64,000 bases of DNA from Cornus controversa (Eukaryota > Streptophyta > Magnoliopsida > Cornales > Cornaceae): assembly GCA_026545225.1 (NCBI GenBank), contig CM048847.1:5270001-5334000 (forward strand), written 5' to 3'. The position numbers were made by a program, and so were the translations under genes. The notes under the pieces were generated by a model. That model was not told the DNA's origin, searched no databases, and was given only the letters and a program-made list of their open reading frames with translations. Below are positions 1-64,000 of this stretch, piece after piece. Position 1 is the first letter of the stretch. Each line of letters begins with the position of its first letter.

Positions 1-701
1 ACCCCATCATAAAAACTTTGCACTAGCTGCCATTTTGGGTTAGCATGATGCAGACAAGATTTAAGAAGATCTTTTAATCTCTCCCACATCTCATGAAATT
101 GTTCTTGATCAATTTGGGTGAATCCGGTGATTGCTCGCTGAATGTCACTCGTCTTTTCCATTGGGAAGTATTTTTTTAAGAACTCTATTTGCATCTCCGC
201 CCATGAATGGATTGAGTTAGGTTCTAAGGAATTGAACCAACTTCTAGCTTTATCTTTTAAGGAGAATGGAAAGATCCGCAGCTTTAGATCATCCTTCGCA
301 AAGTGTGGTACACGAATGGTGGAACACACAGAAAGGAAGTAATCTAAATGCCGGTATGGATCCTCATTAGGGAGACTATGGAAACTATTAAGAAGATTGA
401 TGGTGGAGGACTTTATTTCAAATTGATTTGCCGCTACATCCGGAAATTGAATACATGAAGGTACTTCAAATGTAGTCGGAAGGTAAAAGTCCATAAGCAA
501 CTCTCCTTGAGGAGGAGGAGGTGGAGGTTGTTGTTCATGATTAAAAGGAGGTAGTCCGGGAGGTTGTCTTTCATTTGGGTCCATGTTTTCGGTCCTAGGC
601 AATATAGGGTCCCTAAAGGTTCCTCTACGTTGTCTAAGTGTTCTTTCAAGTTCAATATTACACGGAAGCAATGGAAGTGACAAGGACCGTCTACCTAGCA
701 T
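1..701 (-). CDS. gag: gag of Athila-like element A (partial, runs off edge)
   Basis: The frame opens at an ATG at 699-701 (MLGRRSLSLP) and stays open to the window edge, about 233 codons. A proline-rich stretch (PPPPPPQGE) near residue 65 is followed by the capsid-like Retrotrans_gag region with SWFNSLEPNSIHSW, a KKYFP block and PKWQLVQSFYDG, all typical of Athila/Tat Gag. Gag forms the particle that packages element RNA in the cytoplasm. The start is supported by the same ATG and N-terminus in element B at 60140. The nucleocapsid part would lie outside the window. It is closely similar to element B gag by eye. Confidence 0.75.
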   Translation of the reverse strand, partial: MLGRRSLSLPLLPCNIELERTLRQRRGTFRDPILPRTENMDPNERQPPGLPPFNHEQQPPPPPPQGELLMDFYLPTTFEVPSCIQFPDVAANQFEIKSSTINLLNSFHSLPNEDPYRHLDYFLSVCSTIRVPHFAKDDLKLRIFPFSLKDKARSWFNSLEPNSIHSWAEMQIEFLKKYFPMEKTSDIQRAITGFTQIDQEQFHEMWERLKDLLKSCLHHANPKWQLVQSFYDG

Positions 702-968
702 GCATTAATAGTAGAACAACACCTCAATACGCAAAATAAACAATAATATATACAAAAAAAAAATTCAATGAACTCAAACCCACTAATTTTAGACTTTATA
801 CTCACAAAGGGTTCCAACTTTAATCCTTTTAGATGCCCGCTATGTGGTATACCTAAAATCAAGAAATTTGAGAAATAAGAACAAGATATATACAAAAAAG
901 AATGAAAGAATTTCTAGCCTAAGAATTAAACCAGATTTAATCTTCCAATGGCGACAATTAAACCATAG

Positions 969-986
969 TCCCCGGCAACGGTGCCA
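969..986 (-). other. Primer-binding site of element A (tRNA-Asp type)
   Basis: On the minus strand this reads TGGCACCGTTGCCGGGGA, one base from the tRNA-Asp primer site common in Athila/Tat elements and seen in exact form in element B. It lies six bases (AAATTT) inside the LTR edge, the same spacing as in B. Confidence 0.85.
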
Positions 987-992
987 AAATTT

Positions 993-2409
993 TGATGTGG
1001 TTGGAACTTGAATAATATTGTAAGCATATTTTTGCTCCTTTTATCAAAATATAATTTAACCACTCGCAAGAGCACGAATCTTTGTAGATACGGTTCTATA
1101 TAGAGGGTATCGATCCCATGAGGACTAGTCGTAATTGTCTTAAAGAAAGATTACTTCCACTTTAATCCTAAAAACAAGGTTTTGAGTTTTTGTTTATAAA
1201 ACTATTCCATGAATGTAATAACAATAAATTTAAAGAGTAAAGGATAGGAGAGAGAACTAGGGGTGGTTTCCACCACTAGCCATTCACATGTTCATAAGTG
1301 TAGCAAGCTTGGGATTCATAACTTAAATGCTTAACAATGTCATTAGGCTTGTGACCTCAATGACATATCAAAAGATTAATGTGTGTGTCAACCTATCATA
1401 ATCCATCTTCAACAAGCATAGCTCTTCAACCTAACTAACTACCTAATTACCCTACTCTCTAAGTGAACCTACATGCATCTAAACTACCTTATCTTGGCAT
1501 GGTTTATACAAGCAAGCACTACACATTCATTTAAAGTACCATTACCTAGCCATCATTTGCATTTCTTGTGGAATATGCAAATGTTGTGCATTCATATGAC
1601 AAAATCTACTCTAAGACAAGAATAAACTTCACTTCAAATGAATATATATAAGAAATGTATAAGTGTACATTGTCACTAGACTAGATAATCAACATTTAAT
1701 TACAAATCCCAAAATGCTACAAAAATGAACAAGTTTACATGGCTAGGGGTTTCACCAACACCCTAGTAGAGAAGTTAGTTGCTCATGGCTGCCTTGCACT
1801 CTTCCATTGATGAAGAAAATAGAGCTTCAAGGTCTGGTTCAGCTCCTTCTTCTCCTCTCCCGAATGTCTCTCCTCTATATTCTGATGTGTGTGAGAGATC
1901 TATGAGAAATGGCCTCTTTTTATGCTTTATGGCCTCCTTTTCAACCTTGGGGCCCACCATAAATATATATATATCAATATATATACCAAATACATCAAGA
2001 AGGTCCCCAAAGGTCTTGTTCAAGTTAGACAATCCCTCTAAGTCGTGCAAAAAGGGGGATTTTGTTGCAAGTGGGAGAGCAGGTGAGCAAGTGGGCAAGT
2101 GGCTCTGCAGAATCTCAATCAATCGAGATTGGATCTCGATTGATCGAGATTTCGATCAATCGAAGTAAGATCTCGATCAATCGAGATCTCGATTGATCGA
2201 GATCAACATCTCGATTGATCGAGATGCCTTAGCTACAAATCTAACTTTTCTCTTCAGCTGCAAAAAGCCTCAAATTTTTCTCCTTTTCCTACAAGACCTG
2301 CAATACATCAAAAACACAAAAATACCATAAACATATCTTGGTAAACGTAGAAACGGGATTAACATATGCAATAAAGAGGGTTCAAATGTATAGAATTGAA
2401 CACTTATCA
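993..2409 (-). repeat. 5' LTR of Athila-like element A
   Basis: The repeat is 1417 bp and on the minus strand runs from TGATAAGTGTTC to CCACATCA, with TG...CA ends. Its limits are set by alignment with the LTR of element B (58461-59850): both start at TGATAAG and end at ACATCA directly before AAATTT and the primer site, with unrelated sequence outside. It contains an AT-rich TATA-like tract (about 1962-1985) and, upstream of it in LTR orientation, a cluster of TCGATYRATCGA motifs (2112-2227). Open frames at 1775-2168 are unsupported. The partner 3' LTR is outside the window, so this insertion cannot be dated here. Confidence 0.85.
2112..2227. repeat. Cluster of TCGATYRATCGA near-palindromes (element A LTR)
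   Basis: About six copies of a motif of the form ATCTCGATTGATCGAGAT (8-base inverted arms around two central bases) lie within 115 bp, some directly abutting. The same motif recurs in the LTR of B, in the Tekay array LTRs and at 63151-63478. Confidence 0.9.
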
Positions 2410-2489
2410 GCGTGTGTAAGCATGGTGGATATGTGTAAGAAGTAAAAATTTCTTGAACTTAAAATTTTTCTTCTTGTGTATATAGCAAA

Positions 2490-3660
2490 ATGCCTCCAAG
2501 AAGAGTGCGAGACATAGGTGTTAATGCTCCTCAAAAGCCAATGGATGGAACACAATTTATGCGTGATATGGCGGATACTATGAGACGGATGGCTAGGGAA
2601 GCCAGAGAAGAAGAGGTTCAGGCTTTGCCTAGGGTTGCCTTGTGCCAACAGATGATGGCTATGAGAGAATATGTGAAATTCAAGCCACCTACTTTTGATG
2701 GCGCACGGGATCCGCTAATGGCGGAGAGTTGGATCGATCAAACTCATAAACTTATGGTTGCTCTTGCAATCGATGAGGACTTAAAAGTAGGAGTGGTGAC
2801 ACTTCACTTATAAGGGGAAGCCGATCGGTGGTGGCAATTCATTGGGAATGTCTACAACACCGAGACTATGGACTGGGAGACCTTTAAGGGGTTATTTTTT
2901 ATAAGTTCTTTCCAGCTTTAGTAAGAGACTGGATGAGACAAGAGTTCATAAATCTAGTCCAAGGGGACTTAGATGTTATGGGGTATGAGACCAAATTTAC
3001 CTCATTGGCTCGTTTTGCCCCAGAGATGGTAGCTAATGAAGAGCTAAAGCTGAAAAAGTTTATGAAAGGACTGAAGACTTCTATTAGAAATAGGGTATCC
3101 ATTCTAGGTTTGAGGACCTACAGTGAGGTGGTTGATAGAGCCTTGGTGGCTGAAGAGGATGACAGAGACACTCAAAGGTTGTGGGACTCTAAACAATAAG
3201 AAAAGGGTGCGGGGGCATCTTCGGGGGGCCAAGGCCAGAAGAATAACAGGGAGGGAAGATTTGGTTTACAGCAGCAGCAACAGACTCGCCTGGTACCTTC
3301 ATTACCCTTGCCCACCAGATCTACACGATCTAGAGTGCTGTGCTATAATTGCCAGTAGATTGGCCATTATAGTAGAGAGTGCCCGCATGGACATGTGGTG
3401 GCATCCGTACCCACAAAAATAGTGAGGGAAAGGGTGTGTTACTATTGTAAGCAACCTGGGCACATGAGGTCTAGTTGCCCACAGAGACAGGGGACACCGA
3501 GCGGTACAGGGTCTCAACAGAGGGTTGGACAGACAGCTACGGTTCAGTCTGGCTTTAGGGCGTTACCGTCACCTCAGCCAGCACAGTCAGCTCAGGAATC
3601 TCGGTTAGCGAGGGGTCCTACACCTGCTTCTAGTTAGCAGTCAGGGTTATAGGGGACTGG
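2490..3660 (+). pseudogene. gag: gag remnant of element C
   Basis: The start MPPRRVRD matches the MPPRRARE start of the array Gag. Recognisable parts in order are the helical N-terminal region with FMRDMADTMRRMARE, the capsid-like Retrotrans_gag region (about 2660-3190, including REFINLVQGDLDVM and FTSLARFAPEM), and a zinc-knuckle region around 3340-3480 with CYYCKQPGHMRSSC visible. The tail is rich in serine, glutamine and proline. The reading frame is broken several times, so no functional Gag is expected. Confidence 0.85.
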
Positions 3661-6651
3661 TCAACAGTCGCGGGGCTGTGTGTTTACACTTGCTCCGACA
3701 GAGGACGTATCAGGACCGTTAGTGGTCAGAGGTATTTTCTGGGCTAGGGTGTTGATAGATTCAGGTACATCACATTCATTCATATTTATTGCATTTGCTT
3801 GTGCCTTGGGGCTGAGGGTGTCGTCATTGGAGTCACCATTGTCCATTGATACACCGATTAGGGGTAAGGTTACCATGGATAGAGTGTGTCGATCTTGTGA
3901 GATCAAGGTTGCTAGGCGTCGACTAGTGTTCGACTTTCTGTTGCTAGACATGACCACTTTTGATATCATTCTAGGTATGGACTGGTTATCTACATTTAGA
4001 GCCACGATTGATTGTCTCTATAGGAGAGTAATAGTGTGCACACCTGAGGGTGATTGCTTTTATTTTGTAGGAGAGAGGAAAGATTTCTACGTTCCGTCTC
4101 TACCTAGTTTCGGTGTGAGGGATGGGGTTGGATATTTCCTAGCTAGCTTATTAGCCGAGGAGGACAAGATTGTGACTAGTGGAGGATTTCCACCGGTGGT
4201 TCGAGAGTTTGTGGATGTGTTTCCGGGGGACTTGACAGAGTTACCCCCGATGAGAGACGTAGTGTTTAGCATTGATCTTGCTCCTAGTACTGTGCCTATC
4301 TCTATGGCACTGTACCAGATGGCACCGACAGAGTTGATGGAGTTAAAAGATCAGTTGCAAGAGTTGTTAGACAAGAAATTTGTACGACCTAGTACATCAC
4401 CTTGGGGAGCTCCGGTCCTATTTGCTAAAAAGAAGGACGGATCTTTACAGTTATGCATAGACTATCGTAAGTTGAACCAAGTAACGATTAAGAACAAGTA
4501 TCCTTTGCCAAGGATAGATGACTTGCTTGATCAGCTTAAGGGTTCGACTTGTTTTTCAAAAATTATCTTGAGGTCGGGGTATTACCAGTTGAGGGTAAGG
4601 GAATAGGACATTTCGAAGATAGCCTTTCGAACTAGATATGGCCACTATGAGTTTATGGATTTGATGAACTGGATATTCAGGGTGTACCTGGATAGATTTG
4701 TGGTGGTCTTCGTGGACAACATTCTTGTGTATTCTTCCTCTATAGAGGAGCATGAGATCCACTTGAGGACAGTGTTGCAAATTTTGAGAGAACATCAGTT
4801 GTATGCCAAATTTGAAAAATGTTAATTTTGGCTAACGGAGGTGAAGTTCCTTGGACACGTGGTGTTGGAAGGAGGAGTATCGGTAGACCCTTCTAAGATA
4901 GAAGCGGTAATTGATTGGGAAAGGCCTAAGAACGTATTCGAGATACGTAGCTTCTTGGGTTTAGCAGAATACTACCAGCGTTTCGTGAAAGACATTTCGA
5001 AGTTAGCAGTACCGATGACCAAGCTTACTCGTAAAGGAGTTAAGTTTGAGTGAAACGAGGCTTGCGAACATTCCTTTATGGAATTGAAGCATAGATTAAC
5101 TAGCGCTCCGATTTTGATTATTCCCGAGTGCGGTTTGGGTTATGTCATCTACTGTGATGCTTCACGGGATGGTTTGGGATGTGTGTTGATGCAGACCGAG
5201 AGGGTTGTTACATATGGTTCCTGGCAGATGAAAATCCATGAGCAGAATTATCCAACTCATGACTTGGAGTTAGCGGCGGTAATTTTTGCCTTGAAAACGT
5301 GGAGGCATTATCTCTACGGAGAGAAGTTTAAGGTTTTCTCCGATCATAAGAGCTTGAAGTACCTTTTTACACAAAAGGACTTGAATATGAGGCAAAGGAG
5401 ATGGGTTGAATACATAGAAGATTACAACTTTGATCTTCAGTATCACCCGGGAAAGGCTAATGTGGTTGCCGATGCATTGAGCCGGAAGCCACATGGCACT
5501 TTAGCTAGTATTGTCATCCGAGAGTGGAAGATGATGGAAGACATCTCGGTCAGTGAGAGTGATGGATAAGCTACTTTGTTCACACTCATAGCGCAACCAA
5601 CTCTAGTGAGTAGAGTGGTTGAGGAGCAGGGGCATGACACCGAGTTAGAGAGCATTCGCACTTTGATTACGAATGGTGAAACAGTGGAAGATTGGACTAT
5701 CCATTCGGACAGAGGTCTGAGGTTTAGAGGCAAGATGGTTGTTCCATTGGCCTGTAGGGATGAGGTCCTGAGGGAGTTTTATAGCTCCAGGCTAGCAGTA
5801 TATCCTGGTGGTACCAAGATGTACCATAGTCTTCGTAGATAATATTGGTAGAAGGGCATAAAAAAAGACGTCGCACAGTTTGTGGCGAGGTGCCTCACTT
5901 GTCAACAAGTGAAGGCCAAGCATCAGAGATCGACAGGATGGTTACAGTCATTACCGGTGGCTATGTGGAAGTGGGAACACGTCACTATGGACTTTGTGAC
6001 AGGGTTACCTAGGACGAGGAAAAGTCATGATGCAATTTAGGTCATTGTAGATAGATTGACCAAGGTGGCTCACTTCCTTCCGATTCGAGTGACTGATGAA
6101 GTGGATACTCTTAGTCGGTTATACATTGACCAGATTTTGAGACTACACGAAGTGCCAGTTTCCATTGTGTTCGATAGAGATCCGAGATTCACGTCATAAT
6201 TTTGGCAGAGTTTTCAGGCTGCTCTTGATACGAGCATTCATTTTAGTACGGCTTTTCATCCTCAGACAGATGGTCAATCAGAGTGTACTATTCAAGTCTT
6301 GGAGGATATGCTTAGAGCATGTGCACTTGATTTTCGAGGCAACTGGGAGGATCACCTTCCATTGGTGGAGTTTGCATATAATAATAGCTACCAAGCTAGT
6401 ATTGAGATGGCTCCATTTGAGGCTTTGTATGGAAGACCTTGTAGGTCACCAGTTTGTTGGATAGAGGTCAGGGAGATAGTGGCTTTGGGGCTAGATATAG
6501 TCCAAGAGACTATAGAAAAGATAAAGATCATACGACAACATTTGCTTACGGCTCAGAGTCGTCAAAAAAGCTATGCCGACAGGAGGTGAAGGCCTTTAGC
6601 ATTTGAGGTGGGGGACCACGTCTTCTTAAATGTCTCACCATGGTAGGGTTT
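3661..6651 (+). pseudogene. pol: pol remnant of element C (protease, RT, RNase H, integrase)
   Basis: Domains follow in the usual Ty3/gypsy order. The aspartic protease has [11 protein letters not shown] and ILGMDWL. RT has [20 protein letters not shown] and [12 protein letters not shown]. RNase H has [24 protein letters not shown] and [10 protein letters not shown]. Integrase has a zinc region (CLTCQQ) and a core with [11 protein letters not shown] and [10 protein letters not shown]. Each block aligns with the array Pol, on the opposite strand. The frame is broken many times. The interruption at 6651 falls between the integrase core and the GPY/chromodomain end, and the remainder is at 56281-56663. 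Confidence 0.9.
6647..6651. repeat. Target-site duplication, left copy (GGTTT)
   Basis: GGTTT directly precedes the first base of LTR1 (TGTCACG) and is repeated exactly at 56281-56285 after the last base of LTR7. Five bases is the normal duplication size for Ty3/gypsy integrase. Only one pair flanks the entire seven-LTR block. Confidence 0.95.
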
Positions 6652-7030
6652 TGTCACGCCCCGGTTTCCGACACCCGGTTAGGAGCGAAGGGAACGGGGG
6701 TGAATCCGTAATTTCACCTCAAGTCCTCACAAATTACTCTCATTATAATCATTTCTATTGCGGAAGCATTCTATATGCACACCCTTCAAGTGGCATTAGA
6801 TCATCAAAGGCCCTTGCACATGATTTTCACCTTTAGTTCTATACATATAAACCACTAAGTTCCGGACCTCAACTTTTTACACAGATGGAATTTGATTATG
6901 AAACCTATACCATTGGATATAGCTTTCAAAAATACTCAAGTTCAAAAAAAACCACACTCAATTCCGATTTAAAACGAAGAAATTACATCGAAACGAAGTT
7001 TGGACAAATTTTGAACCTTGCTGTGAATAG

Positions 7031-7276
7031 TAATCTCGATCAATCGAAATTGGATCTCGATCAATCGAAATCCATCTCGATTAATCGAGATTTTGACCCC
7101 ATCAATCGAAGAAAATAGCCTCTCGGTACTTTGGACCTGCAATATTTCGATTGATCGAAGTTGGGACTTCGATTGATCGAAATAAAGCTTAAAAATCCAT
7201 AAAAACTCGCAACCATTTCGATCAATCGAGATGGGCATCTCGATTAATCGAAATGGGCATTTCGATTAATCGAAAT
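7031..7276. repeat. Cluster of TCGATYRATCGA near-palindromes (array LTR)
   Basis: Eight full copies and one half copy lie in 246 bp, including perfect 16-bp palindromes of the form TTTCGATTAATCGAAA. The same cluster occurs in the other LTRs at 14796-15041, 22596-22841, 30399-30644, 38199-38444, 45999-46244 and 53801-54046, giving more than fifty copies in the array. It is the same motif as in the Athila-like elements, although the LTRs are otherwise unrelated. Confidence 0.9.
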
Positions 7277-7302
7277 GTACTGCCCAGTTTTTCCCAAACA
7301 CC

Positions 7303-7310
7303 TATATAAG
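7303..7310 (+). promoter_or_regulatory. Candidate TATA box on the plus strand (antisense to element)
   Basis: TATATAAG sits in the context CACCTATATAAGATC, 27 bp downstream of the motif cluster as read on the plus strand. It matches the plant TATA consensus better in this direction than in the coding direction (TATATAGG). It is repeated in every LTR at the same offset, for example 15068-15075. Use in either direction is inferred, not shown. Confidence 0.4.
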
Positions 7311-9475
7311 ATCAATTTGAACCCAAATCTCAACCAAACCACCTTAGATCATTCATAACTCATATGAATCATCTACCATTGATATAATATCATACTCACA
7401 CATCAACCTACACATTTGAATCTCAAATCTTGTATAATCATAGAAAATTCATCCAAAGTTCACAATGCACATAAAATTCAAGTGAACCAAACCATCCTCA
7501 TTTTTCCAAAGGTGATCCTCATTAACCCAACCATACAATCTAACTTATACATTGAGATCCTACAACCATGATTCCAAAATAAATCCACAACTCTAAACAT
7601 TTATATCCACGAAATTAAAATACAAGAGACAGAAGAATGCATTCATCCATTTAAATTCCAAATCCATACATAATCCATGGAACCATACACATAAGAATTC
7701 AAATGGCCCTTCTTGCATACATTCTACAAGTCTCAAATGAAGGAAGCCATTATACATACATTTCTCAAAAATCACTTTCCTACAAGTGTGGCACTTACAT
7801 TTGGATTTCACATACATAAGAAGGTACAAATGTAAAGGCAACACCACAACCATTGTCTACATGCCACAAGCCGGCATGGACATTTATCTACATCTCAAAA
7901 GAGCAAAAGTCCAAAAATAAGCTCAACATATCCATAGAGCCAATCATGCTTCGTCTTCCATTGGCGCCTTATCTAAAAATGTTTATATAAATATGGGGTG
8001 AGCAACACTGCGGCTCAGTAGGAATGATCCACCCAACCCCACTCTAACTCAGGCAGCCATGCATGGATGCATATGAAATCCCTACATGTCTACATGACAA
8101 GTATACATGCTTTTAACCCATAAACAAACACGTTTTTCAAATCATGCGTGATGCTTCACATCTCAATGCATCTACATATGCATATATATATATATATATC
8201 CAATTGAGCAAGCCACAATATATATATATATAACTCACGCCACATAAATCCAGAAATCACTTCAATGGGGACTAGCTTATCACTCCATCCATAGTAAGGG
8301 TCTCTTCGGCACCCAAACTCTGCTTGTGCTTTATCGGTTTACTAATCCGAAGGGAGCACCTCCTCTTGGCCAAGTTTTGGGTCTTTCACCCTAGGGACCA
8401 TTCCCTCACCTTAATTCTCAATGTTGTCACGCCCCAAAAACTCGCTTTTCACATAGTGCACATAATCACATCAATGCACTTATTCCACACCATGAATGCA
8501 TTTTCTTTTGTCAAATCAATGCATTTTCCTTTCCCTCAAGATTGTCACAATGCCATAACACTCATACCATGAAAATCACCATGCTTATGCATTTAACAAG
8601 GAAAATCATATCTTTCATGCACAAGTCTATAAAATTCACATTTTTCATGTTTTCACCGAATGATCACATTTTTCATCAAGCACATTCATAGTCTCATTTG
8701 CACATACACAACATATATAAGTTCTAACCAACATGCTAGACATTGATACATGCATAATCACATTAGTATACATATATACACATATACATAACCCTAAACT
8801 CAAGAAATCCCAATCTATCTTTCATGTCACAATTATGTGACCTATAGAATCAAAGTAAAGATGAGTCTAGCACCCCTACCTCAAATTCCCAAGCTTGGAA
8901 TCCAACTTTGAGAAATTCCAGCTTTCTCAACTTCACAAAACGGAGACTTTGATCGGTTCAAACCGATGCCCTTGATGTCCCCTACACACTTTCCTTCTTT
9001 AAGATCTTCCAAATCACACCTTAAGGCCCTCAAACTCTAGAGAGAAGGGAGAGAGATGAAGTGGGATACATAGAGAGAGAGAGAGATCTGTAAAATGAAA
9101 TGTCTCAGACCCTTTTCGATATTTATCTCAACCCTAGGGGCGCGAAATGACCATTTTACCCCTAGCCACTTTATGTACCTTCCCGAGCTCGGAATTAATT
9201 CCTGAAAACTCCGTTGGACTCGAAATCACTTCCTTAACATTCTAAATATTTCGTTTAGTTCCCAAAATTCCCGGACCCACTTAACCTAATCCCGGGCCCC
9301 CGTTGACCAAAAAGTCAAACTTTCCCAAAAGTCGCCAAAACTTCCCAAAACCATATTCCAACCTTCTAAACATGTTTCCTGCATCCAAAACATGTTAAAT
9401 ATCATTTAAAATGCATTTAAAGCAATAAATGACAAAAATAAAAAAAACCGGCCAAAATTGGGCACGGTCTCTACA

Positions 9476-9486
9476 ACCTCCCAACC
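9476..9486 (-). other. Polypurine tract, unit 1
   Basis: The minus strand reads GGTTGGGAGGT immediately before the LTR start TGTAGAGACC. This is the expected primer for plus-strand DNA synthesis. The same tract lies next to each LTR at 17276, 25079, 32879, 40679 and 48481. Confidence 0.8.
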
Positions 9487-9521
9487 TTATAAGAATTTCG
9501 TCCTCGAAATTAGAATGTACC

Positions 9522-12500
9522 TCAAGTGATGAACAACTCGGGATACTTTGAGCGGACTTCTTGTTCTCGCTCCCACGTAGCCTCCTCCACCCCATGATGC
9601 ATCCAAAGCACTTTAACCAATGGAATGGTTTTGCCCCGAAGCACTTGTTCTCTAGTGTCCAAAATCAGAATCGGCCTCTCCTTGTATGACACGCCCTCCT
9701 CCACCTCAAGGTCTGCCCAATCAAGCACATGTGAAGGGTCCGGTTCATACTTCCTCATCATAGACACATGGAAAGTGTTGTGCACACTTGACAATTGCGG
9801 TGGCAATGCCAAGCGATAAGCAACCTCTCCTACCCGATCCAAAATCTCAAATGGCCCGATAAATCGTGGTGCAAGCTTGCCACTACGACCGAACCTCATC
9901 AAACCTCTCCGTGGTGAGACCTTCAGAAAAACATGATCTCCCACCTCAAATGCCAATGGTCGCCGTCTTCTATCAGCATAGCTTTTTTGACGACTCTGGG
10001 CTGTAAGCAATCTTTGTCGAATTAACTTGATCTTCTCTGTGGTTTCCCGAACTAAATTCGGTCCCAAAGAAACTGTCTCCCCTACATCAGTCCAACAAAC
10101 AGGTGACCTACACGGTCTACCATACAAAGCCTCAAATGGAGCCATCTCAATGCTAGCTTGATAGCTATTATTGTATGCAAACTCCACCAAAGGAAGGTGA
10201 TCCTCCCAACTGCCCCGAAGATCAAGTACACATGCTCGTAGCATATCCTCCAGAATCTGTATAGTACGCTCTGACTGACCATCCGTCTGAGGATGAAAAG
10301 CAGTACTAAAGTGAAGGTCCGTATCAAGTGCTGCCTGGAAACTCTGCCAAAATCGAGATGTAAATCGCGGGTCTCTATCTGAAACAATAGAAACTGGCAC
10401 GCCATGAAGCCTAAGGATCTGCTCAATATACAATATACTGAGAGTATCCACATCATCTGTCACTCTAATGGGAATAAAATGAGCTACCTTCGTCAATCTG
10501 TCAACGACCACCCAAACTGCGTCGTGACCCTTCCTCGACCTTGGAAGCCCCGTCACAAAATCCATAGTGACATGCTCCCATTTCCACATAGCCACAGGCA
10601 ATGGCTGCAACAACCCCGCTGGTCTCTGATGCTCGGCCTGCACTTGTTGACAAGTGAGGCACCTCGCCACAAACTGAGCTACTTCCTTTTTCATACCCTT
10701 CCACCAATACTGTCGTCGTAGGTTATGATACATCTTGGTACCACCCGGATGTACTGCTAGTCTCGAGTTGTGAAACTCCCTCAAAATCTCATCTCGACAA
10801 GCTAAAGGAACAAACGTCTTCCCTTTGAATCTCATGCTCTCATCTGAATGAACTGTCCATCCTTCCACCACTTCACCACCCGAAATCCGTATGCGAATAG
10901 TCTCAACCTCACTATCCTTCCTCTGCTCTTCAATCACTCTACTCACAAGAGTTGGTTGAGCGATAAGAGTAAATAACATTTCCGTTCCATCATCCTCACT
11001 GAAATGTAATCCCATTTCTGGGATGTCTTCCATCATCTTCCACTCCCGTATGGCTAAGCTCGCTAAGCTACCATGTGACTTCCTACTCAGTGCATCCGCC
11101 ACTACATTGGCCTTTCCCGGATGATATTGTAAGTCGAAGTCATAGTCCTCCATATACTCCATCCACCTCCGTTGCCTCATATTCAAATCCTTTTGTGAGA
11201 AAAGGTATTTGAGACTTTTGTGATCCGAAAACACTTCAAACTTCTCACCATACAAATAATGTCTCCACACCTTAAGTGCAAAGATCACGGCTGCCAATTC
11301 CAAGTCGTGTGTCGGGTAATTTTGTTCGTGCGTCTTCAACTGCCTTGAACCATACGCCACTACTTGTTCGGTTTGCATTAGCACACATCCCAAACCAAGT
11401 CGTGAAGCGTCACAATAAATTGTATACCCCAACCCACGTTCTGGAATGATCAAAATTGGAGCCGAAGTCAACCGGCTCTTCAATTCCATGAATGCATGCT
11501 CGCAAGCATCATCCCACACAAACTTCACTCCTTTTCGGGTAAGCTTTGTCATTGGTGCTGCCAATCGCGAAAAGTCCTTCACAAACCTCCGATAATACCC
11601 TGCCAATCCCAAGAAACTACGTATCTCAAATACGCTCTTAGGCTTTTCCCAAACCATCACCGCCTCTATCTTGGATGGATCTACGGTTACTCCTCCTTCG
11701 GCCACAACATGCCCAAGGAATTTCACTTCTTCTAGCCAAAATTCACATTTTTCATATTTGGCATATAATTGATGTTCTCTTAGCAGCTGCAACACAATCC
11801 TCAAGTGACCTTCGTGCTCCTCTTCCGAAGACGAGTACACTAGGATGTCATCGACAAATACAACCACAAACTTGTCCAAGTAAGCATTGAACACTCTATG
11901 CATTAGATCCATGAATGCCGCCGGTGCATTTGTCAAACCAAATGGCATCACCAAAAATTCATAATGCCCGTATCGTGTGCGAAAAGCAGTTTTTGGAATG
12001 TCCGCCTCTCTAATCCCCAACTGATAGTAGCCCGACCTCAAGTCTATCTTTGAGAAACACCTCGAACCCTTAAGTTGATCGAACAAGTCATCTATCCTTG
12101 GCAAGGGATACTTATTTTTGATCGTTGCCCGATTCAACTTCCTATAGTCAATGCAAAGCCGCAAAGACCCGTCCTTCTTCTTAGCAAAAAGAACCGGAGC
12201 TCCCCAAGGCGATGTACTAGGGCGTACGAATCCCTTGTCTAGTAGCTCTTGTAATTGGTCCTTCAACTCTTTCAACTCAGCCGGTGCCATTCGGTACGGT
12301 GCCATAGAAATGGGCGCGGTACCTGGAGCAAGATCTATCACAAACTCCACTTCTCGTTTCGGAGGCAACTGTGTCAATTCCCCCGGAAATACGTCCATAA
12401 ACTCACACACTACACGAGGAAGCTCTCCAAGTGTCTCATCATCACCATCAACTAGTAGGCTCGCTAAGAAATGCCCAAGCCCTCTCTGATCACTCAAACC

Positions 12501-12890
12501 ATGCAAAGATGACAAGTAGAAGTCATCCCGCTCCCCCACAAAACATATACTAACACCAGAGGATGTACACAAGGTCACTCTTCCCCGATGACAATCAATA
12601 TTGGCTCTGTAGGTCGATAGCCAATCCATACCCAAGATTACATCAAAGCTAGACATCTCAAGAAGAATGAAATCAAACACTAGTCGATGTCCCGAAATCT
12701 CGATCTCACAAGATCGGCACACATCACTCAAAACCACTCTACCACCAACTGGCGTATCAATGGATAAAATCGAGTCCAGTGATGACACCTCCAACCCCAA
12801 AGTACAAGCAAATGCATATGATATGAATGAATGTGATGCACCTGAATCTACTAAAACCCTAGCCCACGAGCTAGATACAAGAAATGTACC
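9522..12890 (-). CDS. pol: pol of array unit 1: protease-RT-RNase H-integrase-chromodomain
   Basis: The open frame follows directly on the gag termination codon in the same frame and encodes about 1122 residues. In order: aspartic protease with VDSGASHSF (D15, G17) and ILGMDWL (85-91); RT with CIDYRKLN (about 246-253) and the catalytic FVDD at 345-348; RNase H with D494, E531, D556 and D599; integrase zinc region ending in C743 and C746; integrase core with D776, D837 and E873, 35 residues between the last two; then a GPY-like region and a chromodomain (about 1075-1120, [16 protein letters not shown]). The chromodomain is what places it in the chromoviruses and is known to guide integration to marked chromatin. 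No obvious start codon opens the frame, so expression as Gag-Pol is inferred. It looks whole. Confidence 0.93.
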
Positions 12891-14132
12891 TCAGACCACT
12901 GACGGTCCTGCCGAGGTCTCTGCCTGAACATGAGTAAAAGCACGGCCTTGTGACCTCTGGCCCTGCTGTCCTGCACCCTGATATCCCGACTGCTGACTGG
13001 GAGCACTAGACGTGACTCCTCTAGCAGGTGCCCGAGAACTCTGAACTAAAGGCGCTGTCTGCTGTGGTGGCAATGCCCTAAAACCTATTTGTGAAGTCAT
13101 AGGCTGCATAGGACGCTGCAGCGAACCAGTACCACCCTGCACACTCTTTTTCTGTGGGCAATCCCAACTAATGTGCCCCATTTGATGACAATGGTAGCAC
13201 TTTTTATCTGCCATTAACGGAACTTGCCCTTGAGTACACTCGGCCATTCTGTGTCCTGGTTTCTGGCAATTGAAACAGACTATCCTTGATCGAAAAGATC
13301 TAGAAGGTATAGCCACAGAACTCACTGATTGAGTTGGTTGCCTTTGTGAGGATGACCCACCAATCCTCATCTTCTTTCTAGCACGATTATCCGTAAGGGA
13401 TCCCATGCTTCTTGTTTGGTTATGTGCTTCTCTTATTCTTTGATTATCATTGCTGAACTCTTCAGAAATCAATGCTCTCTCCACTACTGCTGCATAGTTG
13501 GTCAAGCCTAAAATCCCAACCTTGTCTCTTATGTAGGTTCGGAGACCTCTTATGAATTGCTTAATTTTAAGCTCTTCTGTTGGGATCATCTCCTTTGCAA
13601 ACCTAGCCAAGGAGGTAAAATTTGTTTCGTACTCCATCACCGTCATTGTCCCTTGAACAAGGTTAAAGAATTCTCTCCTCATACTATCTTTCATTGTCAC
13701 TGGAAAGTACTTCTCGAAGAAAAGTACTTGGAATGTATCCCATTCCATTATCTCCAAATCATGGTAATCTCCCAAGAACTTCCACCAACGTTTGGCGTCA
13801 TCCTTGAGGTAATGAGTGGCTACCTTAACTTTCAAGTCCTCCTCAATTTCAAGTACATTAAGGAGTGTAACCATCTCATCCAACCAGCTTTCAGCTACCA
13901 TTGGATCGGGTCCCCCAGAATACGACGGTGGACTATGTTTCTTAACATGTCCCAACGCCGTTATCATCCTATTAGGAGGAGCTGCTCTAGGTGGAGCTTG
14001 GGTCTCCTCTTGAGTTTCCCGTTGTGTTTCCCTTGCAATTTGTCGCATAGTAGCGACCATGTCGCGCATAAATTGCTCTCCTCCAATAGGGACCACTTCC
14101 GGTGTCCTCTCACGAGCTCTTCTTGGTGGCAT
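12891..14132 (-). CDS. gag: gag of array unit 1
   Basis: The protein is 413 aa, starting MPPRRARERT. Residues 95-200 form the Retrotrans_gag capsid-like domain (RWWKFLGDYHDLE, FFEKYFP, REFFNLVQGTMTVMEYE, FTSLARF). Two CCHC zinc knuckles follow, C286-C289-H294-C299 and C312-C315-H320-C325, for binding genomic RNA. The tail (331-413) is rich in Q, S, G and P. The ATG is the first in frame after the primer site, 270 bp into the internal region. The frame ends in one termination codon, present at the same place in all six units, and pol continues in the same frame. Read-through at such a codon is a known route to Gag-Pol in some LTR retrotransposons. It shares one tail variant with unit 6 only. 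Confidence 0.93.
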   Translation of the reverse strand: MPPRRARERTPEVVPIGGEQFMRDMVATMRQIARETQRETQEETQAPPRAAPPNRMITALGHVKKHSPPSYSGGPDPMVAESWLDEMVTLLNVLEIEEDLKVKVATHYLKDDAKRWWKFLGDYHDLEIMEWDTFQVLFFEKYFPVTMKDSMRREFFNLVQGTMTVMEYETNFTSLARFAKEMIPTEELKIKQFIRGLRTYIRDKVGILGLTNYAAVVERALISEEFSNDNQRIREAHNQTRSMGSLTDNRARKKMRIGGSSSQRQPTQSVSSVAIPSRSFRSRIVCFNCQKPGHRMAECTQGQVPLMADKKCYHCHQMGHISWDCPQKKSVQGGTGSLQRPMQPMTSQIGFRALPPQQTAPLVQSSRAPARGVTSSAPSQQSGYQGAGQQGQRSQGRAFTHVQAETSAGPSVV

Positions 14133-14401
14133 CCTTCTATATAGATGACAAGAATATATTTAGAATTTGTGCACGAATCTATGGGACCAATTCACATCAT
14201 GCATACTGAACATGCTAAGGTACTTCACAATTAGCATGTTATGTAAACAATTAAGCACACAAAAGTTTCCAAGTAATATGCACTTAATCCCTAACTTATA
14301 CTTATAACCTCAATTCACAATTTTAGAAGTCATCAAGTCCTTTCAATCCAAAATGTGGCCTAACCATTTCCCGTCGTCCGTAGGTATTCAAACCCGGTTA
14401 A

Positions 14402-14413
14402 GCTCTGATACCA
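14402..14413 (-). other. Primer-binding site, unit 1 (tRNA-iMet)
   Basis: TGGTATCAGAGC on the minus strand is complementary to the 3' end of plant initiator tRNA-Met. It lies three bases (ACA) inside the edge of LTR2. It marks LTR2 as the 5' LTR of unit 1 and fixes the element orientation. Confidence 0.92.
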
Positions 14414-14416
14414 TGT

Positions 14417-17275
14417 TGTCACGCCCCGGTTTCCGACACCCGGTTAGGAGCGAAGGGAACGGGGGTGAATCCGTAATTTCACCTCAAGTCCTCACAAATT
14501 ACTCTCATTATAATCATTTCTATTGCGGAAGCATTCTATATGCACACCCTTCAAGTGGCATTAGATCATCAAAGGCCCTTGCACATGATTTTCACCTTTA
14601 GTTCTATACATATAAACCACTAAGTTCCGGACCTCAACTTTTTACACAGATGGAATTTGATTATGAAACCTATACCATTGGATATAGCTTTCAAAAATAC
14701 TCAAGTTCAAAAAAAACCACACTCAATTCCGATTTAAAACGAAGAAATTACATCGAAACGAAGTTTGGACAAATTTTGAACCTTGCTGTGAATAGTAATC
14801 TCGATCAATCGAAATTGGATCTCGATCAATCGAAATCCATCTCGATTAATCGAGATTTTGACCCCATCAATCGAAGAAAACAGCCTCTCAGTACTTTGGA
14901 CCTGCAATATTTCGATTGATCGAAGTTGGGACTTCGATTGATCGAAATAAAGCTTAAAAATCCATAAAAACTCGCAACCATTTCGATCAATCGAGATGGG
15001 CATCTCGATTAATCGAAATGGGCATTTCGATTAATCGAAATGTACTGCCCAGTTTTTCCCAAACACCTATATAAGATCAATTTGAACCCAAATCTCAACC
15101 AAACCACCTTAGATCATTCATAACTCATATGAATCATCTACCATTGATATAATATCATACTCACACATCAACCTACACATTTGAATCTCAAATCTTGTAT
15201 AATCATAGAAAATTCATCCAAAGTTCACAATGCACATAAAATTCAAGTGAACCAAACCATCCTCATTTTTCCAAAGGTGATCCTCATTAACCCAACCATA
15301 CAATCTAACTTATACATTGAGATCCTACAACCATGATTCCAAAATAAATCCACAACTCTAAACATTTATATCCACGAAATTAAAATACAAGAGACAGAAG
15401 AATGCATTCATCCATTTAAATTCCAAATCCATACATAATCCATGGAACCATACACATAAGAATTCAAATGGCCCTTCTTGCATACATTCTACAAGTCTCA
15501 AATGAAGGAAGCCATTATACATACATTTCTCAAAAATCACTTTCCTACAAGTGTGGCACTTACATTTGGATTTCACATACATAAGAAGGTACAAATGTAA
15601 AGGCAACACCACAACCATTGTCTACATGCCACAAGCCGGCATGGACATTTATCTACATCTCAAAAGAGCAAAAGTCCAAAAATAAGCTCAACATATCCAT
15701 AGAGCCAATCATGCTTCGTCTTCCATTGGCGCCTTATCTAAAAATGTTTATATAAATATGGGGTGAGCAACACTGCGGCTCAGTAGGAATGATCCACCCA
15801 ACCCCACTCTAACTCAGGCGGCCATGCATGGATGCATATGAAATCCCTACATGTCTACATGACAAGTATACATGCTTTTAACCCATAAACAAACACGTTT
15901 TTCAAATCATGCGTGATGCTTCACATCTCAATGCATCTACATATGCATATATATATATATATATATATCCAATTGAGCAAGCCACAATATATATATATAT
16001 AACTCACGCCACATAAATCCAGAAATCACTTCAATGGGGACTAGCTTATCACTCCATCCATAGTAAGGGTCTCTTCGGCACCCAAACTCTGCTTGTGCTT
16101 TATCGGTTTACTAATCCGAAGGGAGCACCTCCTCTTGGCCAAGTTTTGGGTCTTTCACCCTAGGGACCATTCCCTCACCTTAATTCTCAATGTTGTCACG
16201 CCCCAAAAACTCGCTTTTCACATAGTGCACATAATCACATCAATGCACTTATTCCACACCATGAATGCATTTTCTTTTGTCAAATCAATGCATTTTCCTT
16301 TCCCTCAAGATTGTCACAATGCCATAACACTCATACCATGAAAATCACCATGCTTATGCATTTAACAAGGAAAATCATATCTTTCATGCACAAGTCTATA
16401 AAATTCACATTTTTCATGTTTTCACCGAATGATCACATTTTTCATCAAGCACATTCATAGTCTCATTTGCACATACACAACATATATAAGTTCTAACCAA
16501 CATGCTAGACATTGATACATGCATAATCACATTAGTATACATATATACACATATACATAACCCTAAACTCAAGAAATCCCAATCTATCTTTCATGTCACA
16601 ATTATGTGACCTATAGAATCAAAGTAAAGATGAGTCTAGCACCCCTACCTCAAATTCCCAAGCTTGGAATCCAACTTTGAGAAATTCCAGCTTTCTCAAC
16701 TTCACGAAACGGAGACTTTGATCGGTTCAAACCGATGCCCTTGATGTCCCCTACACACTTTCCTTCTTCAAGATCTTCCAAATCACACCTTAAGGCCCTC
16801 AAACTCTAGAGAGAAGGGAGAGAGATGAAGTGGGATACATAGAGAGAGAGAGAGATCTGTAAAATGAAATGTCTCAGACCCTTTTCGATATTTATCTCAA
16901 CCCTAGGGGCGCGAAATGACCATTTTACCCCTAGCCACTTAATGTACCTTCCCGAGCTCAGAATTAATTCCTGAAAACTCCGTTGGACTCGAAATCACTT
17001 CCTTAACATTCTAAATATTTCGTTTAGTCCATAGTCAAAAATAAAATTTCTCAGAATTTTCCCGAAATTCCCGGACCCACTTAACCTAATCCCGGGCCCC
17101 CGTTGACCAAAAAGTCAAACTTTCCCAAAAGTCGCCAAAACTTCCCAAAACCATATTCCAACCTTCTAAACATGTTCCCTGCATCCAAAACATGTTAAAT
17201 ATCATTTAAAATGCATTTAAAGCAATAAATGACAAAAATAAAAAAAACCGGCCAAAATTGGGCACGGTCTCTACA
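14417..17275 (-). repeat. LTR2 of the array (shared by units 1 and 2)
   Basis: The repeat is 2859 bp, with (AT)11 in the first AT tract and the motif cluster at 14796-15041. It serves at once as the 5' LTR of unit 1 and the 3' LTR of unit 2. By eye it has only about two private substitutions, far fewer than LTR1. Confidence 0.95.
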
Positions 17276-17286
17276 ACCTCCCAACC
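17276..17286 (-). other. Polypurine tract, unit 2
   Basis: GGTTGGGAGGT on the minus strand, abutting LTR2. Confidence 0.8.
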
Positions 17287-17321
17287 TTATAAGAATTTCG
17301 TCCTCGAAATTAGAATGTACC

Positions 17322-20300
17322 TCAAGTGATGAACAACTCGGGATACTTTGAGCGGACTTCTTGTTCTCGCTCCCACGTAGCCTCCTCCACCCCATGATGC
17401 ATCCAAAGCACTTTAACCAATGGAATGGTTTTGCCCAGAAGCACTTGTTCTCTAGTGTCCAAAATCAGAATCGGCCTCTCCTTGTATGACACGCCCTCCT
17501 CCACCTCAAGGTCTGCCCAATCAAGCACATGTGAAGGGTCCGGTTCATACTTCCTCATCATAGACACATGGAAAGTGTTGTGCACACTTGACAATTGCGG
17601 TGGCAAAGCCAAGCGATAAGCAACCTCTCCTACCCGATCCGAAATCTCAAATGGCCCGATAAATCATGGTGCAAGCTTGCCACTACGACCGAACCTCATC
17701 AAACCTCTCCGTGGTGAGACCTTCAGAAAAATATGATCTCCCACCTCAAATGCCAATGGTCGCCGTCTTCTATCAGCATAGCTTTTCTGACGACTCTGGG
17801 CTGTAAGCAATCTTTGTCGAATTAACTTGATCTTCTCTGTGGTTTCCCGAACTAAATTCGGTCCCAAAGAAACTGTCTCCCCTACATCAGTCCAACAAAC
17901 AGGTGACCTACACGGTCTACCATACAAAGCCTCAAATGGAGCCATCTCAATGCTAGCTTGATAGCTATTATTGTATGCAAACTCCACCAAAGGAAGGTGA
18001 TCCTCCCAACTGCCCCGAAGATCAAGTACACATGCTCGTAGCATATCCTCCAGAATCTGTATAGTACGCTCTGACTGACCATCCGTCTGAGGATGAAAAG
18101 CAGTACTAAAGTGAAGGTTCGTATCAAGTGCTGCCTGGAAACTCTGCCAAAATCGAGATGTAAATCGCGGGTCTCTATCTGAAACAATAGAAACTGGCAC
18201 GCCATGAAGCCTAAGGATCTGCTCAATATACAATATACTGAGAGTATCCACATCATCTGTCACTCTAATGGGAATAAAATGAGCTACCTTCGTCAATCTG
18301 TCAACGACCACCCAAACTGCGTCGTGACCCTTCCTCGACCTTGGAAGCCCCGTCACAAAATCCATAGTGACATGCTCCCATTTCCACATAGCCACAGGCA
18401 ATGGCTGCAACAACCCCGCTGGTCTCTGATGCTCGGCCTGCACTTGTTGACAAGTGAGGCACCTCGCCACAAACTGAGCTACTTCCTTTTTCATACCCTT
18501 CCACCAATACTGTCGTCGTAGGTTATGATACATCTTGGTACCACCCGGATGTACTGCTAGTCTCGAGTTGTGAAACTCCCTCAAAATCTCATCTCGACAA
18601 GCTAAAGGAACAAACGTCTTCCCTTTGAATCTCATGCTCTCATCTGAATGAACTGTCCATCCTTCCACCACTTCACCACCCGAAATCCGTATGCGAATAG
18701 TCTCAACCTCACTATCCTTCCTCTGCTCTTCAATCACTCTACTCACAAGAGTTGGTTGAGCGATAAGAGTAAATAACATTGCCGTTCCATCATCCTCACT
18801 GAAATGTAATCCCATTTCTGGGATGTCTTCCATCATCTTCCACTCCCGTATGGCTAAGCTCGCTAAGCTACCATGTGACTTCCTACTCAGTGCATCCGCC
18901 ACTACATTGGCCTTTCCCGGATGATATTGTAAGTCGAAGTCATAGTCCTCCATATACTCCATCCACCTCCGTTGCCTCATATTCAAATCCTTTTGTGAGA
19001 AAAGGTATTTGAGACTTTTGTGATCCGAAAACACTTCAAACTTCTCACCATACAAATAATGTCTCCACACCTTAAGTGCAAAGATCACGGCTGCCAATTC
19101 CAAGTCGTGTGTCGGGTAATTTTGTTCGTGCGTCTTCAACTGCCTTGAACCATACGCCACTACTTGTTCGGTTTGCATTAGCACACATCCCAAACCAAGT
19201 CGTGAAGCGTCACAATAAATTGTATACCCCAACCCACGTTCTGGAATGATCAAAATTGGAGCCGAAGTCAACCGGCTCTTCAATTCCATGAATGCATGCT
19301 CGCAAGCATCATCCCACACAAACTTCACTCCTTTTCGGGTAAGCTTTGTCATTGGTGCTGCCAATCGCGAAAAGTCCTTCACAAACCTCCGATAATACCC
19401 TGCCAATCCCAAGAAACTACGTATCTCAAATACGCTCTTAGGCTTTTCCCAAACCATCACCGCCTCTATCTTGGATGGATCTACGGTTACTCCTCCTTCG
19501 GCCACAACATGCCCAAGGAATTTCACTTCTTCTAGCCAAAATTCACATTTTTCATATTTGGCATATAATTGATGTTCTCTTAGCAGCTGCAACACAATCC
19601 TCAAGTGACCTTCGTGCTCCTCTTCCGAAGACGAGTACACTAGGATGTCATCGACAAATACAACCACAAACTTGTCCAAGTAAGCATTGAACACTCTATG
19701 CATTAGATCCATGAATGCCGCCGGTGCATTTGTCAAACCAAATGGCATCACCAAAAATTCATAATGCCCGTATCGTGTGCGAAAAGCAGTTTTTGGAATG
19801 TCCGCCTCTCTAATCCCCAACTGATAGTAGCCCGACCTCAAGTCTATCTTTGAGAAACACCTCGAACCCTTAAGTTGATCGAACAAGTCATCTATCCTTG
19901 GCAAGGGATACTTATTTTTGATCGTTGCCCGATTCAACTTCCTATAGTCAATGCAAAGCCGCAAAGACCCGTCCTTCTTCTTAGCAAAAAGAACCGGAGC
20001 TCCCCAAGGCGATGTACTAGGGCGTACGAATCCCTTGTCTAGTAGCTCTTGTAATTGGTCCTTCAACTCTTTCAACTCAGCCGGTGCCATTCGGTACGGT
20101 GCCATAGAAATGGGCGCGGTACCTGGAGCAAGATCTATCACAAACTCCACTTCTCGTTTCGGAGGCAACTGTGTCAATTCCCCCGGAAATACGTCCATAA
20201 ACTCACACACTACACGAGGAAGCTCTCCAAGTGTCTCATCATCACCATCAACTAGTAGGCTCGCTAAGAAATGCCCAAGCCCTCTCTGATCACTCAAACC

Positions 20301-20690
20301 ATGCAAAGATGACAAGTAGAAGTCATCCCGCTCCCCCACAAAACATATACTAACACCAGAGGATGTACACAAGGTCACTCTTCCCCGATGACAATCAATA
20401 TTGGCTCTGTAGGTCGATAGCCAATCCATACCCAAGATTACATCAAAGCTAGACATCTCAAGAAGAATGAAATCAAACACTAGTCGATGTCCCGAAATCT
20501 CGATCTCACAAGATCGGCACACATCACTCAAAACCACTCTACCACCAACTGGCGTATCAATGGATAAAATCGAGTCCAGTGATGACACCTCCAACCCCAA
20601 AGTACAAGCAAATGCATATGATATGAATGAATGTGATGCACCTGAATCTACTAAAACCCTAGCCCACGAGCTAGATACAAGAAATGTACC
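17322..20690 (-). pseudogene. pol: pol of array unit 2 (broken)
   Basis: It has the same domain order and length as unit 1 pol, but the frame is interrupted about once, in the C-terminal third, and this unit carries a small group of private changes there. RT, RNase H and the integrase core are all recognisable. It shares one integrase-region variant with unit 3 that the other four units lack. It is the only unit of the six whose pol is visibly broken. Confidence 0.9.
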
Positions 20691-21932
20691 TCAGACCACT
20701 GACGGTCCTGCCGAGGTCTCTGCCTGAACATGAGTAAAAGCACGGCCTTGTGACCTCTGGCCCTGCTGTCCTGCACCCTGATATCCCGACTGCTGACTGG
20801 GAGCACTAGACGTGACTCCTCTAGCAGGTGCCCGAGAACTCTGAACTGAAGGCGCTGTCTGCTGTGGTGGCAATGCCCTAAAACCTATTTGTGAAGTCAT
20901 AGGCTGCATAGGACGCTGCAGCGAACCAGTACCACCCTGCACACTCTTTTTCTGTGGGCAATCCCAACTAATGTGCCCCATTTGATGACAATGGTAGCAC
21001 TTTTTATCTGCCATTAACGGAACTTGCCCTTGAGTACACTCGGCCATTCTGTGTCCTGGTTTCTGGCAATTGAAACAGACTATCCTTGATCGAAAAGATC
21101 TAGAAGGTATAGCCACAGAACTCACTGATTGAGTTGGTTGCCTTTGTGAGGATGACCCACCAATCCTCATCTTCTTTCTAGCACGATTATCCGTAAGGGA
21201 TCCCATGCTTCTTGTTTGGTTATGTGCTTCTCTTATTCTTTGATTATCATTGCTGAACTCTTCAGAAATCAATGCTCTCTCCACTACTGCTGCATAGTTG
21301 GTCAAGCCTAAAATCCCAACCTTGTCTCTTATGTAGGTTCGGAGACCTCTTATGAATTGCTTAATTTTAAGCTCTTCTGTTGGGATCATCTCCTTTGCAA
21401 ACCTAGCCAAGGAGGTAAAATTTGTTTCGTACTCCATCACCGTCATTGTCCCTTGAACAAGGTTAAAGAATTCTCTCCTCATACTATCTTTCATTGTCAC
21501 TGGAAAGTACTTCTCGAAGAAAAGTACTTGGAATGTATCCCATTCCATTATCTCCAAATCATGGTAATCTCCCAAGAACTTCCACCAACGTTTGGCGTCA
21601 TCCTTGAGGTAATGAGTGGCTACCTTAACTTTCAAGTCCTCCTCAATTTCAAGTACATTAAGGAGTGTAACCATCTCATCCAACCAGCTTTCAGCTACCA
21701 TTGGATCGGGTCCCCCAGAATACGACGGTGGACTATGTTTCTTAACATGTCCCAACGCCGTTATCATCCTATTAGGAGGAGCTGCTCTAGGTGGAGCTTG
21801 GGTCTCCTCTTGAGTTTCCCGTTGTGTTTCCCTTGCAATTTGTCGCATAGTAGCGACCATGTCGCGCATAAATTGCTCTCCTCCAATAGGGACCACTTCC
21901 GGTGTCCTCTCACGAGCTCTTCTTGGTGGCAT
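20691..21932 (-). CDS. gag: gag of array unit 2
   Basis: A full-length 413-aa frame with both zinc knuckles. It differs from unit 1 at one tail position, where it agrees with units 3, 4 and 5. Confidence 0.92.
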   Translation of the reverse strand: MPPRRARERTPEVVPIGGEQFMRDMVATMRQIARETQRETQEETQAPPRAAPPNRMITALGHVKKHSPPSYSGGPDPMVAESWLDEMVTLLNVLEIEEDLKVKVATHYLKDDAKRWWKFLGDYHDLEIMEWDTFQVLFFEKYFPVTMKDSMRREFFNLVQGTMTVMEYETNFTSLARFAKEMIPTEELKIKQFIRGLRTYIRDKVGILGLTNYAAVVERALISEEFSNDNQRIREAHNQTRSMGSLTDNRARKKMRIGGSSSQRQPTQSVSSVAIPSRSFRSRIVCFNCQKPGHRMAECTQGQVPLMADKKCYHCHQMGHISWDCPQKKSVQGGTGSLQRPMQPMTSQIGFRALPPQQTAPSVQSSRAPARGVTSSAPSQQSGYQGAGQQGQRSQGRAFTHVQAETSAGPSVV

Positions 21933-22201
21933 CCTTCTATATAGATGACAAGAATATATTTAGAATTTGTGCACGAATCTATGGGACCAATTCACATCAT
22001 GCATACTGAACATGCTAAGGTACTTCACAATTAGCATGTTATGTAAACAATTAAGCACACAAAAGTTTCCAAGTAATATGCACTTAATCCCTAACTTATA
22101 CTTATAACCTCAATTCACAATTTTAGAAGTCATCAAGTCCTTTCAATCCAAAATGTGGCCTAACCATTTCCCGTCGTCCGTAGGTATTCAAACCCGGTTA
22201 A

Positions 22202-22213
22202 GCTCTGATACCA
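22202..22213 (-). other. Primer-binding site, unit 2 (tRNA-iMet)
   Basis: TGGTATCAGAGC on the minus strand, three bases inside LTR3. Confidence 0.92.
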
Positions 22214-22216
22214 TGT

Positions 22217-25078
22217 TGTCACGCCCCGGTTTCCGACACCCGGTTAGGAGCGAAGGGAACGGGGGTGAATCCGTAATTTCACCTCAAGTCCTCACAAATT
22301 ACTCTCATTATAATCATTTCTATTGCGGAAGCATTCTATATGCACACCCTTCAAGTGGCATTAGATCATCAAAGGCCCTTGCACATGATTTTCACCTTTA
22401 GTTCTATACATATAAACCACTAAGTTCCGGACCTCAACTTTTTACACAGATGGAATTTGATTATGAAACCTATACCATTGGATATAGCTTTCAAAAATAC
22501 TCAAGTTCAAAAAAAACCACACTCAATTCCGATTTAAAACGAAGAAATTACATCGAAACGAAGTTTGGACAAATTTTGAACCTTGCTGTGAATAGTAATC
22601 TCGATCAATCGAAATTGGATCTCGATCAATCGAAATCCATCTCGATTAATCGAGATTTTGACCCCATCAATCGAAGAAAACAGCCTCTCGGTACTTTGGA
22701 CCTGCAATATTTCGATTGATCGAAGTTGGGACTTCGATTGATCGAAATAAAGCTTAAAAATCCATAAAAACTCGCAACCATTTCGATCAATCGAGATGGG
22801 CATCTCGATTAATCGAAATGGGCATTTCGATTAATCGAAATGTACTGCCCAGTTTTTCCCAAACACCTATATAAGATCAATTTGAACCCAAATCTCAACC
22901 AAACCACCTTAGATCATTCATAACTCATATGAATCATCTACCATTGATATAATATCATACTCACACATCAACCTACACATTTGAATCTCAAATCTTGTAT
23001 AATCATAGAAAATTCATCCAAAGTTCACAATGCACATAAAATTCAAGTGAACCAAACCATCCTCATTTTTCCAAAGGTGATCCTCATTAACCCAACCATA
23101 CAATCTAACTTATACATTGAGATCCTACAACCATGATTCCAAAATAAATCCACAACTCTAAACATTTATATCCACGAAATTAAAATACAAGAGACAGAAG
23201 AATGCATTCATCCATTTAAATTCCAAATCCATACATAATCCATGGAACCATACACATAAGAATTCAAATGGCCCTTCTTGCATACATTCTACAAGTCTCA
23301 AATGAAGGAAGCCATTATACATACATTTCTCAAAAATCACTTTCCTACAAGTGTGGCACTTACATTTGGATTTCACATACATAAGAAGGTACAAATGTAA
23401 AGGCAACACCACAACCATTGTCTACATGCCACAAGCCGGCATGGACATTTATCTACATCTCAAAAGAGCAAAAGTCCAAAAATAAGCTCAACATATCCAT
23501 AGAGCCAATCATGCTTCGTCTTCCATTGGCGCCTTATCTAAAAATGTTTATATAAATATGGGGTGAGCAACACTGCGGCTCAGTAGGAATGATCCACCCA
23601 ACCCCACTCTAACTCAGGCGGCCATGCATGGATGCATATGAAATCCCTACATGTCTACATGACAAGTATACATGCTTTTAACCCATAAACAAACACGTTT
23701 TTCAAATCATGCGTGATGCTTCACATCTCAATGCATCTACATATGCATATATATATATATATATATATATCCAATTGAGCAAGCCACAATATATATATAT
23801 ATAACTCACGCCACATAAATCCAGAAATCACTTCAATGGGGACTAGCTTATCACTCCATCCATAGTAAGGGTCTCTTCGGCACCCAAACTCTGCTTGTGC
23901 TTTATCGGTTTACTAATCCGAAGGGAGCACCTCCTCTTGGCCAAGTTTTGGGTCTTTCACCCTAGGGACCATTCCCTCACCTTAATTCTCAATGTTGTCA
24001 CGCCCCAAAAACTCGCTTTTCACATAGTGCACATAATCACATCAATGCACTTATTCCACACCATGAATGCATTTTCTTTTGTCAAATCAATGCATTTTCC
24101 TTTCCCTCAAGATTGTCACAATGCCATAACACTCATACCATGAAAATCACCATGCTTATGCATTTAACAAGGAAAATCATATCTTTCATGCACAAGTCTA
24201 TAAAATTCACATTTTTCATGTTTTCACCGAATGATCACATTTTTCATCAAGCACATTCATAGTCTCATTTGCACATACACAACATATATAAGTTCTAACC
24301 AACATGCTAGACATTGATACATGCATAATCACATTAGTATACATATATACACATATACATAACCCTAAACTCAAGAAATCCCAATCTATCTTTCATGTCA
24401 CAATTATGTGACCTATAGAATCAAAGTAAAGATGAGTCTAGCACCCCTACCTCAAATTCCCAAGCTTGGAATCCAACTTTGAGAAATTCCAGCTTTCTCA
24501 ACTTCACGAAACGGAGACTTTGATCGGTTCAAACCGATGCCCTTGATGTCCCCTACACACTTTCCTTCTTCAAGATCTTCCAAATCACACCTTAAGGCCC
24601 TCAAACTCTAGAGAGAAGGGAGAGAGATGAAGTGGGATACATAGAGAGAGAGAGAGATCTGTAAAATGAAATGTCTCAGACCCTTTTCGATATTTATCTC
24701 AACCCTAGGGGCGCGAAATGACCATTTTACCCCTAGCCACTTAATGTACCTTCCCGAGCTCGGAATTAATTCCTGAAAACTCCGTTGGACTCGAAATCAC
24801 TTCCTTAACATTCTAAATATTTCGTTTAGTCCATAGTCAAAAATAAAATTTCTCAGAATTTTCCCGAAATTCCCGGACCCACTTAACCTAATCCCGGGCC
24901 CCCGTTGACCAAAAAGTCAAACTTTCCCAAAAGTCGCCAAAACTTCCCAAAACCATATTCCAACCTTCTAAACATGTTCCCTGCATCCAAAACATGTTAA
25001 ATATCATTTAAAATGCATTTAAAGCAATAAATGACAAAAATAAAAAAAAACCGGCCAAAATTGGGCACGGTCTCTACA
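22217..25078 (-). repeat. LTR3 of the array (shared by units 2 and 3)
   Basis: The repeat is 2862 bp, the longest of the seven, because it has (AT)12 and one extra A in the A-run near its right end. The motif cluster is at 22596-22841. Confidence 0.95.
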
Positions 25079-25089
25079 ACCTCCCAACC
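25079..25089 (-). other. Polypurine tract, unit 3
   Basis: GGTTGGGAGGT on the minus strand, abutting LTR3. Confidence 0.8.
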
Positions 25090-25124
25090 TTATAAGAATT
25101 TCGTCCTCGAAATTAGAATGTACC

Positions 25125-28100
25125 TCAAGTGATGAACAACTCGGGATACTTTGAGCGGACTTCTTGTTCTCGCTCCCACGTAGCCTCCTCCACCCCATGA
25201 TGCATCCAAAGCACTTTAACCAATGGAATGGTTTTGCCCCGAAGCACTTGTTCTCTAGTGTCCAAAATCAGAATCGGCCTCTCCTTGTATGACACGCCCT
25301 CCTCCACCTCAAGGTCTGCCCAATCAAGCACATGTGAAGGGTCCGGTTCATACTTCCTCATCATAGACACATGGAAAGTGTTGTGCACACTTGACAATTG
25401 CGGTGGCAATGCCAAGCGATAAGCAACCTCTCCTACCCGATCCAAAATCTCAAATGGCCCGATAAATCGTGGTGCAAGCTTGCCACTACGACCGAACCTC
25501 ATCAAACCTCTCCGTGGTGAGACCTTCAGAAAAACATGATCTCCCACCTCAAATGCCAATGGTCGCCGTCTTCTATCAGCATAGCTTTTCTGACGACTCT
25601 GGGCTGTAAGCAATCTTTGTCGAATTAACTTGATCTTCTCTGTGGTTTCCCGAACTAAATTCGGTCCCAAAGAAACTGTCTCCCCTACATCAGTCCAACA
25701 AACAGGTGACCTACACGGTCTACCATACAAAGCCTCAAATGGAGCCATCTCAATGCTAGCTTGATAGCTATTATTGTATGCAAACTCCACCAAAGGAAGG
25801 TGATCCTCCCAACTGCCCCGAAGATCAAGTACACATGCTCGTAGCATATCCTCCAGAATATGTATAGTACGCTCTGACTGACCATCCGTCTGAGGATGAA
25901 AAGCAGTACTAAAGTGAAGGTTCGTATCAAGTGCTGCCTGGAAACTCTGCCAAAATCGAGATGTAAATCGCGGGTCTCTATCTGAAACAATCGAAACTGG
26001 CACGCCATGAAGCCTAAGGATCTGCTCAATATACAATATACTGAGAGTATCCACATCATCTGTCACTCTAATGGGAATAAAATGAGCTACCTTCGTCAAT
26101 CTGTCAACGACCACCCAAACTGCGTCGTGACCCTTCCTCGACCTTGGAAGCCCCGTCACAAAATCCATAGTGACATGCTCCCATTTCCACATAGCCACAG
26201 GCAATGGCTGCAACAACCCCGCTGGTCTCTGATGCTCGGCCTGCACTTGTTGACAAGTGAGGCACCTCGCCACAAACTGAGCTACTTCCTTTTTCATACC
26301 CTTCCACCAATACTGTCGTCGTAGGTTATGATACATCTTGGTACCACCCGGATGTACTGCTAGTCTCGAGTTGTGAAACTCCCTCAAAATCTCATCTCGA
26401 CAAGCTAAAGGAACAAACGTCTTCCCTTTGAATCTCATGCTCTCATCTGAATGAACTGTCCATCCTTCCACCACTTCACCACCCGAAATCCGTATGCGAA
26501 TAGTCTCAACCTCACTATCCTTCCTCTGCTCTTCAATCACTCTACTCACAAGAGTTGGTTGAGCGATAAGAGTAAATAACATTGCCGTTCCATCATCCTC
26601 ACTGAAATGTAATCCCATTTCTGGGATGTCTTCCATCATCTTCCACTCCCGTATGGCTAAGCTCGCTAAGCTACCATGTGACTTCCTACTCAGTGCATCC
26701 GCCACTACATTGGCCTTTCCCGGATGATATTGTAAGTCGAAGTCATAGTCCTCCATATACTCCATCCACCTCCGTTGCCTCATATTCAAATCCTTTTGTG
26801 AGAAAAGGTATTTGAGACTTTTGTGATCCGAAAACACTTCAAACTTCTCACCATACAAATAATGTCTCCACACCTTAAGTGCAAAGATCACGGCTGCCAA
26901 TTCCAAGTCGTGTGTCGGGTAATTTTGTTCGTGCGTCTTCAACTGCCTTGAACCATACGCCACTACTTGTTCGGTTTGCATTAGCACACATCCCAAACCA
27001 AGTCGTGAAGCGTCACAATAAATTGTATACCCCAACCCACGTTCTGGAATGATCAAAATTGGAGCCGAAGTCAACCGGCTCTTCAATTCCATGAATGCAT
27101 GCTCGCAAGCATCATCCCACACAAACTTCACTCCTTTTCGGGTAAGCTTTGTCATTGGTGCTGCCAATCGCGAAAAGTCCTTCACAAACCTCCGATAATA
27201 CCCTGCCAATCCCAAGAAACTACGTATCTCAAATACGCTCTTAGGCTTTTCCCAAACCATCACCGCCTCTATCTTGGATGGATCTACGGTTACTCCTCCT
27301 TCGGCCACAACATGCCCAAGGAATTTCACTTCTTCTAGCCAAAATTCACATTTTTCATATTTGGCATATAATTGATGTTCTCTTAGCAGCTGCAACACAA
27401 TCCTCAAGTGACCTTCGTGCTCCTCTTCCGAAGACGAGTACACTAGGATGTCATCGACAAATACAACCACAAACTTGTCCAAGTAAGCATTGAACACTCT
27501 ATGCATTAGATCCATGAATGCCGCCGGTGCATTTGTCAAACCAAATGGCATCACCAAAAATTCATAATGCCCGTATCGTGTGCGAAAAGCAGTTTTTGGA
27601 ATGTCCGCCTCTCTAATCCCCAACTGATAGTAGCCCGACCTCAAGTCTATCTTTGAGAAACACCTCGAACCCTTAAGTTGATCGAACAAGTCATCTATCC
27701 TTGGCAAGGGATACTTATTTTTGATCGTTGCCCGATTCAACTTCCTATAGTCAATGCAAAGCCGCAAAGACCCGTCCTTCTTCTTAGCAAAAAGAACCGG
27801 AGCTCCCCAAGGCGATGTACTAGGGCGTACGAATCCCTTGTCTAGTAGCTCTTGTAATTGGTCCTTCAACTCTTTCAACTCAGCCGGTGCCATTCGGTAC
27901 GGTGCCATAGAAATGGGCGCGGTACCTGGAGCAAGCTCTATCACAAACTCCACTTCTCGTTTCGGAGGCAACTGTGTCAATTCCCCCGGAAATACGTCCA
28001 TAAACTCACACACTACACGAGGAAGCTCTCCAAGTGTCTCATCATCACCATCAACTAGTAGGCTCGCTAAGAAATGCCCAAGCCCTCTCTGATCACTCAA

Positions 28101-28493
28101 ACCATGCAAAGATGACAAGTAGAAGTCATCCCGCTCCCCCACAAAACATATACTAACACCAGAGGATGTACACAAGGTCACTCTTCCCCGATGACAATCA
28201 ATATTGGCTCTGTAGGTCGATAGCCAATCCATACCCAAGATTACATCAAAGCTAGACATCTCAAGAAGAATGAAATCAAACACTAGTCGATGTCCCGAAA
28301 TCTCGATCTCACAAGATCGGCACACATCACTCAAAACCACTCTACCACCAACTGGCGTATCAATGGATAAAATCGAGTCCAGTGATGACACCTCCAACCC
28401 CAAAGTACAAGCAAATGCATATGATATGAATGAATGTGATGCACCTGAATCTACTAAAACCCTAGCCCACGAGCTAGATACAAGAAATGTACC
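25125..28493 (-). CDS. pol: pol of array unit 3
   Basis: An uninterrupted frame from the gag stop to the chromodomain end, with protease, RT, RNase H and integrase active-site residues all present. It shares an integrase-region variant with unit 2 and has at least two private variants of its own, so it is not a copy made by the assembler. It looks whole. Confidence 0.92.
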
Positions 28494-29735
28494 TCAGACC
28501 ACTGACGGTCCTGCCGAGGTCTCTGCCTGAACATGAGTAAAAGCACGGCCTTGTGACCTCTGGCCCTGCTGTCCTGCACCCTGATATCCCGACTGCTGAC
28601 TGGGAGCACTAGACGTGACTCCTCTAGCAGGTGCCCGAGAACTCTGAACTGAAGGCGCTGTCTGCTGTGGTGGCAATGCCCTAAAACCTATTTGTGAAGT
28701 CATAGGCTGCATAGGACGCTGCAGCGAACCAGTACCACCCTGCACACTCTTTTTCTGTGGGCAATCCCAACTAATGTGCCCCATTTGATGACAATGGTAG
28801 CACTTTTTATCTGCCATTAACGGAACTTGCCCTTGAGTACACTCGGCCATTCTGTGTCCTGGTTTCTGGCAATTGAAACAGACTATCCTTGATCGAAAAG
28901 ATCTAGAAGGTATAGCCACAGAACTCACTGATTGAGTTGGTTGCCTTTGTGAGGATGACCCACCAATCCTCATCTTCTTTCTAGCACGATTATCCGTAAG
29001 GGATCCCATGCTTCTTGTTTGGTTATGTGCTTCTCTTATTCTTTGATTATCATTGCTGAACTCTTCAGAAATCAATGCTCTCTCCACTACTGCTGCATAG
29101 TTGGTCAAGCCTAAAATCCCAACCTTGTCTCTTATGTAGGTTCGGAGACCTCTTATGAATTGCTTAATTTTAAGCTCTTCTGTTGGGATCATCTCCTTTG
29201 CAAACCTAGCCAAGGAGGTAAAATTTGTTTCGTACTCCATCACCGTCATTGTCCCTTGAACAAGGTTAAAGAATTCTCTCCTCATACTATCTTTCATTGT
29301 CACTGGAAAGTACTTCTCGAAGAAAAGTACTTGGAATGTATCCCATTCCATTATCTCCAAATCATGGTAATCTCCCAAGAACTTCCACCAACGTTTGGCG
29401 TCATCCTTGAGGTAATGAGTGGCTACCTTAACTTTCAAGTCCTCCTCAATTTCAAGTACATTAAGGAGTGTAACCATCTCATCCAACCAGCTTTCAGCTA
29501 CCATTGGATCGGGTCCCCCAGAATACGACGGTGGACTATGTTTCTTAACATGTCCCAACGCCGTTATCATCCTATTAGGAGGAGCTGCTCTAGGTGGAGC
29601 TTGGGTCTCCTCTTGAGTTTCCCGTTGTGTTTCCCTTGCAATTTGTCGCATAGTAGCGACCATGTCGCGCATAAATTGCTCTCCTCCAATAGGGACCACT
29701 TCCGGTGTCCTCTCACGAGCTCTTCTTGGTGGCAT
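28494..29735 (-). CDS. gag: gag of array unit 3
   Basis: A 413-aa frame identical in translation, by eye, to unit 2 gag. Both zinc knuckles are intact. Confidence 0.92.
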   Translation of the reverse strand: MPPRRARERTPEVVPIGGEQFMRDMVATMRQIARETQRETQEETQAPPRAAPPNRMITALGHVKKHSPPSYSGGPDPMVAESWLDEMVTLLNVLEIEEDLKVKVATHYLKDDAKRWWKFLGDYHDLEIMEWDTFQVLFFEKYFPVTMKDSMRREFFNLVQGTMTVMEYETNFTSLARFAKEMIPTEELKIKQFIRGLRTYIRDKVGILGLTNYAAVVERALISEEFSNDNQRIREAHNQTRSMGSLTDNRARKKMRIGGSSSQRQPTQSVSSVAIPSRSFRSRIVCFNCQKPGHRMAECTQGQVPLMADKKCYHCHQMGHISWDCPQKKSVQGGTGSLQRPMQPMTSQIGFRALPPQQTAPSVQSSRAPARGVTSSAPSQQSGYQGAGQQGQRSQGRAFTHVQAETSAGPSVV

Positions 29736-30004
29736 CCTTCTATATAGATGACAAGAATATATTTAGAATTTGTGCACGAATCTATGGGACCAATTCACAT
29801 CATGCATACTGAACATGCTAAGGTACTTCACAATTAGCATGTTATGTAAACAATTAAGCACACAAAAGTTTCCAAGTAATATGCACTTAATCCCTAACTT
29901 ATACTTATAACCTCAATTCACAATTTTAGAAGTCATCAAGTCCTTTCAATCCAAAATGTGGCCTAACCATTTCCCGTCGTCCGTAGGTATTCAAACCCGG
30001 TTAA

Positions 30005-30016
30005 GCTCTGATACCA
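30005..30016 (-). other. Primer-binding site, unit 3 (tRNA-iMet)
   Basis: TGGTATCAGAGC on the minus strand, three bases inside LTR4. Confidence 0.92.
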
Positions 30017-30019
30017 TGT

Positions 30020-32878
30020 TGTCACGCCCCGGTTTCCGACACCCGGTTAGGAGCGAAGGGAACGGGGGTGAATCCGTAATTTCACCTCAAGTCCTCACAA
30101 ATTACTCTCATTATAATCATTTCTATTGCGGAAGCATTCTATATGCACACCCTTCAAGTGGCATTAGATCATCAAAGGCCCTTGCACATGATTTTCACCT
30201 TTAGTTCTATACATATAAACCACTAAGTTCCGGACCTCAACTTTTTACACAGATGGAATTTGATTATGAAACCTATACCATTGGATATAGCTTTCAAAAA
30301 TACTCAAGTTCAAAAAAAACCACACTCAATTCCGATTTAAAACGAAGAAATTACATCGAAACGAAGTTTGGACAAATTTTGAACCTTGCTGTGAATAGTA
30401 ATCTCGATCAATCGAAATTGGATCTCGATCAATCGAAATCCATCTCGATTAATCGAGATTTTGACCCCATCAATCGAAGAAAACAGCCTCTCGGTACTTT
30501 GGACCTGCAATATTTCGATTGATCGAAGTTGGGACTTCGATTGATCGAAATAAAGCTTAAAAATCCATAAAAACTCGCAACCATTTCGATCAATCGAGAT
30601 GGGCATCTCGATTAATCGAAATGGGCATTTCGATTAATCGAAATGTACTGCCCAGTTTTTCCCAAACACCTATATAAGATCAATTTGAACCCAAATCTCA
30701 ACCAAACCACCTTAGATCATTCATAACTCATATGAATCATCTACCATTGATATAATATCATACTCACACATCAACCTACACATTTGAATCTCAAATCTTG
30801 TATAATCATAGAAAATTCATCCAAAGTTCACAATGCACATAAAATTCAAGTGAACCAAACCATCCTCATTTTTCCAAAGGTGATCCTCATTAACCCAACC
30901 ATACAATCTAACTTATACATTGAGATCCTACAACCATGATTCCAAAATAAATCCACAACTCTAAACATTTATATCCACGAAATTAAAATACAAGAGACAG
31001 AAGAATGCATTCATCCATTTAAATTCCAAATCCATACATAATCCATGGAACCATACACATAAGAATTCAAATGGCCCTTCTTGCATACATTCTACAAGTC
31101 TCAAATGAAGGAAGCCATTATACATACATTTCTCAAAAATCACTTTCCTACAAGTGTGGCACTTACATTTGGATTTCACATACATAAGAAGGTACAAATG
31201 TAAAGGCAACACCACAACCATTGTCTACATGCCACAAGCCGGCATGGACATTTATCTACATCTCAAAAGAGCAAAAGTCCAAAAATAAGCTCAACATATC
31301 CATAGAGCCAATCATGCTTCGTCTTCCATTGGCGCCTTATCTAAAAATGTTTATATAAATATGGGGTGAGCAACACTGCGGCTCAGTAGGAATGATCCAC
31401 CCAACCCCACTCTAACTCAGGCGGCCATGCATGGATGCATATGAAATCCCTACATGTCTACATGACAAGTATACATGCTTTTAACCCATAAACAAACACG
31501 TTTTTCAAATCATGCGTGATGCTTCACATCTCAATGCATCTACATATGCATATATATATATATATATATATCCAATTGAGCAAGCCACAATATATATATA
31601 TATAACTCACGCCACATAAATCCAGAAATCACTTCAATGGGGACTAGCTTATCACTCCATCCATAGTAAGGGTCTCTTCGGCACCCAAACTCTGCTTGTG
31701 CTTTATCGGTTTACTAATCCGAAGGGAGCACCTCCTCTTGGCCAAGTTTTGGGTCTTTCACCCTAGGGACCATTCCCTCACCTTAATTCTCAATGTTGTC
31801 ACGCCCCAAAAACTCGCTTTTCACATAGTGCACATAATCACATCAATGCACTTATTCCACACCATGAATGCATTTTCTTTTGTCAAATCAATGCATTTTC
31901 CTTTCCCTCAAGATTGTCACAATGCCATAACACTCATACCATGAAAATCACCATGCTTATGCATTTAACAAGGAAAATCATATCTTTCATGCACAAGTCT
32001 ATAAAATTCACATTTTTCATGTTTTCACCGAATGATCACATTTTTCATCAAGCACATTCATAGTCTCATTTGCACATACACAACATATATAAGTTCTTAC
32101 CAACATGCTAGACATTGATACATGCATAATCACATTAGTATACATATATACACATATACATAACCCTAAACTCAAGAAATCCCAATCTATCTTTCATGTC
32201 ACAATTATGTGACCTATAGAATCAAAGTAAAGATGAGTCTAGCACCCCTACCTCAAATTCCCAAGCTTGGAATCCAACTTTGAGAAATTCCAGCTTTCTC
32301 AACTTCACGAAATGGAGACTTTGATCGGTTCAAACCGATGCCCTTGATGTCCCCTACACACTTTCCTTCTTCAAGATCTTCCAAATCACACCTTAAGGCC
32401 CTCAAACTCTAGAGAGAAGGGAGAGAGATGAAGTGGGATACATAGAGAGAGAGAGAGATCTGTAAAATGAAATGTCTCAGACCCTTTTCGATATTTATCT
32501 CAACCCTAGGGGCGCGAAATGACCATTTTACCCCTAGCCACTTAATGTACCTTCCCGAGCTCGGAATTAATTCCTGAAAACTCCGTTGGACTCGAAATCA
32601 CTTCCTTAACATTCTAAATATTTCGTTTAGTCCATAGTCAAAAATAAAATTTCTCAGAATTTTCCCGAAATTCCCGGACCCACTTAACCTAATCCCGGGC
32701 CCCCGTTGACCAAAAAGTCAAACTTTCCCAAAAGTCGCCAAAACTTCCCAAAACCATATTCCAACCTTCTAAACATGTTCCCTGCATCCAAAACATGTTA
32801 AATATCATTTAAAATGCATTTAAAGCAATAAATGACAAAAATAAAAAAAACCGGCCAAAATTGGGCACGGTCTCTACA
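30020..32878 (-). repeat. LTR4 of the array (shared by units 3 and 4)
   Basis: The repeat is 2859 bp with (AT)11, about two private substitutions, and the motif cluster at 30399-30644. Confidence 0.95.
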
Positions 32879-32889
32879 ACCTCCCAACC
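32879..32889 (-). other. Polypurine tract, unit 4
   Basis: GGTTGGGAGGT on the minus strand, abutting LTR4. Confidence 0.8.
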
Positions 32890-32924
32890 TTATAAGAATT
32901 TCGTCCTCGAAATTAGAATGTACC

Positions 32925-35900
32925 TCAAGTGATGAACAACTCGGGATACTTTGAGCGGACTTCTTGTTCTCGCTCCCACGTAGCCTCCTCCACCCCATGA
33001 TGCATCCAAAGCACTTTAACCAATGGAATGGTTTTGCCCCGAAGCACTTGTTCTCTAGTGTCCAAAATCAGAATCGGCCTCTCCTTGTATGACACGCCCT
33101 CCTCCACCTCAAGGTCTGCCCAATCAAGCACATGTGAAGGGTCCGGTTCATACTTCCTCATCATAGACACATGGAAAGTGTTGTGCACACTTGACAATTG
33201 CGGTGGCAATGCCAAGCGATAAGCAACCTCTCCTACCCGATCCAAAATCTCAAATGGCCCGATAAATCGTGGTGCAAGCTTGCCACTACGACCGAACCTC
33301 ATCAAACCTCTCCGTGGTGAGACCTTCAGAAAAACATGATCTCCCACCTCAAATGCCAATGGTCGCCGTCTTCTATCAGCATAGCTTTTCTGACGACTCT
33401 GGGCTGTAAGCAATCTTTGTCGAATTAACTTGATCTTCTCTGTGGTTTCCCGAACTAAATTCGGTCCCAAAGAAACTGTCTCCCCTACATCAGTCCAACA
33501 AACAGGTGACCTACACGGTCTACCATACAAAGCCTCAAATGGAGTCATCTCAATGCTAGCTTGATAGCTATTATTGTATGCAAACTCCACCAAAGGAAGG
33601 TGATCCTCCCAACTGCCCCGAAGATCAAGTACACATGCTCGTAGCATATCCTCCAGAATCTGTATAGTACGCTCTGACTGACCATCCGTCTGAGGATGAA
33701 AAGCAGTACTAAAGTGAAGGTCCGTATCAAGTGCTGCCTGGAAACTCTGCCAAAATCGAGATGTAAATCGCGGGTCTCTATCTGAAACAATAGAAACTGG
33801 CATGCCATGAAGCCTAAGGATCTGCTCAATATACAATATACTGAGAGTATCCACATCATCTGTCACTCTAATGGGAATAAAATGAGCTACCTTCGTCAAT
33901 CTGTCAACGACCACCCAAACTGCGTCGTGACCCTTCCTCGACCTTGGAAGCCCCGTCACAAAATCCATAGTGACATGCTCCCATTTCCACATAGCCACAG
34001 GCAATGGCTGCAACAACCCCGCTGGTCTCTGATGCTCGGCCTGCACTTGTTGACAAGTGAGGCACCTCGCCACAAACTGAGCTACTTCCTTTTTCATACC
34101 CTTCCACCAATACTGTCGTCGTAGGTTATGATACATCTTGGTACCACCCGGATGTACTGCTAGTCTCGAGTTGTGAAACTCCCTCAAAATCTCATCTCGA
34201 CAAGCTAAAGGAACAAACGTCTTCCCTTTGAATCTCATGCTCTCATCTGAATGAACTGTCCATCCTTCCACCACTTCACCACCCGAAATCCGTATGCGAA
34301 TAGTCTCAACCTCACTATCCTTCCTCTGCTCTTCAATCACTCTACTCACAAGAGTTGGTTGAGCGATAAGAGTAAATAACATTGCCGTTCCATCATCCTC
34401 ACTGAAATGTAATCCCATTTCTGGGATGTCTTCCATCATCTTCCACTCCCGTATGGCTAAGCTCGCTAAGCTACCATGTGACTTCCTACTCAGTGCATCT
34501 GCCACTACATTGGCCTTTCCCGGATGATATTGTAAGTCGAAGTCATAGTCCTCCATATACTCCATCCACCTCCGTTGCCTCATATTCAAATCCTTTTGTG
34601 AGAAAAGGTATTTGAGACTTTTGTGATCCGAAAACACTTCAAACTTCTCACCATACAAATAATGTCTCCACACCTTAAGTGCAAAGATCACGGCTGCCAA
34701 TTCCAAGTCGTGTGTCGGGTAATTTTGTTCGTGCGTCTTCAACTGCCTTGAACCATACGCCACTACTTGTTCGGTTTGCATTAGCACACATCCCAAACCA
34801 AGTCGTGAAGCGTCACAATAAATTGTATACCCCAACCCACGTTCTGGAATGATCAAAATTGGAGCCGAAGTCAACCGGCTCTTCAATTCCATGAATGCAT
34901 GCTCGCAAGCATCATCCCACACAAACTTCACTCCTTTTCGGGTAAGCTTTGTCATTGGTGCTGCCAATCGCGAAAAGTCCTTCACAAACCTCCGATAATA
35001 CCCTGCCAATCCCAAGAAACTACGTATCTCAAATACGCTCTTAGGCTTTTCCCAAACCATCACCGCCTCTATCTTGGATGGATCTACGGTTACTCCTCCT
35101 TCGGCCACAACATGCCCAAGGAATTTCACTTCTTCTAGCCAAAATTCACATTTTTCATATTTGGCATATAATTGATGTTCTCTTAGCAGCTGCAACACAA
35201 TCCTCAAGTGACCTTCGTGCTCCTCTTCCGAAGACGAGTACACTAGGATGTCATCGACAAATACAACCACAAACTTGTCCAAGTAAGCATTGAACACTCT
35301 ATGCATTAGATCCATGAATGCCGCCGGTGCATTTGTCAAACCAAATGGCATCACCAAAAATTCATAATGCCCGTATCGTGTGAGAAAAGCAGTTTTTGGA
35401 ATGTCCGCCTCTCTAATCCCCAACTGATAGTAGCCCGACCTCAAGTCTATCTTTGAGAAACACCTCGAACCCTTAAGTTGATCGAACAAGTCATCTATCC
35501 TTGGCAAGGGATACTTATTTTTGATCGTTGCCCGATTCAACTTCCTATAGTCAATGCAAAGCCGCAAAGACCCGTCCTTCTTCTTAGCAAAAAGAACCGG
35601 AGCTCCCCAAGGCGATGTACTAGGGCGTACGAATCCCTTGTCTAGTAGCTCTTGTAATTGGTCCTTCAACTCTTTCAACTCAGCCGGTGCCATTCGGTAC
35701 GGTGCCATAGAAATGGGCGCGGTACCTGGAGCAAGATCTATCACAAACTCCACTTCTCGTTTCGGAGGCAACTGTGTCAATTCCCCCGGAAATACGTCCA
35801 TAAACTCACACACTACACGAGGAAGCTCTCCAAGTGTCTCATCATCACCATCAACTAGTAGGCTCGCTAAGAAATGCCCAAGCCCTCTCTGATCACTCAA

Positions 35901-36293
35901 ACCATGCAAAGATGACAAGTAGAAGTCATCCCGCTCCCCCACAAAACATATACTAACACCAGAGGATGTACACAAGGTCACTCTTCCCCGATGACAATCA
36001 ATATTGGCTCTGTAGGTCGATAGCCAATCCATACCCAAGATTACATCAAAGCTAGACATCTCAAGAAGAATGAAATCAAACACTAGTCGATGTCCCGAAA
36101 TCTCGATCTCACAAGATCGGCACACATCACTCAAAACCACTCTACCACCAACTGGCGTATCAATGGATAAAATCGAGTCCAGTGATGACACCTCCAACCC
36201 CAAAGTACAAGCAAATGCATATGATATGAATGAATGTGATGCACCTGAATCTACTAAAACCCTAGCCCACGAGCTAGATACAAGAAATGTACC
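32925..36293 (-). CDS. pol: pol of array unit 4
   Basis: An uninterrupted frame with all catalytic residues seen. It shares one RT-region and one integrase-region variant with unit 6 and with no other unit, although unit 5 lies between them. It has one further private variant. Confidence 0.92.
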
Positions 36294-37535
36294 TCAGACC
36301 ACTGACGGTCCTGCCGAGGTCTCTGCCTGAACATGAGTAAAAGCACGGCCTTGTGACCTCTGGCCCTGCTGTCCTGCACCCTGATATCCCGACTGCTGAC
36401 TGGGAGCACTAGACGTGACTCCTCTAGCAGGTGCCCGAGAACTCTGAACTGAAGGCGCTGTCTGTTGTGGTGGCAATGCCCTAAAACCTATTTGTGAAGT
36501 CATAGGCTGCATAGGACGCTGCAGCGAACCAGTACCACCCTGCACACTCTTTTTCTGTGGGCAATCCCAACTAATGTGCCCCATTTGATGACAATGGTAG
36601 CACTTTTTATCTGCCATTAACGGAACTTGCCCTTGAGTACACTCGGCCATTCTGTGTCCTGGTTTCTGGCAATTGAAACAGACTATCCTTGATCGAAAAG
36701 ATCCAGAAGGTATAGCCACAGAACTCACTGATTGAGTTGGTTGCCTTTGTGAGGATGACCCACCAATCCTCATCTTCTTTCTAGCACGATTATCCGTAAG
36801 GGATCCCATGCTTCTTGTTTGGTTATGTGCTTCTCTTATTCTTTGATTATCATTGCTGAACTCTTCAGAAATCAATGCTCTCTCCACTACTGCTGCATAG
36901 TTGGTCAAGCCTAAAATCCCAACCTTGTCTCTTATGTAGGTTCGGAGACCTCTTATGAATTGCTTAATTTTAAGCTCTTCTGTTGGGATCATCTCCTTTG
37001 CAAACCTAGCCAAGGAGGTAAAATTTGTTTCGTACTCCATCACCGTCATTGTCCCTTGAACAAGGTTAAAGAATTCTCTCCTCATACTATCTTTCATTGT
37101 CACTGGAAAGTACTTCTCGAAGAAAAGTACTTGGAATGTATCCCATTCCATTATCTCCAAATCATGGTAATCTCCCAAGAACTTCCACCAACGTTTGGCG
37201 TCATCCTTGAGGTAATGAGTGGCTACCTTAACTTTCAAGTCCTCCTCAATTTCAAGTACATTAAGGAGTGTAACCATCTCATCCAACCAGCTTTCAGCTA
37301 CCATTGGATCGGGTCCCCCAGAATACGACGGTGGACTATGTTTCTTAACATGTCCCAACGCCGTTATCATCCTATTAGGAGGAGCTGCTCTAGGTGGAGC
37401 TTGGGTCTCCTCTTGAGTTTCCCGTTGTGTTTCCCTTGCAATTTGTCGCATAGTAGCGACCATGTCGCGCATAAATTGCTCTCCTCCAATAGGGACCACT
37501 TCCGGTGTCCTCTCACGAGCTCTTCTTGGTGGCAT
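36294..37535 (-). CDS. gag: gag of array unit 4
   Basis: A 413-aa frame. One variant just before the first zinc knuckle is shared only with unit 5, so gag and pol of this unit point to different closest relatives within the array. Confidence 0.92.
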   Translation of the reverse strand: MPPRRARERTPEVVPIGGEQFMRDMVATMRQIARETQRETQEETQAPPRAAPPNRMITALGHVKKHSPPSYSGGPDPMVAESWLDEMVTLLNVLEIEEDLKVKVATHYLKDDAKRWWKFLGDYHDLEIMEWDTFQVLFFEKYFPVTMKDSMRREFFNLVQGTMTVMEYETNFTSLARFAKEMIPTEELKIKQFIRGLRTYIRDKVGILGLTNYAAVVERALISEEFSNDNQRIREAHNQTRSMGSLTDNRARKKMRIGGSSSQRQPTQSVSSVAIPSGSFRSRIVCFNCQKPGHRMAECTQGQVPLMADKKCYHCHQMGHISWDCPQKKSVQGGTGSLQRPMQPMTSQIGFRALPPQQTAPSVQSSRAPARGVTSSAPSQQSGYQGAGQQGQRSQGRAFTHVQAETSAGPSVV

Positions 37536-37804
37536 CCTTCTATATAGATGACAAGAATATATTTAGAATTTGTGCACGAATCTATGGGACCAATTCACAT
37601 CATGCATACTGAACATGCTAAGGTACTTCACAATTAGCATGTTATGTAAACAATTAAGCACACAAAAGTTTCCAAGTAATATGCACTTAATCCCTAACTT
37701 ATACTTATAACCTCAATTCACAATTTTAGAAGTCATCAAGTCCTTTCAATCCAAAATGTGGCCTAACCATTTCCCGTCGTCCGTAGGTATTCAAACCCGG
37801 TTAA

Positions 37805-37816
37805 GCTCTGATACCA
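37805..37816 (-). other. Primer-binding site, unit 4 (tRNA-iMet)
   Basis: TGGTATCAGAGC on the minus strand, three bases inside LTR5. Confidence 0.92.
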
Positions 37817-37819
37817 TGT

Positions 37820-40678
37820 TGTCACGCCCCGGTTTCCGACACCCGGTTAGGAGCGAAGGGAACGGGGGTGAATCCGTAATTTCACCTCAAGTCCTCACAA
37901 ATTACTCTCATTATAATCATTTCTATTGCGGAAGCATTCTATATGCACACCCTTCAAGTGGCATTAGATCATCAAAGGCCCTTGCACATGATTTTCACCT
38001 TTAGTTCTATACATATAAACCACTAAGTTCCGGACCTCAACTTTTTACACAGATGGAATTTGATTATGAAACCTATACCATTGGATATAGCTTTCAAAAA
38101 TACTCAAGTTCAAAAAAAACCACACTCAATTCCGATTTAAAACGAAGAAATTACATCGAAACGAAGTTTGGACAAATTTTGAACCTTGCTGTGAATAGTA
38201 ATCTCGATCAATCGAAATTGGATCTCGATCAATTGAAATCCATCTCGATTAATCGAGATTTTGACCCCATCAATCGAAGAAAACAGCCTCTCGGTACTTT
38301 GGACCTGCAATATTTCGATTGATCGAAGTTGGGACTTCGATTGATCGAAATAAAGCTTAAAAATCCATAAAAACTCGCAACCATTTCGATCAATCGAGAT
38401 GGACATCTCGATTAATCGAAATGGGCATTTCGATTAATCGAAATGTACTGCCCAGTTTTTCCCAAACACCTATATAAGATCAATTTGAACCCAAATCTCA
38501 ACCAAACCACCTTAGATCATTCATAACTCATATGAATCATCTACCATTGATATAATATCATACTCACACATCAACCTACACATTTGAATCTCAAATCTTG
38601 TATAATCATAGAAAATTCATCCAAAGTTCACAATGCACATAAAATTCAAGTGAACCAAACCATCCTCATTTTTCCAAAGGTGATCCTCATTAACCCAACC
38701 ATACAATCTAACTTATACATTGAGATCCTACAACCATGATTCCAAAATAAATCCACAACTCTAAACATTTATATCCACGAAATTAAAATACAAGAGACAG
38801 AAGAATGCATTCATCCATTTAAATTCCAAATCCATACATAATCCATGGAACCATACACATAAGAATTCAAATGGCCCTTCTTGCATACATTCTACAAGTC
38901 TCAAATGAAGGAAGCCATTATACATACATTTCTCAAAAATCACTTTCCTACAAGTGTGGCACTTACATTTGGATTTCACATACATAAGAAGGTACAAATG
39001 TAAAGGCAACACCACAACCATTGTCTACATGCCACAAGCCGGCATGGACATTTATCTACATCTCAAAAGAGCAAAAGTCCAAAAATAAGCTCAACATATC
39101 CATAGAGCCAATCATGCTTCGTCTTCCATTGGCGCCTTATCTAAAAATGTTTATATAAATATGGGGTGAGCAACACTGCGGCTCAGTAGGAATGATCCAC
39201 CCAACCCCACTCTAACTCAGGCGGCCATGCATGGATGCATATGAAATCCCTACATGTCTACATGACAAGTATACATGCTTTTAACCCATAAACAAACACG
39301 TTTTTCAAATCATGCGTGATGCTTCACATCTCAATGCATCTACATATGCATATATATATATATATATATATCCAATTGAGCAAGCCACAATATATATATA
39401 TATAACTCACGCCACATAAATCCAGAAATCACTTCAATGGGGACTAGCTTATCACTCCATCCATAGTAAGGGTCTCTTCGGCACCCAAACTCTGCTTGTG
39501 CTTTATCGGTTTACTAATCCGAAGGGAGCACCTCCTCTTGGCCAAGTTTTGGGTCTTTCACCCTAGGGACCATTCCCTCACCTTAATTCTCAATGTTGTC
39601 ACGCCCCAAAAACTCGCTTTTCACATAGTGCACATAATCACATCAATGCACTTATTCCACACCATGAATGCATTTTCTTTTGTCAAATCAATGCATTTTC
39701 CTTTCCCTCAAGATTGTCACAATGCCATAACACTCATACCATGAAAATCACCATGCTTATGCATTTAACAAGGAAAATCATATCTTTCATGCACAAGTCT
39801 ATAAAATTCACATTTTTCATGTTTTCACCGAATGATCACATTTTTCATCAAGCACATTCATAGTCTCATTTGCACATACACAACATATATAAGTTCTAAC
39901 CAACATGCTAGACATTGATACATGCATAATCACATTAGTATACATATATACACATATACATAACCCTAAACTCAAGAAATCCCAATCTATCTTTCATGTC
40001 ACAATTATGTGACCTATAGAATCAAAGTAAAGATGAGTCTAGCACCCCTACCTCAAATTCCCAAGCTTGGAATCCAACTTTGAGAAATTCCAGCTTTCTC
40101 AACTTCACGAAACGGAGACTTTGATCGGTTCAAACCGATGCCCTTGATGTCCCCTACACACTTTCCTTCTTCAAGATCTTCCAAATCACACCTTAAGGCC
40201 CTCAAACTCTAGAGAGAAGGGAGAGAGATGAAGTGGGATACATAGAGAGAGAGAGAGATCTGTAAAATGAAATGTCTCAGACCCTTTTCGATATTTATCT
40301 CAACCCTAGGGGCGCGAAATGACCATTTTACCCCTAGCCACTTAATGTACCTTCCCGAGCTCGGAATTAATTCCTGAAAACTCCGTTGGACTCGAAATCA
40401 CTTCCTTAACATTCTAAATATTTCGTTTAGTCCATAGTCAAAAATAAAATTTCTCAGAATTTTCCCGAAATTCCCGGACCCACTTAACCTAATCCCGGGC
40501 CCCCGTTGACCAAAAAGTCAAACTTTCCCAAAAGTCGCCAAAACTTCCCAAAACCATATTCCAACCTTCTAAACATGTTCCCTGCATCCAAAACATGTTA
40601 AATATCATTTAAAATGCATTTAAAGCAATAAATGACAAAAATAAAAAAAACCGGCCAAAATTGGGCACGGTCTCTACA
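37820..40678 (-). repeat. LTR5 of the array (shared by units 4 and 5)
   Basis: The repeat is 2859 bp with (AT)11 and the motif cluster at 38199-38444. A base variant at 38403 is shared only with LTR7 (54005), linking the unit 4/LTR5 pair to the unit 6/LTR7 pair. Confidence 0.95.
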
Positions 40679-40689
40679 ACCTCCCAACC
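40679..40689 (-). other. Polypurine tract, unit 5
   Basis: GGTTGGGAGGT on the minus strand, abutting LTR5. Confidence 0.8.
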
Positions 40690-40724
40690 TTATAAGAATT
40701 TCGTCCTCGAAATTAGAATGTACC

Positions 40725-43700
40725 TCAAGTGATGAACAACTCGGGATACTTTGAGCGGACTTCTTGTTCTCGCTCCCACGTAGCCTCCTCCACCCCATGA
40801 TGCATCCAAAGCACTTTAACCAATGGAATGGTTTTGCCCCGAAGCACTTGTTCTCTAGTGTCCAAAATCAGAATCGGCCTCTCCTTGTATGACACGCCCT
40901 CCTCCACCTCAAGGTCTGCCCAATCAAGCACATGTGAAGGGTCCGGTTCATACTTCCTCATCATAGACACATGGAAAGTGTTGTGCACACTTGACAATTG
41001 CGGTGGCAATGCCAAGCGATAAGCAACCTCTCCTACCCGATCCAAAATCTCAAATGGCCCGATAAATCGTGGTGCAAGCTTGCCACTACGACCGAACCTC
41101 ATCAAACCTCTCCGTGGTGAGACCTTCAGAAAAACATGATCTCCCACCTCAAATGCCAATGGTCGCCGTCTTCTATCAGCATAGCTTTTCTGACGACTCT
41201 GGGCTGTAAGCAATCTTTGTCGAATTAACTTGATCTTCTCTGTGGTTTCCCGAACTAAATTCGGTCCCAAAGAAACTGTCTCCCCTACATCAGTCCAACA
41301 AACAGGTGACCTACACGGTCTACCATACAAAGCCTCAAATGGAGCCATCTCAATGCTAGCTTGATAGCTATTATTGTATGCAAACTCCACCAAAGGAAGG
41401 TGATCCTCCCAACTGCCCCGAAGATCAAGTACACATGCTCGTAGCATATCCTCCAGAATCTGTATAGTACGCTCTGACTGACCATCCGTCTGAGGATGAA
41501 AAGCAGTACTAAAGTGAAGGTCCGTATCAAGTGCTGCCTGGAAACTCTGCCAAAATCGAGATGTAAATCGCGGGTCTCTATCTGAAACAATAGAAACTGG
41601 CACGCCATGAAGCCTAAGGATCTGCTCAATATACAATATACTGAGAGTATCCACATCATCTGTCACTCTAATGGGAATAAAATGAGCTACCTTCGTCAAT
41701 CTGTCAACGACCACCCAAACTGCGTCGTGACCCTTCCTCGACCTTGGAAGCCCCGTCACAAAATCCATAGTGACATGCTCCCATTTCCACATAGCCACAG
41801 GCAATGGCTGCAACAACCCCGCTGGTCTCTGATGCTCGGCCTGCACTTGTTGACAAGTGAGGCACCTCGCCACAAACTGAGCTACTTCCTTTTTCATACC
41901 CTTCCACCAATACTGTCGTCGTAGGTTATGATACATCTTGGTACCACCCGGATGTACTGCTAGTCTCGAGTTGTGAAACTCCCTCAAAATCTCATCTCGA
42001 CAAGCTAAAGGAACAAACGTCTTCCCTTTGAATCTCATGCTCTCATCTGAATGAACTGTCCATCCTTCCACCACTTCACCACCCGAAATCCGTATGCGAA
42101 TAGTCTCAACCTCACTATCCTTCCTCTGCTCTTCAATCACTCTACTCACAAGAGTTGGTTGAGCGATAAGAGTAAATAACATTGCCGTTCCATCATCCTC
42201 ACTGAAATGTAATCCCATTTCTGGGATGTCTTCCATCATCTTCCACTCCCGTATGGCTAAGCTCGCTAAGCTACCATGTGACTTCCTACTCAGTGCATCC
42301 GCCACTACATTGGCCTTTCCCGGATGATATTGTAAGTCGAAGTCATAGTCCTCCATATACTCCATCCACCTCCGTTGCCTCATATTCAAATCCTTTTGTG
42401 AGAAAAGGTATTTGAGACTTTTGTGATCCGAAAACACTTCAAACTTCTCACCATACAAATAATGTCTCCACACCTTAAGTGCAAAGATCACGGCTGCCAA
42501 TTCCAAGTCGTGTGTCGGGTAATTTTGTTCGTGCGTCTTCAACTGCCTTGAACCATACGCCACTACTTGTTCGGTTTGCATTAGCACACATCCCAAACCA
42601 AGTCGTGAAGCGTCACAATAAATTGTATACCCCAACCCACGTTCTGGAATGATCAAAATTGGAGCCGAAGTCAACCGGCTCTTCAATTCCATGAATGCAT
42701 GCTCGCAAGCATCATCCCACACAAACTTCACTCCTTTTCGGGTAAGCTTTGTCATTGGTGCTGCCAATCGCGAAAAGTCCTTCACAAACCTCCGATAATA
42801 CCCTGCCAATCCCAAGAAACTACGTATCTCAAATACGCTCTTAGGCTTTTCCCAAACCATCACCGCCTCTATCTTGGATGGATCTACGGTTACTCCTCCT
42901 TCGGCCACAACATGCCCAAGGAATTTCACTTCTTCTAGCCAAAATTCACATTTTTCATATTTGGCATATAATTGATGTTCTCTTAGCAGCTGCAACACAA
43001 TCCTCAAGTGACCTTCGTGCTCCTCTTCCGAAGACGAGTACACTAGGATGTCATCGACAAATACAACCACAAACTTGTCCAAGTAAGCATTGAACACTCT
43101 ATGCATTAGATCCATGAATGCCGCCGGTGCATTTGTCAAACCAAATGGCATCACCAAAAATTCATAATGCCCGTATCGTGTGCGAAAAGCAGTTTTTGGA
43201 ATGTCCGCCTCTCTAATCCCCAACTGATAGTAGCCCGACCTCAAGTCTATCTTTGAGAAACACCTCGAACCCTTAAGTTGATCGAACAAGTCATCTATCC
43301 TTGGCAAGGGATACTTATTTTTGATCGTTGCCCGATTCAACTTCCTATAGTCAATGCAAAGCCGCAAAGACCCGTCCTTCTTCTTAGCAAAAAGAACCGG
43401 AGCTCCCCAAGGCGATGTACTAGGGCGTACGAATCCCTTGTCTAGTAGCTCTTGTAATTGGTCCTTCAACTCTTTCAACTCAGCCGGTGCCATTCGGTAC
43501 GGTGCCATAGAAATGGGCGCGGTACCTGGAGCAAGATCTATCACAAACTCCACTTCTCGTTTCGGAGGCAACTGTGTCAATTCCCCCGGAAATACGTCCA
43601 TAAACTCACACACTACACGAGGAAGCTCTCCAAGTGTCTCATCATCACCATCAACTAGTAGGCTCGCTAAGAAATGCCCAAGCCCTCTCTGATCACTCAA

Positions 43701-44093
43701 ACCATGCAAAGATGACAAGTAGAAGTCATCCCGCTCCCCCACAAAACATATACTAACACCAGAGGATGTACACAAGGTCACTCTTCCCCGATGACAATCA
43801 ATATTGGCTCTGTAGGTCGATAGCCAATCCATACCCAAGATTACATCAAAGCTAGACATCTCAAGAAGAATGAAATCAAACACTAGTCGATGTCCCGAAA
43901 TCTCGATCTCACAAGATCGGCACACATCACTCAAAACCACTCTACCACCAACTGGCGTATCAATGGATAAAATCGAGTCCAGTGATGACACCTCCAACCC
44001 CAAAGTACAAGAAAATGCATATGATATGAATGAATGTGATGCACCTGAATCTACTAAAACCCTAGCCCACGAGCTAGATACAAGAAATGTACC
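40725..44093 (-). CDS. pol: pol of array unit 5
   Basis: An uninterrupted frame that carries the majority state at the variable pol sites I compared, and none of the variants shared by units 2/3 or by 4/6. It is close to the array consensus. Confidence 0.92.
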
Positions 44094-45335
44094 TCAGACC
44101 ACTGACGGTCCTGCCGAGGTCTCTGCCTGAACATGAGTAAAAGCACGGCCTTGTGACCTCTGGCCCTGCTGTCCTGCACCCTGATATCCCGACTGCTGAC
44201 TGGGAGCACTAGACGTGACTCCTCTAGCAGGTGCCCGAGAACTCTGAACTGAAGGCGCTGTCTGCTGTGGTGGCAATGCCCTAAAACCTATTTGTGAAGT
44301 CATAGGCTGCATAGGACGCTGCAGCGAACCAGTACCACCCTGCACACTCTTTTTCTGTGGGCAATCCCAACTAATGTGCCCCATTTGATGACAATGGTAG
44401 CACTTTTTATCTGCCATTAACGGAACTTGCCCTTGAGTACACTCGGCCATTCTGTGTCCTGGTTTCTGGCAATTGAAACAGACTATCCTTGATCGAAAAG
44501 ATCCAGAAGGTATAGCCACAGAACTCACTGATTGAGTTGGTTGCCTTTGTGAGGATGACCCACCAATCCTCATCTTCTTTCTAGCACGATTATCCGTAAG
44601 GGATCCCATGCTTCTTGTTTGGTTATGTGCTTCTCTTATTCTTTGATTATCATTGCTGAACTCTTCAGAAATCAATGCTCTCTCCACTACTGCTGCATAG
44701 TTGGTCAAGCCTAAAATCCCAACCTTGTCTCTTATGTAGGTTCGGAGACCTCTTATGAATTGCTTAATTTTAAGCTCTTCTGTTGGGATCATCTCCTTTG
44801 CAAACCTAGCCAAGGAGGTAAAATTTGTTTCGTACTCCATCACCGTCATTGTCCCTTGAACAAGGTTAAAGAATTCTCTCCTCATACTATCTTTCATTGT
44901 CACTGGAAAGTACTTCTCGAAGAAAAGTACTTGGAATGTATCCCATTCCATTATCTCCAAATCATGGTAATCTCCCAAGAACTTCCACCAACGTTTGGCG
45001 TCATCCTTGAGGTAATGAGTGGCTACCTTAACTTTCAAGTCCTCCTCAATTTCAAGTACATTAAGGAGTGTAACCATCTCATCCAACCAGCTTTCAGCTA
45101 CCATTGGATCGGGTCCCCCAGAATACGACGGTGGACTATGTTTCTTAACATGTCCCAACGCCGTTATCATCCTATTAGGAGGAGCTGCTCTAGGTGGAGC
45201 TTGGGTCTCCTCTTGAGTTTCCCGTTGTGTTTCCCTTGCAATTTGTCGCATAGTAGCGACCATGTCGCGCATAAATTGCTCTCCTCCAATAGGGACCACT
45301 TCCGGTGTCCTCTCACGAGCTCTTCTTGGTGGCAT
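44094..45335 (-). CDS. gag: gag of array unit 5
   Basis: A 413-aa frame that shares with unit 4 the variant just before the first zinc knuckle. Both knuckles are intact. Confidence 0.92.
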   Translation of the reverse strand: MPPRRARERTPEVVPIGGEQFMRDMVATMRQIARETQRETQEETQAPPRAAPPNRMITALGHVKKHSPPSYSGGPDPMVAESWLDEMVTLLNVLEIEEDLKVKVATHYLKDDAKRWWKFLGDYHDLEIMEWDTFQVLFFEKYFPVTMKDSMRREFFNLVQGTMTVMEYETNFTSLARFAKEMIPTEELKIKQFIRGLRTYIRDKVGILGLTNYAAVVERALISEEFSNDNQRIREAHNQTRSMGSLTDNRARKKMRIGGSSSQRQPTQSVSSVAIPSGSFRSRIVCFNCQKPGHRMAECTQGQVPLMADKKCYHCHQMGHISWDCPQKKSVQGGTGSLQRPMQPMTSQIGFRALPPQQTAPSVQSSRAPARGVTSSAPSQQSGYQGAGQQGQRSQGRAFTHVQAETSAGPSVV

Positions 45336-45604
45336 CCTTCTATATAGATGACAAGAATATATTTAGAATTTGTGCACGAATCTATGGGACCAATTCACAT
45401 CATGCATACTGAACATGCTAAGGTACTTCACAATTAGCATGTTATGTAAACAATTAAGCACACAAAAGTTTCCAAGTAATATGCACTTAATCCCTAACTT
45501 ATACTTATAACCTCAATTCACAATTTTAGAAGTCATCAAGTCCTTTCAATCCAAAATGTGGCCTAACCATTTCCCGTCGTCCGTAGGTATTCAAACCCGG
45601 TTAA

Positions 45605-45616
45605 GCTCTGATACCA
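45605..45616 (-). other. Primer-binding site, unit 5 (tRNA-iMet)
   Basis: TGGTATCAGAGC on the minus strand, three bases inside LTR6. Confidence 0.92.
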
Positions 45617-45619
45617 TGT

Positions 45620-48480
45620 TGTCACGCCCCGGTTTCCGACACCCGGTTAGGAGCGAAGGGAACGGGGGTGAATCCGTAATTTCACCTCAAGTCCTCACAA
45701 ATTACTCTCATTATAATCATTTCTATTGCGGAAGCATTCTATATGCACACCCTTCAAGTGGCATTAGATCATCAAAGGCCCTTGCACATGATTTTCACCT
45801 TTAGTTCTATACATATAAACCACTAAGTTCCGGACCTCAACTTTTTACACAGATGGAATTTGATTATGAAACCTATACCATTGGATATAGCTTTCAAAAA
45901 TACTCAAGTTCAAAAAAAACCACACTCAATTCCGATTTAAAACGAAGAAATTACATCGAAACGAAGTTTGGACAAATTTTGAACCTTGCTGTGAATAGTA
46001 ATCTCGATCAATCGAAATTGGATCTCGATCAATCGAAATCCATCTCGATTAATCGAGATTTTGACCCCATCAATCGAAGAAAACAGCCTCTCGGTACTTT
46101 GGACCTGCAATATTTCGATTGATCGAAGTTGGGACTTCGATTGATCGAAATAAAGCTTAAAAATCCATAAAAACTCGCAACCATTTCGATCAATCGAGAT
46201 GGGCATCTCGATTAATCGAAATGGGCATTTCGATTAATCGAAATGTACTGCCCAGTTTTTCCCAAACACCTATATAAGATCAATTTGAACCCAAATCTCA
46301 ACCAAACCACCTTAGATCATTCATAACTCATATGAATCATCTACCATTGATATAATATCATACTCACACATCAACCTACACATTTGAATCTCAAATCTTG
46401 TATAATCATAGAAAATTCATCCAAAGTTCACAATGCATATAAAATTCAAGTGAACCAAACCATCCTCATTTTTCCAAAGGTGATCCTCATTAACCCAACC
46501 ATACAATCTAACTTATACATTGAGATCCTACAACCATGATTCCAAAATAAATCCACAACTCTAAACATTTATATCCACGAAATTAAAATACAAGAGACAG
46601 AAGAATGCATTCATCCATTTAAATTCCAAATCCATACATAATCCATGGAACCATACACATAAGAATTCAAATGGCCCTTCTTGCATACATTCTACAAGTC
46701 TCAAATGAAGGAAGCCATTATACATACATTTCTCAAAAATCACTTTCCTACAAGTGTGGCACTTACATTTGGATTTCACATACATAAGAAGGTACAAATG
46801 TAAAGGCAACACCACAACCATTGTCTACATGCCACAAGCCGGCATGGACATTTATCTACATCTCAAAAGAGCAAAAGTCCAAAAATAAGCTCAACATATC
46901 CATAGAGCCAATCATGCTTCGTCTTCCATTGGCGCCTTATCTAAAAATGTTTATATAAATATGGGGTGAGCAACACTGCGGCTCAGTAGGAATGATCCAC
47001 CCAACCCCACTCTAACTCAGGCGGCCATGCATGGATGCATATGAAATCCCTACATGTCTACATGACAAGTATACATGCTTTTAACCCATAAACAAACACG
47101 TTTTTCAAATCATGCGTGATGCTTCACATCTCAATGCATCTACATATGCATATATATATATATATATATATATCCAATTGAGCAAGCCACAATATATATA
47201 TATATAACTCACGCCACATAAATCCAGAAATCACTTCAATGGGGACTAGCTTATCACTCCATCCATAGTAAGGGTCTCTTCGGCACCCAAACTCTGCTTG
47301 TGCTTTATCGGTTTACTAATCCGAAGGGAGCACCTCCTCTTGGCCAAGTTTTGGGTCTTTCACCCTAGGGACCATTCCCTCACCTTAATTCTCAATGTTG
47401 TCACGCCCCAAAAACTCGCTTTTCACATAGTGCACATAATCACATCAATGCACTTATTCCACACCATGAATGCATTTTCTTTTGTCAAATCAATGCATTT
47501 TCCTTTCCCTCAAGATTGTCACAATGCCATAACACTCATACCATGAAAATCACCATGCTTATGCATTTAACAAGGAAAATCATATCTTTCATGCACAAGT
47601 CTATAAAATTCACATTTTTCATGTTTTCACCGAATGATCACATTTTTCATCAAGCACATTCATAGTCTCATTTGCACATACACAACATATATAAGTTCTA
47701 ACCAACATGCTAGACATTGATACATGCATAATCACATTAGTATACATATATACACATATACATAACCCTAAACTCAAGAAATCCCAATCTATCTTTCATG
47801 TCACAATTATGTGACCTATAGAATCAAAGTAAAGATGAGTCTAGCACCCCTACCTCAAATTCCCAAGCTTGGAATCCAACTTTGAGAAATTCCAGCTTTC
47901 TCAACTTCACGAAACGGAGACTTTGATCGGTTCAAACCGATGCCCTTGATGTCCCCTACACACTTTCCTTCTTCAAGATCTTCCAAATCACACCTTAAGG
48001 CCCTCAAACTCTAGAGAGAAGGGAGAGAGATGAAGTGGGATACATAGAGAGAGAGAGAGATCTGTAAAATGAAATGTCTCAGACCCTTTTCGATATTTAT
48101 CTCAACCCTAGGGGCGCGAAATGACCATTTTACCCCTAGCCACTTAATGTACCTTCCCGAGCTCGGAATTAATTCCTGAAAACTCCGTTGGACTCGAAAT
48201 CACTTCCTTAACATTCTAAATATTTCGTTTAGTCCATAGTCAAAAATAAAATTTCTCAGAATTTTCCCGAAATTCCCGGACCCACTTAACCTAATCCCGG
48301 GCCCCCGTTGACCAAAAAGTCAAACTTTCCCAAAAGTCGCCAAAACTTCCCAAAACCATATTCCAACCTTCTAAACATGTTCCCTGCATCCAAAACATGT
48401 TAAATATCATTTAAAATGCATTTAAAGCAATAAATGACAAAAATAAAAAAAACCGGCCAAAATTGGGCACGGTCTCTACA
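45620..48480 (-). repeat. LTR6 of the array (shared by units 5 and 6)
   Basis: The repeat is 2861 bp with (AT)12, the same tract length as LTR3. The motif cluster is at 45999-46244. About one private substitution was seen. Confidence 0.95.
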
Positions 48481-48491
48481 ACCTCCCAACC
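48481..48491 (-). other. Polypurine tract, unit 6
   Basis: GGTTGGGAGGT on the minus strand, abutting LTR6. Confidence 0.8.
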
Positions 48492-48526
48492 TTATAAGAA
48501 TTTCGTCCTCGAAATTAGAATGTACC

Positions 48527-51500
48527 TCAAGTGATGAACAACTCGGGATACTTTGAGCGGACTTCTTGTTCTCGCTCCCACGTAGCCTCCTCCACCCCAT
48601 GATGCATCCAAAGCACTTTAACCAATGGAATGGTTTTGCCCCGAAGCACTTGTTCTCTAGTGTCCAAAATCAGAATCGGCCTCTCCTTGTATGACACGCC
48701 CTCCTCCACCTCAAGGTCTGCCCAATCAAGCACATGTGAAGGGTCCGGTTCATACTTCCTCATCATAGACACATGGAAAGTGTTGTGCACACTTGACAAT
48801 TGCGGTGGCAATGCCAAGCGATAAGCAACCTCTCCTACCCGATCCAAAATCTCAAATGGCCCGATAAATCGTGGTGCAAGCTTGCCACTACGACCGAACC
48901 TCATCAAACCTCTCCGTGGTGAGACCTTCAGAAAAACATGATCTCCCACCTCAAATGCCAATGGTCGCCGTCTTCTATCAGCATAGCTTTTCTGACGACT
49001 CTGGGCTGTAAGCAATCTTTGTCGAATTAACTTGATCTTCTCTGTGGTTTCCCGAACTAAATTCGGTCCCAAAGAAACTGTCTCCCCTACATCAGTCCAA
49101 CAAACAGGTGACCTACACGGTCTACCATACAAAGCCTCAAATGGAGTCATCTCAATGCTAGCTTGATAGCTATTATTGTATGCAAACTCCACCAAAGGAA
49201 GGTGATCCTCCCAACTGCCCCGAAGATCAAGTACACATGCTCGTAGCATATCCTCCAGAATCTGTATAGTACGCTCTGACTGACCATCCGTCTGAGGATG
49301 AAAAGCAGTACTAAAGTGAAGGTCCGTATCAAGTGCTGCCTGGAAACTCTGCCAAAATCGAGATGTAAATCGCGGGTCTCTATCTGAAACAATAGAAACT
49401 GGCACGCCATGAAGCCTAAGGATCTGCTCAATATACAATATACTGAGAGTATCCACATCATCTGTCACTCTAATGGGAATAAAATGAGCTACCTTCGTCA
49501 ATCTGTCAACGACCACCCAAACTGCGTCGTGACCCTTCCTCGACCTTGGAAGCCCCGTCACAAAATCCATAGTGACATGCTCCCATTTCCACATAGCCAC
49601 AGGCAATGGCTGCAACAACCCCGCTGGTCTCTGATGCTCGGCCTGCACTTGTTGACAAGTGAGGCACCTCGCCACAAACTGAGCTACTTCCTTTTTCATA
49701 CCCTTCCACCAATACTGTCGTCGTAGGTTATGATACATCTTGGTACCACCCGGATGTACTGCTAGTCTCGAGTTGTGAAACTCCCTCAAAATCTCATCTC
49801 GACAAGCTAAAGGAACAAACGTCTTCCCTTTGAATCTCATGCTCTCATCTGAATGAACTGTCCATCCTTCCACCACTTCACCACCCGAAATCCGTATGCG
49901 AATAGTCTCAACCTCACTATCCTTCCTCTGCTCTTCAATCACTCTACTCACAAGAGTTGGTTGAGCGATAAGAGTAAATAACATTGCCGTTCCATCATCC
50001 TCACTGAAATGTAATCCCATTTCTGGGATGTCTTCCATCATCTTCCACTCCCGTATGGCTAAGCTCGCTAAGCTACCATGTGACTTCCTACTCAGTGCAT
50101 CCGCCACTACATTGGCCTTTCCCGGATGATATTGTAAGTCGAAGTCATAGTCCTCCATATACTCCATCCACCTCCGTTGCCTCATATTCAAATCCTTTTG
50201 TGAGAAAAGGTATTTGAGACTTTTGTGATCCGAAAACACTTCAAACTTCTCACCATACAAATAATGTCTCCACACCTTAAGTGCAAAGATCACGGCTGCC
50301 AATTCCAAGTCGTGTGTCGGGTAATTTTGTTCGTGCGTCTTCAACTGCCTTGAACCATACGCCACTACTTGTTCGGTTTGCATTAGCACACATCCCAAAC
50401 CAAGTCGTGAAGCGTCACAATAAATTGTATACCCCAACCCACGTTCTGGAATGATCAAAATTGGAGCCGAAGTCAACCGGCTCTTCAATTCCATGAATGC
50501 ATGCTCGCAAGCATCATCCCACACAAACTTCACTCCTTTTCGGGTAAGCTTTGTCATTGGTGCTGCCAATCGCGAAAAGTCCTTCACAAACCTCCGATAA
50601 TACCCTGCCAATCCCAAGAAACTACGTATCTCAAATACGCTCTTAGGCTTTTCCCAAACCATCACCGCCTCTATCTTGGATGGATCTACGGTTACTCCTC
50701 CTTCGGCCACAACATGCCCAAGGAATTTCACTTCTTCTAGCCAAAATTCACATTTTTCATATTTGGCATATAATTGATGTTCTCTTAGCAGCTGCAACAC
50801 AATCCTCAAGTGACCTTCGTGCTCCTCTTCCGAAGACGAGTACACTAGGATGTCATCGACAAATACAACCACAAACTTGTCCAAGTAAGCATTGAACACT
50901 CTATGCATTAGATCCATGAATGCCGCCGGTGCATTTGTCAAACCAAATGGCATCACCAAAAATTCATAATGCCCGTATCGTGTGAGAAAAGCAGTTTTTG
51001 GAATGTCCGCCTCTCTAATCCCCAACTGATAGTAGCCCGACCTCAAGTCTATCTTTGAGAAACACCTCGAACCCTTAAGTTGATCGAACAAGTCATCTAT
51101 CCTTGGCAAGGGATACTTATTTTTGATCGTTGCCCGATTCAACTTCCTATAGTCAATGCAAAGCCGCAAAGACCCGTCCTTCTTCTTAGCAAAAAGAACC
51201 GGAGCTCCCCAAGGCGATGTACTAGGGCGTACGAATCCCTTGTCTAGTAGCACTTGTAATTGGTCCTTCAACTCTTTCAACTCAGCCGGTGCCATTCGGT
51301 ACGGTGCCATAGAAATGGGCGCGGTACCTGGAGCAAGATCTATCACAAACTCCACTTCTCGTTTCGGAGGCAACTGTGTCAATTCCCCCGGAAATACGTC
51401 CATAAACTCACACACTACACGAGGAAGCTCTCCAAGTGTCTCATCATCACCATCAACTAGTAGGCTCGCTAAGAAATGCCCAAGCCCTCTCTGATCACTC

Positions 51501-51895
51501 AAACCATGCAAAGATGACAAGTAGAAGTCATCCCGCTCCCCCACAAAACATATACTAACACCAGAGGATGTACACAAGGTCACTCTTCCCCGATGACAAT
51601 CAATATTGGCTCTGTAGGTCGATAGCCAATCCATACCCAAGATTACATCAAAGCTAGACATCTCAAGAAGAATGAAATCAAACACTAGTCGATGTCCCGA
51701 AATCTCGATCTCACAAGATCGGCACACATCACTCAAAACCACTCTACCACCAACTGGCGTATCAATGGATAAAATCGAGTCCAGTGATGACACCTCCAAC
51801 CCCAAAGTACAAGCAAATGCATATGATATGAATGAATGTGATGCACCTGAATCTACTAAAACCCTAGCCCACGAGCTAGATACAAGAAATGTACC
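48527..51895 (-). CDS. pol: pol of array unit 6
   Basis: An uninterrupted frame that carries the RT-region and integrase-region variants shared with unit 4, plus one private variant near the start of RT. It belongs to the first unit downstream of the outermost 5' LTR (LTR7). Confidence 0.92.
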
Positions 51896-53137
51896 TCAGA
51901 CCACTGACGGTCCTGCCGAGGTCTCTGCCTGAACATGAGTAAAAGCACGGCCTTGTGACCTCTGGCCCTGCTGTCCTGCACCCTGATATCCCGACTGCTG
52001 ACTGGGAGCACTAGACGTGACTCCTCTAGCAGGTGCCCGAGAACTCTGAACTAAAGGCGCTGTCTGCTGTGGTGGCAATGCCCTAAAACCTATTTGTGAA
52101 GTCATAGGCTGCATAGGACGCTGCAGCGAACCAGTACCACCCTGCACACTCTTTTTCTGTGGGCAATCCCAACTAATGTGCCCCATTTGATGACAATGGT
52201 AGCACTTTTTATCTGCCATTAACGGAACTTGCCCTTGAGTACACTCGGCCATTCTGTGTCCTGGTTTCTGGCAATTGAAACAGACTATCCTTGATCGAAA
52301 AGATCTAGAAGGTATAGCCACAGAACTCACTGATTGAGTTGGTTGCCTTTGTGAGGATGACCCACCAATCCTCATCTTCTTTCTAGCACGATTATCCGTA
52401 AGGGATCCCATGCTTCTTGTTTGGTTATGTGCTTCTCTTATTCTTTGATTATCATTGCTGAACTCTTCAGAAATCAATGCTCTCTCCACTACTGCTGCAT
52501 AGTTGGTCAAGCCTAAAATCCCAACCTTGTCTCTTATGTAGGTTCGGAGACCTCTTATGAATTGCTTAATTTTAAGCTCTTCTGTTGGGATCATCTCCTT
52601 TGCAAACCTAGCCAAGGAGGTAAAATTTGTTTCGTACTCCATCACCGTCATTGTCCCTTGAACAAGGTTAAAGAATTCTCTCCTCATACTATCTTTCATT
52701 GTCACTGGAAAGTACTTCTCGAAGAAAAGTACTTGGAATGTATCCCATTCCATTATCTCCAAATCATGGTAATCTCCCAAGAACTTCCACCAACGTTTGG
52801 CGTCATCCTTGAGGTAATGAGTGGCTACCTTAACTTTCAAGTCCTCCTCAATTTCAAGTACATTAAGGAGTGTAACCATCTCATCCAACCAGCTTTCAGC
52901 TACCATTGGATCGGGTCCCCCAGAATACGACGGTGGACTATGTTTCTTAACATGTCCCAACGCCGTTATCATCCTATTAGGAGGAGCTGCTCTAGGTGGA
53001 GCTTGGGTCTCCTCTTGAGTTTCCCGTTGTGTTTCCCTTGCAATTTGTCGCATAGTAGCGACCATGTCGCGCATAAATTGCTCTCCTCCAATAGGGACCA
53101 CTTCCGGTGTCCTCTCACGAGCTCTTCTTGGTGGCAT
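51896..53137 (-). CDS. gag: gag of array unit 6
   Basis: A 413-aa frame. In the tail it agrees with unit 1 at the far end of the array and differs from units 2-5, while its pol agrees with unit 4. The two end units may keep the original state at this gag site. Confidence 0.92.
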   Translation of the reverse strand: MPPRRARERTPEVVPIGGEQFMRDMVATMRQIARETQRETQEETQAPPRAAPPNRMITALGHVKKHSPPSYSGGPDPMVAESWLDEMVTLLNVLEIEEDLKVKVATHYLKDDAKRWWKFLGDYHDLEIMEWDTFQVLFFEKYFPVTMKDSMRREFFNLVQGTMTVMEYETNFTSLARFAKEMIPTEELKIKQFIRGLRTYIRDKVGILGLTNYAAVVERALISEEFSNDNQRIREAHNQTRSMGSLTDNRARKKMRIGGSSSQRQPTQSVSSVAIPSRSFRSRIVCFNCQKPGHRMAECTQGQVPLMADKKCYHCHQMGHISWDCPQKKSVQGGTGSLQRPMQPMTSQIGFRALPPQQTAPLVQSSRAPARGVTSSAPSQQSGYQGAGQQGQRSQGRAFTHVQAETSAGPSVV

Positions 53138-53406
53138 CCTTCTATATAGATGACAAGAATATATTTAGAATTTGTGCACGAATCTATGGGACCAATTCAC
53201 ATCATGCATACTGAACATGCTAAGGTACTTCACAATTAACATGTTATGTAAACAATTAAGCACACAAAAGTTTCCAAGTAATATGCACTTAATCCCTAAC
53301 TTATACTTATAACCTCAATTCACAATTTTAGAAGTCATCAAGTCCTTTCAATCCAAAATGTGGCCTAACCATTTCCCGTCGTCCGTAGGTATTCAAACCC
53401 GGTTAA

Positions 53407-53418
53407 GCTCTGATACCA
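53407..53418 (-). other. Primer-binding site, unit 6 (tRNA-iMet)
   Basis: TGGTATCAGAGC on the minus strand, three bases inside LTR7. Confidence 0.92.
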
Positions 53419-53421
53419 TGT

Positions 53422-56280
53422 TGTCACGCCCCGGTTTCCGACACCCGGTTAGGAGCGAAGGGAACGGGGGTGAATCCGTAATTTCACCTCAAGTCCTCAC
53501 AAATTACTCTCATTATAATCATTTCTATTGCGGAAGCATTCTATATGCACACCCTTCAAGTGGCATTAGATCATCAAAGGCCCTTGCACATGATTTTCAC
53601 CTTTAGTTCTATACATATAAACCACTAAGTTCCGGACCTCAACTTTTTACACAGATGGAATTTGATTATGAAACCTATACCATTGGATATAGCTTTCAAA
53701 AATACTCAAGTTCAAAAAAAACCACACTCAATTCCGATTTAAAACGAAGAAATTACATCGAAACGAAGTTTGGACAAATTTTGAACCTTGCTGTGAATAG
53801 TAATCTCGATCAATCGAAATTGGATCTCGATCAATCGAAATCCATCTCGATTAATCGAGATTTTGACCCCATCAATCGAAGAAAACAGCCTCTCGGTACT
53901 TTGGACCTGCAATATTTCGATTGATCGAAGTTGGGACTTCGATTGATCGAAATAAAGCTTAAAAATCCATAAAAACTCGCAACCATTTCGATCAATCGAG
54001 ATGGACATCTCGATTAATCGAAATGGGCATTTCGATTAATCGAAATGTACTGCCCAGTTTTTCCCAAACACCTATATAAGATCAATTTGAACCCAAATCT
54101 CAACCAAACCACCTTAGATCATTCATAACTCATATGAATCATCTACTATTGATATAATATCATACTCACACATCAACCTACACATTTGAATCTCAAATCT
54201 TGTATAATCATAGAAAATTCATCCAAAGTTCACAATGCACATAAAATTCAAGTGAACCAAACCATCCTCATTTTTCCAAAGGTGATCCTCATTAACCCAA
54301 CCATACAATCTAACTTATACATTGAGATCCTACAACCATGATTCCAAAATAAATCCACAACTCTAAACATTTATATCCACGAAATTAAAATACAAGAGAC
54401 AGAAGAATGCATTCATCCATTTAAATTCCAAATCCATACATAATCCATGGAACCATACACATAAGAATTCAAATGGCCCTTCTTGCATACATTCTACAAG
54501 TCTCAAATGAAGGAAGCCATTATACATACATTTCTCAAAAATCACTTTCCTACAAGTGTGGCACTTACATTTGGATTTCACATACATAAGAAGGTACAAA
54601 TGTAAAGGCAACACCACAACCATTGTCTACATGCCACAAGCCGGCATGGACATTTATCTACATCTCAAAAGAGCAAAAGTCCAAAAATAAGCTCAACATA
54701 TCCATAGAGCCAATCATGCTTCGTCTTCCATTGGCGCCTTATCTAAAAATGTTTATATAAATATGGGGTGAGCAACACTGTGGCTCAGTAGGAATGATCC
54801 ACCCAACCCCACTCTAACTCAGGCGGCCATGCATGGATGCATATGAAATCCCTACATGTCTACATGACAAGTATACATGCTTTTAACCCATAAACAAACA
54901 CGTTTTTCAAATCATGCGTGATGCTTCACATCTCAATGCATCTACATATGCATATATATATATATATATATATCCAATTGAGCAAGCCACAATATATATA
55001 TATATAACTCACGCCACATAAATCCAGAAATCACTTCAATGGGGACTAGCTTATCACTCCATCCATAGTAAGGGTCTCTTCGGCACCCAAACTCTGCTTG
55101 TGCTTTATCGGTTTACTAATCCGAAGGGAGCACCTCCTCTTGGCCAAGTTTTGGGTCTTTCACCCTAGGGACCATTCCCTCACCTTAATTCTCAATGTTG
55201 TCACGCCCCAAAAACTCGCTTTTCACATAGTGCACATAATCACATCAATGCACTTATTCCACACCATGAATGCATTTTCTTTTGTCAAATCAATGCATTT
55301 TCCTTTCCCTCAAGATTGTCACAATGCCATAACACTCATACCATGAAAATCACCATGCTTATGCATTTAACAAGGAAAATCATATCTTTCATGCACAAGT
55401 CTATAAAATTCACATTTTTCATGTTTTCACCGAATGATCACATTTTTCATCAAGCACATTCATAGTCTCATTTGCACATACACAACATATATAAGTTCTA
55501 ACCAACATGCTAGACATTGATACATGCATAATCACATTAGTATACATATATACACATATACATAACCCTAAACTCAAGAAATCCCAATCTATCTTTCATG
55601 TCACAATTATGTGACCTATAGAATCAAAGTAAAGATGAGTCTAGCACCCCTACCTCAAATTCCCAAGCTTGGAATCCAACTTTGAGAAATTCCAGCTTTC
55701 TCAACTTCACGAAACGGAGACTTTGATCGGTTCAAACCGATGCCCTTGATGTCCCCTACACACTTTCCTTCTTCAAGATCTTCCAAATCACACCTTAAGG
55801 CCCTCAAACTCTAGAGAGAAGGGAGAGAGATGAAGTGGGATACATAGAGAGAGAGAGAGATCTGTAAAATGAAATGTCTCAGACCCTTTTCGATATTTAT
55901 CTCAACCCTAGGGGCGCGAAATGACCATTTTACCCCTAGCCACTTAATGTACCTTCCCGAGCTCGGAATTAATTCCTGAAAACTCCGTTGGACTCGAAAT
56001 CACTTCCTTAACATTCTAAATATTTCGTTTAGTCCATAGTCAAAAATAAAATTTCTCAGAATTTTCCCGAAATTCCCGGACCCACTTAACCTAATCCCGG
56101 GCCCCCGTTGACCAAAAAGTCAAACTTTCCCAAAAGTCGCCAAAACTTCCCAAAACCATATTCCAACCTTCTAAACATGTTCCCTGCATCCAAAACATGT
56201 TAAATATCATTTAAAATGCATTTAAAGTAATAAATGACAAAAATAAAAAAAATCAGCCAAAATTGGGCACGGTCTCTACA
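53422..56280 (-). repeat. LTR7 of the array (5'-terminal LTR)
   Basis: The repeat is 2859 bp with (AT)11 and the motif cluster at 53801-54046. It ends at 56280 directly against the second GGTTT. By eye it has about five private substitutions, more than any inner LTR, and differs from LTR1 at about a dozen sites. It is the outermost promoter-bearing LTR for transcription into unit 6. Confidence 0.95.
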
Positions 56281-56285
56281 GGTTT
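56281..56285. repeat. Target-site duplication, right copy (GGTTT)
   Basis: An exact partner of 6647-6651. After it, the interrupted pol of element C resumes. Confidence 0.95.
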
Positions 56286-56663
56286 GATGAGGTTTGGGCA
56301 TAACGGGAGCTAGCCCCACGGTTTATTGGTTCATTCAAGATATTAGATCATGTGGGTGAGGCGGCATATCGCTCGGCATTACCTCAATAGTTGTCAAGCG
56401 TGCACAATACTTTTCACATTTCAATGTTAAGAAAGTATGAGCCAGATCCTTCACATGTGTTGGATTGGACAGGTCTTGCAGTGGAGAAGGATGTGTCTTA
56501 CGAGGAGAGACCCATACAGGTATTAGATACCAGGGAACAAGTGCTTCGAGGCAAGACCATCCCATTGATTAAGATCCTTTGGAGACATCACGGAGTCGAG
56601 GAGGCTACGTAGGAGCACGAAAAGGAAGTCCTCTCAAGGTACCCAGAGTTGTTTACTTCTTGA
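56281..56663 (+). pseudogene. pol: pol C-terminal remnant of element C (integrase end, chromodomain)
   Basis: Recognisable blocks are [40 protein letters not shown] and [10 protein letters not shown], ending in YPELFTS. These align with the GPY region and chromodomain of the array Pol. It is broken in a few places. Confidence 0.88.
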
Positions 56664-56698
56664 GGTATGTTTTTAATTTCGAGGATGAAACTCCTTTC

Positions 56699-56710
56699 AG
56701 GTGCGAAGGT
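56699..56710 (+). other. Polypurine tract of element C
   Basis: AGGTGCGAAGGT lies immediately before TGTAACGACCC, the start of the 3' LTR, and about 35 bp after the end of pol. It is slightly degenerate. Confidence 0.65.
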
Positions 56711-57028
56711 TGTAACGACCCAAATTTTTTTTCGAATTATGACTAAATGTTAAGTGAATTTTCAAGCATGATTAATTACTTAATGACATGCTTAGTGGAC
56801 TTAAATGATCTTTTTATGTTTTCGATTATAGGTGTGGAATCGGAATGGGTTCGAGTAACCCAGGAAAATAACTATGAACTTTAGAGAGTGTCGTGGGGGT
56901 ATGGATGTAAGTTCAAGGACCTAAGTGAAGTTTTAGAAAAAGAGGAAAGGCTAGTTTGAGAATAAGCGAAAAGGGGCCATAACAAAGAGCAAATAAGGAA
57001 AAGGTGGAAGGTTTAGTTGTAAGAGACA

Positions 57029-57033
57029 AATAT
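57029..57033. repeat. Target-site duplication of TRIM array, left copy (AATAT)
   Basis: AATAT directly before the first TRIM LTR base at 57034, repeated exactly at 57924-57928. The surrounding sequence is AT-rich, so a chance match is possible but unlikely given the exact position. Confidence 0.8.
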
Positions 57034-57283
57034 TGTAATGCCCCGCTCCAACACATGGTATAATATTGTCCACTTTGTGCCTGAGCCTGTACGATTTTGC
57101 TCTTGGGTTTTACCCCAAGAGGCCTCATACCATTTGAAGAGAACATACTACATATAAGTACATCCCCTTTTCCACACCCAGGCGATGTGGGATTGCGCAC
57201 CCTGTACCCTGTCAGTGTGGTAGCTCAGTCCAGTGTCTGTCTTTGCACTCGCTCACTCACACCCGTCCAGAAGGGTTACTACA
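57034..57283 (-). repeat. TRIM LTR a
   Basis: A 250-bp LTR, the most divergent of the three (about 16 differences from LTR b by eye). It is the 3'-terminal copy in element orientation. Confidence 0.88.
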
Positions 57284-57339
57284 ATCCACCCACCTACGAG
57301 GCCCAACGTCCTCGTTGGCACACTTCTGGCTGGGTTCAG

Positions 57340-57351
57340 GCTTTGATACCA
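57340..57351 (-). other. TRIM primer-binding site, copy 1
   Basis: TGGTATCAAAGC on the minus strand, one mismatch from the iMet primer site, two bases inside LTR b. Confidence 0.8.
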
Positions 57352-57353
57352 AC

Positions 57354-57603
57354 TGTAATACCCCGCTCCAACACATGGTATGATATTATCTGCTTTTGGC
57401 CTGAGCCCGCAGGATTTTGCTCTTGGGTTTTACCCCAAAAGGCCTCATTCCATTTGAAGAGAATATACTACATATAAGCACATCCCCTTTTCCACACTCA
57501 GGCGATGTGGGATTGCGCACCCTGTACCCTGTCAGTGTGGTAGCTCAGTCCAGTGTCTGTCTTTGCACTCGCCCACTCACACCCGTCCAGAAGGGTTACT
57601 ACA
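57354..57603 (-). repeat. TRIM LTR b (shared)
   Basis: A 250-bp middle LTR shared by both units, closer to LTR c than to LTR a. Confidence 0.88.
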
Positions 57604-57659
57604 ATCCACCCACCTACGAGGCCCAACATCCTCGTCGGCACACTTCTGGCTGGGTTCAG

Positions 57660-57671
57660 GCTCTGATACCA
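57660..57671 (-). other. TRIM primer-binding site, copy 2
   Basis: An exact TGGTATCAGAGC on the minus strand, two bases inside LTR c. Confidence 0.85.
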
Positions 57672-57673
57672 AC

Positions 57674-57923
57674 TGTAATACCCCGCTCCAACACATGGTA
57701 TGATATTATCTGCTTTCGGCCTGAACCCGCAGGATTTTGCTCTTGGGTTTTACCCCAAAAGGCCTCATTTCATTTGAAGAGAATATACTACATATAAGCA
57801 CATTCCCTTTTCCACACCCAGGCAATGTGGGATTGCGCACCCTCTACCCTGTCAGTGTGGTAGCTCAGTCCAGTGTCTATCTTTGCACCCGCCAACTCAC
57901 ACCCGTCCAGAAGGGTTACTACA
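57674..57923 (-). repeat. TRIM LTR c
   Basis: A 250-bp 5'-terminal LTR, followed directly by the second AATAT duplication. Confidence 0.88.
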
Positions 57924-57928
57924 AATAT
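57924..57928. repeat. Target-site duplication of TRIM array, right copy (AATAT)
   Basis: Matches 57029-57033 exactly. Only one pair brackets the three-LTR structure. Confidence 0.8.
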
Positions 57929-58460
57929 ATGATGTATATATGATATATATGTGTGAGAAGAGGGAAAAAATCAGATTTCATTTCTCTCTCTCTCTACATC
58001 CGAATCTCTCTCTCTCTCTCTCTATAAAGTTCATCTTCTCTCCTTCTCTCCAACTTTTGAGGGCCTAGAAGTGAGATTTGAGGGTAAAGCCAAGAACAAA
58101 AGTTGTTTCCCTCACTCTCCTTTTTATTTTGATCGGTGGAAAGTTTCTATTGGAGGAGTTTGAAGCTTGGTGAAATTTGGGTCTTCCACTTCTAACTTGG
58201 ATTTTGAGGTAGGGGTTCTCCTTCTCTTCTAATTGTCGATTCTAGGGTTTCGGGTGAAGAAGGGAGGTATAGGTTATGTTTTGCATATTTTATGGTAGTT
58301 AGAGGGGAGGGATGTATGTGTTCTACTTCTCTTGAGTCCCATTTTCCTTGTAAAATAGTATACCTTGTGTTGAATATATTATGTGGATTTAAAGTACATA
58401 AATTGGAAAAATTGTGAGTATGTATGATTATGTGCTTAATTTTGGAATTTATGCACAAAT

Positions 58461-59850
58461 TGATAAGTGTTCAATTCTATGCATTTGAACCCTCTTTATT
58501 TCATATGTTAGTTCTGTTTCTACGTTTACTGAGATATGTTTACGGTATTTTTGTGTTTTTGATGTATTGCAGGTCTTGTAGTGAAAGGAGCAAAGTTTGA
58601 GGCTTGTTGAAGCTGAAGAGAAAAGTTAGAAATTGTACAAGGCATCTCGATCAATCGAGATGTTGATCTCGATCAATCGAGATCTCGATTGATCGAGATC
58701 TCAGATCCAATCTCGATTGATCGAGATTCTGCAGAAGCCACTTGCCCACTTGCTCACCTGCTCTCCCACTTGCAACAAAATCCCCCTTTTTGCACGACTT
58801 AGGGGGATTGTCTGACTTGAACAAGACCCTTGGGGACCTTCTTGATATAAAGGGTGTATATATTGATATATATATATATATATATGGTGGGCCCCAAGGT
58901 TAAAAAAGGAACCATAAAGCACAAAGAAGCCACATTTCTCACATATCTCTCATACACATCAGAATATACCAAGAGAGAATTTTGGGAGAGGAGAAGAAGG
59001 AGCTGAACCAGAACTTGAAGCTCTAATTTCTCCATCAATGGAAGAGTTCAAGGCAACCATGAGCAACTAACTTCTCTACTAGGGTGTTGGTTTCAACCCC
59101 TAGCCATGTAAACTTGTTCATTTTTGTAGCACTTGGGATTTGTAATTAAATGTTGATTATTTAGCCTAGTGACCATGTACACTAATACATTTCTTTTATA
59201 TATTCATGTGATTTTGGTTTTATTCTTGTCTTAAAGTTTAATCTTCATGTGAATGCACAACATTTGCATCTTCCACAAGAAGTGCAAATGATGGCTAGGT
59301 AATGGTACTTTAAATGAATGTGTGGTGCTTGCTTGTATAAACCATGCCAAGATAAGGTAGTTTGGATGCATGTAGGTTCACTTAGAAAGTAGGGTAATTA
59401 GGTAGTTAGTTAGGTTGAAGAGCTATGCTTGTTGAAGATGGATTATGATAGGTTAGCACACACATTAATCTTTTGATATGTCATTGAGGTCACAAGCCTA
59501 ATGACATTGTTAGGCATTTAATTTATGAATCTCATGCTTGCTACACTTATGAACATGTGAATGGCTAGTGGTGGAAACCAACCCTAGTTCTCTCTCCCAT
59601 CCTTTACTCTTTAATTTTATTGTTATTACATTCATGCAATAGTTTTATAAACAAAAACTCAAAACCCTATTTTTAGGATTAAATTGGAAGTAATCTTTCT
59701 TTAAGACAATTACGACTAGTCCTCGTGGGATCGATACCCTCTATATAGAACCGTATCTACAAAGATTCGTGCTCTTGTGAGTGGTTAAATTATATTTTGA
59801 TAAAAAGGGCAAAATTAAGCTTACAATATAATTCGAGTTTAGCCACATCA
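58461..59850 (+). repeat. 5' LTR of Athila-like element B
   Basis: A 1390-bp repeat from TGATAAGTGTTC to AGCCACATCA. It aligns over its length, in inverted orientation, with the LTR of A. It contains the motif cluster (58643-58732) and, about 120 bp further, an AT-rich TATA-like tract (about 58855-58885), a normal U3 promoter position. No coding sequence was seen. Confidence 0.85.
58643..58732. repeat. Cluster of TCGATYRATCGA near-palindromes (element B LTR)
   Basis: Four copies in 90 bp, three of them in direct succession, upstream of the TATA-like tract in U3. Confidence 0.9.
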
Positions 59851-59856
59851 AAATTT

Positions 59857-59874
59857 TGGCGCCGTTGCCGGGGA
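59857..59874 (+). other. Primer-binding site of element B (tRNA-Asp)
   Basis: TGGCGCCGTTGCCGGGGA, the canonical tRNA-Asp primer site of Athila/Tat elements, six bases inside the LTR. Confidence 0.92.
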
Positions 59875-60139
59875 CTACGGTTTTAATTGTCGCCATTGAA
59901 AGATTAAATCTGGTTTAATTCTTAGGCTAAAAATTCTTTCATTCTTTTTGTATATATCTTGTTCTTATTGCTCAAATTTCTTGATTTTAGGTATACCACA
60001 TATCGGGCATCTAAAAGAATTAAAGTTGGAACCCTTTGTGAGTATAAAATCTAAAATTAGTGGGTTTGAGTTCATTCATTTTTCTTTGTATATATTATTG
60101 TTTATTTTACGTATTGAGGTGTTGTTCTACTATTAATGC

Positions 60140-61560
60140 ATGCTAGGTAGACGGTCATTGTCACTTCCTTCACTTCCTTGTAATATTGAACTTGAAAGAA
60201 CACTTAGACAACGTAGAGGAACCTCTAGGGACCCTATATTGCCTAGGACTAAAAACATGGACCCAAATGAAAGTCAACCTCCCGGACTACCTCCTTTTAA
60301 TCATGAACAACCACCTCCACCTCCTCCTCCGCAAGGAGAGTTGCTTATGGACTTTTACCTTCCGACTACATTTGAAGTACCTTCATGTATTCAATTTCTG
60401 GATGTAGCGGCAACTCAATTCGAAATAAAGTCCTCCACCATCAATCTTCTTAATAGCTTGCACGGTCTCCCTAATGAGGATCCATACCGGCACTTAGATT
60501 ATTTCCTTTCTGTGTGTTCCACTATTCGTGTACCACACTTTACGGAGGATGATCTAAAGCTGCGTATGTTCCCCTTCTCCCTAAAAGATAAAGCTTGAAG
60601 TTGGTTCAACTCCTTAGAACCTAACTCAATCCATTCTTGGGCGAAGATGCAAATAGAGTTCTTAAAAAATACTTCCCACTAGGAAAGACGAGTGATATTT
60701 GGAGAGCAATCACCGGATTCACCCAAATTGATCAAGAACAATTTCATGAGACGTGGGAGAGATTAAAAGACCTTCTTAAATCTTGTCCGCATCATGCTAT
60801 CCCAAAATGGCAGCTAGTGCAAAGTTTTTATGATGGGGTGAGTGAGCAACATAGACAAATGATAGACTCCGCGTGTGGGGGTGGATACCTTTTGAAAAGC
60901 CCCGATGAGGCATGGAAACTTTTTCAAACCCTAAGCAATAATTCAGCTCAACGCTCCTCCACTAGGAAAGGGAAGGCCACCCAACCTTGTAGAGGAGTGC
61001 ATGAAATTTCATGGGTAGATGAGGTTGCCATGTAAGTAGAAGCCTTATCCCGAAAAATGGACCTAATCATGAAAAATGGGCTGCCTACTCCAAACCAACC
61101 TATTCAAAATCAGGAAGGGTGTTCATTTTGCTATAGCACTTCGCATTTTGTGTGAGATTGTCCTATTGCCGGGCAATCTCCCGATTATGCTCAAGAGCAA
61201 GCTAATGCCTTGTACTCTAAACAGATGAATGATCCATATTCAAACACGTACAATCCTGGTTACAAAAATCATCCGGCTTTTTCATGGAAACCTCAAGAAT
61301 CAAGTCCCTCTTTTCAAGGGCAAAATTCTTTCAATTCCCAATCTCAGTAGCCTCATTATAGGCCAAATCCTCAACCTTACCATCAAAGGTCCAATTACCA
61401 ACAACCACCACCTCCTCCGAGAAGCCAAGGCTTTGAAGAAAGAGTGATAAGTAATCTTGAGGCTAATACCCGCTTATTGCAAACTCACTCTCAATCAATC
61501 TCTAAGCTTGAAGCTAATGCTCAATCGATGGCTAGGCTAGAAGCTTAAATCAGGCAACTA
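60140..61560 (+). pseudogene. gag: gag remnant of element B
   Basis: It starts MLGRRSLSLP as in element A. Next come a proline-rich stretch (about 60307-60340), the capsid-like domain (LRMFPFSLKDKA, LKKYFPLGKTSD, RLKDLLKSCPHHAIPKWQ, GGGYLLKSPDEAWKLF), a cysteine/histidine knuckle region (about 61117-61160) and the Athila signature DPYSNTYNPGYKNHPAFSWK (about 61230-61290), then a region with QTHSQSISKLEANAQ likely to form a coiled coil. The frame is broken several times. Confidence 0.82.
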
Positions 61561-61569
61561 GCTAATGCC

Positions 61570-62982
61570 TTGAATAGAAGGGAGGAAGGTAAGTTGCCGA
61601 GTCAACCGGTGGCGAATCCTAAGGGTGTTCATGTGATTGAGGATCCATCATTTTCATCTTGTAATGCTCCTCCGGAGCAAGTTCAATCAATCACCACCTT
61701 AAGAAGTGGTAAAGTCATCAATTCCAAAGTGGGGGAGGAAGAGAGAAAGGAATCCCAAGAGCAACCCAAAAATCCAAAAGAATCCCATTTAAATCCAAAT
61801 ATTTTTTCTTTAAACCCAAATGTGCATAACATCCCATTAAATCCAAAAGGAAAGGCAAGTGAAGTTGTGTCGTCATCAATTCCAAATCTTGACACTTCTT
61901 TCGAACCTCCGGTTCCTTTTCCTCAAAGATTAAGGGAACCTTCTCATTTTGGGAAGCAAGGAGAGAAAATTCAAGACATGATGGAGATCTTCAAACAAGT
62001 AAAGATCAATCTCCCTCTCTTTGATGCTATTCGGCAAATTCTCTCCTATGCTAAATTTTTGAAGGACTTGTGCACTCAAAAGCGCAAATCTAGGAATAAT
62101 GCTCCTAAGAAAGTCCTCTTAACTGAGCACATAAGCTCCATTTTCCAACACCAAGCCCCTCCTAAATTCAAAGATCCGGGTGCTCCGACCATTTCGTGCA
62201 CCATCGGAAATCAATCTTTTTAAAAGGCACTTCTTGATTTAGGGGCTAGTGTCAATTTGCTTCCATTCTTAGTTTACCAACAACTAGGTTTGGGGGAACT
62301 TAAGCATACCACAGTTGTGTTGCAACTTGCCGATCGTTCAGTGAAGCAACCACGTGGCATAATTGAGGATGTAATCATTCAAGTGGACAAATTCTACTTT
62401 TCGGTGGACTTCATAGTCCTTGACACGGAACCAGTTCAAAATCCAAATCGACATATTCCTATCATTCTAGGTCGTCCATTTTTGGCCACGGCAAATGCTT
62501 GCGTTAATTGCCGTACCGGAGTAATGGATATCTCTTTCGGGAATATGAAAGTCCGCTTGAACATCTTCAATGCTTCCCACCACACATCCGAAGACGAAAG
62601 TGAGTGCTTTTGTGTCGATGTAGTGGAAGACCTTGTTCAAGAAGCACTTCCTTCTATTCTTTCTAAGGATCCTCTAGAGGCATGCCTAAATCATTTCAAC
62701 TGTGACGATTTTGACATTGAGCGATCCATTTGTGAAGTCAACTCAATGCTCGACGTCAATACTGTCAAGGATGTGCCTAAATGGAGAGTTCTGAGAGAAC
62801 CCTTTCCTCCGTTGATTAATTCCGTCGCTCCCCACGGAGTGGTGGAATTGAAGGACTTGAAAGACGGATCGTTGTTCAAAGTAAATGGGCAGCGCTTAAA
62901 AATATGCGTGGATGACCAAGTTACCAACGAATACGTGGATGTCGTCACCTTGACGGATCTCGTATATTTTAACTCGTGAGCA
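61570..62982 (+). pseudogene. pol: Gag-Pol linker, aspartic protease and integrase-tail-like end of element B
   Basis: The first half is the conserved Athila linker (VPFPQRLRE, FKQVKINLPLFDAIRQI, YAKFLKDLCTQKRK, LTEHISSIFQ, CTIGNQSF). The protease follows with LLDLGASVNLLPFLVYQQLG (active-site D-x-G), QLADRSVKQPRGIIEDV and PIILGRPFLATANA (flap/second motif). The C-terminal part has FKVNGQRLK, which in full-length Athila/Tat elements lies at the end of integrase. RT, RNase H and the integrase core are not among the parts seen, so Pol function is absent. It is broken at least once. Confidence 0.78.
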
Positions 62983-63150
62983 GATTCGAACGTCATGCCA
63001 TAGACGTGTAAGGTGGCAAAGCCATGGTAGCTATCATGCTTCCATGATGTCCCTTTAATCTAAGGTAAGTTTTATATCTAAGCAATTTAGTATCTAAGTC
63101 CCAAAAAAATCCAAGTCCATGAAAACAAAACTCAAGCTAACTATTTTTGA

Positions 63151-63478
63151 GCATCTCGATTGATCGAAGCTGAGATCTCAATCAATCGAGATTTTGGTCT
63201 CGATTGATCGAAATATTGCAGAGAATTTGCCAAGTCCAAAGTCCCAAGAGGTAGTATTCTTCGATAGCGCTTCGATAGATCCTCGATCGATCGAAATTTT
63301 GATTGATCGAAATGGGATCTCGATTGATCGAATGAAAGTCTCGATTGATCGAAGTAAAATCTTGATTCACTGAAGAAGGATCTCGATTGATCGAAGCTGA
63401 TCTCGATTGATCGAAGTAGGATTTTGATTGATCAAAATCTTGATTGATCGAGATGTACATCTCGATCAATCGAGATGC
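63151..63478. repeat. Cluster of TCGATYRATCGA near-palindromes (element B 3' region)
   Basis: About twelve copies in 328 bp, mostly of the form CTCGATTGATCGAAG, with some decayed copies. It is the longest cluster in the window and ends 13 bp before a G-box. Confidence 0.88.
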
Positions 63479-63490
63479 ACGCGATGCCTG

Positions 63491-63515
63491 CACGTGAGCT
63501 GAATTATTATTTAAA
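63491..63515 (+). promoter_or_regulatory. Candidate core promoter: G-box and TATTTAAA
   Basis: CACGTG at 63491-63496 is followed by TATTTAAA at 63508-63515, then a pyrimidine-rich potential start region (about 63530-63540). It lies directly downstream of the motif cluster. Inferred from sequence only. Confidence 0.35.
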
Positions 63516-63734
63516 CCGTTGGGCTTCCCTCTCATTTCAAAAGACCATCCGACTTCTTCCTTTTCTCCGAGCGATCCAGAGGTTCTCCAAGCACCATCCC
63601 GCGCTTGATCTACCATCCCCGACCATCCACCACCGTTCGCCGTAGTCCGCGATCACCGCTAGCACTCGCACGTCCCTTTCTTCGCGGCTGCGAGTGGGTC
63701 TTCATCTTTGTGTGCCGATCATCATCTTCACCTT

Positions 63735-63743
63735 CAGGTAAGT
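63735..63743 (+). other. Splice-donor-like site CAG/GTAAGT
   Basis: CAGGTAAGT matches the full plant 5' splice consensus, about 220 bp after the candidate TATTTAAA. Sequence after it is more T-rich, as expected for an intron. No acceptor or following exon could be confirmed in the window. Confidence 0.35.
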
Positions 63744-64000
63744 GATGCATGGCTATCTTTTACGTAATTTCTCGCTATTTTTGATAGTTTTACGGTGTAA
63801 TAAACATAGACAGTTGATGTTGGGTTGGAATGGTGCATTTGCGATATTCATAATGGGATTTTGCGGGTTTTGGGGGTAGGAATGCATGTATGGGTGAGAT
63901 ATAGCGTTATTTTTGCTTCGAATGCTTACTGTACGGTTTGCAACCGCGGCACCTTCGTTTCGGTTGCATCCGCTTACGCTGCCTTTTTGAGAGCGAATTT

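Follow-up and report, generated by a model that had tools for sequence, protein, structure and literature searches.

The window, that is, the whole 64,000-nucleotide stretch of Cornus controversa DNA that was analysed, contains an array of a Ty3/gypsy LTR retrotransposon in which seven LTRs alternate with six internal regions and only one pair of target duplications encloses the whole block. One target site, six units as assembled, and exchange of sequence between these units are observed. The history that accounts best for these observations, with a probability of roughly 0.55, is a single insertion of the element followed by misaligned recombination and conversion between its LTRs and units in place. 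The array illustrates how a satellite-like block can take its start from a full-size retrotransposon. The 40 SNPs by which its units differ, together with a target that is traceable in other haplotypes, could separate recombination in place from the insertion of a multimer. The array and its target comprise the following features (positions in the window, strand, description, basis).

2466..6651, plus strand: target, left-hand portion of a relative that is older and decayed, with a gag match from 2466 and a pol match from 3740, broken by the array (tblastn with unit-1 protein pieces; Pfam on 3653-4606)
6647..6651, unstranded: target duplication GGTTT, left copy (terminal letters; flanks collinear when joined with one copy)
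6652..9475, minus strand: LTR1, outer 3' LTR, 2824 bp, without 31 bp near 9264, seven private SNPs (LTR alignment)
9476..14416, minus strand: internal region 1, 4941 bp, gag frame 12891-14159 and pol frame 9522-12890 with one in-frame stop between (open frames, Pfam)
14417..17275, minus strand: LTR2, shared (LTR edges, alignment)
17276..22216, minus strand: internal region 2, with five private SNPs in a 296-bp stretch at the left end and a pol frame that stops at 17664, 114 codons short (open frames, alignment)
22217..25078, minus strand: LTR3, shared, zero private SNPs (LTR edges, alignment)
25079..30019, minus strand: internal region 3 (open frames, alignment)
30020..32878, minus strand: LTR4, shared (LTR edges, alignment)
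32879..37819, minus strand: internal region 4, two SNPs in common with region 6 and one with region 5 (alignment)
37820..40678, minus strand: LTR5, shared, one SNP in common with LTR7 (alignment)
40679..45619, minus strand: internal region 5 (open frames, alignment)
45620..48480, minus strand: LTR6, shared (LTR edges, alignment)
48481..53421, minus strand: internal region 6 (open frames, alignment)
53422..56280, minus strand: LTR7, outer 5' LTR, five private SNPs, three within its final 54 bp (LTR edges, alignment)
56281..56285, unstranded: target duplication GGTTT, right copy (terminal letters)
56286..56660, plus strand: target, remainder of the pol C-terminus, resuming at the right edge of the array (tblastn with unit-1 protein pieces)

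The block at 6652-56280 begins and ends with an LTR. A preliminary description had recognised seven LTRs and six 4941-bp internal regions in 49.6 kb and a single GGTTT pair around them, and both are present as described, the pair at 6647-6651 and 56281-56285. The internal regions have an identical length of 4941 bp in all six units, and LTR1 to LTR7 measure 2824, 2859, 2862, 2859, 2859, 2861, and 2859 bp. LTR edges were placed by recurring terminal letters, with all seven LTRs beginning with TGTCACG and finishing with CTCTACA on the plus strand. The period of about 7.80 kb given in the same description holds for five units, in which LTR starts are spaced by 7800-7803 bp, but not for the first unit (7765 bp), where a 31-bp gap and a shorter AT run in LTR1 reduce the spacing.

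Comparison of the window with itself yields a 39.2-kb alignment of the block shifted by one unit at 99.8% identity, which rules out chance similarity of repeats. At shifts of one to five units the block is about 99.8% identical to itself, and across its first 2.6 kb LTR1 is about 99.5-99.6% identical to the remaining LTRs. The 12 internal-region bases that adjoin the inner left edges (LTR2-LTR7) are identical in all six cases, as are the 12 that adjoin the inner right edges (LTR1-LTR6), so that nothing foreign lies between units. No target duplication between units was found at the six left and six right inner edges compared. Independent insertions, whether side by side or nested, are ruled out, as neither an extra target duplication nor foreign sequence separates the units.

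The element is oriented on the minus strand, and the LTR at 53422-56280 is thus its 5' LTR. Its minus-strand coding frames, a gag frame of 422 aa (stop to stop) and a pol frame of 1122 aa, lie in the same frame with one stop codon between them in all six units; in unit 2 the C-terminal end of pol is shortened, leaving a frame of 1008 aa. Pfam searches with pieces of unit 1 identified Retrotrans_gag, RVP_2, RVT_1, RT_RNaseH, Integrase_H2C2, and SH3_Tf2-1, and the domains found in these pieces are gag, zinc knuckle, protease, RT, RNase H, integrase zinc-binding, and integrase SH3. The integrase core was split across the query pieces and was therefore not scored itself. The order of gag, protease, RT, RNase H, and integrase, with a primer site adjoining the 5' LTR, identifies a Ty3/gypsy LTR retrotransposon. 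The primer-site motif TGGTATCAGAGC, which we take to be a match to the initiator-Met tRNA, adjoins the LTR in six of six units; a tRNA scan with bacterial settings found nothing. The element is probably a chromovirus, and its layout and motifs presumably place it in the Tekay lineage. A match to Pfam Chromo at the C-terminus of pol (E = 0.0024, 18.2 bits) stays below the cut-off of 25.1. Among the best 120 of 7980 scored matches to a 562-residue pol piece, the organisms with readable names are flowering plants. A protein search with gag returned three matches, one with 70% identity and two from Primulina with 29-30%.

The site of insertion can be traced in the flanks. In the left flank, protein pieces of unit 1 match in order, with the pol match reaching close to the left edge of the array, and the last pol piece resumes in the right flank. 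With a single GGTTT kept between the joined flanks, the pol match is uninterrupted with zero residues missing. The joined sequence stays in frame for about 7-8 codons past the junction, up to a frame shift of the target itself some 20 bp on, after which the pol match continues for 116 residues in another frame. This frame shift and several stops mark the target element, which lies on the plus strand, as an older relative in decay. Its open frame at 3653-4606 spans the gag-pol junction and, unlike the array units, has no stop there. Since the pol of the target is collinear across the block, the block entered at one site, and the collinearity independently supports the GGTTT pair, for which a chance 5-bp match has p of about 0.001, as a target duplication. 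One integration event into pol of an older relative is therefore supported.

Evidence for exchange between the units comes from SNPs common to exactly two of them. Six such SNPs were found, while only about 0.1 chance double hits at the same site (0.3 by a generous count) are expected from 46 mutational hits, and six of the 15 pairs of two-unit sites fail the four-gamete test. Three of these failures involve site 3572, a CHG C-to-T-type change that may have arisen by recurrent mutation. Site 3825, with T to C as the minority change, takes part in each of the remaining three, so that three of ten pairs still fail without site 3572. Together, the two-unit SNPs and the four-gamete failures indicate that units have exchanged sequence. 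Internal region 4 with LTR5 shares three SNPs with internal region 6 with LTR7, at an offset of two units, and the two stretches differ at sites between these SNPs, which is the trace expected of unequal exchange or conversion.

The distribution of the 40 SNPs bears on the order of events. Of 57 variable columns in the LTR alignment, 19 are SNPs and 38 are indel columns, the latter (the 31-bp gap of LTR1, the AT run, and one base) being excluded from SNP counts; all 21 variable columns of the internal alignment are SNPs. Private SNPs number 7, 2, 0, 2, 1, 1, and 5 in LTR1 to LTR7 and 2, 5, 3, 3, 1, and 2 in internal regions 1 to 6. Of the 18 private LTR SNPs, 12 thus fall in the outer two LTRs, which make up 28% of the length (one-sided p = 8.5e-4). 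Their density there is about five times that in the inner LTRs (0.0021 versus 0.0004), and this excess is firm. It may result from age, from conversion restoring the common state inside the array, from stronger methylation at the edges, or from averaging of the inner units during assembly. Changes of the C-to-T type, with direction read from the minority state, make up 11 of 12 private SNPs in the outer LTRs, five of six in the inner LTRs, and seven of 16 in the internal regions.

Four histories were compared with one point-process likelihood on private SNPs. The worst of them is one clock for all copies (lnL -281.75, one parameter), as would follow from insertion of a multimer in one shot. 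A multimer formed when tandem or circular templates were read through and reverse-transcribed, inserted in one step and followed by later exchange between units, is unlikely. It would explain the lone target duplication around the whole block, it has been put forward as possible for plant tandems in the accessible part of PMC11899658, and tandem transcripts of two to five units are described for Cassandra in that of PMC7215508. However, a multimer that underwent no later exchange should have LTRs of equal age, contrary to the outer-LTR excess. Another point against a multimer is general: a cDNA of about 50 kb is very long.

A history with old outer LTRs and a younger core fits better than one clock (lnL -278.58, two parameters). 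It corresponds to integrase-independent capture, in which an old resident element would have taken up younger cDNA or circles of its family by homologous recombination, a pathway reviewed in PMC12786077, as its accessible part indicates. Besides the higher SNP density of the outer LTRs, the private SNPs of internal region 1 at 511 and 1505 (left third) and of internal region 6 at 2771 and 4758 (right half) fit a single entry point between them, a post hoc observation on four sites. Such a capture is nevertheless improbable, given that none of the 19 LTR SNP sites separates all inner LTRs from both outer LTRs, although this history predicts several, and that internal regions 1 and 6, with two private SNPs each, show no excess. 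The absence of such sites holds back the young-core history and also speaks against the in-place reading, under which long renewal of the core would have left some. As a broader variant, it is conceivable, if doubtful, that an old resident element served as a landing pad, with younger copies, either recombined in or held near the founder state by conversion, building a satellite-like core between ageing outer LTRs. If true, the edge LTRs would record the age of the insertion while the core was continually renewed.

A history of one single-element phase, then an LTR crossover with its best position at x = 2807 of the LTR, then a star reaches lnL -277.80 with three parameters including x. This exceeds one clock with two more parameters, in favour of expansion in place, and is about equal in fit to the old-shell history. 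Later exchange within an inserted multimer could mimic this signal. When six values of x were scored separately on one split, a comparison that the point-process likelihood supersedes, the gain of the single-crossover history over one clock ranged from 0 to 3.95 lnL, values that are not comparable across x; at x = 2785 it scored above the old-shell model. Re-polarisation of an A/T site was scored for the single-crossover model only. Two of 14 outer-LTR differences (nine in LTR1, two of which are indels, and five in LTR7) break the order expected from one crossover (P = 0.045). The simple in-place version is held back because it expects the inner LTRs to carry some derived alleles of the outer LTRs, and none was found in the alignment except at the one unpolarised A/T site. 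A further point against it is that outer LTRs simply changing faster than all else give the best fit of the four histories with fewer parameters (lnL -275.20, two parameters).

This best model, in which outer and inner LTRs simply differ, also speaks for an assembly effect. The true number of units could differ, or reads of inner units, which are about 99.8% alike, could have been averaged so that inner LTRs look younger; the inner LTRs are indeed near the majority state, whereas the flank-anchored outer LTRs are not. This explanation has only a small chance of being correct: private SNPs occur in every internal region (1 to 5 in each), 34 of the 37 private sites are substitutions, and the widest gap between private sites, 7310 bp, is within reach of ordinary long reads. 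The density of these 37 sites could thus be enough for a correct assembly from such reads, and we infer from the assembly that six is the true number of units in the plant.

Under the preferred reading of one insertion and expansion in place, one minus-strand Ty3/gypsy element would have inserted a single time into pol of the older relative and produced a 5-bp target duplication there. On sister chromatids or homologues, its LTRs, and later whole units, would then have recombined out of register, raising the unit number and copying sequence among units. Growth by recombination between LTRs and units would explain why an LTR is common to each junction and why the target duplication is a lone one. 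The preliminary description had left a choice between one integration followed by expansion in place and integration or recombination of a multimer. The single integration is borne out by the one target duplication and the collinear pol, and change in place after integration by the two-unit SNPs, the four-gamete failures, and the outer-LTR excess. The first duplication may have come about by recombination between LTRs or with the insertion of a multimer, and we infer that it, too, was a recombination event.

Shared-LTR tandems are already known from plants; the following comparisons refer to the accessible parts of the papers cited. Such tandems have been reported in rice, Arabidopsis, almond, and cotton, and plants are described as commonly having them (PMC11899658). 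For Cassandra, arrays of up to 12 units are on record (PMC7215508). The earlier view that long shared-LTR arrays are much rarer than two-unit forms is therefore only partly upheld, the 12-unit arrays being of a small element. Gypsy elements account for 82% of 28 clear rice tandems, and Tekay for 82% of these Gypsy cases; 10 of the 28 have perfect 5-nt target duplications; in Arabidopsis, almond, and cotton, Athila is the enriched lineage (PMC11899658). One tandem locus sits inside a MULE transposon, and unit number varies among alleles (PMC11899658). The present array resembles these tandems, which are mostly Gypsy and in one case nested in another transposon. Like the rice TLI1, TLI2, and IDENTAM set, it has alternating shared LTRs and internal regions, high identity, and a target duplication only around the block (PMC11899658). 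In contrast to TLI1 and TLI2 with two units each, it has six assembled units, and its 49.6 kb exceed the 40,000 bp to which the locus search of that survey was limited (PMC11899658). Tandemly arrayed TRIMs, with the forms L3I2 and L5I4, also have shared LTRs and a flanking target duplication, but they are small and without coding capacity, unlike the 7.8-kb units with gag and pol frames described here (PMC4717578). The long runs of near-identical shared-LTR units likewise recall Cassandra, which is small and non-coding and carries 5S rRNA sequence in its LTR (PMC7215508), whereas a scan of the window gave no Rfam family at or above its gathering score.

Among the titles and abstract beginnings covered by the literature search, none described a full-size array of at least six coding units that share LTRs. 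The present array is a long, full-size example of the plant tandems already described, and it is distinguished by six full-size coding units, as assembled, and by enough SNPs to trace its history. It bears on the origin of shared-LTR tandems, which the accessible text of PMC11899658 leaves undecided as to mechanism; recombination of cDNA with resident elements has been proposed as a further route (PMC12786077).

LTR1 and LTR7 differ at 13 SNP sites in 2824 bp. At rates of 1.3e-8 and 6.5e-9 per site per year, which may not be those of the host, the divergence of the two outer LTRs corresponds to about 0.18 to 0.35 million years.

Within internal region 2 of the array (17276-22216, minus strand), five private SNPs, which are present in this copy only, are clustered in 296 bp (17437-17732), and the early end of the pol frame of unit 2 falls in the same cluster. 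The cluster looks as if it had arisen by conversion from a diverged copy.

The LTRs of the array and both flanks contain short tandem repeats built on one palindrome-rich motif, ATCTCGATCAATCGA:
2112-2225, palindrome-rich short tandem repeat
7033-7110, palindrome-rich short tandem repeat
58665-58712, palindrome-rich short tandem repeat
63148-63451, palindrome-rich short tandem repeat

LTR7, the outer 5' LTR, matches the flanks only at these repeats and at one other 79-bp stretch. The array is also bracketed by an inverted pair (1-2409 and 58461-60839; ~92% identical), one member on each side, which, being inverted, are therefore not the directly oriented LTRs of the target, an older, decayed relative. 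To the right of the end of the target's pol, 2.8 direct copies of a 320-bp unit (~94% matching; consensus beginning TGTAATACCCC) occupy 57034-57924.

Two plus-strand frames are located at 61549-62979. In Pfam, no match was found for the first; for the second there is a weak hit to an aspartyl protease family, scoring under the family cut-off. Judged by a motif, the frames look like Athila-type gag and protease.
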